Origin: Actinophytocola xanthii
GTDB lineage: Bacteria > Actinomycetota > Actinomycetes > Mycobacteriales > Pseudonocardiaceae
DNA: 64,000 bases
Reading direction: 5' to 3'
Assembly: GCF_001921205.1 (NCBI RefSeq)
Contig: NZ_MSIE01000002.1
Coordinates: 62,001-126,000, forward strand
A program made the translations under genes and the position numbers. The notes under the pieces were generated by a model. That model was not told the origin of the DNA and did no database searches. It saw nothing but the letters and a program-made list of their open reading frames with translations. Each line of letters starts with the position of its first letter. Within the stretch, counting starts at the first letter, position 1. Positions 1-64,000 of the stretch are shown here, in pieces.

Positions 1-133
1 AGTTCGCGGTGAGCCCGTCGGCGAGCGCGGTGCTCTCCGCGAGCGCCGGCGCCGGGACGAACGCGGTCAGCGCGGCCATGGCGGCGGCCGCGGCGAGGAC
101 TCTGGTGCGGAGAACTCTGGTGCTGGGGGACAC
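1..133 (-). CDS. Secreted protein, N-terminus only (cut by window edge)
   Basis: Only the first 44 codons are present. The gene starts at a GTG whose first base is 133, preceded by a strong AGGAGGAG Shine-Dalgarno. The peptide begins with two arginines and an Ala-rich hydrophobic stretch, followed by an APALA-type signal peptidase site near residue 32, so the product is exported. It follows the GH20 gene on the same strand by 49 bp and is probably in the same operon as the aminosugar transporter. A secreted glycoside hydrolase or esterase would fit, but nothing of the mature domain is visible, so no function is assigned. Confidence 0.6.
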   Translation of the reverse strand, partial: MSPSTRVLRTRVLAAAAAMAALTAFVPAPALAESTALADGLTAN

Positions 134-182
134 TTCTCCTCCTGTACGTGCAGGTGCGTACCGGGTGGGGTGCGACCTCCTC

Positions 183-1685
183 TCAGCTCGTCGGGGTGAG
201 TGACCGGTGGGCGACGGACAACGCCGCGAGCCGGCGTTCGTGCACGGGCATCGCGGCGGCGAACGCTGCCCAGTCCGGGCTGGCCGACCACAGGGCGTCG
301 GCCAGCGCGCAGAGCCGCGGGAACGCCAGGTACTCGACGTCCTCGGCGCGCGGCGCCTGCTCGGTCCAGAGTTGGCACTGGCTGCCCAGGACAGCCGGGT
401 GGTCGGGAACGGGCTGGTGGTACACGTCGGACATGGTCACCACGGCGCCGGGCTGACCGGAGCGCTCGCCGGGGTCAGTCGACTGTGGATAGTCGAGATA
501 GGTCGACCGCCACGGGGTGAGCACCACCTGGTGGCCGCGCCCGATCGGGCGCTCGGCACTGTCCTGCCAGGGCATCACGACCGTGCGGGGGTCGAGTGGT
601 GTCCCGTCGCCGGCGTCGTCCCAGCAGACCGGCACCCGCCCGTTCTCGAGCAGGAACTCGCCCACCCGGCCCAGGAACCACCCCCGGAGCGCCTCCGGTC
701 CGGCAAGCCCTTCGCGTGCGACCCTGGCCATCGCGACCGGGCTCGCCGCCCACTCGGTCGACGGGCACTCGTCCCCGCCGACGTGCACGTACTCGCCGGG
801 GAAGACGTCCATGACCTGACCGAGGACGGTGCGGCAGAAGTCGAGGGTCCGGTCGTCCACACCGAACACGGCCTCGGAAATGCCCCACCTGGTCCACACC
901 GGGAGCGGCCGCTCCGGCTGGTTGCCCAGCCAGGGGTAGGCGGCGAGCGCCGCCCTGGCGTGTCCCGGCATCTCGATCTCCGGGACGATCCGCACCCCGC
1001 GCTCGGCGGCGTAGGCCACCAGGGCGCGCAGCTCGGCGCTGGTGTAGGCGCCACCGTGGGGGGTGCCGTCGAACCGGTCGCCGCCGGCCGGCCCGAGCAG
1101 CGTCTCCGAACGCAGCCCGCCGATCTCGGTGAGCGCGGGGAAGTCCGGAACCGGCATCCGCCAGCCCTGGTCGTCGGTGAGGTGCAGGTGCAGCACGGTG
1201 AGCTTGTGCAGGGCGAGCAGCTCGACGAACCGGCGCAGGAACCGCACCGGCTGGAAGTGCCGGGCCACGTCGAGCATGGCTCCGCGCCAGTGCAGCCGGG
1301 CGGAGTCGGCGATGTCGACGCAGGGCAGGCTCCACCGCACGCCGGGAGCCGGCGTGTCGCCCAGCACCTCGACGGGCAGCAGCTGGCGGACCGTCTGCAC
1401 GCCGTGCAGCAACCCCGCGAGGCGGCGGGCGCGCAGTACGACGGCCTGTTCGCCCACGGTCAGCGCATACCCCTCCTCGCCGAGGCCGACCAGCTGGTCG
1501 TCCAGCGCGAGGAGCACGGTTCCATCGGTGGACAGGGGAAGCGGCAGGCCGGTGGCGGGCCGCAGGTACCGCCGGAGCAGCCGGGCCGCCGGTTCGGCAC
1601 CCGAGGTGGCCCGGAGCGCGGTGGTGGGTCCGAAGACGAACCGCCCGGCTCGCGAGACCATGCGGGTGGGTCGGGGAACGATCAC
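183..1685 (-). CDS. GH20 beta-N-acetylhexosaminidase
   Basis: A 500-residue family 20 glycoside hydrolase that removes terminal N-acetylglucosamine (or GalNAc) from chito-oligosaccharides or glycans by substrate-assisted catalysis. The N-terminal GH20b domain is followed by the TIM barrel with LHLTDDQGWRM and the signature HVGGDECP, whose Asp-Glu pair is the catalytic dyad of the family. There is no signal peptide, so it should act in the cytoplasm on imported oligosaccharides. It lies 15 bp downstream of the ABC permease gene, the last transporter gene, which links uptake with cleavage. GH20 assignment is secure; the exact substrate is inferred from context. Confidence 0.93.
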   Translation of the reverse strand: MIVPRPTRMVSRAGRFVFGPTTALRATSGAEPAARLLRRYLRPATGLPLPLSTDGTVLLALDDQLVGLGEEGYALTVGEQAVVLRARRLAGLLHGVQTVRQLLPVEVLGDTPAPGVRWSLPCVDIADSARLHWRGAMLDVARHFQPVRFLRRFVELLALHKLTVLHLHLTDDQGWRMPVPDFPALTEIGGLRSETLLGPAGGDRFDGTPHGGAYTSAELRALVAYAAERGVRIVPEIEMPGHARAALAAYPWLGNQPERPLPVWTRWGISEAVFGVDDRTLDFCRTVLGQVMDVFPGEYVHVGGDECPSTEWAASPVAMARVAREGLAGPEALRGWFLGRVGEFLLENGRVPVCWDDAGDGTPLDPRTVVMPWQDSAERPIGRGHQVVLTPWRSTYLDYPQSTDPGERSGQPGAVVTMSDVYHQPVPDHPAVLGSQCQLWTEQAPRAEDVEYLAFPRLCALADALWSASPDWAAFAAAMPVHERRLAALSVAHRSLTPTS

Positions 1686-1700
1686 GTGGTGCCTCCCGGT

Positions 1701-2522
1701 TCAGCCCTTGACCGCGCCGCCGGTGATCCCGGCGGTCACCTTTCCCTGCAGTACCAGGAAGATCGCCAGTACGGGCAGCATGAACAGGGTCGACGCGGCC
1801 ATCGTGGCGCCCCAGTCGGTGCCGAACGTGTTGCTGAACGAGGAGAGCCAGACCGGGAGGGTCCGGTCGTCCTGGTCCTTGATGATCAGCAGGTTGGCGA
1901 AGGCGAACTCGTTCCAGGCGGTGATGAAACCGAACAGCGAGGTGGCCAGCAGGCCGGGCGCGAGCAGGGGGAGCACCACCCGGCGGAACGCCGCCGGCCG
2001 GTCGCACCCGTCCACCTGGGCCGCTTCCTCGAGTTCGACCGGTACCGCGGCGAGGAAGTTCCGCAGGGTGACGATCGTGAACGGCAGCGTGATCATGAAG
2101 TAGACGAGGGTCAGCATGGCCAGCGTGTCGAGCATCCCGGTGTCGCGTGCGATCACGTACATCGGGATCAGCAGGGCCTCCCATGGCGTCATCTGCGCGA
2201 CGAACACCATGAGGATGAAGCCCCGCCTGCCCCGCCAGCGCAGGCGGGCCACCGCGTACGCCGCGAGCAGGGCGACCACGAGCGACAGCAGCACCGCCGA
2301 CCCCGCCACCAGCAGGCTGTTGCGCCAGAACGACCAGAAGCCCTGTGCGCGGACTGCCGTCGCGAAGTGCTCGACGGTGAGCGCGGACGGCCAGAACGTC
2401 GGCGTCTCCGCCTGGATCTCGCGGGCGGGCTTGAAGGCGGTCAGCACCATCCAGTACACCGGGAACACCGACACCACGAACACGAACAGCGCCGAGAGGT
2501 TGCGGATCAGCCGGCCGGTCAT
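1701..2522 (-). CDS. Carbohydrate ABC transporter permease, MalG type
   Basis: A 273-residue inner-membrane permease of the CUT1 sugar ABC family with about six membrane segments. The cytoplasmic EAA loop reads EEAAQVDG, followed by FRRVVLPLL, and would contact the ATPase. Its start overlaps the stop of the MalF-type gene by 4 bp (ATGA), so the two are translationally coupled. No cognate ATPase is encoded here. That is usual for actinomycete CUT1 systems served by a shared MsiK-type ATPase encoded elsewhere. With the adjacent GH20 enzyme and DasR-like regulator, an N-acetylglucosamine oligosaccharide (DasBC- or NgcFG-like) substrate is the best inference. Confidence 0.9.
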   Translation of the reverse strand: MTGRLIRNLSALFVFVVSVFPVYWMVLTAFKPAREIQAETPTFWPSALTVEHFATAVRAQGFWSFWRNSLLVAGSAVLLSLVVALLAAYAVARLRWRGRRGFILMVFVAQMTPWEALLIPMYVIARDTGMLDTLAMLTLVYFMITLPFTIVTLRNFLAAVPVELEEAAQVDGCDRPAAFRRVVLPLLAPGLLATSLFGFITAWNEFAFANLLIIKDQDDRTLPVWLSSFSNTFGTDWGATMAASTLFMLPVLAIFLVLQGKVTAGITGGAVKG

Positions 2523-3481
2523 GTCCTAGCCTCCTCGCGGAACATGTGGCGGAAGTAGAACAGCAGTGCGAGTGCCAGCAGCAGCACCATGAGCATGGAG
2601 ACCACCGCACCGAGGTCGTAGCGGTGCAATGACTGGGCGATCTGGTAGGCGTACACGGGCAGCGTGGTGGTCGCACGCCCCGGACCACCCTCGCTGATCA
2701 CCCAGATCTGCACGAACGCCTTGCCAACCCAGATCACCTCGAGGCAGGTGACGAGCCCGAACATCGGCCGCAGTATGGGAAAGGTGATCGAACGGAACGC
2801 CCGCCCGCCGCTCGCGCCGTCGATCCGCGCCGCCTCGTACAGCTCGTGGGGGACGGTCGTCATCGCCGCGTACAGGGTCAGCGCGGCGAAGGGCACCGAC
2901 TGCCACACGATCAGCACCACGAGGATGCCGAAGGTCTGCGGGCCGTCGGCGAACCAGGTGTGGCCGCGGAACTGCTCGAAGCCCAGCTCCACCAGCACCC
3001 AGTTCACCACGCCCAGCTGGGACTGGAACATCCACTCGAACACCGTCGTCGCGGCGATCATCGGCGTGGCCCAGGTGAGCACGAGCCCGCCGAGTACGAG
3101 CAGGCGCATCGCCCGCCCCAGCCGCACCACGAGCAGGGCGACCACAGTAGACAGAACCATGATCAGGACGACGTTGGTCGCGGTGAACAGCGCGGTGCGC
3201 CGGACCACCGACCAGAACTCCGGGTCGGTGAGCACCGCGGTGTAGTTGTCCAGCCCGGCGAACGCGGCGCCGCCGCGGATCAGCTCGCCCATCCCGAAGT
3301 GCTGGAAGGAGATGATGACGTTGCGCAGCAACGGGTAGACGAGCAGGTAGGCGGTCGCCAGGAGGGTCGGCGCGACCAACAGGTACGGCCACAGCGCCCC
3401 TCGCCGGCGCTGGCCGGGCGCCGACGAAGGACGTGCCGCCGGCGGCGCGCCGGCCGGCGGCGCCTGGTGGGTGAGCACCAC
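2519..3481 (-). CDS. Carbohydrate ABC transporter permease, MalF type
   Basis: A 320-residue permease, partner of the MalG-type protein. After a Pro/Ala-rich cytoplasmic N-terminus come about six membrane helices and an EAA loop, YEAARIDGASGG, then FRSITFPILRP. It is preceded by the substrate-binding lipoprotein gene (6 bp gap) and overlaps the next permease by ATGA. The layout binding protein, permease, permease, hydrolase is the standard CUT1 sugar operon. Confidence 0.9.
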   Translation of the reverse strand: MVLTHQAPPAGAPPAARPSSAPGQRRRGALWPYLLVAPTLLATAYLLVYPLLRNVIISFQHFGMGELIRGGAAFAGLDNYTAVLTDPEFWSVVRRTALFTATNVVLIMVLSTVVALLVVRLGRAMRLLVLGGLVLTWATPMIAATTVFEWMFQSQLGVVNWVLVELGFEQFRGHTWFADGPQTFGILVVLIVWQSVPFAALTLYAAMTTVPHELYEAARIDGASGGRAFRSITFPILRPMFGLVTCLEVIWVGKAFVQIWVISEGGPGRATTTLPVYAYQIAQSLHRYDLGAVVSMLMVLLLALALLFYFRHMFREEART

Positions 3482-3487
3482 GGCGCG

Positions 3488-4747
3488 CTACTCGGCCGTG
3501 TTGAGCGCGGCCGCGATCACCGCGTCGGCCTCGTCGGCAGCGGCCTCCGGGTCGGCGCCGGTGAGCACCTTGGTCAGGAACTCCTTGATGGGGTTGCGGG
3601 CCTCCACCGCCGTCCAGTTCGGCGAGTTGGGCGTGGCGTGGCCGTTGGCGGCACCCTCGGCCATGGCGGCGGCGCCGGGGTCGTCCTGCACGGCGTCGGC
3701 GAGCGAGGTCCGGTTGGGCACGTAGTTCATGGTCCTGGCGAGCTCGACCTGCCAACGTTCGCCGGCCAGCGCGGCGACGACCGCGTAGGCGCCGTCCTGG
3801 CGACCGGAGGCCGCCGGGACGACCAGGTCGGAACCGCCGGTGAACACCGCTCCTGGCTCGTCCGGGGTCTTGCCGGGAATGGGGAAGAAGCCGAGCTTGC
3901 CCTCCAGCTCCGGGTTGGCCGCGGTGACCAGCTTCGCCGCGCCGGGGACCGCGATGAACTGTGCGACGTCGCCCCGGGCGACCACGTCGGTCTGCTGCGG
4001 CTTGGCCTCGTCGGAGTCCTTCGGTCCCTTGCCCAGCGCCTGCAGGCGGCGGTAGAAGTCCGCGCCCGCCAACGCCTCCGGGGTGCCCAACGCGCCCCGC
4101 CACTCCTGTCCGTCGCGCACGGCGAGGTCGCCACCCTCGTCCCAGACGAACCCGGCGAGCACGTACCAGTTCTGGCCGGGCAGGTAGATGCCCTGCACGC
4201 CGCCCTGGTTCAGCCGCGCGGTCGCGGCGAGCCACTCGTCCCGGGTCCTCGGCGGGGTGACGCCCCTGGCCTCGAACAGGTCGGTGCGGTAGATGACGAC
4301 CCGGTTGGCCGCGTAGAAGGGGATGCCGTACTGCCGGCCGTCGACCGCGCCCGGCTCGGCGAGCCCCGGGAGCCAGTCCTCCCCGCCGAGCTCGTCGACC
4401 TTCTCGGACAGGTCGCTGACCCCGCCGCTCGCCGCGTACTGCGCCACCTGCGTGTTGCCGACCTCGATCACGTCCGGCGGGTCCGTGCTGGCCAGCGCCC
4501 CGGTGACCTTCTCGGTGATGCCGTCCCACTCCTGGATCTGGATGGTCAGCGTGTACTCGGGGTGGTCCCGTTCGAACTCGGCCTCGAAGTCGGCGACGAA
4601 CTCGTCGGTCGCGGTGTCCTTCATCAACCAGACGGTCAGGTTCTGCGGTTCCCCGGGGCTCGCGCCCGAGCTGTCGGAGCCGCAGGCGGCGAGGGCGGGG
4701 AGGGTCAGCGCCAGCGCGAGCAGGCCGGCGGCGGGGCGGAGCGGCAC
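3488..4747 (-). CDS. Sugar ABC transporter substrate-binding lipoprotein
   Basis: A 419-residue extracellular solute-binding protein (family 1). The signal sequence ends in a lipobox LAAC at about residues 18-21, so it is lipid-anchored outside the membrane. The rest has the length and composition of CUT1 binding proteins such as DasA or NgcE. It is the first gene of the transporter operon and faces a GntR-type regulator across a 181 bp intergenic region carrying two operator-like palindromes. Family is secure; aminosugar specificity is inferred from the GH20 neighbour and regulator type. Confidence 0.9.
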   Translation of the reverse strand: MPLRPAAGLLALALTLPALAACGSDSSGASPGEPQNLTVWLMKDTATDEFVADFEAEFERDHPEYTLTIQIQEWDGITEKVTGALASTDPPDVIEVGNTQVAQYAASGGVSDLSEKVDELGGEDWLPGLAEPGAVDGRQYGIPFYAANRVVIYRTDLFEARGVTPPRTRDEWLAATARLNQGGVQGIYLPGQNWYVLAGFVWDEGGDLAVRDGQEWRGALGTPEALAGADFYRRLQALGKGPKDSDEAKPQQTDVVARGDVAQFIAVPGAAKLVTAANPELEGKLGFFPIPGKTPDEPGAVFTGGSDLVVPAASGRQDGAYAVVAALAGERWQVELARTMNYVPNRTSLADAVQDDPGAAAMAEGAANGHATPNSPNWTAVEARNPIKEFLTKVLTGADPEAAADEADAVIAAALNTAE

Positions 4748-4776
4748 GGGGTCACCTCACGGGTCTCGAGGATATG

Positions 4777-4825
4777 ACCAATTGGTAAGGTCCAGCAGGC
4801 CAGCCCAAAAATGGCATAGACCAAT
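4777..4825. promoter_or_regulatory. DasR-type (dre-like) operator sites
   Basis: Two palindromic elements lie between the lipoprotein gene and the GntR gene. ACCAATTGGT at 4777-4786 is a perfect 10-bp inverted repeat. ATGGCATAGACCAAT at 4811-4825, read on the other strand as ATTGGTCTATGCCAT, resembles the Streptomyces dre consensus ACTGGTCTAGACCACT. A further ACTGGTC half-site is at 4903-4909. Position and sequence fit binding by the adjacent DasR-like regulator; binding itself is not shown. Confidence 0.55.
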
Positions 4826-4928
4826 CCGCAAGTCAATACGCACGTGGAAGCGCAGATTCCCCTACCGCTCCGCGTCGGATTGGACAACTTTGCGATCTGT
4901 CCACTGGTCCGGTTGTCATACTGGGGGC

Positions 4929-5750
4929 ATGGCCGGAGCCATCCTCAAGCGCGAGCGGGTGCGCGACTACCTGCTCGAGATGATCGAGACGCACCCGCCC
5001 GGCGCGCCGTTGCCCGCCGAGCGGGTCCTCTGCCAGCGCCTGGCCGTGTCCCGGCCGACGCTGCGCTCGGCGGTGGACGAGCTGGTGCACAACGGGATGC
5101 TGGTCCGCCAGCACGGGCGGGGGACGTTCGTCGCGCCGGCGAAGATCACCCAGGAGCTGGTGTCCGACGACCGCGCGATGGTGCTGCCGCAGGCGGCGGG
5201 GACGTGGACCAGCCGGGTTCTGGAGTTCGCCACGGTCCCGGCCGGGGCGAGGGTGGGCCGGCGGCTGCGGGTGTCACCGGCCGCGGAGGTCTTCTACGTC
5301 GCCAGGCAGCGGTTCGTCGACGGCTCGCCGATGGCGATCGAGTACCTGCACGTTCCGGTGGCCGTCGCACCGCGACTGTCCCTCGAGGACCTCGAGTCCG
5401 GCTGTCTCTACGACCGCCTGGACGAGCACGGAGTGCGGGTGCACGACGCGATCCAGTCGGTCGAGCCGACCGTCACCAACGACGCGGAGTCCGAGCTGCT
5501 CGGCGTGCCGGTGCTCTCACCCGCGCTGCTGTTCGAGCGCCTCACCAACGACGACACCGGCCGGTCGATTGAGTACGTCCACTCGCTCTACCGCGGCGAC
5601 CGCTACCGCATCGTGTCCCGCCTCGCCCTCGGCCCGACCGCGACGACCTCCGGCTCAGCCACGGCGGACGCGCACCACCCGGGTATCCCGCCCGGCGACC
5701 TCTCCGCCCGCGGTCCGGTCCGGTCGGCCACGGTGGGTGACATCCAGTAG
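4929..5750 (+). CDS. GntR/HutC-family regulator, DasR-like
   Basis: A 273-residue transcription regulator. Residues about 8-70 form the winged helix-turn-helix (PAERVLCQRLAVSRPTLR, then a wing with RQHGRGTFVAP). Residues about 95-240 form a UTRA ligand-binding domain. DasR and NagR, the best-known members, sense phosphorylated aminosugars and repress aminosugar uptake genes. It is divergent from the ABC transporter and GH20 genes and dre-like sites lie between them, so local repression and autoregulation are likely. There is no clear Shine-Dalgarno, and the ATG follows a GGGGGC run. Confidence 0.85.
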   Translation: MAGAILKRERVRDYLLEMIETHPPGAPLPAERVLCQRLAVSRPTLRSAVDELVHNGMLVRQHGRGTFVAPAKITQELVSDDRAMVLPQAAGTWTSRVLEFATVPAGARVGRRLRVSPAAEVFYVARQRFVDGSPMAIEYLHVPVAVAPRLSLEDLESGCLYDRLDEHGVRVHDAIQSVEPTVTNDAESELLGVPVLSPALLFERLTNDDTGRSIEYVHSLYRGDRYRIVSRLALGPTATTSGSATADAHHPGIPPGDLSARGPVRSATVGDIQ

Positions 5751-5817
5751 CGCGAACCCGTAGGGTGACGAGCTGACCCCGCTCGGTCATGGTGTACGCG
5801 AGAGGCTGGATGCGGCG

Positions 5818-7071
5818 ATGACGGCTCCCGGCGAGCAGACCGCGACACCGACCATCGAAACCCCGACCGTGCTGCGCCGGTTGTTACCGGTGGACCTGCT
5901 GGAACGGACCGGACGCCCGTTCGATCCGCCCGCCGGGTTGCGGCGGCGCCGCGGCGCCGGTGCCGTCCAGCCCCTGACGCTGACCAACGGTGCCTCGGCC
6001 TGGCTGGTGACCGGTCTCGACGAGGCCCGCACGGTGCTGAGCGACGAGCGCTTCAGCTCCGACCGGGTCCGTCACCCCGACGTCGCGGGCACGACGCCGC
6101 CACGGCGGGTGGACAGCCGCACCGACGGGATGTTCGTCTTCATGGACCCGCCGGAGCACACCCGGCTGCGGCGGCTGCTGACCGGACAGTTCACCGTGCG
6201 CCGGATGCGGCTGCTCGAGTCGCACATCCGCGAGGTCGCCGTGCGCCACGTCGAGGCCATGCGCGCCGCCGGCACCGAGGCCGACCTCGTGCCCGCCTAC
6301 GCGCTGCCGCTCCCGTCGCTGGTGATCTGCGAGCTGCTCGGCGTCGACTACGCCGACCGGGCCAGGTTCCAGGAGCACACCGCCGTGGCGCTGAGCTCGA
6401 ACACCCCCGAGCGCGAGCGGGCCCGCGCCGCCGGAGAACTGTACGCCTTCATCCAGGGGCTGGTGACGGCGAAGCGGGCGGCACCGGCCGACGACATTCT
6501 GTCCGGCCTCGTCCACGAGGCCGACCCGCCGCTGACCGACGTCCAGCTGACCGACATGGCGCTGTTGCTGCTCGCCGCCGGCCACGAGACCACCGCGAAC
6601 ATGCTGGGGCTCGGCACCTTCGCGTTGCTCGAGAACCCCGACCAGCTCGCCGCGCTGCGCGCCGACCCGGCTCTGCTGGACGGCGCGATCGACGAGCTGC
6701 TGCGCTATCTGTCGATCATCCAGGTGGGCGTCATCCGCGTCGCCACCGAGGACGTCGCGCTCGGTGGGGTGGAGGTCGCGGCGGGCTCCACCGTGATCGT
6801 CGCGCAGCCGGAGGTCAACCGCGACCCCCGGCACTGGGACGAGCCCGACCGCCTGGACGTGCTGCGGCCCCGGAGCTTCCACCTGGCGTTCGGCCACGGC
6901 GTCCACCAGTGCCTTGGCCAGCAGCTGGCGCGGATCGAGCTGCGGATCGGGCTGGGCGAGCTGCTTGCCCGGCTGCCGAACCTGCGCCTGGCCGTGCCGG
7001 CCGAACAGGTCCCGCTGCGCAACGAGATGCTCATCTTCGGGGTCCACTCCCTGCCGGTGACCTGGGCCTGA
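5818..7071 (+). CDS. Cytochrome P450
   Basis: A 417-residue soluble bacterial P450 monooxygenase. The I-helix oxygen-activation motif is AGHETT, the K-helix ExxR is in DELLR, and the heme loop is FGHGVHQCLGQ with the axial Cys. EVNRDPRHW, typical of actinomycete CYP105/107-like enzymes, lies before it. No ferredoxin or reductase gene is adjacent. A class V aminotransferase gene follows after 33 bp on the same strand, so the pair may be cotranscribed. The substrate cannot be told from sequence. Confidence 0.93.
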   Translation: MTAPGEQTATPTIETPTVLRRLLPVDLLERTGRPFDPPAGLRRRRGAGAVQPLTLTNGASAWLVTGLDEARTVLSDERFSSDRVRHPDVAGTTPPRRVDSRTDGMFVFMDPPEHTRLRRLLTGQFTVRRMRLLESHIREVAVRHVEAMRAAGTEADLVPAYALPLPSLVICELLGVDYADRARFQEHTAVALSSNTPERERARAAGELYAFIQGLVTAKRAAPADDILSGLVHEADPPLTDVQLTDMALLLLAAGHETTANMLGLGTFALLENPDQLAALRADPALLDGAIDELLRYLSIIQVGVIRVATEDVALGGVEVAAGSTVIVAQPEVNRDPRHWDEPDRLDVLRPRSFHLAFGHGVHQCLGQQLARIELRIGLGELLARLPNLRLAVPAEQVPLRNEMLIFGVHSLPVTWA

Positions 7072-7104
7072 CCCAGTCGCCCGGGAGATGCTTGACTGGC
7101 GAGC

Positions 7105-8214
7105 ATGATCGACGAGGGCTGGCGTGAGCAGTTCGAGGAGTCGCCGGGATACCTGGACTTCGCGCGGGTCGGGCCACCGTCCCGGGCGGTGGTGGAGGAG
7201 AACGCCGCGTCGCTGCGCCGGCTCGCCACGGCCGGTTCGTCCACAGTAGACGACTTGATGGTCGATGACGGGCGGGCGAGGCGGGCCGTGGCGCGGTTGT
7301 GCGGCGCCGCCGAGGACCGCGTCGTCCTGTTGCCGCACACCAGCCAGGGCCTGTTCCAGGCGGCGTTCGGCGTCCCGCCCGGGGAGGTGCTGGTGTCGGC
7401 GGCGGAGTTCCCGGCCAACACCTACCCGTGGGCGCGCGCCGAGCAGGCCGGCCGGTTGACCGTGCGCTGGTCGCGACCGCCGGGCGGCCGGGTCACCCCG
7501 GAGGTGGTCGCCGCCGGGCTGACCCCGGGCACGACAGCCGTCTCGGTGAGCGCCGTGGACTTCCGCACCGGTTACCGGGCCGACCTCGCCGCGCTGCGCG
7601 AGGTGGTGGGGGACCGGTTGCTGGTGGTGGACGGCATCCAGGGGGTGGGTGTCGTCGACGAACCCTGGTCGGTCGCCGACGTGCTCGTCTGCGGTGGGCA
7701 GAAGTGGTTGCGTGCCGGGTGGGGGACCGCCTTCGCCGTGCTGTCGGACCGGGCCCTGGACCGCATGGAACCGCTGCTCTCGGGTTGGACCGGGGTGGAG
7801 GAGCCCGGGGTGTTCGACGACGAGATCCACGCGCCGGCGGCCGGTGCCCGGTCCTGGAAGGTCAGCCACCTCAGCCCGATCGACGCCGGGTGCCTGGCCC
7901 GGGCGCTGGAGCTGGCCGAGGAGATCGGGCCGGCGGTGATCCGCCGCCGGATCGCCGACCGGGTGGCCGAGCTCGACGAGCTGGTGCGGTGGGCGGGCGC
8001 GGAGATCGTCTCGGCGACCGACCGCCGGGCGGGCATCCTGTCCTTCCGCCTGCCCGGCCGCACCGTCGAGGAGGTGGCGGCCGCGCTGGCCCGCGCGGAG
8101 GTGGTGGCCACCGTGCGCCCGGACGTGGTCCGGCTCTCCCCGCACGCCTCGACTGGCCCAGCCGCCGTCGACCGGCTGCGGGCGGCGCTGGCCGAACTTC
8201 GCGCGCCGGGCTGA
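7105..8214 (+). CDS. Class V aminotransferase-fold PLP enzyme
   Basis: A 369-residue fold-type I PLP enzyme of the class V family (isopenicillin N epimerase, cysteine desulfurase and kynureninase relatives). VVDGIQGVG contains the Asp that pairs with the PLP pyridine nitrogen, and GGQKWLRAGWG carries the Schiff-base lysine. The SAxDFRTG stretch also fits the family. It lacks the active-site Cys loop expected of a cysteine desulfurase and no Fe-S genes are nearby, so desulfurase is less likely than epimerase, lyase or transaminase. It follows the P450 closely. Confidence 0.8.
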   Translation: MIDEGWREQFEESPGYLDFARVGPPSRAVVEENAASLRRLATAGSSTVDDLMVDDGRARRAVARLCGAAEDRVVLLPHTSQGLFQAAFGVPPGEVLVSAAEFPANTYPWARAEQAGRLTVRWSRPPGGRVTPEVVAAGLTPGTTAVSVSAVDFRTGYRADLAALREVVGDRLLVVDGIQGVGVVDEPWSVADVLVCGGQKWLRAGWGTAFAVLSDRALDRMEPLLSGWTGVEEPGVFDDEIHAPAAGARSWKVSHLSPIDAGCLARALELAEEIGPAVIRRRIADRVAELDELVRWAGAEIVSATDRRAGILSFRLPGRTVEEVAAALARAEVVATVRPDVVRLSPHASTGPAAVDRLRAALAELRAPG

Positions 8215-8338
8215 GCGAGCGGACGTCCTCGTGCGGGTGCCCGTGCCGGCCGCTTCCGCCGTCTGACCTGTTCCGGCTAGCATCCCTTGCCGTCACGACG
8301 CATCCGACGCTGGTTACCTGGGGGACGGCGACGCCGAG

Positions 8339-8788
8339 ATGACGATGGGTACCGACGGCGAGCCGGCTCGTCGCCGCAGGGCGCTGCGGCGCATAGCGTG
8401 GAGCCTGTTCGTCGGCGGGTTGGTGGTGGCCTGCCTCATGGTCGGTACCGGGCTGCTGCTCCTGGCCGGGGGCGAGGACGTTGGGCCCGGCCACCCCCCG
8501 GGGCTGTGGCCTGCCGGGGTGCGGGCCTCGGTGCACAAGCCGTTCGGCGTCGGCGAGGCCCAGCGCTGCGAAGCGCTCAGCACCGACGGGACCTCGAACT
8601 ACACTTCGCTCGACTGGGCCACCAGCGTTCGCGCGGCGAACGACGTCACCGTGCGCTGTCCACAGGAGGCGATCTTCCTCACCGGCACGGCGTCGGCGGC
8701 CGCGTCGGCGGTCCACAGTCCATTGATCATGGTTCCGGTGGCCGCGGCGCTGGTCGGGCTGGTGCTGTTCTTCCCCCGGCCCCGCTGA
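8339..8788 (+). CDS. Small two-helix membrane protein, unknown
   Basis: A 149-residue protein that I do not recognise. A basic N-terminus (ARRRRALRRI) leads into a membrane helix at about residues 19-42. An approximately 80-residue outside loop with two cysteines follows, and a second helix lies at about 127-146. It is convergent with the Thr-rich wall-anchored protein gene, with only 37 bp between the stops. Confidence 0.6.
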   Translation: MTMGTDGEPARRRRALRRIAWSLFVGGLVVACLMVGTGLLLLAGGEDVGPGHPPGLWPAGVRASVHKPFGVGEAQRCEALSTDGTSNYTSLDWATSVRAANDVTVRCPQEAIFLTGTASAAASAVHSPLIMVPVAAALVGLVLFFPRPR

Positions 8789-8825
8789 GGCGTCTGCTCA
8801 CCTCGGCCGTCCGCGCCCGCGGTCG

Positions 8826-10760
8826 TCATCCCTCGCTGGTGCCTGGCACCCGGCGCCGGGTGAGCACCAGGAGCGCGCCGCCGCCGACCAGCAGGAGCGC
8901 GGCCACGCCGACGACGGTGCTCAGAGCCGACCCGGTGTAGGCGAGGCGGCTGCCCGTCGTGGTGCCCGGGGTGGCGGGGGGAAGTGGGCCGGTGTCGGTC
9001 CCCGGGGTGGGCGGCGTGCCGTCGGAACTGGTCGCGCGCGCGCTCTCGTCGCCGGTGGTCGGTGACGGGGCGCTCGTCTCCGAGGCGGGATCGGTGCTGC
9101 TGGGGACGGTGCTGCTGGGGTCGGTGCTGCCGGGGACGGTGGACGTCTCGGTCGTGGTGCTGGTCGTGGTGGTGCCGGTCGTGGTGTCGACGGTGGTGCT
9201 GGGAACCGTGCTCGGGTCGGTGGTGGTGTCGGCGGTCGTGCTGGTGGTGGCGGTCGTGCTGGTGGTGGGGGGTTCCGTCGTGGTGTCGGTGGTGGTTTCG
9301 ACGGTCGTGCTGGTGGTGGTCGTCTCCACCGTGGTGCTGGTGGTGGTTTCGACGGTGGTGCTTGGGGGAGGGGTGGGTTCGGTGCTGGGCGGGGGAGTGG
9401 TGGTGTCGGTCGTCGGTTCGGTGGTGGTTGTCGTGGGTTCGGTGGTGGTTGTCGTGGGTTCGGTGGTGGTTGAGGACTCCGTGGTGATGGGGGGAGTGGT
9501 TGTCTCGGTTGTGGGCTCGGTGGTGGTGGGGAGCGTGGCGGTCTCGGTGGTCGTTTCCGCGGTGGTGCTGGTAGTGGGTTCGGTCGTCGTGTCGACGGTG
9601 GTGATGGGGGCCGTGGTGGTGGTGGTTTCGGTGGACGGTTCCGTCGTCGTCTCGGGGGTGGTGGCGGGGACTGTGGCCTCGGTGGTGGTGCTCGTGGTCG
9701 AGGGCGCGGCGCCACAGTTCGGGAGCGTGCCGTTGAACGGGTACGCGTGGAACTCGTTGCCGGCGGTGCTGGCGTTGCTGCCGTGGACCAGCGCGCCCGA
9801 GGTGAAGAACCGGCCGCTGAAGCCGGGGGTGCTGACCGTCGTCGTGCTGGTCGGGGTGCCGACGAGCACGCTGCCCTGGAACTCGGAGCTGCCGTTGAGC
9901 GTGACGGTGTCGGCGTTCGGGAAGTTCCACAACAGCCGCTGGCCGTACTGGTCGATCTGGTCACGGCCCTCGAACGACCCGGACCAACTCGTGATGCGGG
10001 GCGCCGAGCCGGTCATGTTGATCAGAATCGTGGCGCCGTCCGGGATTCCCGCGAAGTCGATGCCCTGCATCCCGCCGCTGTTGCTGCCGATGTTGGCCGG
10101 CAGACTGAACACCTGGAGCATCGAGTGGCCGTCGCCGGTGAAGAGGGTGGACGCGTCGGTGCGGGTCACCGTTCCGGTCGTCGGCTGCGCGGCGTAGCAG
10201 GTGCTCTCCGTCCGCAGCGCGTCCGGGATCGAGGCGTACGGGGCGAAGGCGGCTGGGTCGTGTACCAGCGTCGTGTCGATCGTGCCGGTGCCGGTCAGCG
10301 CGCCCGCGTAGCGGACCGTACCCGCCTCGCCGGCGCGCAGTACCTGGCCGGCGGCGACGTGCACGTCGCCGCCGGTGACCATGAAGTCCAGGTCGGCCGG
10401 CGGCGGAACCTGCGAGCCCAGTCCGACGATGCCGATGTCGTAGCCGGTGTCCGGGCCCGTCTTGGCCAGGGTGAAGCCACCGCCGACGACGATGCGCCCC
10501 TCCGCCTCGGCCGCGGTTCCGGTCACCGTGAAGGACCGGCCGACGAAGATGTTGATCGCCTCGTCGCGGCCGTCGTAGACACCGTCGTCCGCCCCGTGCA
10601 CGGAGCGGTACGCGGCGGGGCACTCCTCCCCGACACAGGGGCCGGGCCCGGCCGTGGTCGTGGGCTCGCCGGCGGCGGAGCTGATGAAGGTCCCGGTGAG
10701 GACCACAGCGGCCAGCACGGTGGCGACGCCCACCCCTGCCGCGACACGACCCAGACTCAT
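8826..10760 (-). CDS. Choice-of-anchor A secreted protein with Thr-rich stalk and LAxTG wall anchor
   Basis: About 644 residues from the ATG at 10760. A signal peptide is followed by a choice-of-anchor A domain at about residues 50-330 (FVGRSFTVTGTA, AINIFVGRS, VLVGTPTST-type repeats of the fold). Then comes an approximately 250-residue Thr/Ser/Pro/Glu stalk, then LAYTG, a hydrophobic helix and TRRR. LAYTG fits the LAxTG signal of actinobacterial class E sortases, so the protein is probably linked to peptidoglycan and displayed on the surface. An in-frame TTG at 10820 would add 20 residues and overlap the upstream gene, but the first hydrophobic segment fits the ATG better. Confidence 0.8.
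   Translation of the reverse strand: MSLGRVAAGVGVATVLAAVVLTGTFISSAAGEPTTTAGPGPCVGEECPAAYRSVHGADDGVYDGRDEAINIFVGRSFTVTGTAAEAEGRIVVGGGFTLAKTGPDTGYDIGIVGLGSQVPPPADLDFMVTGGDVHVAAGQVLRAGEAGTVRYAGALTGTGTIDTTLVHDPAAFAPYASIPDALRTESTCYAAQPTTGTVTRTDASTLFTGDGHSMLQVFSLPANIGSNSGGMQGIDFAGIPDGATILINMTGSAPRITSWSGSFEGRDQIDQYGQRLLWNFPNADTVTLNGSSEFQGSVLVGTPTSTTTVSTPGFSGRFFTSGALVHGSNASTAGNEFHAYPFNGTLPNCGAAPSTTSTTTEATVPATTPETTTEPSTETTTTTAPITTVDTTTEPTTSTTAETTTETATLPTTTEPTTETTTPPITTESSTTTEPTTTTTEPTTTTTEPTTDTTTPPPSTEPTPPPSTTVETTTSTTVETTTTSTTVETTTDTTTEPPTTSTTATTSTTADTTTDPSTVPSTTVDTTTGTTTTSTTTETSTVPGSTDPSSTVPSSTDPASETSAPSPTTGDESARATSSDGTPPTPGTDTGPLPPATPGTTTGSRLAYTGSALSTVVGVAALLLVGGGALLVLTRRRVPGTSEG
9100..9700. repeat. 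Low-complexity coding repeats for the Thr-rich stalk
   Basis: The stretch is nearly pure G/T on the + strand and encodes TTTxPTTTT-like repeats on the - strand. The clearest unit is a 21-nt tandem repeat, GGTTCGGTGGTGGTTGTCGTG, at 9415-9435 and 9436-9456, with a degenerate third copy to about 9477. It is likely to vary in length by slippage. Confidence 0.75.
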
Positions 10761-10807
10761 GACGGAATGGTGCGGTACGGACAATCGCTTTAGACCGAAT
10801 AGGTGGG

Positions 10808-11500
10808 TCAACTCACGCAAACGGCGCAGTGCGGGGACCGGTGGGCACAGATTGACAACACAGAGTGACTACAGTTCGGCGCTGCATCGGTCTTCGGGGT
10901 GTCCCTCATTGCTTTGGTGACGGCGGCCGCGAGCACTCCTGCCGCTATGCCGTAGCCGATGAGGCCTCCGGCGAACACCGAGGGGGACTCCAGGTGAATC
11001 CGGACGAGAGTGGCCAGGACGTACCAGGTGTAGCCAAGGATGAGGGCTGGAGCGATGAGGTAGATCAACCAGATCGTGGGGCGATACCACCACGAGCCGG
11101 ACGGTCCGGGGTTGACCACGTACTCCCCGGCCCGGGACCCGATCAATGCGTGCTCATCCGGCGGAATACCGGCATAGCGGTGCATATGTCGTTCGAGAAT
11201 GACCAGGGAGTTCCCGTGCCTGCCGGACAGGGCGATGATGATGACGTTGTACAGCAGCCCCAACCACAGGGGTGCGGGCACCAGGGCGACCGCTGTCGGC
11301 GGTAGCTTGCCCACGTCGCCGAGGAATGCGACCGACGCGGTCAGATACGCCAGCTCCGCGCCGACCAGAGCGATATTGATGTTCAGCAGGGTGAGGGTCT
11401 CGGAGCGAGCGGCCTGGTAGATCGCGGTCAATGCCTGGACATCCTGGCGCTCGGGACCCGCGCGACCAGTGGCCTCCGGATTCCTCCTGCGTTTTATCAT
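10808..11500 (-). CDS. Multi-pass membrane protein, unknown
   Basis: About 230 residues from the ATG of MIKRRRNPE; an in-frame upstream start at 11542 would add 14 residues. A basic N-terminus precedes two close membrane helices (about residues 42-90). A soluble loop containing GRHGNSLVILERHMHRY follows, then two more helices (about 145-205) and a Cys-containing tail. I do not recognise the family. The arrangement resembles small actinobacterial membrane proteins of the SLATT/2TM type, but this is only an impression. It lies just upstream of the wall-anchored protein on the same strand. Confidence 0.6.
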   Translation of the reverse strand: MIKRRRNPEATGRAGPERQDVQALTAIYQAARSETLTLLNINIALVGAELAYLTASVAFLGDVGKLPPTAVALVPAPLWLGLLYNVIIIALSGRHGNSLVILERHMHRYAGIPPDEHALIGSRAGEYVVNPGPSGSWWYRPTIWLIYLIAPALILGYTWYVLATLVRIHLESPSVFAGGLIGYGIAAGVLAAAVTKAMRDTPKTDAAPNCSHSVLSICAHRSPHCAVCVS

Positions 11501-11623
11501 GTTTCTTCGCCGCTCCTGGAACTCACCGCCAGATATCCGCACTCATCGCTCACTGATCGCGCAGCGCTACAGGACCCGTACCCTGTTCACCACAACATGT
11601 GACCACGCCGGGGGTGCCGACCA

Positions 11624-12664
11624 GTGGACCAGCGAGCTGCCGTGGCCGGTTCGCGGTCCACCCCCACGGGCGAGGGCTCCGGGGCGGAGCTGCTCGCACT
11701 GGTGCGCTCGGTCGGGTTCGCCGGGCGGATTCCGGACCTCCGGCGCCGGGCCAGGACCTACGTCGCCACCTACGACGCGATCGTTCCGCCGATCGTTGAG
11801 TCCACTGTGGATGATCCGGTGCGGCGTGCGCACGTCGTGGCGGCACTGCGCTCGGCCGGCGTGAAGCTGTGCTTCCTCATCGCCGGGTACGCCGCGACGG
11901 CGGGCATCCCCCTTCGGGTCGACCTGGGCGTGCTGGCCGGCGTGGTCACCCGCGCCTACGACGACCTGCTCGACGATCGTGACGAGAACGGCGGTGGCGA
12001 GAACGGCGGTGGCGGAGACAGCGCCGAGCTGGACCGACGGCTCGCGGAGCTCTTCGCGGGCGGCAGCTTCCATCCGGTGGGTGACCTCGAGCGGCTGTTC
12101 CTCGGCATCTACCGGGAGGTCGAGCGGCGGTTGGACCGCCCGGCGAGCGACCCGATCTTCGCCGCCCTGCGCCGGTTGCACGAGTTCCAGATCCGCTCGC
12201 GGCGCCAGCGCGACCCGGGCATCCCGAGCGCGGAGCTGGCCGAGGTCACCCGCGGGAAGGGCGCCTATGGCACCGTCGTCATGTTGGGGCTGGCGAGGCC
12301 GGCGATGGGGGAGGCGGAGATGGCGCTGCTGCGCGAGCTCGGCGGCGTGCTCCAGCAGCTCGACGACTGCCAGGACGTCGAGCTGGACCGGCGGGCCGGG
12401 GTGACCACGGCGGCCACCCGGGGACAGCTCACGCTCGGTGACGTCTGCCGCCGGCTCCGTGAGCTGGCACCCGTGCTTCGGGCACACTACGGACGAGTAC
12501 GACCGCTGTACGCCGTCGTCTACGTCTACCTCTGGTTCTGTTTCGTCCGCAGGCGCTGGCCCCGCCTCGGCACCGGACACGGCGCGGCTCGAACACCCTT
12601 TGGCATCCTGCTCCGACCCGGCGACAATGTGGGGCAGCGGGCCAGCGACCGTCACGAGCGGTGA
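11624..12664 (+). CDS. Class I isoprenoid synthase-like enzyme
   Basis: A 346-residue all-helical protein starting at GTG. Two Asp-rich motifs are present: AYDDLLDD near residue 115 and LQQLDDCQDVELD near residue 248. They match the first and second metal-binding motifs of trans-prenyltransferases and class I terpene synthases, which ionise an allylic diphosphate with Mg2+. Between them lies a charged Gly-rich insert encoded by a 15-nt tandem duplication (11984-12013). It is annotated elsewhere as 'class 1 isoprenoid biosynthesis enzyme'. No other terpenoid gene is near. Product chain length or cyclisation cannot be inferred. Confidence 0.7.
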   Translation: MDQRAAVAGSRSTPTGEGSGAELLALVRSVGFAGRIPDLRRRARTYVATYDAIVPPIVESTVDDPVRRAHVVAALRSAGVKLCFLIAGYAATAGIPLRVDLGVLAGVVTRAYDDLLDDRDENGGGENGGGGDSAELDRRLAELFAGGSFHPVGDLERLFLGIYREVERRLDRPASDPIFAALRRLHEFQIRSRRQRDPGIPSAELAEVTRGKGAYGTVVMLGLARPAMGEAEMALLRELGGVLQQLDDCQDVELDRRAGVTTAATRGQLTLGDVCRRLRELAPVLRAHYGRVRPLYAVVYVYLWFCFVRRRWPRLGTGHGAARTPFGILLRPGDNVGQRASDRHER

Positions 12665-13440
12665 CCGGATGGCGATCCAGCGGGTGGGGAGGTGCGGCAG
12701 TGGGAGGTGGACCGTCCGGCGGGACCGCGCCGCTTCGCCCTGACCTGGCGATCCCGGTGGCCGGTGCCCCGTCGCCGGTGCTGTCCGGGCTGTTCGCCGG
12801 GCACGAGCCGGCCTTCGACCGGGCTCGCCGGCGGAGCGCGTGGGTCGTCGCCGCCGCGGCCGGGCTCCTGGTGGCCGGCCAGTTCGCCGTGGTCGACCCG
12901 CTGCGCGAGCCGGTGACCGCGCTCGGTGTCGTGCTCGCGGCGTGCGCGTCGGTGTGGCTGGCGTCGCTGATGGTGCTGGAGCGCCGGCAGCGGGACTTCG
13001 CGCGCACGTGGCTCGCCGCGCGGACGGCGTCGCTGCGCACGAGCGAGTTCGAGATCGTCCGATGCACCGCCGGCGACCGCGCCTACGACCTCAACGACGC
13101 CGAGTCGACCGCCGAGCTGTTGCGCAGCTCCGCCGCCGACGCGCGCCTGGTGCTCGAGTTCGCCTACCCCCCGGCGAACCTCGAGCGCGCGCACCGCCGG
13201 ATGCGCGAGGTGCAGATCCGCGCCGTGCTGCGGGGGCGGTCCCGGGCGAGGATCCGGTTCCCGGCCGCTCGCTACGGCCTGGACGCCACCGGTCGCCGAA
13301 CCTTCTGGCTGCTCGGCGTGCCCGCCGTGGTCACCGCCGCAGCGCCAGCCGGTCCCGCAGCAGCTCGTGGCGGAACTGGTAGTACGGACCGGCCAGCCGC
13401 AGCACCCCCAGCCGGTGAGCGTCCGCCAGGAACGACATGA
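12661..13440 (+). CDS. Two-helix membrane protein, unknown
   Basis: A 259-residue protein whose GTG overlaps the stop of the isoprenoid synthase-like gene (GTGA), suggesting coupling. After an approximately 55-residue Gly/Pro-rich N-terminus come two membrane helices at about residues 60-105. A soluble domain follows (about 110-215, with VLEFAYPPANLERAHRRM), and the tail is Ala/Pro-rich. The last 110 bp overlap the 3' end of the NACHT gene on the opposite strand. The low-complexity tail may simply be read-through of that antisense sequence. Function unknown. Confidence 0.55.
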   Translation: MTGWRSSGWGGAAVGGGPSGGTAPLRPDLAIPVAGAPSPVLSGLFAGHEPAFDRARRRSAWVVAAAAGLLVAGQFAVVDPLREPVTALGVVLAACASVWLASLMVLERRQRDFARTWLAARTASLRTSEFEIVRCTAGDRAYDLNDAESTAELLRSSAADARLVLEFAYPPANLERAHRRMREVQIRAVLRGRSRARIRFPAARYGLDATGRRTFWLLGVPAVVTAAAPAGPAAARGGTGSTDRPAAAPPAGERPPGTT

Positions 13441-15298
13441 GCCGCAGCGGCGTCGAGCCGCGCAGTGCCAGCCAGATCCGGGTCGTGTTGAACCGGCCGG
13501 ACGCGCTCGTCGCGTGCACGACCAGGCCGAGTCCGCCCGCGCCGAGCACCGCGCCGACCCCCACGCCGAGCAACGCCACCAACACCGGGTGCTCGACCGG
13601 CACCGCCAGGTTCGCGGCGCCCAGCACGCCGGCCAGGGTTCCGCCGACCGCCGCACCGAGGACCGCGCCGAGCACCGCCGCGGACAGCACCGCGCGCCGG
13701 TCGCCCCGGACCAGGGTGTCGGGGGTGACCGCCTCCTTCGGCTCGGTCGGCTCGGTGAACCGGCGGATCACGCCGAACGCGACGCCGAACACCAGCCCGA
13801 CCACCGCGCCGTAGGCAACTCCGTAGACCGCGGCGACGGCGATTCCGCCGGCCGCGGCGCCGATCAGCCCGAACATGAGGTCGCGGCCCACCTCGTTGCG
13901 GCGCAGTATCCGCGGCACGAACCGGCGCGGCGCCTCGGCCGGCAACAGCCCGAGCAGCGCGCCGCCGCCGACGCCCACCGCGAGCCCGAGCAACGCACCG
14001 AGCCCCGGCCGGCCGAACAGCCCCAGCAACAGCCACCCGAGCAGCGTCGACAGCGTCCCACCGACCATGATCCCGTTGGCGACGAACACCCAGCGCGGCA
14101 CCGTGCGCCACAGCTGCCACCAGGCCAGCTCGCGCTCGTCGAGGCGGGCCAGGAACGCGAGCCAGCGCTCGGCGCGGGCCGGGTGCCAGCGACGCGGTGC
14201 CCGGGCCGGAGTGGACAGCGGTGAGGGCGGACGCGTGACGAACGCCTGCCGGGTGAACTCGTCCAGCAGCCGCGCCTCGACGCGCTCGGGCGTGTCCAGC
14301 TCGAGCAGCTCGGCCGGGTCGGTGTCGGGCTCGCTGTAGGTGGTGCGGGCAAGGGAGAGCATCAACGGCGTGCGCAGTGCCTCGGCGAGCGGGTCGGAGA
14401 CGCGGTCGGACAGCCGGTCGAGCACCTGCTCCCACTGCTCGAGCCGGTCGCTCGCGGCGGAGTCGAGCAGGTAGCCGGCGACCGCGTCGTCCTCCAGCGG
14501 GAGCAGCGTCACCACCTGCGACTCGCGGATCGGCCCGCCGGCGTTGGCCCGGTCGAACTCGCCGCTGCGGCAGGTGAGTACGAGCGGCTCGGCGACCCCG
14601 CGGTCGGAGTCGAGCGCGCGCAGTGCCGCTCCCCGCCGCCGGTCGGCCATCTCGTCGAGCCCGTCCAGGACGGGCAGGATCCGGTGCTTGGCGAGCAGGT
14701 CGCGAACGGCGGTGGCACCGAAGCGGGACTCGTTGCCGAGGAACGGGTAGGTCTCGAGGATGCTGCGCATCAGCCAGGCGTCGAGGTTCTCCTTCGGGTT
14801 CCACGCGGAGACCTGCAACAGCACCGGCACCCGGGCGATCGTCGGGCGGCGGAGCAGCTCCAGCAGGAGGAGCACGCACAGTCCGGTCTTGCCGGCGCCC
14901 GGCTCACCGACGACGACGAGCCGCCGAGGAGCCTCGGCGTAGTCGGTGACGAGCGTGGTGAGGTCGACGACGGTGCGGCCGGTGCGGCACCGCACGGGCA
15001 GCCGCTGCCCGTCGTCGAGCAGGCGTCGGCGCGCCTCGGCCTCCCATTGCCGGCGAACCTCCCAGGCGAGGGTGTCGGCCGCGTCGTCGAGCTGCGCGGC
15101 CGAGCTGGTCCCGGCGTCCCGGGACCACCGGGTGGCCGCGAGCAACTGGGTGAGCGCGGCGGCCCCGGACAGGACGGTGAGCAGCGTGGTCGTCGTGGAA
15201 GCGCCGTAGCGCAGCCACATCACCGCGAGACCGGCGACCAGCACGCACCAGACGGCGAGTTGGACGAGCGCGGCGCGTCGGGACATCTGGCCATTCAA
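13331..15298 (-). CDS. Membrane-associated NACHT-family NTPase
   Basis: A 655-residue STAND NTPase. Two N-terminal membrane helices (about residues 10-55) precede a NACHT domain with Walker A GEPGAGKT (about residue 130) and Walker B VLDGLDEM (about residue 218). An approximately 250-residue region with many Gly/Ala/Leu-rich hydrophobic segments follows, probably eight or more membrane passes. The C-terminus is a soluble segment, HRLGVLRLAGPYYQFRHELL. This N-TM, NACHT, poly-TM layout recurs in actinomycetes. Bacterial NACHT proteins can be antiphage sensors, but no effector domain or other defence gene is visible beside it. Confidence 0.85.
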   Translation of the reverse strand: MNGQMSRRAALVQLAVWCVLVAGLAVMWLRYGASTTTTLLTVLSGAAALTQLLAATRWSRDAGTSSAAQLDDAADTLAWEVRRQWEAEARRRLLDDGQRLPVRCRTGRTVVDLTTLVTDYAEAPRRLVVVGEPGAGKTGLCVLLLLELLRRPTIARVPVLLQVSAWNPKENLDAWLMRSILETYPFLGNESRFGATAVRDLLAKHRILPVLDGLDEMADRRRGAALRALDSDRGVAEPLVLTCRSGEFDRANAGGPIRESQVVTLLPLEDDAVAGYLLDSAASDRLEQWEQVLDRLSDRVSDPLAEALRTPLMLSLARTTYSEPDTDPAELLELDTPERVEARLLDEFTRQAFVTRPPSPLSTPARAPRRWHPARAERWLAFLARLDERELAWWQLWRTVPRWVFVANGIMVGGTLSTLLGWLLLGLFGRPGLGALLGLAVGVGGGALLGLLPAEAPRRFVPRILRRNEVGRDLMFGLIGAAAGGIAVAAVYGVAYGAVVGLVFGVAFGVIRRFTEPTEPKEAVTPDTLVRGDRRAVLSAAVLGAVLGAAVGGTLAGVLGAANLAVPVEHPVLVALLGVGVGAVLGAGGLGLVVHATSASGRFNTTRIWLALRGSTPLRLMSFLADAHRLGVLRLAGPYYQFRHELLRDRLALRR

Positions 15299-15385
15299 CC
15301 GAACACCGAGCGCTCACACCACGACACGTCTGGCGCACGGCGTCCGTTCGGGCCGGAATGATCCGGCTGCCGGTAGCGTGACGCC

Positions 15386-15769
15386 ATGCACCGCAGCCGG
15401 TTCGTCGGAATCCTGATCGACACGCCCGCCGCCGAGGCCGGCGCGGAGGTGGACTTCTGGTCCGCCGCGCTGGGGGTCCCGGCCTTCCCGGCCCCGGGGG
15501 AGGAGCAGTTCACGGTGCTGGACCGGGCGGTCCCCGACCTGTTCACGGTCGTCCAGGCGGTCGAGGACGGCCCGCCGCGCTACCACGTCGACATCGAGAC
15601 CGACGACCTCGAGGCCGAGGTCGCCCGGCTGACCGCGCTGGGCGCTGAGCGGGTGTCGGGGTGGAAGGAGGCGCACACGCTGCGCACCCCGGCCGGGCAC
15701 ATGCTCTGCGTGGTTCCCGTGCACAGCGATCCCGAGACGTTCGCCCGGCTGGCGCGAACCTGGCCCTGA
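15386..15769 (+). CDS. VOC/glyoxalase-like protein
   Basis: A 127-residue single-copy vicinal-oxygen-chelate protein of the glyoxalase_6 type. It has the beta-alpha-beta-beta-beta pattern: FVGILIDTP, FWSAALGVP, YHVDIETDD as the middle strand, and AGHMLCVVP at the end. Such proteins act as small dioxygenases, isomerases or resistance proteins, usually as dimers. No specific activity can be inferred. Its stop codon lies inside a hairpin shared with the convergent racemase gene. Confidence 0.75.
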   Translation: MHRSRFVGILIDTPAAEAGAEVDFWSAALGVPAFPAPGEEQFTVLDRAVPDLFTVVQAVEDGPPRYHVDIETDDLEAEVARLTALGAERVSGWKEAHTLRTPAGHMLCVVPVHSDPETFARLARTWP

Positions 15770-15789
15770 GCCGGCGGCCGGGCTCAGGG
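15764..15789. terminator. Bidirectional hairpin covering both convergent stop codons
   Basis: CCCTGAGCC (15764-15772), an 8-nt loop, then GGCTCAGGG (15781-15789) form a perfect 9-bp stem. The stem contains the TGA of the VOC gene and the TGA of the racemase gene, so one structure can end both transcripts. Confidence 0.75.
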
Positions 15790-16890
15790 GGTGAGCCACT
15801 CCGTCGTCGTGGTGACCTCGGCCAGGCGGTCCGGGTCCGGCGCCACGCCGAGACCGGGCCCGACCGGCACGGCGAGGTGTCCGTCGGCCAGGACGAAGGG
15901 TGTGGTGACGTCGGCCGCGTAGTAGCGGCCGGACGCCGACGTGTCGCCGGGGAGGGTGAACCCGGGCAGGGCGGCGAGAGCGACGTTGGCTGCCCGGCCG
16001 AGGCCGGTCTCCAGCATCCCGCCGCACCACACCGGCACGCCGTGCGCGACGCACACGTCGTGGATGCGGCGCGCCTCGAGGTACCCGCCGACCCGCCCGG
16101 GTTTGATGTTCACCACCTGGCACGCGCCCAGCCGGATCGCGGCCGCGGCATCGCGCGCCGAGGTGATGCTCTCGTCCAGGCAGACCGGCGTCCGGATCCG
16201 TCGGGCCAGCTCCACATGACCGAGCACATCCTCCTCGTCGAGCGGTTGCTCGATGAGGAGGAGATCGAAGTCGTCCAGCCGGGCCAGCTGGCGCGCGTCG
16301 CCGAGCGTGTAGGCGGTGTTCGCGTCCACCTGGAGCAGCACGTCGTCGCCGTAGCGCTCGCGGACCGCGCGCACCGGCTCGACGTCCCAGCCCGGCTCGA
16401 TCTTCAGCTTGATGCGGACGTAGCCCTCGTCCAGGTAGCCGCCGACCGCGTCGAGCAGCTCGGGGACGCTGTCCATGATGCCCACCGACACCCCGCACGG
16501 AACCCGGTCGTGCACCGCGCCCAGCTCCCGCGCGAACGAGCGGCCCTCCGCGCGCAGCTCGGCGTCGAGCACCGCCATCTCCAGCGCCGCCTTCGCCATC
16601 CGGTGGCCCTTGAACGGCGCGAGCAGCTCCGCGACGGCGTGCGCGCCCGGCAGGTCGACACCGGTCAGCGCCGGTACGAGGAACCGGCGCAGCACGTCCG
16701 CCGCCGCGTCGGCGTACTCCGAGGAGTAGTGCGGCGTGTCCATCGCCACGCACTCGCCGAAGCCCTCGGCGTCGTCGGTCACGACCCGGACCAGCAGCAC
16801 GTCCCGGCTGGTCTGGGTGCCGAACGAGGTTCGGAACGGCGCGACCAACGGCATCGCCACCCGGCGCAGTTCCACTCCGGTGAGCTTCAC
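15784..16890 (-). CDS. N-succinylamino-acid racemase / o-succinylbenzoate synthase
   Basis: A 368-residue enolase-superfamily enzyme (MLE subgroup). The barrel carries the two catalytic lysines K163 (in RIKLKIE) and K263 (in NIKPGRVGG) and metal ligands D189, E214 and D239. Length and numbering are the same as I recall for the Amycolatopsis NSAR/OSBS enzyme. Such enzymes racemise N-succinyl amino acids and often also make o-succinylbenzoate for menaquinone. The neighbours here are a GNAT acyltransferase and an M20 hydrolase, not men genes, so the racemase role in D-to-L amino acid conversion is favoured. The GTG start overlaps the GNAT stop (GTGA). Confidence 0.9.
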   Translation of the reverse strand: MKLTGVELRRVAMPLVAPFRTSFGTQTSRDVLLVRVVTDDAEGFGECVAMDTPHYSSEYADAAADVLRRFLVPALTGVDLPGAHAVAELLAPFKGHRMAKAALEMAVLDAELRAEGRSFARELGAVHDRVPCGVSVGIMDSVPELLDAVGGYLDEGYVRIKLKIEPGWDVEPVRAVRERYGDDVLLQVDANTAYTLGDARQLARLDDFDLLLIEQPLDEEDVLGHVELARRIRTPVCLDESITSARDAAAAIRLGACQVVNIKPGRVGGYLEARRIHDVCVAHGVPVWCGGMLETGLGRAANVALAALPGFTLPGDTSASGRYYAADVTTPFVLADGHLAVPVGPGLGVAPDPDRLAEVTTTTEWLTP

Positions 16891-17804
16891 GCTTCCCTCC
16901 GCACGACGTACCAGCCAGTCCGGTCGAAACCGTCGATCCGGCCGCCCGCGGCGACCAGCCCTGTCAGCGCGTCCCGCAGCGCCACGCGCCAGCGCCGCGC
17001 CATGCCGGGATCGGTCACCCTGAGCTTCTCGATGTCCCCGGGGACCGCGACGAGCGAGACCGCGCGGTCCAGCGGGCCGGGCACCGGGGCGCCGTCCTCG
17101 CCGACGCGCAGCGCCACCCCTGCCCCGGCCGCGAGCTCGGTCTCGGCGACGGTGCCGACACCGCGCCCGGCGGCGGCCAGCGCCACGGCGGGGTCGCGCA
17201 GCCGCCAGCGCACCAGCAGCCGGTCGGAGTCCTGGTCGCCGTTGATCGCGTCGAGCATCGGGCCGTAGAAGTTCGTGAGGTACTCCGCTGGCCGTGCGGC
17301 CAGCTTCGCCAGGTTGAAGTAGGCGTTGCGCCCCACCAGCGGGTCGAACGTCCAGGCGATCTCCGACACCCCGCGGCTCAGCGCCCAGGCCCGCTGGTGC
17401 AGCTTGAGCGCGAAGCCGACGCTGCGGCCGGTGGCCGACGCCGACACCCCGGCGATGTGGCTGTGCAGGGCGTCCCCCGCCGGCGCGTGGAAGAACCCCA
17501 CGCAGGCACCGACCAGGCGGTCGGCCTCGAAGGCGCCGGTCACGTAGTTGCCCGCCTTGGTGAACGCGCGCAGGAGCTCGATCGTCACCGGCGGGTTCGC
17601 CGAGCGGCCCCAGATCGTGGCGAACAGGTCCACCACCTGGTTGAGCTCGGCGAGATCGGTGAGCTCACGCACCGACACCCGGGCCGCCCTGGCCGCGGCC
17701 GCCGCGGTGTGCGCGGCCTGGTCCAGATCCGCCCCCACGGCACCGGGCGCCACGCTGATATCGGTCACGAGGTTCATGCTCCTCAGCTCGTCGGGTGTGG
17801 TCAT
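16887..17804 (-). CDS. COG3375-type GNAT acyltransferase (likely D-amino acid N-succinyltransferase)
   Basis: A 305-residue GNAT protein. The core has VGACVGFFHAP, HSHIAGVSASATGRSVG (the acyl-CoA pyrophosphate-binding region, here degenerate), LKLHQRAWALSRG and the family hallmark WTFDPLVGRNAYFNL, then NFYGPMLD and SDRLLVRW. Relatives are encoded next to NSAR/OSBS genes and, in Geobacillus, succinylate D-amino acids for racemisation. The ATG overlaps the M20 stop by ATGA and its own stop overlaps the racemase start, so the three are coupled. Substrate is inferred from gene order and family. Confidence 0.82.
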   Translation of the reverse strand: MTTPDELRSMNLVTDISVAPGAVGADLDQAAHTAAAAARAARVSVRELTDLAELNQVVDLFATIWGRSANPPVTIELLRAFTKAGNYVTGAFEADRLVGACVGFFHAPAGDALHSHIAGVSASATGRSVGFALKLHQRAWALSRGVSEIAWTFDPLVGRNAYFNLAKLAARPAEYLTNFYGPMLDAINGDQDSDRLLVRWRLRDPAVALAAAGRGVGTVAETELAAGAGVALRVGEDGAPVPGPLDRAVSLVAVPGDIEKLRVTDPGMARRWRVALRDALTGLVAAGGRIDGFDRTGWYVVRREA

Positions 17805-18925
17805 GGTCGTGCCGCACCAGAGCCGGCGAGCGGGTTCGTCGGACCCACCAGCAGGTCCTCGACCAACGCGCGCAGCAGCGCCGTCCGGCCGGGCAGCTCC
17901 TCGACCAGCACATGCTCGTCGGCGGCGTGCGCCCCGCCGCCGACAGCGCCGAGCCCGTCCAGGGTGGGCGTGCCGACACCGGCGGTGAGGTTCCCGTCCG
18001 ACCCCCCGCCGACCGCGGCCGCCGTCGGCTCCGGCAGCCCGAGGCGTGCCGCGACCCGCCGCGCGAGCTCGAAGAGCTCCGCCGAGGCCGACGCCTCCAG
18101 CGGCGGCCGGTTCGGACCCCCGACGACCTCGACCCGCGCACTGGGCAGCACCGGTCGCAGCGCGTGCATCGCCTGGTCGACGCGCTCCTGCTCGGCCAGG
18201 GTCCTGGCCCGCACGTCGACCGCGAACGACCCCGCGGCCGGGACCGTGTTGGTCGTCGTGCCGGCGCGGGCGGCGGTCGCGGTGACCGTCGTGCCCGACG
18301 GGTCGGCGAGCGTGTCGACGGCCAGGACCTGGTGGGCGAGCTCCAGGGTGGCGTTGACGCCGCGCTCCGGTTCGAGCCCGGCGTGCGCCGCGCGGCCCAG
18401 CACCCGCACCTCGTACAGCGAGATGCCCTTGCGCTCGGTCTTGAGGGCCCCGCCGTCGGCCGACGCCTCCAGCACCAGCGCGGCGGCGGCCGTCCGCGCC
18501 TCCTGCTCGACCAGCGCCCGCGAGCTGCGCGAGCCGACCTCCTCGTCGCCGGTCACGAGCAGGGTCACCCCGTCGAGCCCGGCCGCCGCGTGGAACGCCA
18601 TCACCAGTCCGGCCTTCATGTCGAAGCAGCCCGGTCCGCGCAGTACGCCGTCCTCGACGGTGCAGGGGTGCTCGGCCAGGGAGCCGAGCGGCCAGACGGT
18701 GTCGTGGTGGCCGAGGAGCAGCACCCGCGACGGACCGTCCCCGAGCCGCCAGCGCAGGTGGGTGCGGCCGTCCAGCACGATCCGTTCCGGCGCGACACCG
18801 AGGCGCGCGGTGCCGACCGCGGCGACGACCTCGGCCGAGCGGGCGACGGCGTCGAGGTCCGAGGAGGGCGACTCGCACTCGACCAGAGCCCGGACCTCGT
18901 CCAGCATCTCGCTGAGGCCGGCCAT
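17801..18925 (-). CDS. M20-family metallohydrolase (likely N-succinyl-L-amino acid desuccinylase)
   Basis: A 374-residue M20/ArgE-CPG2-type dizinc hydrolase. Metal ligands and catalytic residues are visible: H73 and D75 in GHHDTVWP, D102 in CFDMKAG, the E128-E129 pair in TGDEEVGS, E153 in VLEAS, and the late His in GGGAHAADEHV. I chose the ATG at 18925 because it overlaps the preceding stop as TGATG; longer in-frame starts run into the upstream gene. In the known D-amino acid pathway an M20 enzyme removes succinate from N-succinyl-L-amino acids. A carboxypeptidase G2 or aminoacylase role is the alternative. Confidence 0.85.
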   Translation of the reverse strand: MAGLSEMLDEVRALVECESPSSDLDAVARSAEVVAAVGTARLGVAPERIVLDGRTHLRWRLGDGPSRVLLLGHHDTVWPLGSLAEHPCTVEDGVLRGPGCFDMKAGLVMAFHAAAGLDGVTLLVTGDEEVGSRSSRALVEQEARTAAAALVLEASADGGALKTERKGISLYEVRVLGRAAHAGLEPERGVNATLELAHQVLAVDTLADPSGTTVTATAARAGTTTNTVPAAGSFAVDVRARTLAEQERVDQAMHALRPVLPSARVEVVGGPNRPPLEASASAELFELARRVAARLGLPEPTAAAVGGGSDGNLTAGVGTPTLDGLGAVGGGAHAADEHVLVEELPGRTALLRALVEDLLVGPTNPLAGSGAARP

Positions 18926-21900
18926 CAGGACACCTTCGGCGTCGCCCGCGCGCCGTAGTGCACGTACCGCTCTCCGGTGGGCAGCTCGTAGAAGGTGACC
19001 GCCATCCACGTCTCCGCCTCCGGCGGCCGGATCGCGAACAGTGCCGGGCCAACCGGGACCAGCGGGTACTCGTGCACCGGGTCCGGTTCCAGCTCGGCGA
19101 GCGGGCCGGTGAGCGTCGTGCGCAGCACCGGCCCCTCCGGCCCGTTCTCGACCTCCGTGCGCACCCCGGCCCGCTCGTAGACCCCGACGAAGGGCGCCAC
19201 GTCCACGGCCACCGGCTCCGCCGGTGGCGCGAACGGCGTCGGCATCGTGAGGCCGGCGAGCGCGGCGAAGATCTCCGGGTAGAGGTCGGCGTAGAGGTCG
19301 CGGGTGTGTCCGCCGTTGGTGAGCAGCGCGACGGCGATCCCCTCCTCGGGAAGGACCCGCAGGAACGCAGCCTGGCCCAGCGTGTTGCCGTCGTGGCCGA
19401 GCAGCCGGCGGCCGTCCCAGCCGAACCGGATCCAGCCCAGGCCCCAGGAGTCGCCGAGCACGTGCTTGTCCGGCAGGTCGGCCTCGTGCGCGGCCATGGC
19501 CGCGGTGCTCTCCGCGCTCAGGACGCGGGTGCCGTCGGCAGCGAGACCACCGGTCAGGTGCATCCTGGCGAAGGCCAGCACGTCGCCGACGGTGGAGGTC
19601 ACCAGCCCGGCCGGGCCGATCGAGCGGGGGAGCCCCCAGACCTGGGCCGGCACGAGCTCGCCCGCACGCTCGTCGTGCCCCATCGCGGTGGCGAACATCA
19701 GCGCCTCCTCGGGCAGGGTCACGCTGTGCGCGAGGCCGAGCGGGGTGAACAGCCGCTCGCGCATCGCCTGGTCCCAGGTCTTCCCGGTGACCTTCTCGAT
19801 CACCCGGCCCAGCAGGGCGTAGCCCGAGTTGCAGTAGCTCCAGGTGGCGCCGAGCGGATGGTTCTGCCCGGCGTCGCCGAGGACCTCGACGTACCGCTCC
19901 AGGCAGTCGTCGCCGCGGCCGGTGTCGGTGAACACGTCACCGTCGATGCCGCTGGTGTGGTTGAGCAGGTGCCGAACCGTGACCGCCTTGGTCACGTCGG
20001 GGTCGGCGAGCCGTAGCTCCGGCAGCACCTCGGCGACCGGGGTGTCCAGGCCGAGCAGCCCGTCGTCGACCAGCGCCATCGCCACCGTCGCCGTCCAGAC
20101 CTTGGTGATCGAGCCGATCTGGAACAGCGCGTCGGTGCTGACCGGCGCGCCCGTGCGCACGTGGAGCGTGCCGTGCGCGACCTCGACCAGCTCGTCGTCG
20201 GCCCCGTCGGCCGCGAGGCGGAGGATGCCGAGCTGGGCGCCGGGCACCCTGTGCCGCTCGGCGAGCCGGGACAGCCGCCGCTGCCAGTGGGCGGCGTCGA
20301 TCCGCGGGCGGCCGCCGCGGGTGACGTACTGCTCCAGCCAGTCGAGCACCCGGCGGTTGAAGTCGAGCCGCTGCGAGGGCAGGCCGGTCAGGATGAACAG
20401 GTGCGAGGCGTCCGGGTACACGACCAGCCGGGTGGGGACGCCGCGCTCGCGCAGCGCGGTGTGCCACTGCTGGGCCTGGCCGACCGGGCACCGCAGGTCG
20501 GTCGCGCCGTGGATGACCAGCGTCGGCGTGCGGACGTCGGCGACCCGGGTGATCGGGGACATGGCGGCGTAGCGCTCCGGATCCTGCCAGGGAGTGGCGC
20601 CCAGCTCGTAGGCGCTGAGGAGGTGGCAGTCGTCGCTGGTGCCACCCATGCTCGCCAGGTCGCTGACCGTCCCGCCCGCGACCGCCGCGGCGAACCGGTC
20701 GTCGTGGCCGGTGAGCCAGCAGGTCATGAACCCGCCGTAGCTGTACCCGGCGACCGCGAGCCGGTCCGGGTCGGCGAACCCCTCGGCGACGAGCTCGTCG
20801 AGCGGCTCGAGGAAGTCGGCGGCGTCCGCGACACCCCACGCGTCGCGGACACCGTCGTAGAACGCCTCGCCGTACCCGTCGCTGCCCCGCGGGTTGACCG
20901 TCAGTACCGCCCAGCCACGCTCGACCAGCTCCTGGTGGTAGAAGTGCATCTCGTCGGCGGCGGCGTTCCACGCGTTGTGCGGACCGCCGTGGATGTCGAG
21001 CAGCAGCGGCCGCGGCCCGCTCCGCGCCGGGTCGTGGCTCAGCCAGGCCTGGACGCGGGTCCCGTCGGAGATCGTGAACCACCGCTCCTCGCGGGGGTGC
21101 GGGCGCAGGCCCTCCAGCGCGGCGCCGTGGTCGGTCAGCACGGTGTGGTCGCCATTGACGAGGTCGACGACCACGATCTCGCCGAAGGACTCGGGGGTCG
21201 CGAGCGCGAGCGCCGCCCGGTCGCCCGCGACCGACAGCCCCGACACGACCCGGCCCTCGCCGTTGAGGACCGGGCGTGCGTCGCCGCCCCCCGCGGCGAC
21301 CGACCACAGATGCGTACAGCCGTGGTCGCGGAGGCAGAACACCACTCGATCGCCGTGCTCCCGCGGCAGCCCACCGGGGTAGCCGGGGGCGCCGGGCATC
21401 ACGTTGCGGTCGGTGGCGCCGGACAGGTCGTCGACGGCACCGGTGGCGGTGCCGTCGACGCCCACCCGGAAAAGGCGCGTGTGGCCGACGGGATCGCCGG
21501 ACCAGCCCGCGACCAGCAGCGCAGAACCGTCGGCGACCCAGCTCACGGTGGCCGCGATGCCCTCCTCGAAGGCGAGGACGCGGGGCCGGGCGCGGGGGTC
21601 GTCGACCGCCAGCAGGTGGACCGGGGTGCGCCAACGCAGGTCGCTGTCGGTACCGGCACGACCGGGGAAGGCGAGCACGGTGCCGTCGGGCGACCAGGAC
21701 GGGTCGCCGGCGCCGTCCGGTCCGTCGGTGAGCTGGCGGAGCTCGCGGGTGGCGAGGTCCAGGACGTGGAGCTGGGTGCGGACGGCGCCGAAGGTCCCGG
21801 CGCCGTCGGCCTGGTAGTCCAGGCCGTCGGAGACCATCGGCCCCGTCGCCCCGCCCGCCGGGTCGACCGGCGCGGCGAAGGCGAGCCGGTGGCTGTCCGG

Positions 21901-22233
21901 GCTCCAACACGGAGTGCCGGCGCCGAGCGGCAGCTCCGTCACGCGCTCCGGCTCGCCGCCGTCGGCGTCGAGCACGGCCACCTGGCCGTCGCGGAGGAAC
22001 GCGAGCCGTCGACCGTCGGGGGACCAGGACGGCACCGTGTCGGCCGGCCCGGAGGTGAGCCGGCGGGGCGCCCCGCCCGCCGTGTCGACCAACCACAGCT
22101 GGTCGACGTTGCGGTCCTGTTCGATGTCCAGGGTGCGGAGCACGTAGACGACCCGGGTGCCGTCCGGGGACAGCGCGGGCTGGGACGGGACCGCGAGCTG
22201 GGGGAGGTCCTCGATGCGCATCCGTCGGGTCAT
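18925..22233 (-). CDS. S9 prolyl-oligopeptidase-like peptidase fused to an S12 beta-lactamase-fold domain
   Basis: A 1102-residue two-enzyme fusion. Residues about 1-390 form a WD40-like beta-propeller (repeated LSPDGTR, WSPDGRR and SWSPDG motifs). Residues about 400-645 are an S9 alpha/beta hydrolase with nucleophile in GYSYGG (Ser about 498) and the catalytic His in DASHLF. Residues about 665-1100 are an S12 serine hydrolase with SITK (Ser about 708), YCNSGY (Tyr-x-Asn) and GHDGN in the KTG place. The S12 part is paralogous to the first gene of this operon (shared FTDTGxGDDCLE). The S9 part would trim oligopeptides; S12 enzymes often act on D-residues. There is no signal peptide, so it is cytoplasmic. 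Confidence 0.9.
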   Translation of the reverse strand: MTRRMRIEDLPQLAVPSQPALSPDGTRVVYVLRTLDIEQDRNVDQLWLVDTAGGAPRRLTSGPADTVPSWSPDGRRLAFLRDGQVAVLDADGGEPERVTELPLGAGTPCWSPDSHRLAFAAPVDPAGGATGPMVSDGLDYQADGAGTFGAVRTQLHVLDLATRELRQLTDGPDGAGDPSWSPDGTVLAFPGRAGTDSDLRWRTPVHLLAVDDPRARPRVLAFEEGIAATVSWVADGSALLVAGWSGDPVGHTRLFRVGVDGTATGAVDDLSGATDRNVMPGAPGYPGGLPREHGDRVVFCLRDHGCTHLWSVAAGGGDARPVLNGEGRVVSGLSVAGDRAALALATPESFGEIVVVDLVNGDHTVLTDHGAALEGLRPHPREERWFTISDGTRVQAWLSHDPARSGPRPLLLDIHGGPHNAWNAAADEMHFYHQELVERGWAVLTVNPRGSDGYGEAFYDGVRDAWGVADAADFLEPLDELVAEGFADPDRLAVAGYSYGGFMTCWLTGHDDRFAAAVAGGTVSDLASMGGTSDDCHLLSAYELGATPWQDPERYAAMSPITRVADVRTPTLVIHGATDLRCPVGQAQQWHTALRERGVPTRLVVYPDASHLFILTGLPSQRLDFNRRVLDWLEQYVTRGGRPRIDAAHWQRRLSRLAERHRVPGAQLGILRLAADGADDELVEVAHGTLHVRTGAPVSTDALFQIGSITKVWTATVAMALVDDGLLGLDTPVAEVLPELRLADPDVTKAVTVRHLLNHTSGIDGDVFTDTGRGDDCLERYVEVLGDAGQNHPLGATWSYCNSGYALLGRVIEKVTGKTWDQAMRERLFTPLGLAHSVTLPEEALMFATAMGHDERAGELVPAQVWGLPRSIGPAGLVTSTVGDVLAFARMHLTGGLAADGTRVLSAESTAAMAAHEADLPDKHVLGDSWGLGWIRFGWDGRRLLGHDGNTLGQAAFLRVLPEEGIAVALLTNGGHTRDLYADLYPEIFAALAGLTMPTPFAPPAEPVAVDVAPFVGVYERAGVRTEVENGPEGPVLRTTLTGPLAELEPDPVHEYPLVPVGPALFAIRPPEAETWMAVTFYELPTGERYVHYGARATPKVS

Positions 22234-22976
22234 GGCCGGCTCCTTCGCGTGGTCCGCCCGGGTACGGCGGCGAGCAGTTCGCGGGTGTAGTCGTGGCTGG
22301 GTTCGGTGAGCACCCGTGCGGTCGGTCCGTGCTCGACGACCCGGCCCTGTCGCATGACCGCGACGTGCGAGGCGACGTAGCGGACCACCGCGAGGTTGTG
22401 GGAGATGAACAGGATCGACAGGCCGAGCTCCCGCTGGAGCTCGCGGACCAGGTTGAGGACCGCGCCCTGGATCGAGACGTCGAGGGCGGAGGTGATCTCG
22501 TCGGCGATGATCACCCGGGGGTTCGCGCCGAGCGCTCGGGCCAGCGCGACCCGCTGCCGCTGGCCGCCGGAGAGCCGGGACGGGAGGGCGGAGGCCGCGG
22601 CCGGGTCGATGTGCACCAGGTCGAGCAGCCGCTCGACCTCGGCCCGGCGCTGCGCACGCGACCTCCCCGGCGGCATCGCCTCGGCCACGCTCTCACCGAT
22701 CGTCATCCTCGGGTCCAGTGAGGAGTACGGGTCCTGGAAAACCATCTGCAGTGGACGGTGCCGGCCCCGGGTGGGGACCGGTGCGCCGCCGAGACTGATC
22801 CGGCCGGCGGTCAGCGGGGCCAGACCGACCGCCGCCTTGGCGAGCGTCGACTTGCCCGATCCCGACTCGCCGACGAGCCCGACCACCTGGCCCTCGGGAA
22901 CCTCCAGGCTGACCCCGTCGACCGCGGTCATCCGTCCATAGCGGACGGTGACGTCCGCGAAGCTCAACCCGGTCAC
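22230..22976 (-). CDS. Oligopeptide/dipeptide ABC transporter ATPase, DppF/OppF type
   Basis: A 248-residue ATPase with Walker A GLVGESGSGKS, signature LSGGQRQR, Walker B VIIADEITSALD and switch His ISHN. FQDPYSSLDPRMTI is typical of peptide/nickel importer ATPases. The start is set at GTG 22976, which overlaps the stop of the DppC-DppD fusion (GTGA). It overlaps the S9-S12 gene by ATGA. It lacks the usual C-terminal oligopeptide extension with Cys residues; the DppD half of the fusion has one. Confidence 0.9.
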   Translation of the reverse strand: MTGLSFADVTVRYGRMTAVDGVSLEVPEGQVVGLVGESGSGKSTLAKAAVGLAPLTAGRISLGGAPVPTRGRHRPLQMVFQDPYSSLDPRMTIGESVAEAMPPGRSRAQRRAEVERLLDLVHIDPAAASALPSRLSGGQRQRVALARALGANPRVIIADEITSALDVSIQGAVLNLVRELQRELGLSILFISHNLAVVRYVASHVAVMRQGRVVEHGPTARVLTEPSHDYTRELLAAVPGRTTRRSRP

Positions 22977-24922
22977 GGTGACTCCACCAGCTCGTCGGTG
23001 TTCCGGCCCGCCTGCCCGGCCGGCAGCGGCTCGCCGGCGTGCCAGCAGGCGACCCGGTGGTCCGGCCGCACCCGCGGATCGGCGACCAGCGGCGGGTCCT
23101 CGTCCCGGCAGCGGGCGGTGGCGAGCGGGCACCGGTCGGCGTAGGCGCAGCCCGGCGGCACGTCGGCCGGCGCGACCGGTCGGCCGGGGATCGTCGCGAG
23201 CGGCTCGGCCAGGTCCGTCGTCATGTCCGGCACGGCGGCCACCAGTGCCCTGGTGTAGGGGTGCAGTGCCGCCGTGGCCAGGTCGGTGGCCGGGAGGTCC
23301 TCGACGACGCGGCCGGCGTACATCACCATCACCCGGTCGCAGACCTCGGTGACCACCGCGACGTCATGGCTGATCAGCACGAGCGCCACCTCGTCGGCGG
23401 CGCGGATCGCGGCGAGCAGGTCGAGCACCTGCTGCTGCACGGTCACGTCCAGGGCCGTCGTCGGCTCGTCCGCGACGATCAGCGCCGGGGTGCCCATGAG
23501 CCCCATGCCGATCATCGCCCGCTGGCGCATCCCACCGGAGAACTGGTGCGGGTACTGCCGGGCCCGCGTCGGCGCGTCGGGGATGCGCACGGCGGACAGC
23601 CGGTCCACCGCGCGACGCAAGCCCGCGCGACGGCTCATGCCCTGGTGGTGGATGGCCACCTCGGCCAGCTGGCCGCCGATCCGGTGCGCCGGGTTGAACG
23701 AGGTCATCGGGTCCTGGAAGACCATGGCCAGCGAGGTGCCGAGCATCCTGCGCCGGACCGCGGTGTCCGGCGCGCGCAGGTCGTGCCCGAGCAGCTCCAG
23801 CCGCGCGGCGTCGACCCGGCCCTCGTCGCCCACCAGGCGGGTGATCGCCAGGGCGGTCAGGGACTTGCCCGAACCGGACTCACCGACGATGCCGACCGCC
23901 TCGCCGCGGCGCACCGAGAACGTCACGCCACGGACCGGTCGCACCGGCCCGCTGGCGCCGGGCAGGGTCACCTCGAGGTCGCGGACGTCGAGCACGAGAT
24001 CGCTCGGTGCCGCTTCGAGCTCCGCCCCGCCGGTCTCGCGGTCCGACCGGTCCACCGGCCGGATCCGGGCCGTGCGGTGGACGGTGTGCGGCCCGGTACC
24101 CACGTCGACCCCGAGCCCCTTGGCGACCGACTCGCCGAACAGGTTGAACGCGAGCCCGGCGAGGAGCACGGCCAGGCCCGGTGCCAGCGCGGCCGCGGCG
24201 TTCACGTAGATGGCGCCGATGCCGTCGTAGAGCAGCCGGCCCCAGTCGTAGGAGGGCGGCTGGACCCCCAGCCCGAGAAAGGACAGAGCGGAGAACGACA
24301 ACAGCGCGCTGCCGGCGCCGATCGTCGCGTTGACGACCAGTGGCTCGGCGATGTTCGGCAGCACGTGCCGGAACAGGATCCGGACCCTGCCCACCCCGGC
24401 GATCCTCGCCGCGGCGACGAAGTCACGGGCGGCGACCCCGGCGACCAGGGTCTGGGTCAGCCGGGCGAAGCCCGGTGCCCCCGCCAGCCCGATGGCCAGC
24501 ACCGCCCCGGTGGCGCCGACGCCGAACACGACGGCGAAGAACAGCGCCAGCAGCACTCCCGGGAAGGCGACGGCGATGTTGACCGCCGCCGAGACCAGCC
24601 GGCCGAACCGGGAGCCGACCAGGAACGGCAGCGACCCGAGCAGCAGGCCGACGACCATCGAGATCACGACGGCGAGCAGGGCGAGCATGATCGAGAGCCG
24701 GGCGGCGACGAGGACCCGGAGCAGGATGTCCCGGCCGAGGTTGTCCGTTCCCGCCCAGTGCTCGGCGGAGGGCTGGGCCAGGATGTCGTCGGTGTCGACC
24801 GCCTCGGCGCCGGTGCCCCACAACACCGGACCGAGGACGGCCAGGGCGAGGACCGCCACCACGAGGACCGTCGCGGTGAGACCCAGGGGGGTGCGTAGGA
24901 CCCGCCTCCAGCGTCCGTGCAC
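22973..24922 (-). CDS. Fused DppC permease and DppD ATPase of a peptide ABC importer
   Basis: A 649-residue fusion starting at GTG. Residues about 1-280 are a DppC-type permease: first helix, HWAGTDNLGRDI, five more helices, and an EAA loop FVAAARIAGVG followed by ILFRHVLPN. Residues about 310-640 are a DppD-type ATPase with GIVGESGSGKS, FSGGMRQR, LIVADEPTTALD and the family C-terminal extension, which has the conserved Cys cluster (CAYADRCPLA). Permease and ATPase are normally separate; the join is in frame with no frameshift sign. It lies 3 bp from DppB. Confidence 0.9.
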   Translation of the reverse strand: MHGRWRRVLRTPLGLTATVLVVAVLALAVLGPVLWGTGAEAVDTDDILAQPSAEHWAGTDNLGRDILLRVLVAARLSIMLALLAVVISMVVGLLLGSLPFLVGSRFGRLVSAAVNIAVAFPGVLLALFFAVVFGVGATGAVLAIGLAGAPGFARLTQTLVAGVAARDFVAAARIAGVGRVRILFRHVLPNIAEPLVVNATIGAGSALLSFSALSFLGLGVQPPSYDWGRLLYDGIGAIYVNAAAALAPGLAVLLAGLAFNLFGESVAKGLGVDVGTGPHTVHRTARIRPVDRSDRETGGAELEAAPSDLVLDVRDLEVTLPGASGPVRPVRGVTFSVRRGEAVGIVGESGSGKSLTALAITRLVGDEGRVDAARLELLGHDLRAPDTAVRRRMLGTSLAMVFQDPMTSFNPAHRIGGQLAEVAIHHQGMSRRAGLRRAVDRLSAVRIPDAPTRARQYPHQFSGGMRQRAMIGMGLMGTPALIVADEPTTALDVTVQQQVLDLLAAIRAADEVALVLISHDVAVVTEVCDRVMVMYAGRVVEDLPATDLATAALHPYTRALVAAVPDMTTDLAEPLATIPGRPVAPADVPPGCAYADRCPLATARCRDEDPPLVADPRVRPDHRVACWHAGEPLPAGQAGRNTDELVESP

Positions 24923-24925
24923 GCC

Positions 24926-25939
24926 TCAGCCCTCCCGAATCAGCGAGCGTGGGTCCAGCCGGGCCAGGGCGAGGTCGACGAGGGTGTTGACGACCAGGAC
25001 GCCGACCCCGTAGACGAGGACGATCGCCTGCACCACCGGGTAGTCCTTGGTGAGGATCGACTGGACGACCGTGCTACCCAGCCCCGGCCAGGCGAAGACG
25101 TTCTCCACCAGCACCGTGCCGGCGACCATCGCGCTCAGCAGGAGCCCGCCGAGGGTGAGCGCCGCGGTGACGGCGTTGGGCAGCGCGTGGCGAAGGTAGA
25201 TGGTCCGGGCGGGCAGGCGTTTCGCCCTGGCCGTGCGGACGAAGTCCGCCTCGAGCACGGTGACCAGCTCGACGCGGACGATCCGGGCGAGGATCGCGGC
25301 GGGCCCGATCGCCAACGAGACCACCGGGAGCAGGTACGCCGCCGCGGTCTCGTTGCCGGCGACCGGGAGCCACCCGAGCCGGACCCCGAACACGTAGACC
25401 AGCATGACGCCGATCAAGAAGTCCGGGATCGTCGCGACGACGATGCTGGTGGTGGTGAACGCGAGCTCGGTGCGCCGGCCGTGGCCCCGCCGGGTCAGCA
25501 CGCCCATCGCCACACCCAGCGGGATCGCCACGACCACCGCCGCCAGGAACGCGAGCACCGCCAGGACCAGCGTGGCGGGCAACCGCTGCGCGACGATCTC
25601 GGCGACCGGCAGCCGCGAGGAGATCGAGGTGCCGAGGTCGCCGGTGACCAGGCCCCTCAGGTAGTCGAGGTACTGGGTGATGATCGGGTCGTTGAGTCCC
25701 AGGGCCTGCCGCCGTGCCTCGACCAGCTCCGCCGGCGCGGTGGGGCCGAGCGCCCCGCGCACCGGGTCCCCGGGGATCAGGTGGATCATCGCGAACGACG
25801 CGGTCACCAGTACCCACAGGGAGACCACCAACCGGCCGAGGCGGCGGGCGCCGAACCGGACCCACGGGCGGGCCAGGAGCCCGACCCGGGCCTGGTCCGC
25901 CGGTGGGGGTGCGGCGGTCGGGCTCACGGTCACGGTCAC
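24926..25939 (-). CDS. Peptide ABC transporter permease, DppB type
   Basis: A 337-residue permease starting at GTG. An N-terminal helix is followed by the DppB signature IPGDPVRGALG, then GDLGTSI, five further membrane helices, and the cytoplasmic loop DFVRTARAKRLPARTIYLRH, which contacts the ATPase. It partners the DppC half of the downstream fusion. Gaps of 3 bp on each side show a single operon. Confidence 0.92.
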   Translation of the reverse strand: MTVTVSPTAAPPPADQARVGLLARPWVRFGARRLGRLVVSLWVLVTASFAMIHLIPGDPVRGALGPTAPAELVEARRQALGLNDPIITQYLDYLRGLVTGDLGTSISSRLPVAEIVAQRLPATLVLAVLAFLAAVVVAIPLGVAMGVLTRRGHGRRTELAFTTTSIVVATIPDFLIGVMLVYVFGVRLGWLPVAGNETAAAYLLPVVSLAIGPAAILARIVRVELVTVLEADFVRTARAKRLPARTIYLRHALPNAVTAALTLGGLLLSAMVAGTVLVENVFAWPGLGSTVVQSILTKDYPVVQAIVLVYGVGVLVVNTLVDLALARLDPRSLIREG

Positions 25940-25942
25940 GTC

Positions 25943-27538
25943 CTACCTCGCCAGCATCCGGATGCTCGTCGGGATCAGCTGGCCCGGCGTCTCGAACTTC
26001 GCGCCCTTGCCGAACGTGGGCACGATGTTGTTGGCGAACGGAACGATGTCGCCCTTGGCGATCAGCCCGGACTCCGCGGCGAGCCAGTCCTCGCACCCCT
26101 CGACGCCGTTGGTCGCCATCGCGGCCTGCACCGCCGCGTCGTACTCCGGGTCGGAGATCGCGGAGAAGTTGGTGCCGTCGGGTGCCGCGGGCCCGGACAG
26201 GAACGGGACGAGCTGGTCGGGGCTGCTGACGTTGAGCGAGACCCAGGCGACGTCCCAGTCGCCCGCACCGAAGATGGTGCCGGTCAGCGTCGTCTCGTTC
26301 TGGCTGCGCGCGGTGGCCTGGACGCCGATCTCCTTCCACTGCTGGACGGCGAGCTCGGCGGCGGCGTCGCCGCCACTGGCGTTGTCGTTCTGGTAGAGGA
26401 AGGTCAGCGCGAGCGGCTTGCCGTCCTTGGTCCGCGTGCCGTCGCCGCCGGCCCTCCAGCCCGCCTCGTCGAGCAGTGCCTTGGCGGCCTCGACGTCGTG
26501 GGCCGGCAGCGAGTCGGAGACCGAGTCACCCGGGCAGGCGATCGGCTCGTTGGTGGCGAGCGTGGTGGCGCCGGTGCCGCGGCCCGAGGTGAGCACCTTC
26601 TGCAGCTCGGCGAGGTCGAGCGCCTGGGTGAGCGCCAGCCGGACCTTCGGGTCGCTGGTGACCCGGCCCTGGGCGTGGTTGTACCACTGCTCCCCGACGA
26701 TCGCCGGGGTCTCGGCGGCGAACAGGCCGGACTTCTCGAGCCGCTGCGCGTCCGGGCCGACGATCTGAGCGGCGTTCAGGCCGCCGGAGATCAGCAGGTT
26801 GGCCGCGGTCGTCTCCTGCTCGACGACCTTGATGACGACGGTGTCGGGGAGGCCCTTGATGTCGGTCGACGCGCCGTCGGGTCCCCAGGTGTAGCCGTCG
26901 CGGATCGTGTACGTGTAGTGGTCGCCGGGCGCGGCCTCGGTGAGCTCGTAGGGGCCGGTGCCCGCGGTGGCCTTGGCGAGCGTGGACCGGTCGGCCATCC
27001 CGCTCGGACAGACGATCGGGAGGTTCCCCAGCCCGTTGAGGACGAACGGCGCCGGCTGCGCCAGCGTGATCGTCACGGTGCGCTTGGCGTCGTCGCCCTT
27101 CGCCGACGCGCCGGGCGGGAGGAACGTCCCCAGGAACGGGCTCTTGTTCGCCGGATCGGCGACGAAGTTGAGGTTGTCGGCGACGTCGGTCGCGGTCAGC
27201 TCGGCGCCGTCCGCGCAGGTGATGCCCTCGGCCAGGGTCAGCGAGACCGTGGTGTCCGCGACGTTCCACTCGGTGGCGAGCGCCGAGCGGATCTCGCCGG
27301 TCTTGCCGTCGACGGAGACCAGCGGGTCGTAGGCGAACTGGGTGACGGTGAACAGCGAGCTGCCCGCCCCCATCTGCGGGTCCAGGTTGCCCGGGTCCGA
27401 GGACATCCCGAGGGTGAACGTGCCGCCGTCGACGACGTCGGCGTTGCCGCTGTTCGAGGTGGCCGCGCCGCCGCAGCCGGTGAGCGCGGCGGCCAGGCAG
27501 AGGCAGAGGCCGATGGTGCCCGCTGAGGAGAGCTTCAT
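25943..27538 (-). CDS. Peptide-type ABC transporter substrate-binding lipoprotein
   Basis: A 531-residue family 5 solute-binding protein (DppA/OppA class). The signal peptide ends in the lipobox LTGC. The mature part has GGTFTLGMSSDPGNLDPQ and YDPLV, as expected for the class, which binds peptides, nickel or opines. The ATG at 27538 puts the lipobox at a normal place; an upstream in-frame start would bury it. It is the binding component for the DppB/C/D/F genes that follow. Given the downstream enzymes, D-residue-containing peptides are a plausible ligand, but this is inference. Confidence 0.9.
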   Translation of the reverse strand: MKLSSAGTIGLCLCLAAALTGCGGAATSNSGNADVVDGGTFTLGMSSDPGNLDPQMGAGSSLFTVTQFAYDPLVSVDGKTGEIRSALATEWNVADTTVSLTLAEGITCADGAELTATDVADNLNFVADPANKSPFLGTFLPPGASAKGDDAKRTVTITLAQPAPFVLNGLGNLPIVCPSGMADRSTLAKATAGTGPYELTEAAPGDHYTYTIRDGYTWGPDGASTDIKGLPDTVVIKVVEQETTAANLLISGGLNAAQIVGPDAQRLEKSGLFAAETPAIVGEQWYNHAQGRVTSDPKVRLALTQALDLAELQKVLTSGRGTGATTLATNEPIACPGDSVSDSLPAHDVEAAKALLDEAGWRAGGDGTRTKDGKPLALTFLYQNDNASGGDAAAELAVQQWKEIGVQATARSQNETTLTGTIFGAGDWDVAWVSLNVSSPDQLVPFLSGPAAPDGTNFSAISDPEYDAAVQAAMATNGVEGCEDWLAAESGLIAKGDIVPFANNIVPTFGKGAKFETPGQLIPTSIRMLAR

Positions 27539-27581
27539 GGCGGATCCGTTCCCGTGCGTGCTGGTGGGGGGTGGGGGAGCG

Positions 27582-28970
27582 TCAGGCGCCGGCGCGCCGC
27601 ACAGCGCGGCCGACGTGCAGGTACAGGGCGTGGCCGGTGCCGTCGTCACCGACGAACGCGTGCGGCAGGTGCATGCCGCGGTCGGGCTTGACGGGGATGA
27701 GCATGTCGTCCCGGTAGTGGACGAGCTCGGACCGCTCGACCTGGCCGCCCATGTCCGCGAAGACCCCCTTGGGGGTCTGCTCGAGCCAGATCCGGCCCTC
27801 GCCGTCCTGGCTGACGGTCAGGTCGAACACCTCGGCGGAGTAGGTGCCGAGGAACCGCCCGGCGTCGATCCGCTCGGGCCGCGGTGGCGGCACGGGCAGC
27901 GGCGGCAGCCCCACGTCGGTGAGCTCGCGCAGGACGTGCCCGACGACGTCGCGGTAGAGCGCCATGGCGTCACCGCCGTTGGTCACCAGCGCGACCGCGA
28001 GCCCGGTCTCGGGCTCCATCCGCAGGAACGCGCCCTGCCCGATGGTCGTGCCGTCGTGGCCGACGAGCGTGCCGGTGGGCAGGTCGAACCGCTCGAAGCC
28101 CAGCCCCCAGGACGTGCCCATGAGCCCGAGCTCCGGCAGGTCCACCTCCTTGGCCAGCATCCGGCCGGCGGTCCCGGGCGCCAGAACCCGGGTGCCGTCC
28201 GCCGCCAGACCGTCCTCGAGGTGCATCCGCGCGAAGGTCACGAGGTCGCGGGGGCGCATGGCGAGCATCGAGCCGGCCGGGGCGTTCGACCGGGCGAGCG
28301 CCCACATCGGGGCCGGTACGTAGCCCGCGCCCGGCTCCGGCTCGACGTGGCCGACGGCGGCGCGGAACATGATCGCCTCGTACACGCTGGGCGCGGCGTG
28401 GGTGAGCCCCAGCGGCCGGATCAGGTGGGTGCGCAGGCAGTCGTCGTAGGTCTGCTCGCGGAGCACCTCGACGAGCCGGCCGAGCACGCAGTACCCGGCG
28501 TTGTTGTAGGAGAACCGCTCGCCGGGCGGGAACAGCTGCGGGACCGCGTCCAGCGTCGCGACGAACTTCTCGAGGCAGTCGTCGCCGACGCCGGTGTCGG
28601 TGAAGATGTCGCCCTCGAAGCCGGCGGTGTGGTTGAGCAGCTGCCGCACGGTGATGACCGCGGTCGCGTCCTCGTCCGCGACGCGGAACTCGGGTAAGTA
28701 GGTCCGGACTGGTTCGTCCAGCTCGACCAGTCCCTCGTCGACCAGCTGCATGACCAGCGTGCTGGTCCAGAGCTTGGTCACCGACCCGATCTGGAACACC
28801 GAGTCCGGGGTCGCCGCCACGCCGGTGGCCGTGCTGAGCAGCCCGGTGGCCCCCTCGACCACCTGGTCACCCCGCGCGATCGCGTACGCCGCGCCCGGAA
28901 CGCCGTGCTCCCGCAGGAGCTGCGGAAACCGCTCCTGGAGCCAGCCGTGGACATCGAGGACGGTGCTCAT
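27582..28970 (-). CDS. S12 serine hydrolase (D-aminopeptidase / beta-lactamase fold)
   Basis: A 462-residue penicillin-binding-protein-like serine hydrolase and the first gene of the nine-gene operon. The nucleophile is S63 with K66 in QIGSVTKLW, the Tyr-x-Asn motif is in FSYNNAGY, and the third motif is GHDGT. A C-terminal lipocalin-like DUF3471-type domain (about residues 340-460) is present, as in D-aminopeptidase DAP relatives. There is no signal peptide, so it should be cytoplasmic. It is clearly paralogous to the C-terminal half of the S9-S12 fusion. D-stereospecific aminopeptidase is likely; an esterase is possible. Confidence 0.85.
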   Translation of the reverse strand: MSTVLDVHGWLQERFPQLLREHGVPGAAYAIARGDQVVEGATGLLSTATGVAATPDSVFQIGSVTKLWTSTLVMQLVDEGLVELDEPVRTYLPEFRVADEDATAVITVRQLLNHTAGFEGDIFTDTGVGDDCLEKFVATLDAVPQLFPPGERFSYNNAGYCVLGRLVEVLREQTYDDCLRTHLIRPLGLTHAAPSVYEAIMFRAAVGHVEPEPGAGYVPAPMWALARSNAPAGSMLAMRPRDLVTFARMHLEDGLAADGTRVLAPGTAGRMLAKEVDLPELGLMGTSWGLGFERFDLPTGTLVGHDGTTIGQGAFLRMEPETGLAVALVTNGGDAMALYRDVVGHVLRELTDVGLPPLPVPPPRPERIDAGRFLGTYSAEVFDLTVSQDGEGRIWLEQTPKGVFADMGGQVERSELVHYRDDMLIPVKPDRGMHLPHAFVGDDGTGHALYLHVGRAVRRAGA

Positions 28971-29009
28971 GCGCGACTACGCTAGAAACGAAGCGGGCAG
29001 AAGTATTCG

Positions 29010-29050
29010 TCCAACCCGACAAGGCGACGCCTGGAAGTTGGTCCAACCCG
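29010..29050. promoter_or_regulatory. Possible operator: direct repeat with palindrome upstream of the D-peptide operon
   Basis: TCCAACCCG occurs at 29010-29018 and again at 29042-29050, 32 bp apart (about three helical turns). The second copy is part of the palindrome GTTGGTCCAAC (29037-29047). The repeats lie 40-80 bp upstream of the S12 start, where a repressor or activator of the operon could bind. No regulator gene is adjacent. Confidence 0.3.
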
Positions 29051-29143
29051 CCATACCGGCCGCCGCCCGCGCCTTCCGGATCGTCATGCGGGTGCCGTCG
29101 AAAGCCAGGGATAACGTTCGCAAGTGCTGGGTACGCGTTGTGC

Positions 29144-29707
29144 ATGGCTGAACAACCCGGAAACCAGACCCCGAACACCCCCGACGTCAGCGAGACCGAG
29201 CTGCGCGGCCTGAAGGTCGACGAGCTGCGGGACAAGGCCAGGGAGCTGGACGTGTCCGGCGCCTCCGACATGCACAAGGAGGAGTTAGTCCACGCCGTTG
29301 CCAACGCCGCCCAGCAGGCCGCCGACCGGCAGGGCGGTGGCGCACGCACCGGCCCCGCCACGTCGTCCTCGGTGAAGTACTCCCAGGAGGTCACCTCCAC
29401 CGCCGAGGACCCCGAGCGCCCCGGCCGCAGCCTGGTCACCACCAGCCACGAGGTGATCCGGCAGTGGGCCGAGCGGCGGGAGGCCGTGCCGGCCACGGTC
29501 GAGGGCACCGAGCACGGCGACCACCTGGGCGTGCTGCGGTTCGACTTCCCCGGCTACGGCGGCGACACGCTGCGCCACGTCGACTGGGACGAGTGGTTCG
29601 CCACGTTCGACAAGCGCCGGCTGAACTTCATCTACCAGGAGGAGCGCAGCGACGGGTCGCCCAGCAACTTCTTCCGGCTGGAGAACCCGGACCGCGAGGA
29701 CGGCTGA
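29144..29707 (+). CDS. Small protein with Rho N-terminal / SAP-like helix-extension-helix
   Basis: 187 residues from the ATG of MAEQPGN. Residues about 20-50 read ELRGLKVDELRDKARELDVSG, then SDMHKEELVHAV, a Rho_N-type nucleic-acid-binding helix-extension-helix. A low-complexity linker and a C-terminal domain (about 110-185) with FPGYGGDTLRHVDWDEWFATF and FFRLENPDRE follow. This second part is common in actinobacterial proteins annotated as Rho termination factor N-terminal domain proteins. RNA or DNA binding is likely; the role is unknown. It is divergent from the D-peptide operon. Confidence 0.7.
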   Translation: MAEQPGNQTPNTPDVSETELRGLKVDELRDKARELDVSGASDMHKEELVHAVANAAQQAADRQGGGARTGPATSSSVKYSQEVTSTAEDPERPGRSLVTTSHEVIRQWAERREAVPATVEGTEHGDHLGVLRFDFPGYGGDTLRHVDWDEWFATFDKRRLNFIYQEERSDGSPSNFFRLENPDREDG

Positions 29708-30010
29708 GGACGGTCCACCGGGTCGACGACGTGGCTGGGGATCACGAGGAGGGACGCGGACGTCCGGACCATCAGCTCGGCCGTGAGGTCGGTTTCCACG
29801 CCGGGAGAGACGGTGCCAGCGTGCTGCTCCCGGCGGAGCTGGCCCGCCACGAACCGTCGCACGGTGGCCGGGGTCCGGCCCCGTCGGTGACCATGGAGGC
29901 GACCAGCAGGTCGGGTTCGACCTCGAGCAGCCCGCCGATCAGCGGGTTGTTCCGGATGGCTCGCAGGGAGCTGACGACGCCGAGTACCACCGGTCGGCGA
30001 CGGTCTCGGC
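29700..30010 (-). pseudogene. TetR-family regulator remnant, frameshifted, N-terminus missing
   Basis: Two minus-strand frames together give the C-terminal half of a TetR-type regulator. One (about 29990-29875) reads RAIRNNPLIGGLLEVEPDLL. The next frame (about 29862-29710) reads RRFVAGQLRREQHAGTV, then TDLTAELMVRTSASLL and VIPSHVVD. This matches the usual ligand-domain pattern of TetR proteins in actinomycetes. The frame changes near 29865-29875, and no helix-turn-helix is found upstream in any frame to 30162. I read it as a decayed gene. Confidence 0.55.
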
Positions 30011-30162
30011 CCGTTCGATGTCGACCAACCGTCCGTCCTGACCGGACGCGCTGTTCGAGCTGGGCCTGCGTTCGATCATCGAGGGCGTTACGGCACTGGC
30101 CCGCCTCCGACGTCGGCGGGTGTGGCTAGGCGTGGGGGAGCAGGTCCAGCAGCACCGCGCGC

Positions 30163-31065
30163 TCACCACGCCACCGCCTGGCGGCTCAGCGCGGACACCA
30201 CGCGCTCGCGTGCCTCGTCGCTGTCCCGCACCTCGCGAGACACCTCGACGTGGGCGAAGTCGCCACCACGGGCCGCGGAGAAGCGGGCTTGGACGTTGGT
30301 GGTACCCGCCAGAGCGCGGTGGCAGCCCGGTCGCCAGGCCCGGCACACCGACAGGCCCGCCGACTCGAGCCGCGCGGCCAGCCGGTCCACGTACGGGCTG
30401 CGCAGCTCGGGGCCCGCCGAGACGACCACCCCGCAGCCCGGGGCGGTCTCGTTCCGGAAGCCGTGCAGCTGGATGACCGGTAGGCCATGCCGCACCAGCA
30501 GCTCGTGCACTGCCTGGAACGCGCTGTCCGGCGCGTGCGCCACGTCGGCCCACCGCTCCGGTGCCGCCCGCCGGTGCGCGCCGGCCACCACGAGAACCGA
30601 ACCCGGCACCCGCCGGAACAGCTCCGCCCCAAGCGCCTCGCTCCCCAGGTCCGCGCCCGGGTGCGGGACTTCGAGTCCTACCTGGACGGTCGAGCCCAGG
30701 TCGACGACGACCCGACCCCACCCGCGTGACCGCTCGGTGGCATCGGACAGCTCGTCGAAGGGGCGTCCGGTGCCGGAGTCGACCCGACGGCGGAGCACGT
30801 AGCCGATGCCGGCGAGCGTGGTCTCGGCGTGGTTCCGGTGTCCACCAAGGACATGGCGAAGGCCGTCGCGGATCGTCGCGCGCTCGGCCCGGGACGGTCG
30901 CGTGTAGCCCGACGTCGTCGGCATGTCCGCCGCGAACCGGCGGAGGTCGGCGCGCAGATCGGTCCGGTCGCGGGTGTCGTCCGGGGGCGGCGCCAGCACG
31001 GCGGCGACCGCCAGCGGGATCACGACACCCACCGCGACTCTTCTGCTCGTGCGGGACCACGTCAC
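30163..31065 (-). CDS. Secreted putative zinc amidohydrolase-fold protein
   Basis: A 300-residue protein starting at GTG, with an N-terminal signal or anchor segment at about residues 8-27. Motifs spread along it (VGLEVPHPGADLG, WADVAHAPDSAF, LPVIQLHGF, HVEVSREVR) look like the metal- and substrate-binding loops of the N-formylglutamate amidohydrolase / poly-gamma-glutamate hydrolase fold, with His and Glu in the expected places. I infer an exported hydrolase of amide bonds with modest confidence. It lies between the TetR remnant and the PucR regulator, all on the minus strand. Confidence 0.5.
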   Translation of the reverse strand: MTWSRTSRRVAVGVVIPLAVAAVLAPPPDDTRDRTDLRADLRRFAADMPTTSGYTRPSRAERATIRDGLRHVLGGHRNHAETTLAGIGYVLRRRVDSGTGRPFDELSDATERSRGWGRVVVDLGSTVQVGLEVPHPGADLGSEALGAELFRRVPGSVLVVAGAHRRAAPERWADVAHAPDSAFQAVHELLVRHGLPVIQLHGFRNETAPGCGVVVSAGPELRSPYVDRLAARLESAGLSVCRAWRPGCHRALAGTTNVQARFSAARGGDFAHVEVSREVRDSDEARERVVSALSRQAVAW

Positions 31066-31098
31066 GGCCCGACCACCCCCACGACGTCGGTTGCTGGC

Positions 31099-32529
31099 TC
31101 AGACCGTGCCGTGGGCGGCGCGGATGCGGAAGGCGAGCTGGAGGTCGTAGCGGGCCGACGGTCCGGCGAGCAGCGCGCGACCGAGGAGTTCCTCGGCGCG
31201 GGCGAGACGTTTGCGCAGCCCGTGTGCCGAGATCCCCAACGCGTTGGCGACCGGGACGGTCTGCGTGTCGTGCTCGAGCCAGGTGGCGACGGTGGTCAGC
31301 AGCGTCCGCCGCTCGTCGGCCAGCAGCGGAGACAGCTGGATGTCGGCCCACCGCCGGACCTCGGGCACGGCGAGCAGGGCGTCCAGCCCGAGCGTCTCGC
31401 CCGGCTCCTGGCCGGGCCGCTCGCTGAGCATCCGCAACGCCAGGTGGAGCTCGGCCTGGACCGGGAGACGGGTCAGGTCGCACCCCAGCTCGGTGCCGAT
31501 CCGCCGAAGACGCGACGACAGCGTGTTGCGGTGGATCTTCAGCTGGCCCGCCGACTGGTTGCCGAAGTCGAGCCAGGACATCAGCGTCGCCATCAGCTCG
31601 TAGGCGTCCGGGTCCTGGGCGCGGGCCGGCCGGTAGGCCAGCAGCGGTGCCAACGTACGGGCCGCCCACACCCGGCCGCCGTCGCCGAGCAGCTCGTCCA
31701 GGTGCCCGCGCGCGGAGAACCGCGCGTACCGCTCCGGCCGGTGCCGTGCCACCGCCAACGCGTGGAACGCCTGGCTGTAGCCGATGGGGATGTCCCGCAG
31801 CGCGATCGGCAGACCGACGCCGACCCGGTTGTCCGGGAACGTCTCGGTCAGCTCCCGGGCCACGTCGTTCGGGGGAGGGGGCACAGCGTCGGGATCGTCG
31901 GCGGGGGCGATCACGATGACGTGCCGGCTGTACACCGGGCAGGGCACCACCCAGGCGGCACCGGCGAACGCGTCGCGGCACCGCTGGGTCACCTCCTCGC
32001 GCGACTTCCAGTCGCCCTCGACGATGTAGACCCGCGCGAGGTCGGGCAGCTCCGGGCGGAGGACCGCCGCGATCCGCCGGGCACCGGACAGGTGCCCCAC
32101 CATCAGCAGGTGCAGCACAGCCTCCCGGGTCCTGCCGTCGGTGGCGCGGAAGCACTCGGCCCGCCGCTCGGCGGACGCGGCGCGCCAGCACAGCGACAGC
32201 GGGCCCGCCGCGTCGGCGAGCAGGTCCCGCCCCTCGGCGGTGAGCGGCTCCCGTCGGGCGACGACGAGGACCGGCCGGTTCGGGGCGGGGCCGACCGGGA
32301 GCACCGCGAGATGCCGGCCCATGACGTGTACCGCGACCGTGTCGAGCTCGCCCCCGCCCACCCGGGCGATGTCGTCGACGACCGCCGCCAGCAGCCGTTC
32401 GGCGTCCGCCGGTACCGCGGTGACGTGCTCCTCGGGTGGCGCGACGAGGGCGACCTCCGCGGCCAGTCGCCGGGCGAGGAACGTGAGTAGCCGCCGCACG
32501 GCGTCGGGGCCGGCCGCTTCGCGGAGCAT
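31099..32529 (-). CDS. PucR/CdaR-family transcription regulator
   Basis: About 476 residues from the ATG of MLREAAG; the open frame extends 45 codons further upstream without a better start. A variable N-terminal sensor half is followed by a GGDEF-like CdaR region. The C-terminal PucR helix-turn-helix includes QLKIHRNTLSSRLRRIG. Another terminal helical segment, VANALGISAHGLRKRLARAEELLG, also looks like a helix-turn-helix. Such regulators control purine, sugar-acid or amino acid catabolism. It is divergent from the DUF4331 gene. Confidence 0.8.
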   Translation of the reverse strand: MLREAAGPDAVRRLLTFLARRLAAEVALVAPPEEHVTAVPADAERLLAAVVDDIARVGGGELDTVAVHVMGRHLAVLPVGPAPNRPVLVVARREPLTAEGRDLLADAAGPLSLCWRAASAERRAECFRATDGRTREAVLHLLMVGHLSGARRIAAVLRPELPDLARVYIVEGDWKSREEVTQRCRDAFAGAAWVVPCPVYSRHVIVIAPADDPDAVPPPPNDVARELTETFPDNRVGVGLPIALRDIPIGYSQAFHALAVARHRPERYARFSARGHLDELLGDGGRVWAARTLAPLLAYRPARAQDPDAYELMATLMSWLDFGNQSAGQLKIHRNTLSSRLRRIGTELGCDLTRLPVQAELHLALRMLSERPGQEPGETLGLDALLAVPEVRRWADIQLSPLLADERRTLLTTVATWLEHDTQTVPVANALGISAHGLRKRLARAEELLGRALLAGPSARYDLQLAFRIRAAHGTV

Positions 32530-32764
32530 CGCGCGAAGGTCGCCTGTGTCGGTGTTCCGCCTCGCACCCGTCCGCACCGGCCGGACCGCTCCCCGTACGT
32601 CGCGTCTCCCACCCGAGCGGGCTGGCACAGCAATACGTGACCTCGCGGCGGATCCGCTGTGCACGCGGCCACTTGGGCGGCTGGCGCCAACAGCCTAGCG
32701 TCCGGTGTTCCGGGCGTGGTAGGGCGCCCGCTCGGCGGGACCGACCAGCTGGAGGTACGGAACG

Positions 32765-33790
32765 GTGTCCCACCATCTCGGCTCGCCGGCGGCACGGCGG
32801 GACCTGCGGCTGGACATCAGCGACGTCTACGTCTTCCCCGGTGCGGCCGGGACGGTGTTCGTGATGAACGTGAACCCGCTGTCGGGGAGGGGTGGGTTCC
32901 ACCCGAGAGCGCTCTATGAGTTCAAAGTGGACACCGATGGTGACGCCCGCGAGGACCTGACGTTCCGGGTGACGTTCGGGGCGGCCTACCCGAACGGCGC
33001 ACAGCGGGTCGAGCTGCGACAGCTGAGTGGACCCGCCGCCAGAAACCGCGACGCCGAGGGCCGGATCGTCGCACAGGGCATGACCGGTGCCGAGTGCTCC
33101 GGTACGGGCGGCATCCGGTTGTGGTCCGGGCCCGCGGCCGACCCGTTCATCGTCAACGGGGTCGTGCTCGGGGCGGTGTGCACGGCCCTCGCCAGTGGGA
33201 CACCGGTCGACCTGTCCGGTTTCGACCCGACCGGGGCCAGCAACGCCTTCGGTGGCACGAACGTGAGCGCGATCGTGCTGGAGGTGCCGGACGGGGTGCT
33301 CGGCGCGAAGGGGATCGGGTTCTGGGGCGTCACGGCGCTGGCCACCGACGCCGGTGGCTGGCGACAGGTCAGCCGGTGCGCACAGCCGCTGGTCAACACG
33401 CTCCTGCACCCGGTCGGCCCGGAGCTGCCCGACGACTACGACGCCTCCGAGCCGCACGAGGACCTACAGCGGTACGGGCGGCGGCTGACCGAGCTGGTCA
33501 CCCGGGTCGTCGCCGCGACGCGGACGGCGAGCGACCCGGTCGCCCACGCACGGCGGGTCCGCGACGCGTTGCTCCCCGACATCCTGCCCTACCGACTCGG
33601 CACGGCGGCCGCCTTCGGGTTCACCCAGCGCAACGGGCGGGGCCTCGGCGAGCGATCGCCGGAGGTGATCTGCTCGCTCGTGCTCAACACGGCCATCACG
33701 CACGGTCTGGGCAGCGATGCCGCGGCCGGGGCGCCGCGTGCCGAGTTCCCCTACCTCCCGCTGCCGGTGCCCGGCGGCTCGTCCTCCTGA
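32765..33790 (+). CDS. DUF4331 family protein
   Basis: A 341-residue protein starting at GTG behind a good GGAGGT (32750-32755). The N-terminus, SHHLGSPAARRDLRLDISDVYVFPG, has the DUF4331 hallmark (a Ser-His start, then D-x-D-V-Y-x-F). FVMNVNPLSG and YEFKVDTDGDAREDLTFRV, typical of the family, follow. There is no signal peptide, although many family members are exported. The biochemical function of DUF4331 is unknown. A hairpin 25 bp after the stop may end the transcript. Confidence 0.8.
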   Translation: MSHHLGSPAARRDLRLDISDVYVFPGAAGTVFVMNVNPLSGRGGFHPRALYEFKVDTDGDAREDLTFRVTFGAAYPNGAQRVELRQLSGPAARNRDAEGRIVAQGMTGAECSGTGGIRLWSGPAADPFIVNGVVLGAVCTALASGTPVDLSGFDPTGASNAFGGTNVSAIVLEVPDGVLGAKGIGFWGVTALATDAGGWRQVSRCAQPLVNTLLHPVGPELPDDYDASEPHEDLQRYGRRLTELVTRVVAATRTASDPVAHARRVRDALLPDILPYRLGTAAAFGFTQRNGRGLGERSPEVICSLVLNTAITHGLGSDAAAGAPRAEFPYLPLPVPGGSSS

Positions 33791-33815
33791 CACCCCCGGG
33801 CGGCGGCAGCCCCGC

Positions 33816-33839
33816 CGGACACCGTCCACGAGGTGTCCG
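33816..33839 (+). terminator. Hairpin after the DUF4331 gene
   Basis: CGGACACC at 33816-33823 pairs with GGTGTCCG at 33832-33839 across an 8-nt loop, 26 bp past the stop. There is no T-tract, as is usual in actinomycetes. Confidence 0.55.
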
Positions 33840-33877
33840 ACACCGGCGGTTGGCGGGCGTTGTCGTACACACCGCCC

Positions 33878-34006
33878 ATGACCCGCGGAACGCCCACCAC
33901 ACTGGACCCCGCCCCCGCGGTCGCCCGGCGGGCGGGTTCGAAGGCCCCGTTCCGGCGCCTGCTGAACGCGTTCACCTGCGCTTATGCCCCCGGCGGTGGC
34001 TGGTGA
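33878..34006 (+). CDS. Possible 42-residue small ORF
   Basis: An ATG opens 42 codons ending in FRRLLNAFTCAYAPGGGW and then TGA. The third-base GC bias is coding-like. There is no Shine-Dalgarno, so translation would have to be leaderless or does not occur. The tail with one Cys, a Gly run and a terminal Trp is peptide-precursor-like, but no maturation enzyme is near. Weakly supported. Confidence 0.2.
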   Translation: MTRGTPTTLDPAPAVARRAGSKAPFRRLLNAFTCAYAPGGGW

Positions 34007-34397
34007 GAGGATCATCGGCATGGTCGGCCCCGGCTGCTGCCGGCACAGTATCCGCAGGTCAGGGGGTAAGACCATTTGGGAGCGCGACCAAATTAGTTCG
34101 TTGTGCACTGTGTGGGCACGCCGGCTCGCGCGCGGACAATCCTCTTCGGTCCCGACAAATCATTAGCATGATCTGAACAAGATAAGTTGGAACCGCGTCG
34201 AGAATCAGCGGGTTCCCACATTGGGTTTGGTGATGGAGTATCCCGTCCATCTCTTGTTCTAAACGTGGTCAAGTCCTACGCTAAAGAGCGGGCAGCGTCT
34301 GTCCTTTACCTCTGACCGAGGTGAGGTCGCTGCTTTCAGTTACGCCACGAGCGTTCATATTATTGTTGCCTACATTAGCATTTTCGGAAGGTGCTTC

Positions 34398-35018
34398 ATG
34401 CTGTCCATGATTGCCGCCGCAGGCATCGCTCTGTCTGTTGTCAGCTCTCCAGAGGTCGCGGCGGACGAACCGCCCGACGACCGCGTCGTCGTCGACGTGG
34501 TCACCGTGAACGGGTCGGGTTGTCCGTCCGGAACGGCCGCGGTCGCCACCGCGACCGACAACACCGCGTTCACCGTCACCTACAGCGACTACATCGCCCA
34601 GGTCGGGGCGGGTGCCCCGCCCACCGACCTGCGCAAGAACTGCCAGCTCGCGCTGCGGGTGCACATCCCGCAGGGGTTCACCTACGCGATCGGGCAGGCC
34701 GACTACCGCGGGTTCGCCCACCTGGCGCGTGGTGCCTCGGCCATCCAGCAGGCCAGCTACTACATCCAGGGCACCTCGCCCACCTCGCGGTCCAGCCACG
34801 ACATCCCCAGCCCGTACAGCGACAACTGGCAGTTCACCGACCGCACCGACATGGCCGAGCTGGTGTTCGCACCCTGTGGCGAGGAGCGCAACCTCAACGT
34901 CAACACCGAGCTGCGGGTCAGCCCCGGGAGCTCGGGCGGGGCGAGCAGCTTCGTGACGATGGACTCGACGGACGGCGCCGCCAGCACCAAGTACCACTTC
35001 CACTGGAAGCGGTGCTGA
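34398..35018 (+). CDS. Secreted DUF4360 protein, copy 1
   Basis: A 206-residue protein after GGAAGGTG. A short signal peptide ends near ALSVVSSPEVAADE. The mature part is a single DUF4360 domain: VTVNGSGCPSGTAAV, FTVTYSDYIAQVG, RKNCQLALRVHIPQGFTYAI, CGEERNLNVNTELRV and a terminal KYHFHWKRC. Four Cys probably form two disulfides. The family is exported in actinomycetes and fungi and has no known biochemical role. A closely similar second copy follows after 115 bp. Confidence 0.85.
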   Translation: MLSMIAAAGIALSVVSSPEVAADEPPDDRVVVDVVTVNGSGCPSGTAAVATATDNTAFTVTYSDYIAQVGAGAPPTDLRKNCQLALRVHIPQGFTYAIGQADYRGFAHLARGASAIQQASYYIQGTSPTSRSSHDIPSPYSDNWQFTDRTDMAELVFAPCGEERNLNVNTELRVSPGSSGGASSFVTMDSTDGAASTKYHFHWKRC

Positions 35019-35133
35019 TCGCCTCCTCGGTACTGAACCGTGTTGCGTAAAAATCTGTCGTAATTTGTTTTCACTGGACAAAGTCGGGGGTCCAAACCTG
35101 CCAAAAAAACGTGCCACTCTTCGGAGGTAACGC

Positions 35134-35778
35134 ATGCTTGCCACGCTGACCGCCGCCATCCTGGCGATGGCCACGGTCTCCGCTCCGGCCGATACCGGAA
35201 GGGGCCAGTACTTCGACGACCCGCCTGACGACCAGATCGTCATTGACGTTGTGACGGTGAACGGCTCCGGTTGTCCCGCAGGGACCGCCGCGGTCGCCGT
35301 CTCCTCGGACAACACGAAATTCACCGTCACCTACAGCGATTACGTCGCCCTCGTCGGGGTGGGCGCCGGGGCTCTGGACTTCCGCAAGAACTGTCAGCTG
35401 AACCTGGTCGTCCACGTGCCACAGGGGTTCACCTACGCGATCGCGCAGGCGGACTACCGCGGCTACGCGAACCTCCAACGGGGCGCCAGCTTCACCGAGC
35501 GGGCGAGCTACTACTTCCAGGGCATGTCGCAGACGACACCGATCTCACACTCGTACAGCGGCGAGATGGACGACAACTGGCAGGCCACTGACCAGGTCGA
35601 GGTCACCCAGCTCGTCTACAAGCCGTGTGGCGAGGAACGCAACTTCAACATCAACACCGAGCTGCGGGTCAACGCCGGCTCGTCGAACACGTCCACGACG
35701 ACCAGCTTCGTCACAATGGACTCGACGGACGCCGACTTCAAGACCCAGTACCACTTCGCATGGAAGGAATGTCCGTAA
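35134..35778 (+). CDS. Secreted DUF4360 protein, copy 2
   Basis: A 214-residue paralogue of the preceding gene, with signal peptide MLATLTAAILAMATVSAPAD and a perfect GGAGGTAA ribosome site. It shares VVTVNGSGCPAGTAAVAV, RKNCQLNLVVHVPQGFTYAI, PCGEERNFNINTELRV and the C-terminal FAWKECP with copy 1. The two are similar enough for a tandem duplication. Copy 2 has its own AT-rich leader and is followed by a strong terminator, so the pair may be transcribed separately. Confidence 0.85.
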   Translation: MLATLTAAILAMATVSAPADTGRGQYFDDPPDDQIVIDVVTVNGSGCPAGTAAVAVSSDNTKFTVTYSDYVALVGVGAGALDFRKNCQLNLVVHVPQGFTYAIAQADYRGYANLQRGASFTERASYYFQGMSQTTPISHSYSGEMDDNWQATDQVEVTQLVYKPCGEERNFNINTELRVNAGSSNTSTTTSFVTMDSTDADFKTQYHFAWKECP

Positions 35779-35790
35779 GGGAGACGATGA

Positions 35791-35819
35791 CGCCCGGCGG
35801 GCCGCAAGCCCGCCGGGCG
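35791..35819 (+). terminator. Terminator hairpin after the DUF4360 pair
   Basis: CGCCCGGCGGG (35791-35801), loop CCGCAAG, CCCGCCGGGCG (35809-35819): a perfect 11-bp GC stem 12 bp past the stop, followed by a short pyrimidine run. Confidence 0.8.
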
Positions 35820-35883
35820 TCGCTCTCTGTCCCCGTGGTCGGCCAGCGGGGTTGATCGCGCCCGAAACGGGTACAGGCGCACG

Positions 35884-37113
35884 GTGGGATCGGGTCCTGG
35901 CGCCGGCACCGGCGAGCAACACGCGCTGACGTGGGCGCAGCGACGGTTCCTCTTCGTACTCGGCGTTCCGGCGTTCGGTCTGGCCCTCGCCTACACAATG
36001 GTCACCACCTATGTTCCGGTTCTGCTCAGCGAGCTCTCCGGGCCGGTGACGACCGGGATCCTGCTCGGTGCCGAGGGCGTGCTCGCCCTCGTCGTGCCGG
36101 TGCTGGCCGGTGCCTGGTCGGATCGCTTCCCGAGCCGGCTCCCCGTCGTGCTCACCGGTGCGGTGGTGAGCGTGGCCGCGCTGCTGCTCATCCCCGCCGG
36201 GACCGGCTCACTGACCTGGATCGGCCTACTCGTCGGGGCGTTCTTCGTCGGCTACTTCGTCTACTACACCCCCTACTACGCGCTGTACCCCGATCTGGTG
36301 CCGGCGCAGGCTCGCGGGCGCTCGCAGGGTTTCCAGGGCGGCCTGCGGTCGGTCGGCATGCTGCTGGCGCTGGCCGGCGGCGGATACCTGCTCAGCTTCT
36401 GGCTCCCGCTGCCGTTCGTGGTCGGGGCGGTCGCGCTGGCCGCGGCGACCGTCGCGTTGTTCCCGGCACTGCGCGGGGCGCCGGCGACCCCGCGGCGTCC
36501 GCCCGGGTCCGGCCACGGGTTCACCGCGGCGACGCGAATGGTGCGGGGCGATGCCGCCATCCGGAACTGGGCGCTCGCCAACGCCTGCCTCGAGGCGGCG
36601 ATCGGGGCGCTGCGCACCTTCGTCGTGCTCTACCTGACCATCGGGCTCGATTTCTCGCTCGGTGTGGCGTCCGGCGCACTGGTCCTGGTGGGCGTGAGCG
36701 CCGTGCTCGCCGCCCCGCTGGCCGGCAAGCTCGCCGACCGGTTCGGCGCGCGCCGGGTCATGCTGGTCTCGGTGTCGGTGTTCGCGCTCGGTCTCACACC
36801 GCCGCTGCTGAGCACCGACACCGTGTTGGTCGCCGCCGTCGTGCCGGTCGCCTTCGCCGCGGTGGTGCTCATGACCCTGCCCTACGCGATTCTGATGAAG
36901 CTCATGCCGGAGTCCGAGCACGGCGTCGCGGCCGGGCTGTTCGGGCTCAGCAGAGGAGTGGGCATCATCGTCGGGCCGCTGCTGGCCGGCGTCGCGACCG
37001 CCGCGCTGGCCGACGCGCGGGTGCTGACCTTCGCCGTCACGGAGGGCTACTCGGCGATCTTCGCCGTCGCCGTCGTCCTGCTCACCACGAGCATCGTGTT
37101 CCTTCGGCGCTGA
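35884..37113 (+). CDS. MFS transporter
   Basis: A 409-residue major facilitator protein starting at GTG, with 12 predicted membrane helices. The loop between helices 2 and 3 reads GAWSDRFPSRLP, and GKLADRFGARRV is its repeat in the second half (the G-x-x-x-D-R-x-G-R/x-R signature). Layout and the YTPYYALYPDLVP segment resemble sugar/cation symporter-like or drug MFS proteins. It stands alone. Substrate unknown. Confidence 0.85.
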   Translation: MGSGPGAGTGEQHALTWAQRRFLFVLGVPAFGLALAYTMVTTYVPVLLSELSGPVTTGILLGAEGVLALVVPVLAGAWSDRFPSRLPVVLTGAVVSVAALLLIPAGTGSLTWIGLLVGAFFVGYFVYYTPYYALYPDLVPAQARGRSQGFQGGLRSVGMLLALAGGGYLLSFWLPLPFVVGAVALAAATVALFPALRGAPATPRRPPGSGHGFTAATRMVRGDAAIRNWALANACLEAAIGALRTFVVLYLTIGLDFSLGVASGALVLVGVSAVLAAPLAGKLADRFGARRVMLVSVSVFALGLTPPLLSTDTVLVAAVVPVAFAAVVLMTLPYAILMKLMPESEHGVAAGLFGLSRGVGIIVGPLLAGVATAALADARVLTFAVTEGYSAIFAVAVVLLTTSIVFLRR

Positions 37114-37131
37114 GCCGCCGGGCGGGCTCAG
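37110..37131. terminator. Bidirectional hairpin over two convergent stops
   Basis: CTGAGCC (37110-37116) pairs with GGCTCAG (37125-37131). The arms include the stop codons of the MFS gene and the convergent membrane protein gene, the same design as at 15764-15789. Confidence 0.65.
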
Positions 37132-38069
37132 GTGGCCGGACAGTTGGAGGTCGTCGGAATGGGAACCTGGGGGTCGAAGTACGTGGCCGGGTCCTCGGCC
37201 CGCTGCCGGGGGTCGGCCCGGTCCGCGTCGCTGTAGGGCGGGGCCAGCTCGCCCCGGTCGAAGGCGTCGCAGGCCGCGGCGTAGGTGAAGCCGCGCACCG
37301 AGTGCGGCCAGACGCCCCTGCTCTCCGGCGTCCAGCGCTCACCCGCCGCCACCCGGAACTCAGCCTCGAAGCGGTCCACGGTGAGAATGTCCTCGCTCCG
37401 CACGACGGCGTCGGGGTCCGCCGGTTCGAAGGCGTACACGAACACGTAGTTCGTCCGCACCAGCAGCGTTCCGTCGGCGGCCGGGGTCGCCGACATCTCG
37501 CCGCGCACCTTCGGCTGCGCCGACAGCAGGCGGAAGCCGTCCGCGATGCGGGTCACCCTCGTGTACGCCTCCTCGGAGGGCGTCGCGAGCTCCTCACCGA
37601 CCTGGGGCCGGGCCGCCGGCGCGAGCAGCGCCAGGTAGCGGGCGTGGTCGTGTCCCTCCAGGACGGCGCGGTCCAGCCGGGAGGCGACCAGCACCTGCCG
37701 GACGCGCCGGTAGGCGTCGGTCACCGCCGCGGCCGGGTGGGGGCCGACCGGCGCCGCCTCGGGCGGCACGATGCCCGCCGCGCCGTCGCTCCAGTCCGCG
37801 GCCGGGGTGCCGGCGAACGGACGCGCGAGGTCCACACCCGCCTGCGCGCGGCCCTGGTCCACGACCAGCGCGCCGACCGCGACGACCGCCGCCAGCACGA
37901 CGACCGAGACCAGCACGGTTCGATGCCGGCGTGCGAAGGACGGGCCGGACGAGCTGGCCCGTGCCTGCCTGCGTGTGCGCCGTGCCTCGGCCAGCGCCCT
38001 CCGCTGGTCCTTCCTGGACAGACGGAGCCGCTGTAGGTCCGGATGGTCGTCGAGACTGTCCTCGTGCAT
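37128..38069 (-). CDS. Single-pass membrane protein, unknown
   Basis: A 313-residue protein. A charged cytoplasmic N-terminus of about 48 residues (RKDQRRALAEARRTRRQAR) is followed by one membrane helix at about 52-72 and an extracellular domain of about 240 residues. That domain has a helical first part (AVTDAYRRVRQVLVASRLDR) and a beta-rich end with two Cys. Such proteins are frequent in Pseudonocardiales and lack assigned function. Confidence 0.65.
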   Translation of the reverse strand: MHEDSLDDHPDLQRLRLSRKDQRRALAEARRTRRQARASSSGPSFARRHRTVLVSVVVLAAVVAVGALVVDQGRAQAGVDLARPFAGTPAADWSDGAAGIVPPEAAPVGPHPAAAVTDAYRRVRQVLVASRLDRAVLEGHDHARYLALLAPAARPQVGEELATPSEEAYTRVTRIADGFRLLSAQPKVRGEMSATPAADGTLLVRTNYVFVYAFEPADPDAVVRSEDILTVDRFEAEFRVAAGERWTPESRGVWPHSVRGFTYAAACDAFDRGELAPPYSDADRADPRQRAEDPATYFDPQVPIPTTSNCPAT

Positions 38070-38313
38070 GGACCCCCCTCAGAACGCGGGGGAGCCTAGC
38101 GCAGCGGTTGGTACGGTATGGGCCACTGCCAGCGCGTTACACGCAGCGTGCGCGCCCTCGGAAGATCATCACGCTTCGTATCTCTTTCGTTGATCGAAGG
38201 CAAAAGAACTGCTAGTGATCAGCAGAAGATGCTTCCACTTTTGCTGGTTCGGAGGGAAGATCCTCCCTGGTGGCCCGACCGAGTACGGCTCGGGTGATCT
38301 TCAAGGAGGAAGA

Positions 38314-41300
38314 ATGCGCTTACCTTCGCAGCGCCGTCGCGGAAGAGCGATCGCCGGTCTTCTCTGCGCCGGCGTCCTCGGCTCGACGGTCGTGCTGACG
38401 GCACCGTCGGCCGCGGCCCAGCCCCCGGAACTGCCACCCCAGGAGCCCGGCGTCACGCTGCGCACCTTCGACGTGCAGGTGCCGCTGACCGAGATCTGCA
38501 CCCTCAAGACCGGCCAGACCCCGAACGTCGACAAGCTGATGCCGACGATCGACTGGACGACCGGCGCCGACTTCGGGTTCGAGGCCAACTTCGTCACCCA
38601 CGCCCTGGGCAACATCTCCATCGCCGAGACCGGCACCTACTCCTTCCGCCTGACCAGCGACGACGGCTCCCGGCTCTACATCGACGACCAGCTCGTCGTC
38701 GACCACGACGGGCTCCATGCCGAGGAGCCCAAGGACGGCACGGTCACCCTTACCGCCGGCTACCACTCGCTGCGCGTGGAGTACTTCGAGGCCGGCGGTG
38801 AGCAGGTGCTCCGGCTGGGCTGGCGCCCGCCGGGTGCAGCGGACTTCGCCGTCGTGCCGACCTCGGTCCTGTCCACCGACGCGGACGTGGTGCGGGTGAC
38901 CGCGCCGGGGCGCAAGGAGTGCGAGGGTTCGAACGACAGCCCGGGCGACGGCCTGCCGCTGACGTCGGTGAACCCGAACTACACGCTGACCGACCTGCGG
39001 CCGGCCGGCTTCGAGCCGCAGGTGTCGGCAATGGACTGGACCCGGGACGGCAGGCTGGTCATCGCCACGTGGGGCGGCAGCCTCACCGAGACCGGCGAGG
39101 TGTACATCCTCGACGGCGTCACCGGGCGCACCGACCCGTCCAAGGTCAGGTACAAGAAGATCGCCAGTGGCCTGCGGGAGCCGATGGGGCTCAAGGTCGT
39201 CGACGGGATGATCTACGTCTCGCAGAAGCACGAGCTGACCGAGCTGCGCGATATCAACGGCGACGACGTCATCGACCGGCAGCGCACGGTCGCGACCTGG
39301 CCCTCCGGCGGGAACTTCCACGAGTTCGCGTTCGGCCTGCTCTACCGGGACGGCAACTTCTACCTGAACCTGTCCGTCGCGATCAACTACGGCGGTGCGA
39401 CGACCGACCCGCAGCCCGCGCCCAACCGTGGCACGACCATCGCGGTGAACCGGCGGACCGGGAAGGTCTCCTACATCGCCGGCGGTCTGCGCACCCCGCA
39501 CGGCATCGGCTGGGGCCCGAAGGGCGAGGTCCTCGTGACCGACAACCAGGGCGGCTGGTTGCCGGCGTCGAAGCTCGTACACGTCAAGCAGAACCGGTTC
39601 TTCAACCACTACACCAACCCCGACGGCCCGTTCGACGCGAACCCGGTGACCAAGCCCGTGCTCTGGCTGCCGCAGAACGAGATCGCGAACTCGCCGAGCA
39701 CGCCGGTGACGCTGCGCTCCGGTCCGTTCGCGGGCCAGCTGCTGATCGGCGACGTCACCTACGGCGGCCTCCAGCGCGCCTACCTGGAGAAGGTCGACGG
39801 CGAGTACCAGGGTGCGGTGTTCCGCCACACCCAGGGCCTGGAGTCCGGCCTCACCGAGACGACGATCGGGCCGGACGGCGCGATCTACGTCGCGGGTCTC
39901 GGCGCGGAGGGCAACTGGGGCCAGGAGGGGAAGCTGAAGTTCGGTCTGCAGAAGCTGACCCCCAACGGGACCACCACGTTCGACATGCGGTCGATGAACG
40001 CGACCAGGGACGGCTTCAAGGTCAGCTACACCAAACCGCTCTCGGCGGAGACAGTCGCGAAGATCGCGGAGGACGCCGGCGAGGCGTACCAGGTCGAGCA
40101 GTGGCGCTACGCCGCGACCGAGCAGTACGGCGGTCCGAAGGTGGACGAGGAGGACCTGACGGTCACCTCGGCCCAGGTGTCGCGTGACCGCAGGACGGTG
40201 ACGCTGAAGGTGGCCGGGCTCAAGCCCGACCACGTCGTGCACCTGCGCTCGCCGCGTCCGTTCGCCGCCGAGGGCGGTGAGGAGCTGCTGAGCACCGAGG
40301 CCTGGTACACGCTCAACGCCATCCCCGGACACCACGAGCGCCAGGTGTTCTACGAGGCCGAGGAGGGCTACCGCGAGGGCGGTGCCGGGGTGGGCGGCGA
40401 CCACCGCGGCTACACCGGCATCGGGTTCGTCGACCGGTTCGGCAACCCCGGCGCGGCCACCACGATGCACGTCACCGTCGACCGCCCCGGCCGCTACGAC
40501 GTCGGCCTGCGCTACTCGAACGGGCCGAACCCGTTCGCCGGCGACAAGTCGGTGAGCGTGTACGTCAACGGCAGGAAGGTACGGCAGACCGTGCTGCCCA
40601 CGACGGTCACCTGGGAGGACTGGGCCACCAAGACCGAGTCGCTGTCGCTGCGCCGCGGCCTCAACACGATCCAGTACCGGGTGGACGAGGGCGACACCGG
40701 GCACGTCAACCTCGACCTGATCTCGGTGCGCGAGCCGGGCGAGCGGATCGTCCTGTTCGACGGCGAGGACACCGACGAATGGCGGCACACCGACGGCCGG
40801 GTGGCCGGGTGGCCGCTGGTCGGCGGCGGGGCGATGCAGGTCCGCAACGGTGACCTGCGTACCAAGGACGCCTTCGGCGACTTCCGGCTGCACGTCGAGT
40901 TCAAGGTGCCGCTGCTGCCGCCGGAGGTGACCGGCCAGGACCGCGGAAACAGCGGCGTCTACCTGCAGGAACGCTACGAGGTCCAGATCCTCGACTCCTA
41001 CGGCGACACGACCCCGGCCGACAACGAGGCAGGCGCGATCTACACGCGCAAGGCGCCGGACGTCAACGCGGCCAGGCCGCCGGAGACCTGGCAGAGCTAC
41101 GACATCTGGTTCCGCGCCGCCCGCTACGACGCGGCCGGGGCCAAGGTCTCCGACGCCAGGGTGACCGTGGTGTGGAACGGCAAGGTCGTGCACCGGGACT
41201 TCGCGATCCCCGGCGTGACCGGCGGCAGCATCCCCGAGGGCCCGTCGACCGGCGCGATCCGGCTGCAGGACCACGGGAACGCCGTGCAGTACCGCAACAT

Positions 41301-41322
41301 CTGGGTCCAGCCGCTGAGCTGA
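38314..41322 (+). CDS. Large secreted PA14 / glucose-sorbosone-dehydrogenase-like propeller / CBM / DUF1080 protein
   Basis: 1002 residues from the ATG behind an excellent AAGGAGGAAGA. The signal peptide ends at PSAAAQ. PA14 lies at about residues 70-190 (SFRLTSDDGSRLYIDDQLV). A beta-propeller of the sorbosone/glucose dehydrogenase type is at about 225-590 (MDWTRDGRLVIATWGG, GLREPMGLKVVDG). A linker domain and a CBM6/35-like module at about 670-800 (VFYEAEEGYREGGAGV) follow. A DUF1080 / 3-keto-disaccharide-hydrolase-type lectin-like domain is at about 805-1000 (FDGEDTDEWRH). It probably binds and modifies extracellular polysaccharide. The catalytic specificity of the whole is unknown. Confidence 0.88.
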   Translation: MRLPSQRRRGRAIAGLLCAGVLGSTVVLTAPSAAAQPPELPPQEPGVTLRTFDVQVPLTEICTLKTGQTPNVDKLMPTIDWTTGADFGFEANFVTHALGNISIAETGTYSFRLTSDDGSRLYIDDQLVVDHDGLHAEEPKDGTVTLTAGYHSLRVEYFEAGGEQVLRLGWRPPGAADFAVVPTSVLSTDADVVRVTAPGRKECEGSNDSPGDGLPLTSVNPNYTLTDLRPAGFEPQVSAMDWTRDGRLVIATWGGSLTETGEVYILDGVTGRTDPSKVRYKKIASGLREPMGLKVVDGMIYVSQKHELTELRDINGDDVIDRQRTVATWPSGGNFHEFAFGLLYRDGNFYLNLSVAINYGGATTDPQPAPNRGTTIAVNRRTGKVSYIAGGLRTPHGIGWGPKGEVLVTDNQGGWLPASKLVHVKQNRFFNHYTNPDGPFDANPVTKPVLWLPQNEIANSPSTPVTLRSGPFAGQLLIGDVTYGGLQRAYLEKVDGEYQGAVFRHTQGLESGLTETTIGPDGAIYVAGLGAEGNWGQEGKLKFGLQKLTPNGTTTFDMRSMNATRDGFKVSYTKPLSAETVAKIAEDAGEAYQVEQWRYAATEQYGGPKVDEEDLTVTSAQVSRDRRTVTLKVAGLKPDHVVHLRSPRPFAAEGGEELLSTEAWYTLNAIPGHHERQVFYEAEEGYREGGAGVGGDHRGYTGIGFVDRFGNPGAATTMHVTVDRPGRYDVGLRYSNGPNPFAGDKSVSVYVNGRKVRQTVLPTTVTWEDWATKTESLSLRRGLNTIQYRVDEGDTGHVNLDLISVREPGERIVLFDGEDTDEWRHTDGRVAGWPLVGGGAMQVRNGDLRTKDAFGDFRLHVEFKVPLLPPEVTGQDRGNSGVYLQERYEVQILDSYGDTTPADNEAGAIYTRKAPDVNAARPPETWQSYDIWFRAARYDAAGAKVSDARVTVVWNGKVVHRDFAIPGVTGGSIPEGPSTGAIRLQDHGNAVQYRNIWVQPLS

Positions 41323-41326
41323 GCGA

Positions 41327-41360
41327 CGGGTGGGGCCTGGCGACCGCCGGGCCCCACCCG
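41327..41360 (+). terminator. Terminator hairpin after the large secreted protein
   Basis: CGGGTGGGGCC (41327-41337) pairs with GGCCCCACCCG (41350-41360) around a 12-nt loop, beginning 4 bp after the stop. Confidence 0.75.
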
Positions 41361-41477
41361 CGGACCACCTCAGGTGCGGCAGGTGCCGCATCGTCCTGGC
41401 GACGATGCCGCGCGAAAGCTCATCGGCCGGGACCGGGACTTGGGGACGCGCCAGGACACAGCGCCAAGACACAGCGA

Positions 41478-41510
41478 CAGCCCGGCGCCGGGATGACCGG
41501 CGCCGGGCTG
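41478..41510 (-). terminator. Terminator hairpin after the LPMO gene
   Basis: CAGCCCGGCGCCGG (41478-41491), loop GATGA, CCGGCGCCGGGCTG (41497-41510): a perfect 14-bp stem 36 bp past the LPMO stop. It may also block read-through from the convergent gene. Confidence 0.8.
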
Positions 41511-41545
41511 AAATCGTGCGGCTGTCGGGTGGGAGACCGAGATGC

Positions 41546-42205
41546 TCAGCCGAAGTTCACGTCGCTGCACCACATGTAGGCCTGGTCGAGGTGCGAGGCC
41601 TGCCAGATCGTGAAGACGACGTGGTGCCCTCTGTAACCAGAGGTCTGGACGTTGAACCTGATGTCCTTCGCGGGCGCGTACCTACCCGTCTGGGTGATGA
41701 AGTCGAGGTTTCCCCAACCGAGGCGCTGGGTGGTCGGGTCGAACCCCTGCTTGCTCACGTACACCCGGATGAAGTCGGCACCGTGGCTCGCCTGGTCGTA
41801 CAGGTGCATCGTGAAGTTGTTGCTGACGTTGGTCGTCCGCCAGCGACCGGGGGTGTTCAGGGAGTTGTTGCGCGACAGGTTGTTGCTGCACAGGTTTCCG
41901 TCGGGCGTCGCACCCTGGAAGTTGCCGCCGAGGCCGTCCCGCAGGGCGCTCATCCAGTTCCACATGGTGTCCGCGTTGGCCTGGAAGGCCTGGTAACACA
42001 TGGGGTCCTCGGTCTGCATGGCCGGGTTCGTGTGGTTGTTGCCCCACGACTGCCAGCACTGGTATGCGCGGGTGGCGGGACTGACGATCGTGCCGTGGGC
42101 AGAGGCCGTCGGGGTCCAGAGGAACATGCTGGCCATCGCCGTGATGACCAGCACGAGGATCGCGCGTGATGTTGTAACAGGCCCGGAGGTAATGCGCTTA
42201 CGCAT
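41546..42205 (-). CDS. Lytic polysaccharide monooxygenase, AA10
   Basis: 219 residues from the ATG at 42205. The signal peptide ends TASA before HGTIVSP, so the mature N-terminus is the His of the copper brace. AYQCWQSWG, NPMCYQAF-type disulfide loops, the second-His region YDQASHGAD and the C-terminal WQASHLDQAYMWCSDVNF are standard AA10 features. It oxidatively cleaves crystalline chitin or cellulose outside the cell. There is no extra binding module. A perfect CebR/CelR box 45 bp upstream points to cellulose use. An in-frame start at 42337 would place extra residues before the signal peptide and is rejected. Confidence 0.93.
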   Translation of the reverse strand: MRKRITSGPVTTSRAILVLVITAMASMFLWTPTASAHGTIVSPATRAYQCWQSWGNNHTNPAMQTEDPMCYQAFQANADTMWNWMSALRDGLGGNFQGATPDGNLCSNNLSRNNSLNTPGRWRTTNVSNNFTMHLYDQASHGADFIRVYVSKQGFDPTTQRLGWGNLDFITQTGRYAPAKDIRFNVQTSGYRGHHVVFTIWQASHLDQAYMWCSDVNFG

Positions 42206-42249
42206 TGGGGAGGGCCTCCGTTCTCCGACTGGTGGGGTTAATGATCGAA

Positions 42250-42263
42250 TGGGAGCGCTCCCA
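42250..42263. promoter_or_regulatory. CebR/CelR operator
   Basis: TGGGAGCGCTCCCA at 42250-42263 is a perfect 14-bp palindrome identical to the operator of the LacI-family cello-oligosaccharide repressors CebR (Streptomyces) and CelR (Thermobifida). It lies 45-58 bp upstream of the LPMO start codon, overlapping the expected promoter. Confidence 0.88.
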
Positions 42264-42405
42264 TCGATAACCAGCGTATACGCGCCCGGCGTGGACTTCA
42301 ACGAAACCCGCGCCGATAGTTGTGGACTATTCCGCACACCCCAATTCGACCTCGGGAATCGGCGGTGAAACGGCCTCTGATCATTTCGGGGGATCCGCCG
42401 ACGAG

Positions 42406-42438
42406 GCCGGGCACGACGGGTCCCGTCGTGCCCGGCCC
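42406..42438 (-). terminator. Terminator hairpin after the secreted protease gene
   Basis: GGCCGGGCACGACGGG (42406-42421) is the exact reverse complement of the 16 nt at 42423-42438, separated by one base. This very stable stem starts 17 bp past the stop of the protease gene and separates it from the LPMO gene. Confidence 0.8.
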
Positions 42439-42454
42439 CCGGTGGGGGACGGCG

Positions 42455-43441
42455 TCAGAAGCCGGCTGCCTGTGCGGCATCCACCACCGGGACCCAGGTG
42501 TTGGACGCCGCGCGTGCGTAGAACGAGTTGGTGAAGCGGTCGCTCCCGCTGACCACGGCGAGCAGCTGGTTGCTGCCGTTGATCACGGGGCCGCCGCTCC
42601 AGCCCCCGAAGGCGACGCAGTTGTTCGTGAAGAGGTAGGTGACCCCGTTGAGTCCGCCGACGTCCCTGCCGTTGCCCCGGCACCACAGCTGGTCCTCGCC
42701 CGTGTACACCTCCAGCGGGTACCCGTGCGTGGTGAAACCGTTGATGGTGCCGCTGTTGTTCACCACCCAGCCGAGGCCGCCGACCACGTCGGTGATGCGC
42801 TGGCCGTTGAGCTGCTGGATGGCCACGGAGGCGACGTCGTCCTCGTGGGTGAACGTGTCGTTGCCGTGGTTGAAGTACGACGTCGGAATCCAGTACGTCG
42901 CCGCCGCCCAGATGCCGAGTGGGGTGTCGCCGTTGTCGTAGGACGGGACGAAGATGAGGTTCTCGGCCCACACGTGCTGGCTCGGCCCGCCCAGGAACAC
43001 GCAGTGCGCCGCGGTGGACACGACGCTCCTGCCCGAGGAGTTCATGACCGATCCCGAGCAGTAGAACTCGCCGCCGGTCCTCGGGTCGATGGCGTAGATC
43101 TTGCCGGTGACCCGGGAGTTGAAGCTCCCCGTGTACGGCCGCGCCACGAAGGCGTTGCCCCACCTGTCCCCGCCGGGGGTCAGGATCGGGGAGGCGTCCT
43201 TGGGCGCCTCCGGGGACTCCTTGACGTTCTGGATGAGGGGTTTGGCCGAACGCATCCGCTCGGCGGTCCAGAACTCCTCGGCATCGGCCGGGGAAAGCTG
43301 CCTGACCTGGGGCGACTGGGTTACTCCGGTCACCGGCGGGGCGAGCGGTGCCGCCGCGGCGAGCGGCGGGGCGGCCAGGACGAGAGCGGTGGTCAACCCC
43401 ACCGCGGCCGTCAGGGCCGCCCGCATCGTCTTCGGAACCAT
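42455..43441 (-). CDS. Secreted trypsin-like serine protease
   Basis: A 328-residue S1-fold protease behind AAGGAGATCCCC. The signal peptide is at about residues 1-30, followed by a propeptide of about 70 residues. The catalytic triad is seen as STAAHCVF (His), HEDDVASV (Asp) and GGWSGGPV (Ser). Two Cys pairs fit the fold. The body resembles V8/glutamyl-endopeptidase-like actinomycete proteases rather than classical trypsin. It acts outside the cell. It lies downstream of the SARP gene by 116 bp on the same strand, but its function makes it part of the secretome rather than of the biosynthetic cluster. Confidence 0.88.
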   Translation of the reverse strand: MVPKTMRAALTAAVGLTTALVLAAPPLAAAAPLAPPVTGVTQSPQVRQLSPADAEEFWTAERMRSAKPLIQNVKESPEAPKDASPILTPGGDRWGNAFVARPYTGSFNSRVTGKIYAIDPRTGGEFYCSGSVMNSSGRSVVSTAAHCVFLGGPSQHVWAENLIFVPSYDNGDTPLGIWAAATYWIPTSYFNHGNDTFTHEDDVASVAIQQLNGQRITDVVGGLGWVVNNSGTINGFTTHGYPLEVYTGEDQLWCRGNGRDVGGLNGVTYLFTNNCVAFGGWSGGPVINGSNQLLAVVSGSDRFTNSFYARAASNTWVPVVDAAQAAGF

Positions 43442-43557
43442 GGGGATCTCCTTGTCGGAGTGGACGGAATCGTGCTGAGCTGACTCAGCGGTGTCACCGT
43501 CGCGTGCCGTCCTGGTTGCCGACCTTGCGCCGACCTTGACCGCCAGCTCAGCGCCGG

Positions 43558-45012
43558 CTACCGCCCGCGCGGAGAGGCGAGGAGTCCCTCGAACTCCGTC
43601 ACCCTCGTGCCGTAGCGGGTGTTCGCGGCTTCGAGAACGGCGGCCGCCAGGACGTCGGTCCGGACGTCGGCGAGCTCGCGCGGCGACGTGCCGGCGGCCC
43701 GCTCGTAGTTCCAGACGACGACGTCGAGATGGACCGGCACCCGCAGCCGCCACCCGCTGCGCAGGAGCGCCTGGGCGAACGCCGGGTAGGGCGTGAACCT
43801 CGGGTTGGCGAGCCAGGAGAGCAACGCCGGCTGCGCGACGCTGAAGTCGATCCCGGCTCTCGCCAACGCCTCGACCACGGCCGGGGCGAGCGGCTGCGCG
43901 TTCTCGTGCGGGTTGTGCTCGAGGAGCTCGCCGTAGACGGCCACCGCGTCCAGCGTGGTACTCCGTGCCGCCTCCGGCCTTCCCTCCTCGTGGAGCCGCT
44001 GGGCGGTGGCGAAGAGGGTCTGTGCCCGTTCGATCGAGCGGGCGGTCCCGCGCGGGTCGGTGTCGGTGTTCTCGGCGACCGTCGCCGACGCGACGGTCGC
44101 CGCCAGGACGAGCGCGACCAGTGCGGCCAGCACCGGACGGAGGCGGGTCCAGTGCGGCCCGGTGCGCCTCGGCCGGCTCGCGGCGCGCTCGGCGGGCTCG
44201 GCACGCTCGGCGGGCCTCGACGCCGGTCGCGTGCGCTCGCCGGGCGCGGGGTCCGGTGCCGGTGCCGGGACCTCGGTACACAGGATGGCCGCGTGGGCGG
44301 CCCGCAGCTCGGGCCCGGGGTCGGTGCCCAGCTCCTCGGCCAGCCGCTGCCGCACCGACGCGTACCGCTCCAGGGCCTCCGCCCCGCGCCCGGCCAGGTG
44401 GAGGGCCCTCATGAGCAGGGCCTCGAGCGGCTCGGCGAGCGGGTACTCGGCGGCGAGGTCGGGCAGGGTGGTGACCAGCGGACCGGGACGGCCGAGCCGT
44501 AGCTCGACCTCGGCCCACCGCACCACCGCGTCCAGGCGCCGCCGGTTCCAGCTGTCCCGGACCTGCGCCGCCCAGCTGCCGGGAACACCGGCCAGGGGCG
44601 AGCCCCGCCACAGCTCCAACGCCTCGGCGAGCGCGGCGGCGCGGGCGGCGTCGCACCGCCGGTCGTCGAACTGGTCGGCCAGGCGGCGGAACCGGTGCAG
44701 GTCCACCAGTTCCGGGTCGACGTCCAACACATAGCCGGCATGCCGCCGGTCGATGCGGACCGCGGTCTCCCCGGTGCGGGCGGCGGCCTGTCTCAGCAGC
44801 CGGCGGATCCTGCTCAGGTACGAATACAGCACGTTGCGGGCCTCGACCGGCGGGGACTCGGCCCACACCCGGTCGATGAGCGTCTCGATGGCCACCGGTC
44901 GGCCGGCGTCCACGGCCAGCGCCGCCAGCACGGCCTGTGCACGCGGCGCCCCGACCTCCAACGCCTGGTCGCCCGCCCACAGCTCCACTTCCCCCAACAG
45001 TCGGAACTCCAC
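43558..45012 (-). CDS. SARP/BTAD-family regulator with membrane segment
   Basis: About 484 residues from the GTG at 45012, which follows AGAGGTGAG. An OmpR-type winged helix is at about residues 1-95 (FRLLGEVELWAGDQALEVG, then RIDRRHAGYVLDV). The bacterial transcriptional activation domain follows (about 100-250, LHRFRRLADQF and ERYASVRQRLAEELGTDPG). A Pro/Arg linker, a single membrane helix at about 300-325 and an extracytoplasmic domain of about 160 residues come next. SARPs activate antibiotic clusters. It is divergent from the first biosynthetic gene and is the likely pathway regulator. The membrane-anchored tail is less usual and could sense a signal outside the cell. Confidence 0.85.
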   Translation of the reverse strand: MEFRLLGEVELWAGDQALEVGAPRAQAVLAALAVDAGRPVAIETLIDRVWAESPPVEARNVLYSYLSRIRRLLRQAAARTGETAVRIDRRHAGYVLDVDPELVDLHRFRRLADQFDDRRCDAARAAALAEALELWRGSPLAGVPGSWAAQVRDSWNRRRLDAVVRWAEVELRLGRPGPLVTTLPDLAAEYPLAEPLEALLMRALHLAGRGAEALERYASVRQRLAEELGTDPGPELRAAHAAILCTEVPAPAPDPAPGERTRPASRPAERAEPAERAASRPRRTGPHWTRLRPVLAALVALVLAATVASATVAENTDTDPRGTARSIERAQTLFATAQRLHEEGRPEAARSTTLDAVAVYGELLEHNPHENAQPLAPAVVEALARAGIDFSVAQPALLSWLANPRFTPYPAFAQALLRSGWRLRVPVHLDVVVWNYERAAGTSPRELADVRTDVLAAAVLEAANTRYGTRVTEFEGLLASPRGR

Positions 45013-45587
45013 CCGCTCACCTCTCACGTGATCGACACAACCGAAGCTCGGCAACAGGACGTCTCGGACCACCTGTATGTCGACGTGAGGGAGAAGGTCG
45101 TGATGCCGTGGGCCCGTACCCGGTCGGACCTCGTCCGGCAAGAGACGATTTGGCACGGTACGCCCGCTGACCAAATTGGGCCGCTTGCCGTTGCCGACTC
45201 GGCGTCGAGTACACGCGGCCAGAGTTGTCGCCGTCGTATTCGCGGACGGTTACCGCAATTTTTTCCATACCCGTGGTTATGCGGCGGGCGGCCCAGCGTT
45301 GTTACTCCGTTCCGCCCTGTTCGGTGGGACGGCAGGGTCAGTCGGGGAATGTGGAACTGGACATCCGCCGTCATCGGCCCTCCGGATGGCGCCGGCGGGC
45401 CGCCGGCTCGCGGGCGAGGCGCACGGCAAGGGAAAACGCACTGGTCAGGACCCATTTCGGGCCGGTCGTCGCCGGTGTTGATCAGACTGTGGGTGAGTGG
45501 GCGAACACCGAGAGCATTGTTCACGTTTCGTCTTCTCAGCCCGGTAAATCTGACGTACGCTCCAGTTCGCCATCAGAGTCGGGACTG
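45013..45587. other. 575-bp divergent promoter region of the biosynthetic cluster
   Basis: The region between the SARP gene and the first biosynthetic gene is less GC-rich than its surroundings, with a T6 run near 45259. GGTTA repeats at 45249-45253 and 45275-45279 are candidates for SARP half-sites, but their 26-bp spacing is not the usual 11 or 22. I see no convincing gene here; several open frames continue into the adenylating enzyme but lack its codon bias. Confidence 0.5.
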
Positions 45588-47075
45588 ATGGCAACCCCCG
45601 ATGCGCACCCCTTCGAGGGTGAATTAGTGCTGCTCTTTTCTCGTTGGGAGGCGTTCGCGATTACAGCTACCGAACCGCTGTTCAGCGGTACGTCTGAATG
45701 GGTCGACGAGATATTGATGAATGGCGCAGACAATGGTGTCTGCCTACACCTGCCGGGTGGTCCGATCGCGCGTTCGGCGCTACGCCGGCTGGTCGCCGGC
45801 CGGGAGGAGGCGCTGGTCACGGCCGGGTTGGCGCGCGGCGGCCGCGTCGCGCTGAACCTGCCGCCCTCGCTGGCGTACGTGGCGAACCTGCTCGCCGCCT
45901 GGCGGATCGGCGCCCAGGCCGTGCTGCTGGACCACCGGTTGACCCGGTACGAGGTCGGCGCCGCGCTCGACCGGCTCGGGGTTCAGGTGGTGGTCGGCAC
46001 CGACGGCGGGCGGGGGAACCCGCTGGCGGTGTTCCACGACGTGACCGAGACGATCTCGGTCCGCCGGGGCAGTCCGGCGACCACGCCGCACGCGGTGCTC
46101 CAGCTCAGCTCCGGCTCGACCGGGCCGTCGAAGGTGATCGGCCGGACCGCGGCCGACCTCGTCGCGGAGATCGAGCGGTACACCCGGATCGACGGCGTCC
46201 CGCTGCCCGGCGAACGGGTCATCCTGCTGCCCTCGATGGTGCACGTCCTCGGGCTGGTCGGCGGGCTGCTGTACGCACTGCACGCCGGGGTCGAGATCGT
46301 GCCGCCGCGCCGGCTCACCGGCGAGGGCATCCTCGACGCGGTCGCCTCCGGCGCCACCCCGGCCACCGTGCTCGGGGTTCCGTTCCACATCGGACTGCTG
46401 GGCTCGGTCAGCGACCCGCCGAAGCTCCCGCAGCTCAAGCGGATGACCACCGGTGGGGAGCTCGTGCCCACCGCGGTCTCGACGGCGTTCGGTGAGAAGT
46501 ACGGTGTGCCGCTCGGGAACATGTGGGGCATGACCGAGCTGGGGGTCATCGCGACCGACCTGTTCGGAGAACACCGCCCGGCGCTGACGCCCGCGCCCGG
46601 GATCGAGGTTCGCGAGGCCGGTGGTGAGCTGCTGGTGCGCCGTCCGGAGTCGCCCTACGTCGGGTTGTCCGACCCGAGCCGCTGGGCCGACGGCTGGCTG
46701 CACACGAAGGACGCAGGACGGGTCGACCCCGAGACCGGGCTGGTGACCGTGCTGGGCAGGCTCGACTCGCAGGTGTCGGTCGGCGGGCTCAAGGTCGACC
46801 TGACCGAGGTCGAGCACACGATCACCAGCCTGCCCGGGGTGGAGGCCGCTGTCGTCCTGTACGACAAGGAGATCAGCGCCTTCGTCCAGCTTGCCGACGG
46901 CGTGAGTGGACAGTCGGTCGACGTGGTGCTCGCCGAGCGGCTCGCGGGCTACAAACGTCCGAAGAGGACTCACTACGCGCCGGCCCTGCCCCGCACGACG
47001 ACCGGGAAGCTCGTCCGCGATCCCGCGGTGCTCCGCGAGAGGTTCTCCCCAATCACACTGGAAGGTGAGCGATGA
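45588..47075 (+). CDS. Acyl-adenylating enzyme (class I adenylate-forming), copy 1
   Basis: A 495-residue ANL enzyme. The P-loop-like A3 motif is LQLSSGSTGPSK, the A5 region is GNMWGMTELG, the hinge is near LGRLDSQVSVGG, and the catalytic A10 lysine is in RTTTGKLVR. It would activate a carboxylic acid as the AMP ester and load it on a carrier protein. The ACP gene starts inside its stop (4-bp overlap), so that carrier is the likely partner. The ATG at 45588 is the best-placed start. The substrate is unknown; an aryl or hydroxyaryl acid is conceivable given the 4-hydroxymandelate-synthase-like gene. Confidence 0.85.
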   Translation: MATPDAHPFEGELVLLFSRWEAFAITATEPLFSGTSEWVDEILMNGADNGVCLHLPGGPIARSALRRLVAGREEALVTAGLARGGRVALNLPPSLAYVANLLAAWRIGAQAVLLDHRLTRYEVGAALDRLGVQVVVGTDGGRGNPLAVFHDVTETISVRRGSPATTPHAVLQLSSGSTGPSKVIGRTAADLVAEIERYTRIDGVPLPGERVILLPSMVHVLGLVGGLLYALHAGVEIVPPRRLTGEGILDAVASGATPATVLGVPFHIGLLGSVSDPPKLPQLKRMTTGGELVPTAVSTAFGEKYGVPLGNMWGMTELGVIATDLFGEHRPALTPAPGIEVREAGGELLVRRPESPYVGLSDPSRWADGWLHTKDAGRVDPETGLVTVLGRLDSQVSVGGLKVDLTEVEHTITSLPGVEAAVVLYDKEISAFVQLADGVSGQSVDVVLAERLAGYKRPKRTHYAPALPRTTTGKLVRDPAVLRERFSPITLEGER

Positions 47076-47347
47076 AGGCTGCAGAGGTTCGCGAGTTCGT
47101 GCTGGAGACCCTCCAGGAGATGAACTACGACATCGAGGGCGTCGACGACGGCAGCACGCTCGGACCGGCGGGCGTCGACCTCGAGTCGCTGGCGATGGCC
47201 GAGCTCGCGGTCCGCGTCGAGGACAGGTTCGGCGTCCAGTTCGCGGAGGAGGAGTCCGAGGAGCTGGCGCTGATGACCGTCGGGGAGTTCACCCGCACGG
47301 TGGCGGACCGCGTCGGACGTGTCGCGGGCGCGGGCCAGCCGCAGTGA
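47072..47347 (+). CDS. Acyl carrier protein 1
   Basis: A 91-residue acidic four-helix carrier. The phosphopantetheine site is in GVDLESLAMAEL (Ser 39). It overlaps the adenylating enzyme upstream by ATGA and the second carrier downstream by GTGA. Confidence 0.9.
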   Translation: MKAAEVREFVLETLQEMNYDIEGVDDGSTLGPAGVDLESLAMAELAVRVEDRFGVQFAEEESEELALMTVGEFTRTVADRVGRVAGAGQPQ

Positions 47348-47586
47348 CCGAGCCCGGACCCGTGCGGCGAGACGAGGTCGTGTCCATGATCGCCGCTCTC
47401 GACGGCCGTCCGGTCGCCGAGATCGGTGGCCAGATCGACTCGATGCAGCTCGCATGGCTGGTGCACCAGGTGGAACAGCGCTACGGCGTGGAGATCGAGC
47501 TGGACGACGGGCAGTACGCCCGGATGAGCACGGTGGACGGAGCGGTCGAGGTGTTGCGCGAGGCGATCCCGGCGGTTCCGCGATGA
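47344..47586 (+). CDS. Acyl carrier protein 2
   Basis: An 80-residue protein starting at the GTG that overlaps the stop of carrier 1 (GTGA). GGQIDSMQLAWLVHQVE carries the attachment serine (Ser 33) in an IDSMQL context like that of a peptidyl or aryl carrier. VEIELDDGQYARMSTVDG is the usual helix III region. Its stop overlaps the next ketosynthase start by ATGA. Two consecutive carriers suggest two separately loaded acyl units. Confidence 0.8.
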   Translation: MTEPGPVRRDEVVSMIAALDGRPVAEIGGQIDSMQLAWLVHQVEQRYGVEIELDDGQYARMSTVDGAVEVLREAIPAVPR

Positions 47587-48674
47587 CGGAACCACGGACA
47601 CGCGTGGGGATCACCGGCCTCGCCGCGACCAGCGCCCTCGGCAGGGGAACGCAGGCGCAGCTCGCCGGTGCCCTCGCCGGTGCGGCCGCGTTCGGACCGG
47701 TGCGGCGGTTCGACACCGGCCGGCGCAGGGTCACCGCCGCCGCGACCCTCCCCGACGCGAGCAGCCTGGCCGACGAGCTCGCCGAGGTGGTCAGCGAGGC
47801 GTGCGCCGGTCTCGGCGCGACCGAACGCGCGGAAACGCCGTTGCTGCTGGGGCTGCACGGACACCCGGACGCCGGACGGTCCCCCGAGGCGACCACGGCG
47901 GCGTTCGCCGGGGAGCTGGCGCAGCGCAGCGGCCTCGCCGGGGTGGCGAGGGTATACACGTGCGCGTGCGTCTCCGGCAGCACCGCCGTCGCCGACGCCG
48001 CCGCGCGGATCCGGTCGGGACGGTCGGAACGGGTCGTGGTCGCGGCGGGCTACCTAGTGGAGCCAGACCAGTTCGCCCTGTTCGACGCGGGGCGGGCGCT
48101 GGCGGCCGACGGGGCGGCGAGGCCGTTCAGCGCCGGTCGCGACGGTCTGCTGCTGGGCGACGCCGTGTCCGCGGTCGTGCTCGAACCCGTTGCCGCGCGG
48201 GAGGTGTTGGCGGAGGTGGCCGGCTGGGGCCGAGCGGGGGACGCGCACCACGTCGTCCGCCCCGACCCCGACGGCCACGGCTTGGCCCGGGCGATCACCG
48301 CGGCGTTGCGCCGGGGCCGGATACGCCCGGACGAGGTCGGGTACGTCAACGCGAACGCGAGCGGCGCCGACGGGGACAGTGCCGAGGCGGTCGCGCTGCG
48401 CCGGGCGTTCGGAGCGGCCCGCCCGCCGGTCAGCTCCACCAAGTCCGTGCACGGCCACGGGCTCGAGGGCTCCGGGCTGCTCGAGCTGGTGATCACCGTG
48501 CTCGGCCTGCGGGCGGGCAAACTGCCGGTCAACGTGGGCCACCTCGGGCCCGATCCCGCGTGTGACGTGGACCTTGTCCTCGACGGACCGCGGCGGGCCG
48601 CCAGCCCGTACGCGGTGAGCGTCAACGCCGCCTTCGGCGGTGCCAACACCGCGTTGCTGGTCAGGGCGACATGA
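47583..48674 (+). CDS. Ketosynthase with first catalytic His replaced by Asn
   Basis: A 363-residue thiolase-fold ketosynthase. The nucleophile is C129 in TCACVSGST. The motif that normally reads NAHGT is NANAS here (N258 in place of His). The lysine and second His are kept in SSTKSVHGHG (K287, H292). KS activity in FabF-type enzymes depends on Cys-His-His. With one His lost it may load acyl groups without decarboxylating malonyl-ACP, or act as a partner subunit to the neighbouring KS-like protein. The N-terminal region is also shorter than in FabF (about 410 residues). The Asn codon (AAC) is clear in the sequence. Confidence 0.85.
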   Translation: MTEPRTRVGITGLAATSALGRGTQAQLAGALAGAAAFGPVRRFDTGRRRVTAAATLPDASSLADELAEVVSEACAGLGATERAETPLLLGLHGHPDAGRSPEATTAAFAGELAQRSGLAGVARVYTCACVSGSTAVADAAARIRSGRSERVVVAAGYLVEPDQFALFDAGRALAADGAARPFSAGRDGLLLGDAVSAVVLEPVAAREVLAEVAGWGRAGDAHHVVRPDPDGHGLARAITAALRRGRIRPDEVGYVNANASGADGDSAEAVALRRAFGAARPPVSSTKSVHGHGLEGSGLLELVITVLGLRAGKLPVNVGHLGPDPACDVDLVLDGPRRAASPYAVSVNAAFGGANTALLVRAT

Positions 48675-49165
48675 GCACCGAGCTGGTCGCCGTGACGATG
48701 CCGGAGGGGACCGTGCCGCCGCCGCTGCCGGGGTTCGTCGTGTCCTCGTTCAGTCCGCTCGTCGCCGTGGCCGCCGACCGGTGTCTCACCGCTCGCCACG
48801 GGGACCCGCCCGCCGCAGACGCCGTCGGGCAGCGCACCGCCGTCGTGCTCGTCAGCGGGAGCGGCGACGCGCGCATGGCCGAGCACGTGGCCGACGCGGT
48901 CGACGCCGGCGCCCGGATCGGCCCGCTGCTGTTCTTCCAGGCGGTGCCCAACAGCGTCGCCGGGCACGTCGCCGCCCGCTGGTCCCTGGGGGGCCCGGTG
49001 GTCTGCCTGTGCCCGACGGGCGAGCCGAAGGCCGAAGGGCTGGCCTACGCACGACTGCTGATCGAGGACGGGGACGCCGACGAGGTCCTCCTCGTCTGTG
49101 TCGAACAGGCTGGCGCGGCCGCGTGCGCCCACGCCGTGCTGGTGAGCGAAGGAGAGTCTCGATGA
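48671..49165 (+). CDS. Truncated ketosynthase-like protein (chain-length-factor-like)
   Basis: A 164-residue protein corresponding only to the N-terminal half of the KS fold. LLFFQAVPNSVAGHVAARWSL matches the region before the nucleophile, and GGPVVCLCPTGEPKAEG the nucleophile loop. The Cys at that place is in an unusual setting, and both His motifs are absent because the C-terminal half is missing. The ATGA overlaps on both sides argue for an intact small gene rather than decay. It may form a heterodimer with the upstream Asn-variant ketosynthase, like the short chain-length factors of aryl-polyene systems. Confidence 0.65.
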   Translation: MSTELVAVTMPEGTVPPPLPGFVVSSFSPLVAVAADRCLTARHGDPPAADAVGQRTAVVLVSGSGDARMAEHVADAVDAGARIGPLLFFQAVPNSVAGHVAARWSLGGPVVCLCPTGEPKAEGLAYARLLIEDGDADEVLLVCVEQAGAAACAHAVLVSEGESR

Positions 49166-50769
49166 ACGCAAGGGGCCTGCGCGCGGTCCTGGCGGCTGAC
49201 CCGGACATCGGAGCGGGCAACGTCCTGCACACCGTGCTGGCGCACGGCGCCGACCCGGACGGTCCCGGCCTGGTCTTCGACACCGAGGTCGACGGACATC
49301 CCGCCGAGTACGAGTTCACGCTCGGCGAGCTCGACGCCATGGTCGACGCCCGCGCCGCATGGTTGCACGCCAGGGGGATCCGCGCGCGGGACCCGGTCGC
49401 GGTGTGGGCGAGCGCGGCGGCGGACACGGTGCTGAGCTTCCTCGCGCTCACCCGCGTCGGCGCGATCCCCGCGCTGATGAACGGGAGGATGACCCCGGAC
49501 ATCGCCGCGGAGTTCATCCGCAGGCTGCGCGCCAGGGCCATCCTCGCGGACGCGGCACACACGGACTTGCTGGCCGGGCACGACCTCGGTGCGGAGCTGC
49601 TCGGGCAGCCCGCGGAGCTGGGGCAGGGCGACCCGGCGGCCGCGCCGCCGCACTACCGGCACCACCAGGACGACCCGGTCGTGATCACGCACACGTCGGG
49701 AACCACCGGCGTGCCGAAGGCCGTGCTGCACCTGCACCGGACGCTGTTCGCCTCGCAGCGCCACCTGCTGTCGATGCCGCAGGCGCAGGGCACCGGGCGG
49801 GTGCTCAACGCCCTGCCGATCCCGCACACCGCGACCGTGCTCATGGTCAGCCAGATCCTGTGCAACCGCGGGACGATGCTCTGCCTGTCCCAGCAGGACG
49901 GTCCGACCGTGCTCTCGGCCATCGAACGGTGGCACCCGGAGGCGGTGTACGGCTTCGCGGTGACCTGGTCGGACCTCGCCCGGTACGACCTGTCCACGAG
50001 GGACGTCGGCTCGGTGCGGTTGTGGTTCAACACCGGCGACTGCGCGCACGAGGCCCACGTCCGGCGACTGGTCGCGGTGGGTTCCCGGGAGGTGGTGACC
50101 CGCGAGGGGCGCCGGCGGATCACCGGCTCGCACTTCGTCGACGGCCTCGGCTCCTCGGAGATGGGGCACAACGGGTTCCACGTCACCCACACGCCCGACA
50201 GCGGCCACTACGACCGCCGGATCGGCAGGCCCTACACGTTCGCCGAGGTCGCCGTGCTCGACGCCGACGGCAACGAACTACCCGCGGGGCGGGTCGGCAG
50301 GCTGGGCTTCCGCTCGCCCACGCTCTCCCCGGGGTACTGGAACGACTCGGTCACCACGTTTCGGTCCCGGTGCAACGGCTGGTTCCTCACCGGCGACCTC
50401 GTCCACCGCGACGAGGATGGCAACTACTACCACGTGGACCGTGACCCGGACGCGCTGGTCGGCGACGGCTTCTACACCGCGCTCTCCGAGGAGCGGATCC
50501 TCGCCGGCTGCCCCGACGTGCTCGACTGCACCGTCGTGATCCTGCCGGAGAACGGCCGGGTCGTCACCGACGTGCTCCTGGAGCTCGCGCCCGGCGCGGA
50601 CGAGGACGCCGACCGCACCGCGGCCGTCCGCGCAGCGCTCGGCGAGCGGGTGGGCGCGACGCTGCAGCGCGTGGTGGCGGTGCGGCAGGAGGACATCCCG
50701 CTGACCGTGACCGGCAAGGTGCGCAAGTTCCTGTTGCGCGAGAAGCACCTGACGCGAGGGCCGGCGTGA
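49162..50769 (+). CDS. Acyl-adenylating enzyme, copy 2
   Basis: A 535-residue ANL enzyme with A3 motif THTSGTTGVPKAV, A5-like DGLGSSEMGHNG, the A7/A8 region GWFLTGDLVHRD and the final lysine in PLTVTGKVRKF. It is preceded by GGAGAG and overlaps the truncated KS-like gene by ATGA. Sequence and motifs differ clearly from copy 1, so the two probably activate different acids. No carrier domain is attached. Confidence 0.85.
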   Translation: MNARGLRAVLAADPDIGAGNVLHTVLAHGADPDGPGLVFDTEVDGHPAEYEFTLGELDAMVDARAAWLHARGIRARDPVAVWASAAADTVLSFLALTRVGAIPALMNGRMTPDIAAEFIRRLRARAILADAAHTDLLAGHDLGAELLGQPAELGQGDPAAAPPHYRHHQDDPVVITHTSGTTGVPKAVLHLHRTLFASQRHLLSMPQAQGTGRVLNALPIPHTATVLMVSQILCNRGTMLCLSQQDGPTVLSAIERWHPEAVYGFAVTWSDLARYDLSTRDVGSVRLWFNTGDCAHEAHVRRLVAVGSREVVTREGRRRITGSHFVDGLGSSEMGHNGFHVTHTPDSGHYDRRIGRPYTFAEVAVLDADGNELPAGRVGRLGFRSPTLSPGYWNDSVTTFRSRCNGWFLTGDLVHRDEDGNYYHVDRDPDALVGDGFYTALSEERILAGCPDVLDCTVVILPENGRVVTDVLLELAPGADEDADRTAAVRAALGERVGATLQRVVAVRQEDIPLTVTGKVRKFLLREKHLTRGPA

Positions 50770-52016
50770 TCCCGGCGGCGATCACCGGTATCGGCCTGCT
50801 CACCCCGGTCGGCCGGGGAGCGGAGGAGGTCTTCCACGCGCTGTGCGTCGGGAAGTCCGGGCTGTCCGCGCCGCCGCCGGGCCATCCGGCCGCGGCCTCG
50901 GTCGACGTGGGCGGTTTCGTCCCCGAGATCGACCCGCGGACCGTGGTGTCCGGCCCGGCCGCCGCCGTCGTCGACAAGGTCGTCGTGCTGGCGCTGCTCA
51001 CGGCCGCGGACGCGCTCGCCGACGCCGGCATACAGGTCGGCCGGGACGTCGACCCGCACCGGGTCGGGGTGGTCGTCGGCGGGGTCGGCGGAATGGCGAC
51101 GCTGGAGAGCCAGGTCCTGGCCAGGGGCGAGCGGGGCCGGACCGCGGTGAGCCCGTACCTGCTCACCGGGATCCTGCCCAACATGCCCGCCGCCCGGATC
51201 GCGATCGCGCACGGGATCCGTGGCTACAGCTCGAGCATCGGCACCGCGTGTGCCTCGGGTGCGCAGGCCCTCGCCGACGGGCTGCGGCTGATCCGGGCCG
51301 GGGACGCGGACGTGGTGGTGTGCGGGGCGAGCGAGGCACCGCTGTTCCCGACCTTCGCCGACACGTTCGGCAACGCGCGGGCGCTCGCCCGGCGCTGGGC
51401 TGACCCGACCGCCGCGAGCCGGCCCTTCGACCGCAGGCGCAACGGGTTCGTGCTCGCCGAGGGCGCCGGGATGCTGGTCCTCGAGCGCGTCGCGCACGCC
51501 GACGCCCGCGGTGCCGCCGGCTACGCCGACCTGCGGGGGTGGGGCGCCACCACGGACGCGCACCACCCCACCACCCCCCGCCCGGACGGTGCCGGCGCGG
51601 CCGAGTGCATGCGCAGGGCACTCGCGAGCGCGGATCTCACGCCGGCGGACATCGGCTACGTCAACGCCCACGGCACCGCGACCAAGCTCGGGGACGTCGC
51701 GGAGGCAGCCGCGCTCGGGGCCGTGTTCGGCGGGGAAGGCCCGCCGGTCAGCTCCACCAAGGCGCTGACCGGCCACATGCTCGGAACCTCCGGGGTGGTG
51801 GAGGCGGCGGCGAGCGCCCTCGCCGTCGCCCGCGGCGTGCTGCCGCCCACCTTCAACCTCGAGGAGGTGGACCCGGCGTGCCCGGGCGCCCACCTCCGGA
51901 GCACTCCCGTGGAGACCGAGATCGACCACGCGCTGACGAACTCGTTCGGGTTCGGCGGCCAGAACGTGAGCCTGGTGCTGAGCGGAGCGAGCACCGACAA
52001 GAAGCGGAACGGTTGA
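50766..52016 (+). CDS. FabF-type beta-ketoacyl-ACP synthase
   Basis: A 416-residue canonical KS II-like enzyme with C162 in GTACASGAQ, H302 in VNAHGT, the lysine in SSTKALTGH and H337 in TGHMLG, then the terminal NSFGFGGQN. It should carry out decarboxylative Claisen condensation on an ACP-bound acyl chain. It is the only ketosynthase in the cluster with all standard FabF residues. The start is GTG, overlapping the adenylating enzyme (GTGA). The extender-loading acyltransferase is not in view and could be the fatty acid synthase FabD. Confidence 0.9.
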   Translation: MIPAAITGIGLLTPVGRGAEEVFHALCVGKSGLSAPPPGHPAAASVDVGGFVPEIDPRTVVSGPAAAVVDKVVVLALLTAADALADAGIQVGRDVDPHRVGVVVGGVGGMATLESQVLARGERGRTAVSPYLLTGILPNMPAARIAIAHGIRGYSSSIGTACASGAQALADGLRLIRAGDADVVVCGASEAPLFPTFADTFGNARALARRWADPTAASRPFDRRRNGFVLAEGAGMLVLERVAHADARGAAGYADLRGWGATTDAHHPTTPRPDGAGAAECMRRALASADLTPADIGYVNAHGTATKLGDVAEAAALGAVFGGEGPPVSSTKALTGHMLGTSGVVEAAASALAVARGVLPPTFNLEEVDPACPGAHLRSTPVETEIDHALTNSFGFGGQNVSLVLSGASTDKKRNG

Positions 52017-52021
52017 GGCTG

Positions 52022-53089
52022 ATGAACTTCTCAGGAATCGATCACATCGAGCTGTACGTCGGGGACGCGCGGCAGGCGGCCTACTACTACTGCACCGCGT
52101 TCGGGTTCCAGGTCCTGGCCCAGGGTGGTCCGGAGACCGGCCTGAAGGGACAGCGTTCGCTGCTGCTGAGCCAGGGCGACATCCGCATGGTCCTCACCTC
52201 GCCGCTGGTCGCCGACCACCCGGCCGCCGAGTACGTGCGCCGCCACGGCGACGGCGTCGCGGTGATCGCGGTGGAGGTCGACGACGCGGAGCGGGTGTAT
52301 GAGGAGCTGGTGCACCGGGGCGCCGCGGCGGTCTCGGCACCGGCCAGATACGCCGACGATGACGTCGCGGTGACCACCGCGGAGGTGGCCGGCTTCGGCG
52401 ACGTCACCCACCGCCTGGTGCAGCGCACCGGACCGCGGACGGAGTTCCTGCCCGGCGTCTTCCGGATGTCCGAGGTGGACGTCGTGGCGACAGGGCCCCT
52501 GCTGCGGATGATCGACCACTTCGCGGTGTGCGTGCCGGCCGGCGAGCTCGACGGGACCGTCCGGTACTACGAGGACGTGTTCGGGTTCGCGCAGATCTTC
52601 GAGGAGTACATCGAGGTCGGGGAGCAGGGCATGTCCTCCAAGGTGGTGCAGAGCCCGTCGAAGCTGATCACGTTGACGCTCATCGAGCCGGACACCGGCC
52701 GTCGGCGCGGGCAGATCGACGACTTCCTGCAGTGGCACGGCGGAGCCGGCGTCCAGCACATCGCCTTCACCAGCGAGGGCATCAGCGACACCGTGCACGC
52801 GCTCGCCGCCCGCGGTGTCCGGTTCGCCAGCACACCGCCGACCTACTACGACGCGCTCGCCGAGCGGGTGACCGACCTCGCGGTGCCGGTGGAGGAGCTG
52901 CGGGCCGCCGGCGTGCTGGTCGACCGGGACCACTGGGGCCAGCTGCTGCAGATCTTCACCGAGTCGATGCACGTCCGCAGGACGCTGTTCCTCGAGATCA
53001 TCGAACGCCGGGGAGCGCTGACCTTCGGCAGCGGCAACATCCGCGCGCTCTACGAGGCCAAGAACCGAGAGCTGAGCGGTGTGGCGTGA
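52022..53089 (+). CDS. 4-hydroxymandelate synthase-like dioxygenase
   Basis: A 355-residue two-domain VOC dioxygenase of the HPPD/HMS group, with iron ligands H166 (MIDHFAVC), H246 (GVQHIAF) and E325 (FLEIIERR). In HPPD the strand after the second domain core reads FPINEP. Here it is LTLIEP (residues 218-223), as in the 4-hydroxymandelate synthase of Amycolatopsis, which oxidises 4-hydroxyphenylpyruvate at the benzylic carbon. LEIIERRGALTFGSGNIRALYEA also matches. HMS usually precedes 4-hydroxymandelate oxidase for hydroxyphenylglycine; no such oxidase is in this window. HPPD is less likely but not excluded. Confidence 0.85.
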   Translation: MNFSGIDHIELYVGDARQAAYYYCTAFGFQVLAQGGPETGLKGQRSLLLSQGDIRMVLTSPLVADHPAAEYVRRHGDGVAVIAVEVDDAERVYEELVHRGAAAVSAPARYADDDVAVTTAEVAGFGDVTHRLVQRTGPRTEFLPGVFRMSEVDVVATGPLLRMIDHFAVCVPAGELDGTVRYYEDVFGFAQIFEEYIEVGEQGMSSKVVQSPSKLITLTLIEPDTGRRRGQIDDFLQWHGGAGVQHIAFTSEGISDTVHALAARGVRFASTPPTYYDALAERVTDLAVPVEELRAAGVLVDRDHWGQLLQIFTESMHVRRTLFLEIIERRGALTFGSGNIRALYEAKNRELSGVA

Positions 53090-53121
53090 GCACGAACACC
53101 GAGCCAAGCGGGAGGAACCAG

Positions 53122-54030
53122 GTGACCACGACCGAACGGTTCGCACTGTCCGAACAGGAGCTGGAGCTGCTGCCCTCGGACGAGGACGTGGCGTTCTACG
53201 CCGAGCATGGCTGGTACATGTCGAAGAAACTGTTCACCGACGCCGAGGTGGACGAGCTGGTGGCGGCGAGCGAGCGGTACTACGCGGGTGCGCGGTCGCG
53301 GCGGTTACCGGTGCGACCGCCGCGGCTCGCGTACTGGACGCCGGAGCGCGGCGACGTGCAGCGACACAACGACTACGTGCACTACGAGAGCGACCCGCTT
53401 GCCAAGCTACTGCTCAAACCGGTCATCGGTGCCGTGGCCGCCCGGCTGGCCGCGGCCGAGGAGATCCGCGTCTTCCAGTCGACCCTCATCTACAAGCCGC
53501 CGGTCTCCGGCGAGCCGTCCAACATCGTCCCCTGGCATTTCGACAAACACTACTGGGCGTCCTCGTCGTCGGAGAACATGCTGACCGCGTTCATCCCGTT
53601 CCACGACTGCGATGAGGACATGGGCACCATCACGATGGTGGACGGTAGTCACCGGTGGACCGAGATCGGGGCCGACGATAGCACCACCCGCCATTTCGCC
53701 GAACGCGACCGGTCGCAACTGGAACGTATGCTGGTCGAGAACGCGGCATACAACGGCGCCGACGTGCGTAAAATCCCGATGGTGATCGCCAAAGGACACA
53801 TGAGCTTCCACCACTGCCGGACCTACCATGGTAGTGGTGCGAACACGAGTGCGCGTCCGCGCCGCGCCGTTTCCTTGCACCTTCAGGACGGCGCCAACGA
53901 ATTTCGTGAGTTTCCGTTGGCTGACGGCACTTTCGCGTTCTACAATCATGACAGTGTCGTTCGAAAGACTTCGGACGGCCGTCCGGACTATTCGGATCCG
54001 GATTACTGTCCCGTTCTGTGGCGACGTTAA
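53122..54030 (+). CDS. Phytanoyl-CoA dioxygenase-family Fe(II)/2-oxoglutarate enzyme
   Basis: 302 residues from the GTG at 53122, chosen for GGAGG at 53111-53115; an earlier GTG overlapping the previous stop is possible. The facial triad is visible as WHFDKHYW (His-x-Asp) and a distal His in FHHCRTYHGSG. The 2-oxoglutarate-binding Arg is in RPRRAVSLHLQ. PhyH enzymes hydroxylate, halogenate or desaturate pathway intermediates. The 3' third (about 53680-54030) is richer in A/T and uses less biased codons than its neighbours. Confidence 0.88.
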   Translation: MTTTERFALSEQELELLPSDEDVAFYAEHGWYMSKKLFTDAEVDELVAASERYYAGARSRRLPVRPPRLAYWTPERGDVQRHNDYVHYESDPLAKLLLKPVIGAVAARLAAAEEIRVFQSTLIYKPPVSGEPSNIVPWHFDKHYWASSSSENMLTAFIPFHDCDEDMGTITMVDGSHRWTEIGADDSTTRHFAERDRSQLERMLVENAAYNGADVRKIPMVIAKGHMSFHHCRTYHGSGANTSARPRRAVSLHLQDGANEFREFPLADGTFAFYNHDSVVRKTSDGRPDYSDPDYCPVLWRR

Positions 54031-54057
54031 ACCCACGAAACACTGAGGAGTACAGCT

Positions 54058-54855
54058 TTGTCCAGATACGACTGGGGACAGACGCATCCGGGAATCGACC
54101 GCCTCGAGAAGGCCGTCGCCGAGGCACGCGACCGTGTCGTGCAGCACCCGCTGTACGCCGGTCTGGACACCCACGAGGCCATCGTCGTATTCATGGAGCA
54201 CCACGTCTTCGCGGTGTGGGACTTCATGTCGCTGCTGAAGTCGCTGCAACGCGAGCTGACCTGTGTGACCGTGCCGTGGATCCCGACCGGACCGACCGGT
54301 AGCCGCAGGCTCATCAACGACATCGTGATGGTCGAGGAGTCCGACGAGCTCGGAAGCGGCTTCATCAGCCACTTCGAGCTCTACGTCAACGGCATGCGCG
54401 AGGCGGGTGCCGACACCACCGCGATCGACCGGCTGATCGAGCTGCTGCGCGACGGCACCGGCGTTCAGGACGCGCTCGTGCGGGCCGGGGTGCCGGCTCC
54501 CTCGGTGGCGTTCGCCGGCACCACCTGGAACATCATCGAGAACCTGCCGGTGCACTGCCAGGCCGCGGCGTTCGCATTCGGGCGGGAGGACCTGATCCCG
54601 GACATGTTCACCCAGGTCGTCTCGATCAACGAGCGGAGCAGGAAGCTCGGCACGTTCATCGACTACCTCGAGCGGCACATCGAGGTTGACGGCGAGCAGC
54701 ACACCCCGATGGCCATGCAGATGGTCACCGACCTGTGCGGCGACGACGAGCGGAAGTGGCAGGACTGCGCCGAGACGGTGAACACCGCCCTTGCCGCCAG
54801 GGCGACGCTCTGGGACAGCATCCTGACGGCCATCAAGAACCGTTCCACCGACTGA
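54058..54855 (+). CDS. DUF3050 heme-oxygenase-like (HDO-type) protein
   Basis: A 265-residue protein starting at TTG behind [26 protein letters not shown], then [13 protein letters not shown], is the DUF3050 hallmark. The later [15 protein letters not shown] and [13 protein letters not shown] supply the Glu, His and Asp residues that bind two irons in heme-oxygenase-like diiron enzymes. Members of that superfamily catalyse N-oxygenation, C-C cleavage and desaturation. It follows the PhyH gene by 27 bp. The reaction is unknown; an oxidative step on the acyl or amino intermediate is likely. Confidence 0.8.
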
Positions 54856-54863
54856 GAGCGACC

Positions 54864-55889
54864 GTGACGCAGACACCGGTGGGCGGGGAGTTCGCGCGGC
54901 GCAAGCTGCTCGGCATCCTGTCGGGTAGCTGGGTCGCCCAGTGCTGTTACGCCGTGGCGAAGCTCGGGGTGCCGGACCTGCTGGCCGAGGGACCGTGCTC
55001 GGTCGACGAGCTCGCCTCTCGGTGCGGGGCCGACCCCGGTGCGCTGGCGCGGCTGCTGCGTGGCATGGCCTCGATCGGCCTGTTCCGCAGGACGGCACCG
55101 GGAACCTACGCGCTGACCTCGGTCACCGAGTGCCTGCGCTCGGACGTGCCTGGCTCGCTCCGGCAGACCGCGATCCTGGACGGGGAGGAGGTGTTCCGGT
55201 CCTTCGCCGAGATCCTGCACACGGTGCGGACCGGAGCACCGGCCTTCGACATCGTCCACGGCGAGCCGTTCTACGACTACCTGGGCGACAACCGGGCGGC
55301 CGCGGCGACCTTCACGGAGGCGATGGACGCGAACCGGCTGCCGACCACCCTGGCGGACTGTGACTTCTCCGGGGTGGACACGCTGGTGGACGTCGGCGGC
55401 GGCAGCGGGGGCCTGCTGACCGCGGTGCTGACCGTCCATCCGGCGATGCGAGGTGTGCTCCTCGAGCTGCCGGAGGCGGTCCGCCAGGCAGCGAAGAGGA
55501 CGGTCGAGGTGGGACTCGCCGACCGGGTCGAGCTCGTCGAGGGCAGCTTCTTCGACGCCGTGCCCGGCGGGGGAGACGCCTACGTGCTCGCGCGGGTGCT
55601 GCACAACTGGACGGACGAGGAGGCGCTGCTGATCCTGCGGCGGGTGCGGGCCGCGATGGCGCCGGGCACCAGGCTGGTCGTGTTCGAGCAGCTGATGGCC
55701 GACGAGCACGAGAACCCGGACGCGGCCTCCGGAATGGTCGACCTGCTGATGCTCGTGCTGCTCGAAGGGCACGACCGGACCGAGGAGCACTACCGCCGGT
55801 TGCTGGCCGAGTCCGGGTTCGTCCTCGACGCGGTGCACCACGGCGTCGGCGCCGCCGCGGACAGCGCACTCGTCGCGCGGGCGACCTGA
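54864..55889 (+). CDS. SAM-dependent O-methyltransferase
   Basis: 341 residues from a GTG 8 bp after the DUF3050 stop. The N-terminal winged-helix dimerisation domain (VDELASRCGADPGALARLLR) is followed by a Rossmann core with SAM motif LVDVGGGSGG. The acetylserotonin-OMT-type catalytic region is LARVLHNWTDEEALLIL. Enzymes of this group methylate phenols or enols in antibiotic pathways. A phenolic OH coming from the 4-hydroxymandelate-type unit is the obvious candidate. Confidence 0.88.
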   Translation: MTQTPVGGEFARRKLLGILSGSWVAQCCYAVAKLGVPDLLAEGPCSVDELASRCGADPGALARLLRGMASIGLFRRTAPGTYALTSVTECLRSDVPGSLRQTAILDGEEVFRSFAEILHTVRTGAPAFDIVHGEPFYDYLGDNRAAAATFTEAMDANRLPTTLADCDFSGVDTLVDVGGGSGGLLTAVLTVHPAMRGVLLELPEAVRQAAKRTVEVGLADRVELVEGSFFDAVPGGGDAYVLARVLHNWTDEEALLILRRVRAAMAPGTRLVVFEQLMADEHENPDAASGMVDLLMLVLLEGHDRTEEHYRRLLAESGFVLDAVHHGVGAAADSALVARAT

Positions 55890-55923
55890 GATCCGCCCCG
55901 ACCCAGGGAAAGGAGGTGCGGCG

Positions 55924-57174
55924 ATGACCGGACCGACAACGGCTGTCCACAGGGGAACGACCAGCTCGCTCGGTGCGCTGCTCTCCCGACAGGGGCGGCG
56001 GGACCCCAACCCGTTCTACGCGGAGCTGCACCGGCGGGGGCCGGTGTGCGCGCTGTCGGCGCAGGACCGGTTCGACCTGGTGGTACACGGCTACGACGCG
56101 GTGCACCAGGCACTGCGCGACCCGGCCCTGCACGTGATGACCGGTGAGTACCGCGATCGACAGGGCGGCACCCGGTGGCGCGGCCACAGCTCGTTGCGCG
56201 TGCTGGCCGGCTCAATGTTCCTCAGCGAGGGAGCCGACCACAGCCGGATGCGGCGGCGGTTCGCCCAGGCGTTCAGCGCGCGGCGGGTGGCGGCGCTCGA
56301 ACCCGCGGTGAAGCGGATCGTGGCGCGCCGGCTCGACCGCCTCGCCGAGATCGGTGCGGGCGGCGCGCCGGTGGACCTGCTCGCGGAGTTCGCGCTGCCC
56401 GTTCCCAGCGACGTGGTCGGCGAGCTGCTCGGGGTGCCCGAGTCCGACCGGGACTGGTTCCCGCCGCGGGTCCGTGCCTTCGGCGCGATCCTCGACCTCG
56501 GCGCCGGGGTCTGGCGCTATCAGCAGGCGGCCGACGCCGCCGCCGACGAGCTCTCCGGGTACTTCGCCGAGCTGCTCGCCGCCCGCCGGGCGCAGCCGCG
56601 CGCGGATCTGGTGAGCGCGCTGGTCACCGCCGGGGACGGGGTGCCGGGTGAGGACGACGAGCTGATTGCGAACCTGGTGACCACCTACAACGGCGGCTTC
56701 GTCACCACGACCCACCTCATCGGCAACGGGACGCGGATCCTGCTGGACGACCCGGCCGAGAAGGCGCGGGTGCTGGCCGACCCGGCGCGGACGGAGGGGT
56801 TCCTGCGGGAGGTCCTGCGCTACGAGCCGCCGGTGCACTTCTCGACCAGGTGGGCGGCGTCGGCCACCGAGCTCGCCGGGACGGCCGTGCCGAGGGACAG
56901 CAGGGTGCTCGTGCTGCTCGGCGCCGCCAACCGCGACCCGCGCCGCTTCACCGACCCGGACACGTTCGACCCGGGGCGCGACGAGGGGCCACCGCTGGCC
57001 TTCGGCGCCGGCGTCCACTACTGCCTGGGTGCCGCGCTGAGCGCGATGGAGGGCAGGATCGCGCTGCCCATGCTGCTGCGGCGTTTCCCCGACCTCGCGC
57101 TCGCCGGGGAGCCCGGCGAGCGGACGACGCTGATGCTCCGCGGCTACGAGTCCCTCCCGGTGACCGTGTCATGA
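55924..57174 (+). CDS. Cytochrome P450 with atypical I-helix
   Basis: A 416-residue P450 behind AAAGGAGGTG. It has ExxR in EVLRYEPP and the heme loop FGAGVHYCLGAAL with the axial Cys. The I-helix segment reads TYNGGFVTTTH, where most P450s have A-G-x-[DE]-T; the acidic residue is absent. That change is seen in P450s that use the substrate for proton delivery or do unusual chemistry. The stop overlaps the KAS III start (ATGA). Confidence 0.9.
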   Translation: MTGPTTAVHRGTTSSLGALLSRQGRRDPNPFYAELHRRGPVCALSAQDRFDLVVHGYDAVHQALRDPALHVMTGEYRDRQGGTRWRGHSSLRVLAGSMFLSEGADHSRMRRRFAQAFSARRVAALEPAVKRIVARRLDRLAEIGAGGAPVDLLAEFALPVPSDVVGELLGVPESDRDWFPPRVRAFGAILDLGAGVWRYQQAADAAADELSGYFAELLAARRAQPRADLVSALVTAGDGVPGEDDELIANLVTTYNGGFVTTTHLIGNGTRILLDDPAEKARVLADPARTEGFLREVLRYEPPVHFSTRWAASATELAGTAVPRDSRVLVLLGAANRDPRRFTDPDTFDPGRDEGPPLAFGAGVHYCLGAALSAMEGRIALPMLLRRFPDLALAGEPGERTTLMLRGYESLPVTVS

Positions 57175-58430
57175 CAACGACGCTGGCGGACGTCGCCGCG
57201 TTCCTCCCGGAGCGCAGGGTGCCGGTTGAGGAGCTGGGACCCGAGCTGGGGCTGCGCGGGACGCAGGTACGGGTGCTGCGCCGGTTCAACGGTCTGGGGG
57301 AGGTGCGCCGCCAGCGTCCGGGTGAGACGCTGGTCGACCTCCTCGAAGGAGCGGTACGCGCGCTTGCGTCGCTGCGCGGGCGCGAGCACCTGGTGCGGTA
57401 CGTGATCCACGCGCGCGGCGTGCCGGTCGTCGTGCCCTACCCGGTGAACCCGGTGCACGAGCTGCTGGCGAGGCTCGGCCTCCGCTGCACGACCGCGTTC
57501 ACGGTCACCCACCACGCCTGCGTGTCCGCCCTGGTGGCGATCGACGTCGCCGGGCGCCTGGTCGCGCGGCATCCCGACCCGGGTGCGCTCGCGCTGGTGG
57601 TGGCCGGCGAGCAGGTGTTCACCCAGGACCAGCGGCTCGCGCCGGACCACCGCGTGTTCGGCGAGGGGGCCGGTGCCTGCCTGGTCTCGGCCGACGGCCC
57701 AGGGGACGCACTGCTGTCCTTCGCGTCCGGTCAACGCGGCGACCTCGACCACTACGGCACCGACGGCGCCGCGGCGATGGAGGGGTTCGCGCGGGAGTAC
57801 ACCGAGCTGCTCGGTGAGGTGATCCTCGCCGCGGTCAAGCGGGCCGACCTCTCCCTGGACGACATCGCGCTCGTGCTGCCGCACAACGTGAACGTGGTGT
57901 CATGGCGACGGGTCTGCCGTCGGCTCGGCCTGCCGGTGGACCGGGTGCTGCTCGACAACGTGCCGCTGGTGGGCCACACGCCCTCGGCGGACACCTTCAT
58001 CAACCACGCGTCCGCGGTCGCGCTCGGGCGGCTCGCCCCCGGCGACCGGTACCTCACCGCGGGCGCCGGCCTCGGCTCGGTCTTCTCCGCGATGGTCCTC
58101 GAGCACAAGGTCTCCGAACACACCGTCTCAGCGACACACGGGAGCGGGAACATGGCGGCAACCGACCTGCGCACCCGGGTCGTCAGCACCCTCGGTGTCC
58201 TGTTGGGACGGATGTTCGGCGACGACCTCCCCGCGGTGTGCGAGGAGACCAGGCTGTTCGACGAGCTCGGGCTCAGCAGCTCGAGGACCCTCGAGCTGCT
58301 GCTCGCCCTCGAGGACCAGCTCGATCTCCAGGTGGACGTCGAGGAGATCGACCGGCGCGACCTCGCCTCGGTCGGCTCGCTGGCGGACTTCGTCGTGGCC
58401 CACGTGGACGGCGGTGAGCCGTGTTCGTGA
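57171..58430 (+). CDS. KAS III-like enzyme fused to an acyl carrier domain
   Basis: A 419-residue fusion. Residues about 1-325 are a KAS III-type thiolase fold: nucleophile C117 in THHACVSALVAI, His 238 in VLPHNVNVVSW, and VGHTPSADTFINHASAV, where H269 replaces the usual Asn. Residues about 335-415 are a carrier domain with FDELGLSSSRTLELLL (attachment Ser near 370; the customary Asp before it is Ser). The join is in frame. It could load a starter acyl group or transfer an acyl group to another nucleophile, held on its own carrier. A 4-bp overlap with the next gene follows. Confidence 0.85.
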   Translation: MTTTLADVAAFLPERRVPVEELGPELGLRGTQVRVLRRFNGLGEVRRQRPGETLVDLLEGAVRALASLRGREHLVRYVIHARGVPVVVPYPVNPVHELLARLGLRCTTAFTVTHHACVSALVAIDVAGRLVARHPDPGALALVVAGEQVFTQDQRLAPDHRVFGEGAGACLVSADGPGDALLSFASGQRGDLDHYGTDGAAAMEGFAREYTELLGEVILAAVKRADLSLDDIALVLPHNVNVVSWRRVCRRLGLPVDRVLLDNVPLVGHTPSADTFINHASAVALGRLAPGDRYLTAGAGLGSVFSAMVLEHKVSEHTVSATHGSGNMAATDLRTRVVSTLGVLLGRMFGDDLPAVCEETRLFDELGLSSSRTLELLLALEDQLDLQVDVEEIDRRDLASVGSLADFVVAHVDGGEPCS

Positions 58431-59278
58431 CCGGTCGACCGGTGACGGGAACGGGCCTGGCGCTGCGGCGGGTGGCCCGCCGCAGCGAGGACACCGACTC
58501 GCCGCTCGCCGCCCACCCGGCGCTGCGGCCTTACCTCGCCGACCTCGCCGCCGCCCGCGGGCTGGCCCTGCGCGAGGAGGTGCTCGGCACCGGCCAGGCC
58601 TACGCCGAGCTCGCCGCGACCCTGGTCGAGGCGGTCACGTCACCGGAGGAGCCGGTCGACCTGCTGGTGCTGGCCTACGGCGTGCCCGACGTGCAGCCCG
58701 GACGCAACACCGCGCTGCGCCTAGCCGAGCACTGCCCGGGCCGCCCGCTCGCGTTCGCGGTCTGCGACCAGGGGCCTGCAGCGGCGTTCACCGCGCTGCG
58801 GGTGGCCGCCGAGTTCGCGGCGACCGGCGCATGCGCCCGGGCGGTGCTGGTGGTCGCCGAGCAGGCCGCGCTGCCCTACCCGCTCGCCACGCCGGCACCC
58901 ATGCCCGACCGGCACGCGGCGGTGGCGCTGCTGTTGGAGACCGGCCCGGCGCCGGTGGACGTCCGGTCGCACCCGGCGCTGCCGCCCGAGGCGGTCGGTG
59001 CCGTGCTCGCGGCCGAGGTCGCCGAGCTGGTCGGCGAGCGCGACGGCGTCCGGCTCGTCCTGGGGCCGGGGGTGGACGTCGGGCCCGAGACGGGTGTCGG
59101 GCCCGACGTGCTCCGCGCGGCGGCGGGCCAGCCCTACACCGGGACGTGGGCGCGCCTCGCCGAGGGCGAGCCGGGCGCGTTCCTGGTGGTCGCCGACTAC
59201 GACCCGGTGCTCGGCTACCTGTGCGTGGCCGGGTTCGAGAAAAGCCCGCGGCCGGTCGCCCACGCGGCGGTCGGCTGA
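58427..59278 (+). CDS. Short thiolase-fold ketosynthase-like protein
   Basis: 283 residues from the GTG that overlaps the KAS III stop (GTGA); a GTG two codons earlier is possible. FAVCDQGPAAAFTALRVAA resembles the nucleophile loop of KAS III-like enzymes, with a Cys (about residue 100). CARAVLVVAEQAALP is the following strand. The region with catalytic His and Asn is not recognisable, so it may be a non-catalytic partner of the KAS III-carrier fusion. It ends 45 bp before the short repeat-peptide ORF. Confidence 0.6.
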   Translation: MTGRPVTGTGLALRRVARRSEDTDSPLAAHPALRPYLADLAAARGLALREEVLGTGQAYAELAATLVEAVTSPEEPVDLLVLAYGVPDVQPGRNTALRLAEHCPGRPLAFAVCDQGPAAAFTALRVAAEFAATGACARAVLVVAEQAALPYPLATPAPMPDRHAAVALLLETGPAPVDVRSHPALPPEAVGAVLAAEVAELVGERDGVRLVLGPGVDVGPETGVGPDVLRAAAGQPYTGTWARLAEGEPGAFLVVADYDPVLGYLCVAGFEKSPRPVAHAAVG

Positions 59279-59323
59279 GTGTCCAGGTCGGGCAGGCGGT
59301 CGGAGTGGAGGGAGGTGGTTGGG

Positions 59324-59383
59324 ATGCGTATCGAGGACAAGCCGATGGTGGAGGACAAGCCAATGATCGAGGACAAGCCCTGA
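59324..59383 (+). CDS. 19-residue repeat peptide, possible peptide precursor
   Basis: A perfect Shine-Dalgarno GGAGGTGG (59311-59318) precedes an ATG at 59324 by 5 nt. The frame encodes 19 residues built from three hexads, each E-D-K-P after M-I, M-V or R-I, then TGA. At DNA level GAGGACAAGCC recurs three times at 18-nt spacing. No longer in-frame start precedes it. It sits inside the cluster, ahead of two hairpins. It could be a ribosomal peptide precursor, a leader peptide for attenuation of the downstream exporter gene, or chance. No typical RiPP enzyme is seen next to it. Confidence 0.4.
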   Translation: MRIEDKPMVEDKPMIEDKP

Positions 59384-59384
59384 T

Positions 59385-59409
59385 GACGTCGTCTTCCCGA
59401 GACGACGTC
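59385..59409 (+). terminator. Hairpin directly after the repeat-peptide ORF
   Basis: GACGTCGTCT (59385-59394), loop TCCCG, AGACGACGTC (59400-59409): a perfect 10-bp stem starting 2 nt after the TGA. It may be an attenuator or terminator. Confidence 0.6.
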
Positions 59410-59420
59410 TGACGACGTCC

Positions 59421-59459
59421 GGTGTGCGGGGGCGCGCCCCCGCCGCGTCCCCGCACACC
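59421..59459 (+). terminator. Second hairpin before the exporter gene
   Basis: GGTGTGCGGGG (59421-59431) pairs with CCCCGCACACC (59449-59459). The inner part GGCGCGCCCCC can form an additional stem. It ends 30 bp before the MFS start and would put the exporter gene under separate control. Confidence 0.6.
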
Positions 59460-59489
59460 ATCCGCCGAACCGCGAGAAAGGGTCCGCCG

Positions 59490-60743
59490 ATGCGCCTTCC
59501 GGGTCTCGACGTGCCGAGGGAGAGCAGGCTCCTGGTCTTCGTCGGGCTCGTCGACGCCGTCGGAACCGGGTTGTACATCGCGGGCTTCGCGGTGTTCTTC
59601 ACCCGCGGCGCCGGCCTCTCGGTGGCCGAGGTCGGGCTCGGGCTCACCGTCGGGAACGCCTGCGGGCTCGTCGCGCTCACGCCCATCGGCATGCTGGCCG
59701 ACCGGATCGGGCCCCGCGCGGCGTCGATCCTGCTGCACCACTGGCGCGGCGTCGGCTTCGTCGCGTTCGCCTTCGTGCACGACTTCGTGGCGTTCCTGGT
59801 GGTCTCCTGCGTCGTCGGCATCCCGACCCGGGCCATCGACCCGGTCAGCCAGCTGTACGTGGACCGGCACATCGGCAAGGACCTGCGCATGCGGGTGATG
59901 TCGGTGATGCGGGTCGTCTACAACATCGGGTTCTCGGTCGGCGGTCTGCTCACCACGCTGATCCTGCTGGTCGACACCCGGCCCGCGTTCCTGGCGATCG
60001 TGCTCGGGAACGGGGCCACGTTCTTCCTCGCCGGAATCCTGCTCGCCAGAGTGCCGTTGCTGGCCGACGACCCGCCCGGCCGCAGGACGGCCCGGGGCTG
60101 GCCGCGGTCGCTGCGCCAGGGCAGGTTCCTCGCCGTCACCGGGCTCAACGCCGTGCTGGTGCTGAACACCACCGTGCTGACGCTGGGCATCCCGCTGTGG
60201 GTGGCCACCCGGACCGAGGCACCCACGGCCGTCGTCGCGCCGCTGATGGTGCTGAACACCGTGCTGGTCGTCCTGCTGCAGGTCCGGCTCGCCCGGGGCA
60301 CCGACACGAGGGAGGGCGGGGTCCGCGCGCTGCGCCGCTCGGCGCTCGCGTTCGCCGCCGCCGCGGTCGTGCTGTCCCTGTCCGGGGCACTGGATCCCCT
60401 CGGGGCGGTGGTCGCCGTGGTCGCCGCGACGGTCCTGCTGACCGTGGGCGAGCTCTGGCACTTCGCCGGGAGACTGTCGGTGTCCTACGCGCTCGCGCCG
60501 CGCGACCGGCAGGGCGAGTACCTGTCGGTGTTCTGGCTCGGCTCCGCCGCGGCGCTCATGGCCGGCCCGGTGCTGGTCACGGTCGGGGTCGTCGACCGAG
60601 GCGCACCCGGCTGGCTCGCCCTGGCCGCCGTCTTCCTCGCGACCGGCCTCCTCGTCGGGCCTGCCGTCGCGGCGGCCGCGCGCCAGCTCGCGGCCGGACA
60701 CCCGAGTAACGACACCGGTGAGGTGGTGGGCAGTGCGACGTGA
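59490..60743 (+). CDS. MFS transporter, likely product exporter
   Basis: A 417-residue protein with 12 predicted membrane helices. The loop between helices 2 and 3 reads GMLADRIGPRAAS, the MFS signature. The ATG follows GAAAGGG. Fold and length fit drug:H+ antiporters, so self-resistance by efflux is the probable role. It overlaps the condensation-like gene downstream. Confidence 0.85.
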   Translation: MRLPGLDVPRESRLLVFVGLVDAVGTGLYIAGFAVFFTRGAGLSVAEVGLGLTVGNACGLVALTPIGMLADRIGPRAASILLHHWRGVGFVAFAFVHDFVAFLVVSCVVGIPTRAIDPVSQLYVDRHIGKDLRMRVMSVMRVVYNIGFSVGGLLTTLILLVDTRPAFLAIVLGNGATFFLAGILLARVPLLADDPPGRRTARGWPRSLRQGRFLAVTGLNAVLVLNTTVLTLGIPLWVATRTEAPTAVVAPLMVLNTVLVVLLQVRLARGTDTREGGVRALRRSALAFAAAAVVLSLSGALDPLGAVVAVVAATVLLTVGELWHFAGRLSVSYALAPRDRQGEYLSVFWLGSAAALMAGPVLVTVGVVDRGAPGWLALAAVFLATGLLVGPAVAAAARQLAAGHPSNDTGEVVGSAT

Positions 60744-62133
60744 CGACGTGCCCCGGGGGACGGTGGTCGACCGGGTCCTGGTCCCGTTCGCCGGTGACGG
60801 CGAAGGCGTGGGCGAGCTCGCGTTCGGGCAGCTCGGCCTCTGGCAGTCGATGGCGAGGGGCGTCTCCCGGACGGTGGCCCACGTCGCCGAGCCCGAGCCG
60901 GGCACGACCGTCGCCGCCGTCGCCGACCTGCTCGGCTTCATGGTGGGCAGACACCAGTCGCTGCGCACCACGCTGCTGCTCCGGGACGACGGGCGCAGGC
61001 CACGGCAGCGGGTGGCCGCGAGCGGGGAGGTCCCGCTGCTCGTGGTGACCACGGAGGACGACGACCGGGCCGACGTCGCCGCGGCGCTCTCGGAGCACTG
61101 GCAGGTCGTCCCGTTCGACTACGAGACCGAGTGGCCGGTGCGGATGGCGGCGGTCGTCACGGCGGAGCGCGTCGTGACCCACGTCGTCACCGTCATCCTG
61201 CACACCTCGATCGACGCGTTCGGGCTGCGGGCACTGGTCGCCGACATCGGCGCGCGCGACCCGGCGACCGGCGCACCGGCCGGGCCGGTCACGGCCGTGC
61301 CGCCGCTCGCGCAGGCGGCCTGGGAGGCGAGCCCGGCGGGACGGCGGCAGAACCAGCGGTCGCTGCGGTACCTGGAACGGGTGCTGGCGACGGCGCCGGC
61401 TGAGCTGTTCGGACCGCCCCGCTACGGCGGCGAGCCGCGCCACGAGCTGCTCCGCTACCGCTCACCCGCGCTCGCGATGGCCGCCCACGCGGTCGCCGCC
61501 CGCGAGCGCGTCGACGACTCGCCGGCGTTGCTCGCCGCGTTCCTCGTCGCCGTGGCCAGGGTCACCGGCGTCAACCCACTGCTGACGATCATGTTGGTGT
61601 CCAACAGGTTCCGGCCGGGCTACGCGGACTCGGTGAGCGCGTTGATCAAGGTCACGCCGTTCGTGCTCGACGTCGCGGGCCTCACCCTGGGGGAGGCGGT
61701 CCGGCAGACCGCGGGCAAGGCGCTGAACGCGTACAAGAACGCCTACTACGACGCCTACGAGCAGGACGAGGTCGTCGCGCGGGTGGAGCGCGAGCGGGGC
61801 GTCGCGTTCGACCTGTCCTGCTACTACAACGACCGCCGGCAGCGGGACCGGGTGCACGCCGGTGTCGCGGCGCCCGCGGCGGAACGGATCCACGCCGCGC
61901 TCGCCGAGAGCGAGCTGTCCTGGTGCCAGGAGGTCGGCATCCCGAGGTCCAAGCTCCACCTGTGCCTGGACGATCCGCCCGGCGCCGTCGAGCTGGTGCT
62001 GTCCGCGGACCGGCGCTACTTCCGAAGGACCGACATGACAGCGCTCGCGCTGGCGATCGAGGAGGTGGCCGTGCAGGCCGCGACCCGACCTGACACGCCA
62101 ACCGGCGCCGTCCCCGCGGCGGCGCTGCGATGA
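60733..62133 (+). CDS. Free-standing condensation-domain-like protein
   Basis: 466 residues from the GTG at 60733, preceded by GAGGTGGT; a GTG 15 bp earlier is possible. The NRPS condensation fold is recognised by ELAFGQLGLWQSM at the start, HQSLRTTLLLRDDG, the active-site region VILHTSIDAFG, and SNRFRPGYADSVSALIKVTPF near the C-terminal half. The usual HHxxxDG is LHTSIDA: the second His and the Asp are kept, the first His and the Gly are not. It may join two carrier-bound units through an amide or ester bond. Confidence 0.8.
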   Translation: MRRDDVPRGTVVDRVLVPFAGDGEGVGELAFGQLGLWQSMARGVSRTVAHVAEPEPGTTVAAVADLLGFMVGRHQSLRTTLLLRDDGRRPRQRVAASGEVPLLVVTTEDDDRADVAAALSEHWQVVPFDYETEWPVRMAAVVTAERVVTHVVTVILHTSIDAFGLRALVADIGARDPATGAPAGPVTAVPPLAQAAWEASPAGRRQNQRSLRYLERVLATAPAELFGPPRYGGEPRHELLRYRSPALAMAAHAVAARERVDDSPALLAAFLVAVARVTGVNPLLTIMLVSNRFRPGYADSVSALIKVTPFVLDVAGLTLGEAVRQTAGKALNAYKNAYYDAYEQDEVVARVERERGVAFDLSCYYNDRRQRDRVHAGVAAPAAERIHAALAESELSWCQEVGIPRSKLHLCLDDPPGAVELVLSADRRYFRRTDMTALALAIEEVAVQAATRPDTPTGAVPAAALR

Positions 62134-63113
62134 CGGCGTCCGCTGTGGACAGCGCGGTCGGTCTGTACCGGACGGTGCGGCTGGTCCGGCGGTTCGAGGA
62201 GCGGGCGATCGAGCTGGTCCGGTCGGGCGACATCGTCGGCGGCATCCACCCCTACGTCGGGCAGGAGGCGGTCGCCGCCGGGGTGTGCGCCGCGCTCGGT
62301 GCCGGCGACCTCGTCACCGGCACCCACCGCGGACACGGGCACGTGCTCGCCAAGGGCGCCGACCCGGCCCGGATGATGGCCGAGCTGACCGGCCGGGAGA
62401 GCGGCCTGAACAAGGGGCGCGGCGGCTCCATGCACGCGGCCGACTTCGGGGTCGGGGTCCTCGGCGCCAACGCGATCGTCGGTGCCGCGGGGGCCATCGC
62501 GACCGGGGCGGCGTGGGCGCGGCGGCGGCTCGGCACCCCGGTCGTCGCGGCGACGTTCTTCGGTGACGGCGCGGTCAACGAGGGCATGCTCCTGGAGGCG
62601 TTCAACCTGGCCGCGCTCTGGCGGGTGCCGGTGTTGTTCGTGTGCGAGAACAACGGCTACGCCACGACGATGCGCGTGGACGACGCGGTCGCCGGCAGCA
62701 TCACCGGGCGAGCCGAGGCGTTCGGCATCCCCGCGTCCACGGTGGACGGTCAGGACCCGGAGGCGGTGCTCGCCGCCGCCCGGGAGGCGGTGGACCGGGC
62801 CCGTGCCGGCGCCGGGCCGTCGTTCCTGGAGTGCCGGACCCGGCGGTTCGACGCCCACCACACCTTCGAGCACGTGGTGCGGCTGCGCTACCGCACCGAC
62901 GAGGAGCTGGCGGGGATCCGTGCCCGCGACCCGGTGGACATCCAGGGCGCACGCCTGGACGCCGCCGTACGCGCCGAGGTGGACGAGGAGGTGGAGCGTG
63001 TGCTGGCGAACGCCGTCGAGTTCGCGCTCGCGAGCCCGTTGCCCGACCCGCTCACCGCGCTGGACCACCTGTACGCGAGCGGGCTCCGGCCCCGACCGGG
63101 GAGTGGTGTCTGA
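62130..63113 (+). CDS. 2-oxoacid dehydrogenase E1 alpha subunit (TPP-dependent)
   Basis: 327 residues. The thiamine-diphosphate motif starts at FFGDGAVNEG and ends in VCENN, and GLNKGRGGSMH is the conserved substrate-site segment of PDH/acetoin-type E1 alpha. It works as an alpha2beta2 enzyme with the next gene to decarboxylate a 2-oxoacid and pass the acyl group on. It overlaps the condensation gene by ATGA and E1 beta by TGATG. In a biosynthetic cluster such pairs can make an acyl starter; in pristinamycin, PglB/PglC act on phenylpyruvate. 4-Hydroxyphenylpyruvate or its oxidised relatives are candidate substrates here. Confidence 0.88.
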   Translation: MTASAVDSAVGLYRTVRLVRRFEERAIELVRSGDIVGGIHPYVGQEAVAAGVCAALGAGDLVTGTHRGHGHVLAKGADPARMMAELTGRESGLNKGRGGSMHAADFGVGVLGANAIVGAAGAIATGAAWARRRLGTPVVAATFFGDGAVNEGMLLEAFNLAALWRVPVLFVCENNGYATTMRVDDAVAGSITGRAEAFGIPASTVDGQDPEAVLAAAREAVDRARAGAGPSFLECRTRRFDAHHTFEHVVRLRYRTDEELAGIRARDPVDIQGARLDAAVRAEVDEEVERVLANAVEFALASPLPDPLTALDHLYASGLRPRPGSGV

Positions 63114-64000
63114 TGCCCTGGCTGTCCTACCAGAAGGCGCTCAACCGGGCGCTCGCCGACGCGATGGCCGCCGACGAGACGGTGTTCGTGCTCGGCGAGG
63201 ACGTCCGGGCCGCCGCGTCGACCGTGACCGCGGGCCTGGTCGGGCGGTTCGGGCCGGAACGGGTGCTCGACACCCCGCTGTCCGAGCAGGGCTTCACCAG
63301 CTTCGCCACCGGCGCCGCGCTCGTCGGCATGCGCCCCGTCATCGAGTTCCAGATCCCCGCGCTGCTGTTCCTGTCCTTCGAGCAGATCACCAACCACGCG
63401 CACAAGTTCTCGCTGATGACCGGCGGACAGTGCCGCGTTCCGGTGACCTACGTCGTGCCCGGGTCCGGGTCGCGCACCGGGTGGGCCGGGCAGCACTCCG
63501 ACCACCCGTACAGCCTGTTCGCCCACGTCGGGGTCAAGACCGTCGTGCCGGCGACGCCGGCCGACGCCTACGGGCTGCTGCGCTCGGCGGTCCAGGACCC
63601 CGACCCGGTGGTGGTGTTCGCGCCCTCGGCCGCGCTCGCCCGCCGCGAGGACACCGACCTGGCCGCGCTCGCGCCGGTGCCGCTCGGCTCGGGACGGGTG
63701 CACCGCCGCGGTACCGACGTCACGGTGGTCGCCGTCGGACACCACGTGCAGGACGCGGTCGCGGTGGCCGACGACCTCGCCGAGACCGTGTCGGTGGAGG
63801 TGTTCGACCCCAGGACGCTCTACCCGTTCGACTGGGACGGGCTCACCGAGTCGGTCGGCCGGACCGGGCGGCTGGTGGTCATCGACGACTCGAACCGGAC
63901 GTGTGGAATCGCCGGCGAGGTGATCGCGACGATGGCGGAACGGGTGCGGCTGGCCGCCCCGCCGGCACGGGTCACCCGCCCCGACGGCGCGGTGCTGCCG
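63113..64000 (+). CDS. 2-oxoacid dehydrogenase E1 beta subunit, 3' end outside window
   Basis: The first 296 residues are present and the frame is still open at the edge; family length is about 325. LGEDVRAA, LDTPLSEQGF, AGQHSDHPYSLFAHVGVKTV and VEVFDPRTLYPFDWD are the usual E1 beta landmarks. The start overlaps the E1 alpha stop by one base (TGATG). Whether E2 and E3 follow cannot be seen. Confidence 0.88.
   Translation, partial: MPWLSYQKALNRALADAMAADETVFVLGEDVRAAASTVTAGLVGRFGPERVLDTPLSEQGFTSFATGAALVGMRPVIEFQIPALLFLSFEQITNHAHKFSLMTGGQCRVPVTYVVPGSGSRTGWAGQHSDHPYSLFAHVGVKTVVPATPADAYGLLRSAVQDPDPVVVFAPSAALARREDTDLAALAPVPLGSGRVHRRGTDVTVVAVGHHVQDAVAVADDLAETVSVEVFDPRTLYPFDWDGLTESVGRTGRLVVIDDSNRTCGIAGEVIATMAERVRLAAPPARVTRPDGAVLP

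Follow-up and report, generated by a model that had tools for sequence, protein, structure and literature searches.

A stretch of 64,000 nucleotides from Actinophytocola xanthii (contig NZ_MSIE01000002.1, positions 62,001 to 126,000; hereafter, the window) ends inside a biosynthetic gene cluster combining ketosynthases, adenylating (ANL) enzymes and oxygenases, and raises the question of which small molecule these genes make. Our answer, held with middling confidence, is that the 28-gene cluster makes a small molecule from L-4-hydroxyphenylglycine (Hpg) by carrier-protein chemistry, most likely with an N-N bond.

Extent and Gene Content

According to the gene models of the contig (in which starts are estimates), 18 plus-strand genes (genes 34-51) follow one another from 45717 onward, the last of them, E1 beta, ending at 64087. 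This agrees with the original prediction, made from the sequence, of at least 16 co-oriented genes with a divergent SARP gene. Its predicted continuation beyond 64 kb was likewise borne out by extending the sequence rightward: it comprises 28 genes, from 45717 to the equivalent position 75786, about 12 kb beyond the window (genes 52-61). Actinophytocola algeriensis holds counterparts of all 28 genes in the same order, and this order was found again in further genomes, which argues against a chance assembly. The core also occurs in Micromonospora, Salinispora, Kribbella, Catellatospora, Actinokineospora and Kitasatospora. The regulator, the oxygenation, methylation and export genes, and the genes for acyl supply and condensation are the following:

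43558-45174, minus strand: SARP regulator, divergent from the cluster (BTAD 1e-34)
53122-54030, plus strand: gene 42, PhyH-type oxygenase (PhyH 1e-23; SnoK 46 bits)
54864-55889, plus strand: gene 44, O-methyltransferase (Methyltransf_2 9e-43)
55924-57174, plus strand: gene 45, cytochrome P450 (p450 5.5e-28)
59490-60743, plus strand: gene 48, MFS exporter (MFS_1 4.3e-21; alternative start 59424 possible)
60748-62133, plus strand: gene 49, free-standing condensation protein (Condensation 1.8e-11; HxxxD retained)
62145-63113, plus strand: gene 50, ThDP-dependent E1 alpha (E1_dh 6.4e-66; human PDH E1 alpha 179 bits)
63113-64087 (window edge 64000), plus strand: gene 51, E1 beta (Transket_pyr 2.6e-28)

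The SARP gene had been taken for the regulator of the cluster, a role that conservation does not back: no equivalent accompanies the cluster in A. algeriensis, the gene lies outside the 28-gene conserved set, and it probably does not belong to the conserved part of the cluster. The other genes listed earlier are present too, and all but gene 47 were recovered with Pfam and NCBIfam: a pair of ANL enzymes, three carriers (two free, the third a domain fused to a KAS III), a ketosynthase (KS), a short CLF-like protein, a second KS (KSII), the KAS III itself, a member of the 4-hydroxymandelate synthase (HMS)/HPPD family, PhyH, DUF3050, O-methyltransferase, P450, MFS and condensation proteins, and E1 alpha/beta. 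The motifs of the PhyH-type oxygenase are conserved in 73 aligned rows. Gene models and family scans agree with a non-modular system of free-standing units, and no KR, DH or AT was found by Pfam/NCBIfam scans among genes 33-51, nor among genes 52-61. The reported lack of a thioesterase holds inside the window; to the right of 64 kb, the scans revealed two GDSL esterases, an alpha/beta hydrolase and a hotdog thioesterase, as well as an oxidase resembling HmO and an aminotransferase resembling HpgT.

A Six-Gene Block Shared with the cma and ava Clusters

The original prediction found no matching known cluster. Searches of the open-licence PMC literature (PMC12154687 included) likewise listed no description of the whole gene set or of the cluster family, but six consecutive genes match cmaA1-A6:

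45717-47075, plus strand: gene 34, ANL-a, acyl-ACP ligase of CmaA1/AvaA1 type (AMP-binding 7.9e-26; alternative start 45225 possible)
47099-47347, plus strand: gene 35, carrier ACP1, in the place of cmaA2 (PP-binding 0.00077, just below the Pfam cut-off)
47386-47586, plus strand: gene 36, carrier ACP2, in the place of cmaA3 (PP-binding 0.0032, below the Pfam cut-off)
47604-48674, plus strand: gene 37, ketosynthase KSn, in the place of cmaA4 (ketoacyl-synt domains)
48671-49165, plus strand: gene 38, short CLF-like partner, in the place of cmaA5 (AmcG model 37 of 80 bits)
49162-50769, plus strand: gene 39, ANL-b, diazotase/N-nitrosating type, in the place of cmaA6 (AvaA6 model, PDB matches, tree)
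50766-52016, plus strand: gene 40, KSII, FabF-like (full Cys162-His302-His337), following the block

Genes 34-39 are collinear with cmaA1-A6 and avaA1-A6 of the p-coumaric and avenalumic acid clusters (PMC10777205), in which an acyl-ACP ligase gene is likewise followed by those for two carriers, a KS, a CLF and a diazotase-type ANL. Identity to a cma-type cluster found in one of the genomes (G215) is 36-44% over the block (36% for ACP2, 38% for the CLF-like protein), and ANL-a clusters with the cma A1 gene with a support of 100/99. The DLESLA motif of ACP1 is conserved in an alignment of 78 rows; the position of both carriers under the Pfam cut-offs counts against the pathway proposed below. 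One residue sets the ketosynthase apart. The alignment columns give KSn the active site Cys122-Asn251-His285, and most family members likewise lack one catalytic His, so that Cys-Asn-His prevails where the cma-type KS has Cys-His-His.

The clusters differ in other respects. As far as the available portion of PMC10777205 describes cma and ava, the present cluster (genes 33-61) lacks their 3,4-AHBA (3-amino-4-hydroxybenzoate) synthase genes, their denitrification enzyme A7 (judged from annotation) and their ketoreductase, and adds HMS, HmO, HpgT, PhyH, DUF3050, the E1 pair and a second KS. A 3,4-AHBA starter, with the Hpg enzymes serving a second moiety, would fit the use of this compound by the cma A1-A6 block, and a 3,4-AHBA-synthase-type gene (PF01959) does exist in the genome of the window (G000:C189). 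It lies, however, on another contig, and PF01959 is missing in nine of the 12 genomes searched, including A. algeriensis and the core-bearing Salinispora, Micromonospora, Kribbella, Catellatospora and Kitasatospora; this starter, which we consider very improbable, was set aside for that reason.

The KSn-CLF pair also resembles AmcF-AmcG of cispentacin biosynthesis, which, according to the part of PMC10698177 available, combines a KS with a short CLF-like partner and elongates with malonyl-ACP. Formation of a cyclopentenone from 2-oxoglutarate by KSn-CLF would be consistent with the short partner and with weak model matches (AmcF 133 of 325 bits, and the AmcG score listed above). Both scores are below cut-off, the active site and the neighbours differ, most KSn members lack a catalytic His, and the cma block is the better fit. 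With such weak scores, cispentacin-type cyclisation was rejected as highly unlikely.

ANL-b, a Diazotase-Type Enzyme

Two ANL enzymes had been recognised correctly, while the type of the second was missed. ANL-b scores 491 of 975 bits with the AvaA6 model (NF058622), far below the curated cut-off, and 149 bits with the next model. Its PDB matches are 8ztz (414 bits), Tri17 (307) and a third solved relative (269), followed at 104 bits by the next ordinary ligase; no account of structures 8ztz and 9xb8 was found in the open-licence PMC literature. In a tree of 30 rows, it groups with diazotase-type enzymes, apart from ANL-a and ANL-c at 100/100. As genes 34-39 are collinear with cmaA1-A6/avaA1-A6, ANL-b is placed with the diazotase/N-nitrosating enzymes and not with the acyl-CoA ligases. 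It is, by homology, a diazotase-type ANL enzyme, with a predicted nitrosating activity. Neither CreE nor CreD was found in the 20 kb covered around six relatives from its wider group.

Should ANL-b act exactly as in ava/cma, it would diazotise an amine whose nitrogen is lost again, leaving a product devoid of N-N bonds. The collinear cma pathway does finish with loss of N2, but among genes 33-61 family scans detected no protein of the type of CmaA7, the NAD(P)-dependent denitrification enzyme, and we judge such diazotisation-dependent deamination improbable. Retention of the N-N bond is the reading that we prefer.

A Probable Hydroxyphenylglycine Route

In glycopeptide-type antibiotics, Hpg is made by HMS, 4-hydroxymandelate oxidase and an aminotransferase. 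Probable counterparts of the three are encoded here, HpgT being the name that we presume for the aminotransferase beyond the window (comparison structures 2r5v and 5zzp), with no modular NRPS to take up Hpg, unlike in the glycopeptide-type systems.

52022-53089, plus strand: gene 41, 4-hydroxymandelate synthase (HMS), best PDB match 2r5v

Gene 41 matches 2r5v with 327 bits (next match, 300) and differs from the genome's own HPPD at 35 family-conserved columns; on these sequence criteria, it is an HMS rather than an HPPD. The FMN enzyme beyond the window matches 4-hydroxymandelate oxidase best (359 bits), nearly tied with an L-lactate oxidase entry (354 bits); the context favours the HmO identity. 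This near-tie, together with the failure to find HmO in the A. oryzae stretch, counts against the Hpg reading. The HpgT-like protein is a class I/II aminotransferase (family scan), with relatives in 43 of 45 cluster genomes; the two exceptions are Streptomyces clusters that lack HMS. By homology and context, the case that HMS, the HmO-like oxidase and the HpgT-like aminotransferase complete an Hpg route is strong. The predicted origin of the aromatic unit from 4-hydroxyphenylpyruvate is supported, and the unit itself, not named more precisely before, is probably hydroxyphenylglycine.

DUF3050 and the Possible Source of Oxidised Nitrogen

54058-54855, plus strand: gene 43, DUF3050, HamA-type heme-oxygenase-like protein (DUF3050 2.1e-95)

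The DUF3050 protein had been noted without its HamA type. HamA (9vwb) is its closest relative (sequence 1.9e-55; fold TM 0.75/0.80) and its sole PDB sequence match, the carbon-acting UndA coming next in the fold list. Candidate diiron ligands, as inferred from the metal-binding residues of SznF, are conserved throughout the 23 rows aligned, with Glu47 found in 22 of them. The published accounts of the ham cluster of fragin/valdiazen (PMC11659414, PMC11705231), in the parts available, share this protein with the present cluster and give HamA a role that is itself hypothetical. Unlike the ham cluster, genes 33-61 hold no AurF-like HamC, HamD NRPS or HamE-type protein in family scans.

CreE lies at the end of five related Actinokineospora clusters, three of which also carry CreD; none of the five has DUF3050. 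Neither gene is found in the window's own cluster, and a genome search yielded no CreE-CreD pair: the best CreD-type (378 bits) and CreE-type (318 and 317 bits) genes are on different contigs or apart. Such absence has precedents, as about half of the ava/cma-type clusters described in the available part of PMC10777205 lack CreE/CreD. Mutual exclusion of DUF3050 and CreE was rejected as a statistical proof for three reasons: the CreE-bearing clusters all come from one genus, Actinokineospora; the 23 of 80 loci in which DUF3050 is missing, whatever the cause, include incomplete ones; and six of 45 genomes combine DUF3050 in the cluster with a CreD-type gene elsewhere, so that exclusion is not genome-wide. 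CreD and DUF3050 are both missing from two genomes (G014 and G058). CreD was also rejected as a general family mark, with hits in 15 of 45 genomes at E 1e-140, in scattered places.

These data bear on a more conservative explanation, in which ANL-b, of diazotase lineage, is now an ordinary acid-activating ligase, the DUF3050 protein a carbon oxygenase or desaturase, and the product an Hpg ester or amide formed independently of N-N chemistry. The score of ANL-b well below the AvaA6 cut-off, the genome lacking a CreE-CreD pair and the place of UndA next after HamA by fold are all compatible with it. Against it stand the bit-score gap between the relatives of ANL-b and ordinary ligases, the A1-A6 order around ANL-b, HamA as the one PDB sequence match, and CreE adjoining the same genes in five relatives. 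We rate this explanation as unlikely, yet deserving more weight than the other alternatives.

The KAS III Pair

PqsBC associates a KAS III bearing the active Cys with a partner in which the Cys is lost. A similar pair is found here:

57171-58430, plus strand: gene 46, KAS III fused to a carrier domain (ACP_syn_III_C 9.1e-16; PP-binding 7.7e-05)
58442-59278, plus strand: gene 47, KAS III-like partner lacking the catalytic Cys (alignment)

Gene 46 has Cys117, with His where Asn is usual. Gene 47, the fifth of the KS/thiolase-fold proteins counted earlier, aligns with KAS III, its catalytic columns holding neither Cys nor His, but has no Pfam or NCBIfam match. Its predicted structure is weak (pLDDT 68.5, pTM 0.56); the 50 matches listed are mostly KAS III-type enzymes, including 6et3 and 5dwz of PqsBC, at a TM of only 0.26-0.32. 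With such a model, the fold claim was rejected. Unlike PqsBC, the pair has the fused carrier domain, the His for Asn in gene 46, and a DQG motif conserved in 11 of 12 partners.

Proposed Pathway

The best reading is that of an Hpg-linked relative of the ava/cma clusters, devoid of 3,4-AHBA genes and with a first KS that usually lacks a catalytic His. The N-N chemistry is deduced from homology. The A1-A6 order, the scores and tree of ANL-b, the DUF3050-HamA match, CreE/CreD in relatives and the KS residues were counted for it; counted against it were the AvaA6 score, the six wider-group relatives, the missing CreE-CreD pair, genomes G014 and G058, the six genomes with both genes and the hypothetical role of HamA.

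HMS, the HmO-like oxidase and the HpgT-like aminotransferase would first convert 4-hydroxyphenylpyruvate into Hpg, a step strongly indicated by homology and context. The aromatic acid may then be loaded on a carrier by ANL-a, as by AvaA1/CmaA1, and handed on by KSn-CLF with no malonate extension, the KS lacking one decarboxylation His. Extension by C-C bond formation would fall to KSII (Cys-His-His), which would use ACP1 together with an acyl unit that the ThDP E1 pair supplies. Oxidised nitrogen would come from the HamA-type DUF3050 protein or, in certain relatives, from CreE, alone or together with CreD; using ATP, ANL-b would put a nitroso unit on an amine, leading either to a diazo group or to an N-N heterocycle. 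PhyH, the methyltransferase and the P450 may tailor the product, the KAS III pair and the condensation protein may transfer a further acyl unit, and MFS proteins would ensure export.

A bolder version, offered tentatively and rated as unlikely, is that a HamA-type diiron oxygenase replaces CreE/CreD as nitrogen-oxide source for the diazotase-type ANL enzyme, which would nitrosate the alpha-amine of a carrier-bound, ketide-extended Hpg to yield an aryl diazo compound or a 4-hydroxypyrazole. The first KS, having lost decarboxylation, would serve as a transfer gate in a widespread actinobacterial pathway.

Significance

The original prediction is partly supported: the observation was right and its reading incomplete. 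A large orphan cluster family, spread over several actinomycete genera including Micromonospora and Salinispora, emerges as one that probably yields Hpg-derived N-N compounds. Most of it would be missed by searches that start from 3,4-AHBA genes, the approach of PMC10777205, or from CreE/CreD. Because related clusters place either DUF3050 or CreE next to the same diazotase-type gene, the role of the HamA-type protein is directly testable.

Cluster Extent and Gene Content

The window (G000:C112:62001-126000) belongs to a genome of 8.34 Mb, and the sequence was examined up to contig position 185000, using gene models from a codon-usage programme in which start codons are estimates. All the genes named in the original prediction are present. 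Its expectation that the cluster runs beyond 64 kb was also borne out. The further genes identified there encode hydrolytic enzymes (two of the GDSL esterase type, one alpha/beta hydrolase, and a hotdog thioesterase), an aminotransferase and an FMN dehydrogenase, a third ANL enzyme, and a KAS III, a KAS III-like partner, and an MFS protein that are each the second of their kind. Actinophytocola algeriensis holds counterparts to 28 of the 28 genes (genes 34-61), with order and orientation kept, at 60-91% identity. Three additional short reading frames are called inside that cluster, the genes immediately outside differ from those of the window, and no SARP counterpart was found beside it. Elsewhere in the window, the following were observed:

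34398-35778: tandem of two similar secreted proteins (genes 26 and 27)
41546-42154, minus strand: secreted protein whose mature end would presumably start HGTIVSP, resembling a chitin-active lytic monooxygenase

Proposed Hydroxyphenylglycine Route

Synthesis of hydroxyphenylglycine (Hpg) is the best-supported step of the proposed pathway. The hydroxymandelate synthase (HMS, gene 41) has as its top PDB match 2r5v (327 bits), the hydroxymandelate synthase HmaS, followed by an entry labelled HPPD (300 bits), with the S. avermitilis-type 1t47 at 255 bits. When aligned with 71 relatives, it differs from the genome's own HPPD at 35 columns, each at least 95% conserved and one being the start Met; these include Ile340 and Tyr344, which are Phe in the genome's own HPPD. 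For the FMN enzyme, the highest-scoring entry is 4-hydroxymandelate oxidase (359 bits), an L-lactate oxidase entry being close at 354; in the gene models, the gene of this FMN enzyme is overlapped by 4 bases by that of the aminotransferase. The latter, presumably HpgT, is assigned by family searches to the class I/II aminotransferases and no finer. Its relatives (E up to 1e-90) are present in 43 of 45 genomes searched, taken from 48 loci with L193 left out and two genomes contributing two loci each, and are missing only in the Streptomyces loci L161 and L207. HpgT-type genes occur in all nine clusters mapped more widely. At the tblastn threshold used, the A. oryzae stretch gave no match for HmO.

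The two Streptomyces loci represent a core variant without HMS and ANL-b (gene 39, diazotase type). No HMS was seen in their clusters, which show instead one protein of 725 aa and one of about 298 aa, which we assume to be PABA-synthase-like and AurF-like, respectively.

Ketosynthases and KAS III Proteins

The alignment of KSn (gene 37) comprised 82 rows, leaving out those below 50% identity and including G132 and G014 twice (also as L166 and L192). The catalytic residues are Cys-Asn-His in 63 rows, Cys-His-Gln in 10, and Cys-His-His in 8, two of which are controls (a cma-type KS and the window's KSII), with a gap at Cys in one; most KSn members are, therefore, without one or other histidine. 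Judging from these residues, KSn would have lost decarboxylation. For KSII (gene 40), Cys-His-His is intact in 73 of the 75 rows aligned, and the other two have a gap. The KAS III proteins have Cys, a His, and a His at the usual Asn place (12 of 12), and their KAS III-like partners have neither Cys in the catalytic column (0 of 12) nor His (0 of the 11 aligning there).

The A1-A6 Block and the ANL Tree

A cma-type cluster, G215:C34, carries homologues of window genes 34-39 in identical order, at 43, 43, 36, 44, 38, and 44% identity. Ahead of them are positional counterparts of CmaI and CmaH, the CmaH counterpart being a PF01959 match, and after them come a gene resembling a transposase, positional counterparts of CmaB and CmaA7, CreE, and CreD, an order agreeing with that of cma in Table 1 of PMC10777205. 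Its ANL enzyme scores 1029 bits to the AvaA6 model, the sole score above the 975 cut-off among 249 genomes; ANL-b of the window reaches 491 bits. In the ANL tree (34 rows), ANL-a (gene 34) pairs with the cma A1 gene (support 100/99), and the single row above the curated cut-off is the cma A6 type. A 21-row set (96/100), made up of ANL-b from 17 Hpg-type clusters and four rows of another cluster kind, falls inside a 30-row group (100/100), which also contains three ANL enzymes encoded next to CreE and another six for which the 20 kb inspected shows neither CreE nor CreD. ANL-b may be nested among proven diazotases or stand beside them, both being compatible with the tree, and the A1-A6 logic of the window's cluster is based on homology.

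Elsewhere in the window's genome, a PF01959 gene (3,4-AHBA synthase type) lies at G000:C189:17521-18615.

Distribution of the Cluster Family

Scanning with the KS alignment yielded 242 relatives, the best 80 of which were retained as loci; 34 of these are Micromonospora and 5 Salinispora, so counts over them are not independent. By tblastn at analyst-set thresholds, these best 80 of 242 contain KSn (80), CLF (79), ANL-a (79), KSII (74), HMS (73), PhyH (73), ANL-b (72), E1 alpha (64), E1 beta (64), and DUF3050 (57), misses including truncation because the stretches extend at most 10 kb per side. Accessory hydrolases, the third ANL, and the second MFS protein occur in several of the nine widely mapped clusters. 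In a separate search covering 249 genomes from the order, 24 had the KAS III-carrier protein, these matches taking in other cluster kinds too.

Several neighbouring arrangements were also observed. In L138, L143, and other Micromonospora/Salinispora loci, the core is adjoined upstream of ANL-a by what are presumably a second type II KS/CLF pair together with cupin and ACP-cyclase genes, a group resembling a spore-pigment cluster, and by genes that presumably encode acetyl-CoA-carboxylase-like proteins. L048, L049, L050, and L051 are a different cluster kind, combining a relative of ANL-b with an ABC pair, a glycosyltransferase-like protein, and either a KAS III pair or KAS III alone, to which L048 adds squalene-hopene-cyclase-like, UbiA, and polyprenyl-synthase genes. 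L037:2428-3312 (G192) and its relatives encode an amino acid--[acyl-carrier-protein] ligase of the seryl-tRNA-synthetase kind (289 of 357 bits); Actinokineospora-type clusters hold this ligase and a PPTase, both absent from the window's cluster map.

DUF3050, Nitrite Genes, and Proposed Chemistry

The DUF3050 structure (gene 43), predicted from 23 input sequences (pLDDT 79.6; residues 66-101 below 50), has as its first fold match 9vwb, 'HamA, a Heme-Oxygenase-Like Enzyme' (E 6.6e-12, TM 0.75/0.80, 35% identity), followed by UndA, a TenA homologue, and CADD; 9vwb is also the sole match in a sequence search of the PDB (1.9e-55). All 23 aligned rows share His49, Glu93, Glu94, Asp96, His105, Glu107, His207, Asp211, and His215, and 22 of them have Glu47. 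Comparison with the SznF ligands described in PMC11705231 suggests candidate metal-binding residues. That review presents the role of HamA in N-N formation as a hypothesis, and PMC11659414 describes the enzymes forming diazeniumdiolate as elusive and hydroxylamine intermediates as arising without need for HamA. The 249 genomes contain 27 DUF3050 genes, spread over 25 genomes; comparing place lists by eye, an ANL-b-type gene lies within about 5 kb of 19 of them (18 in one genus, g29, and 1 in the window's genome) and not of the other 8.

In three clusters (G192, G132, and A. diospyrosa contig 9), CreE and CreD, the nitrite-forming pair, come after the second condensation gene; in two others, those of A. 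inagensis and of A. diospyrosa contig 18, CreE without CreD is positioned after PhyH. CreD was assigned by NF052556 at 570 and 566 bits, below the cut-off of 650, and CreE, matched by no NCBIfam model, by PF13454 and position. DUF3050 is absent from all five CreE-bearing clusters, and no CreE was found in the stretches of the 57 DUF3050-bearing loci (57 of 57) among the best 80 of 242 relatives. This pattern would fit substitution, with all CreE cases coming from one genus handle or name. Strict exclusion is, however, countered by G192, which has DUF3050 elsewhere in its genome, by G014 and G058, which are without both DUF3050 and CreD, and by six genomes whose cluster has DUF3050 and which hold a CreD-type gene elsewhere. 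No CreE-CreD pair was found in the window's genome.

N-N formation is the proposed step most in need of proof. On chemical grounds only, a nitrosated, ketide-extended Hpg could cyclise to a 4-hydroxypyrazole. Described systems are ava/cma in PMC10777205 and AmcF-AmcG in PMC10698177. As the 134 clusters of PMC10777205 were picked by 3,4-AHBA genes, the window's cluster family would lie outside that set.
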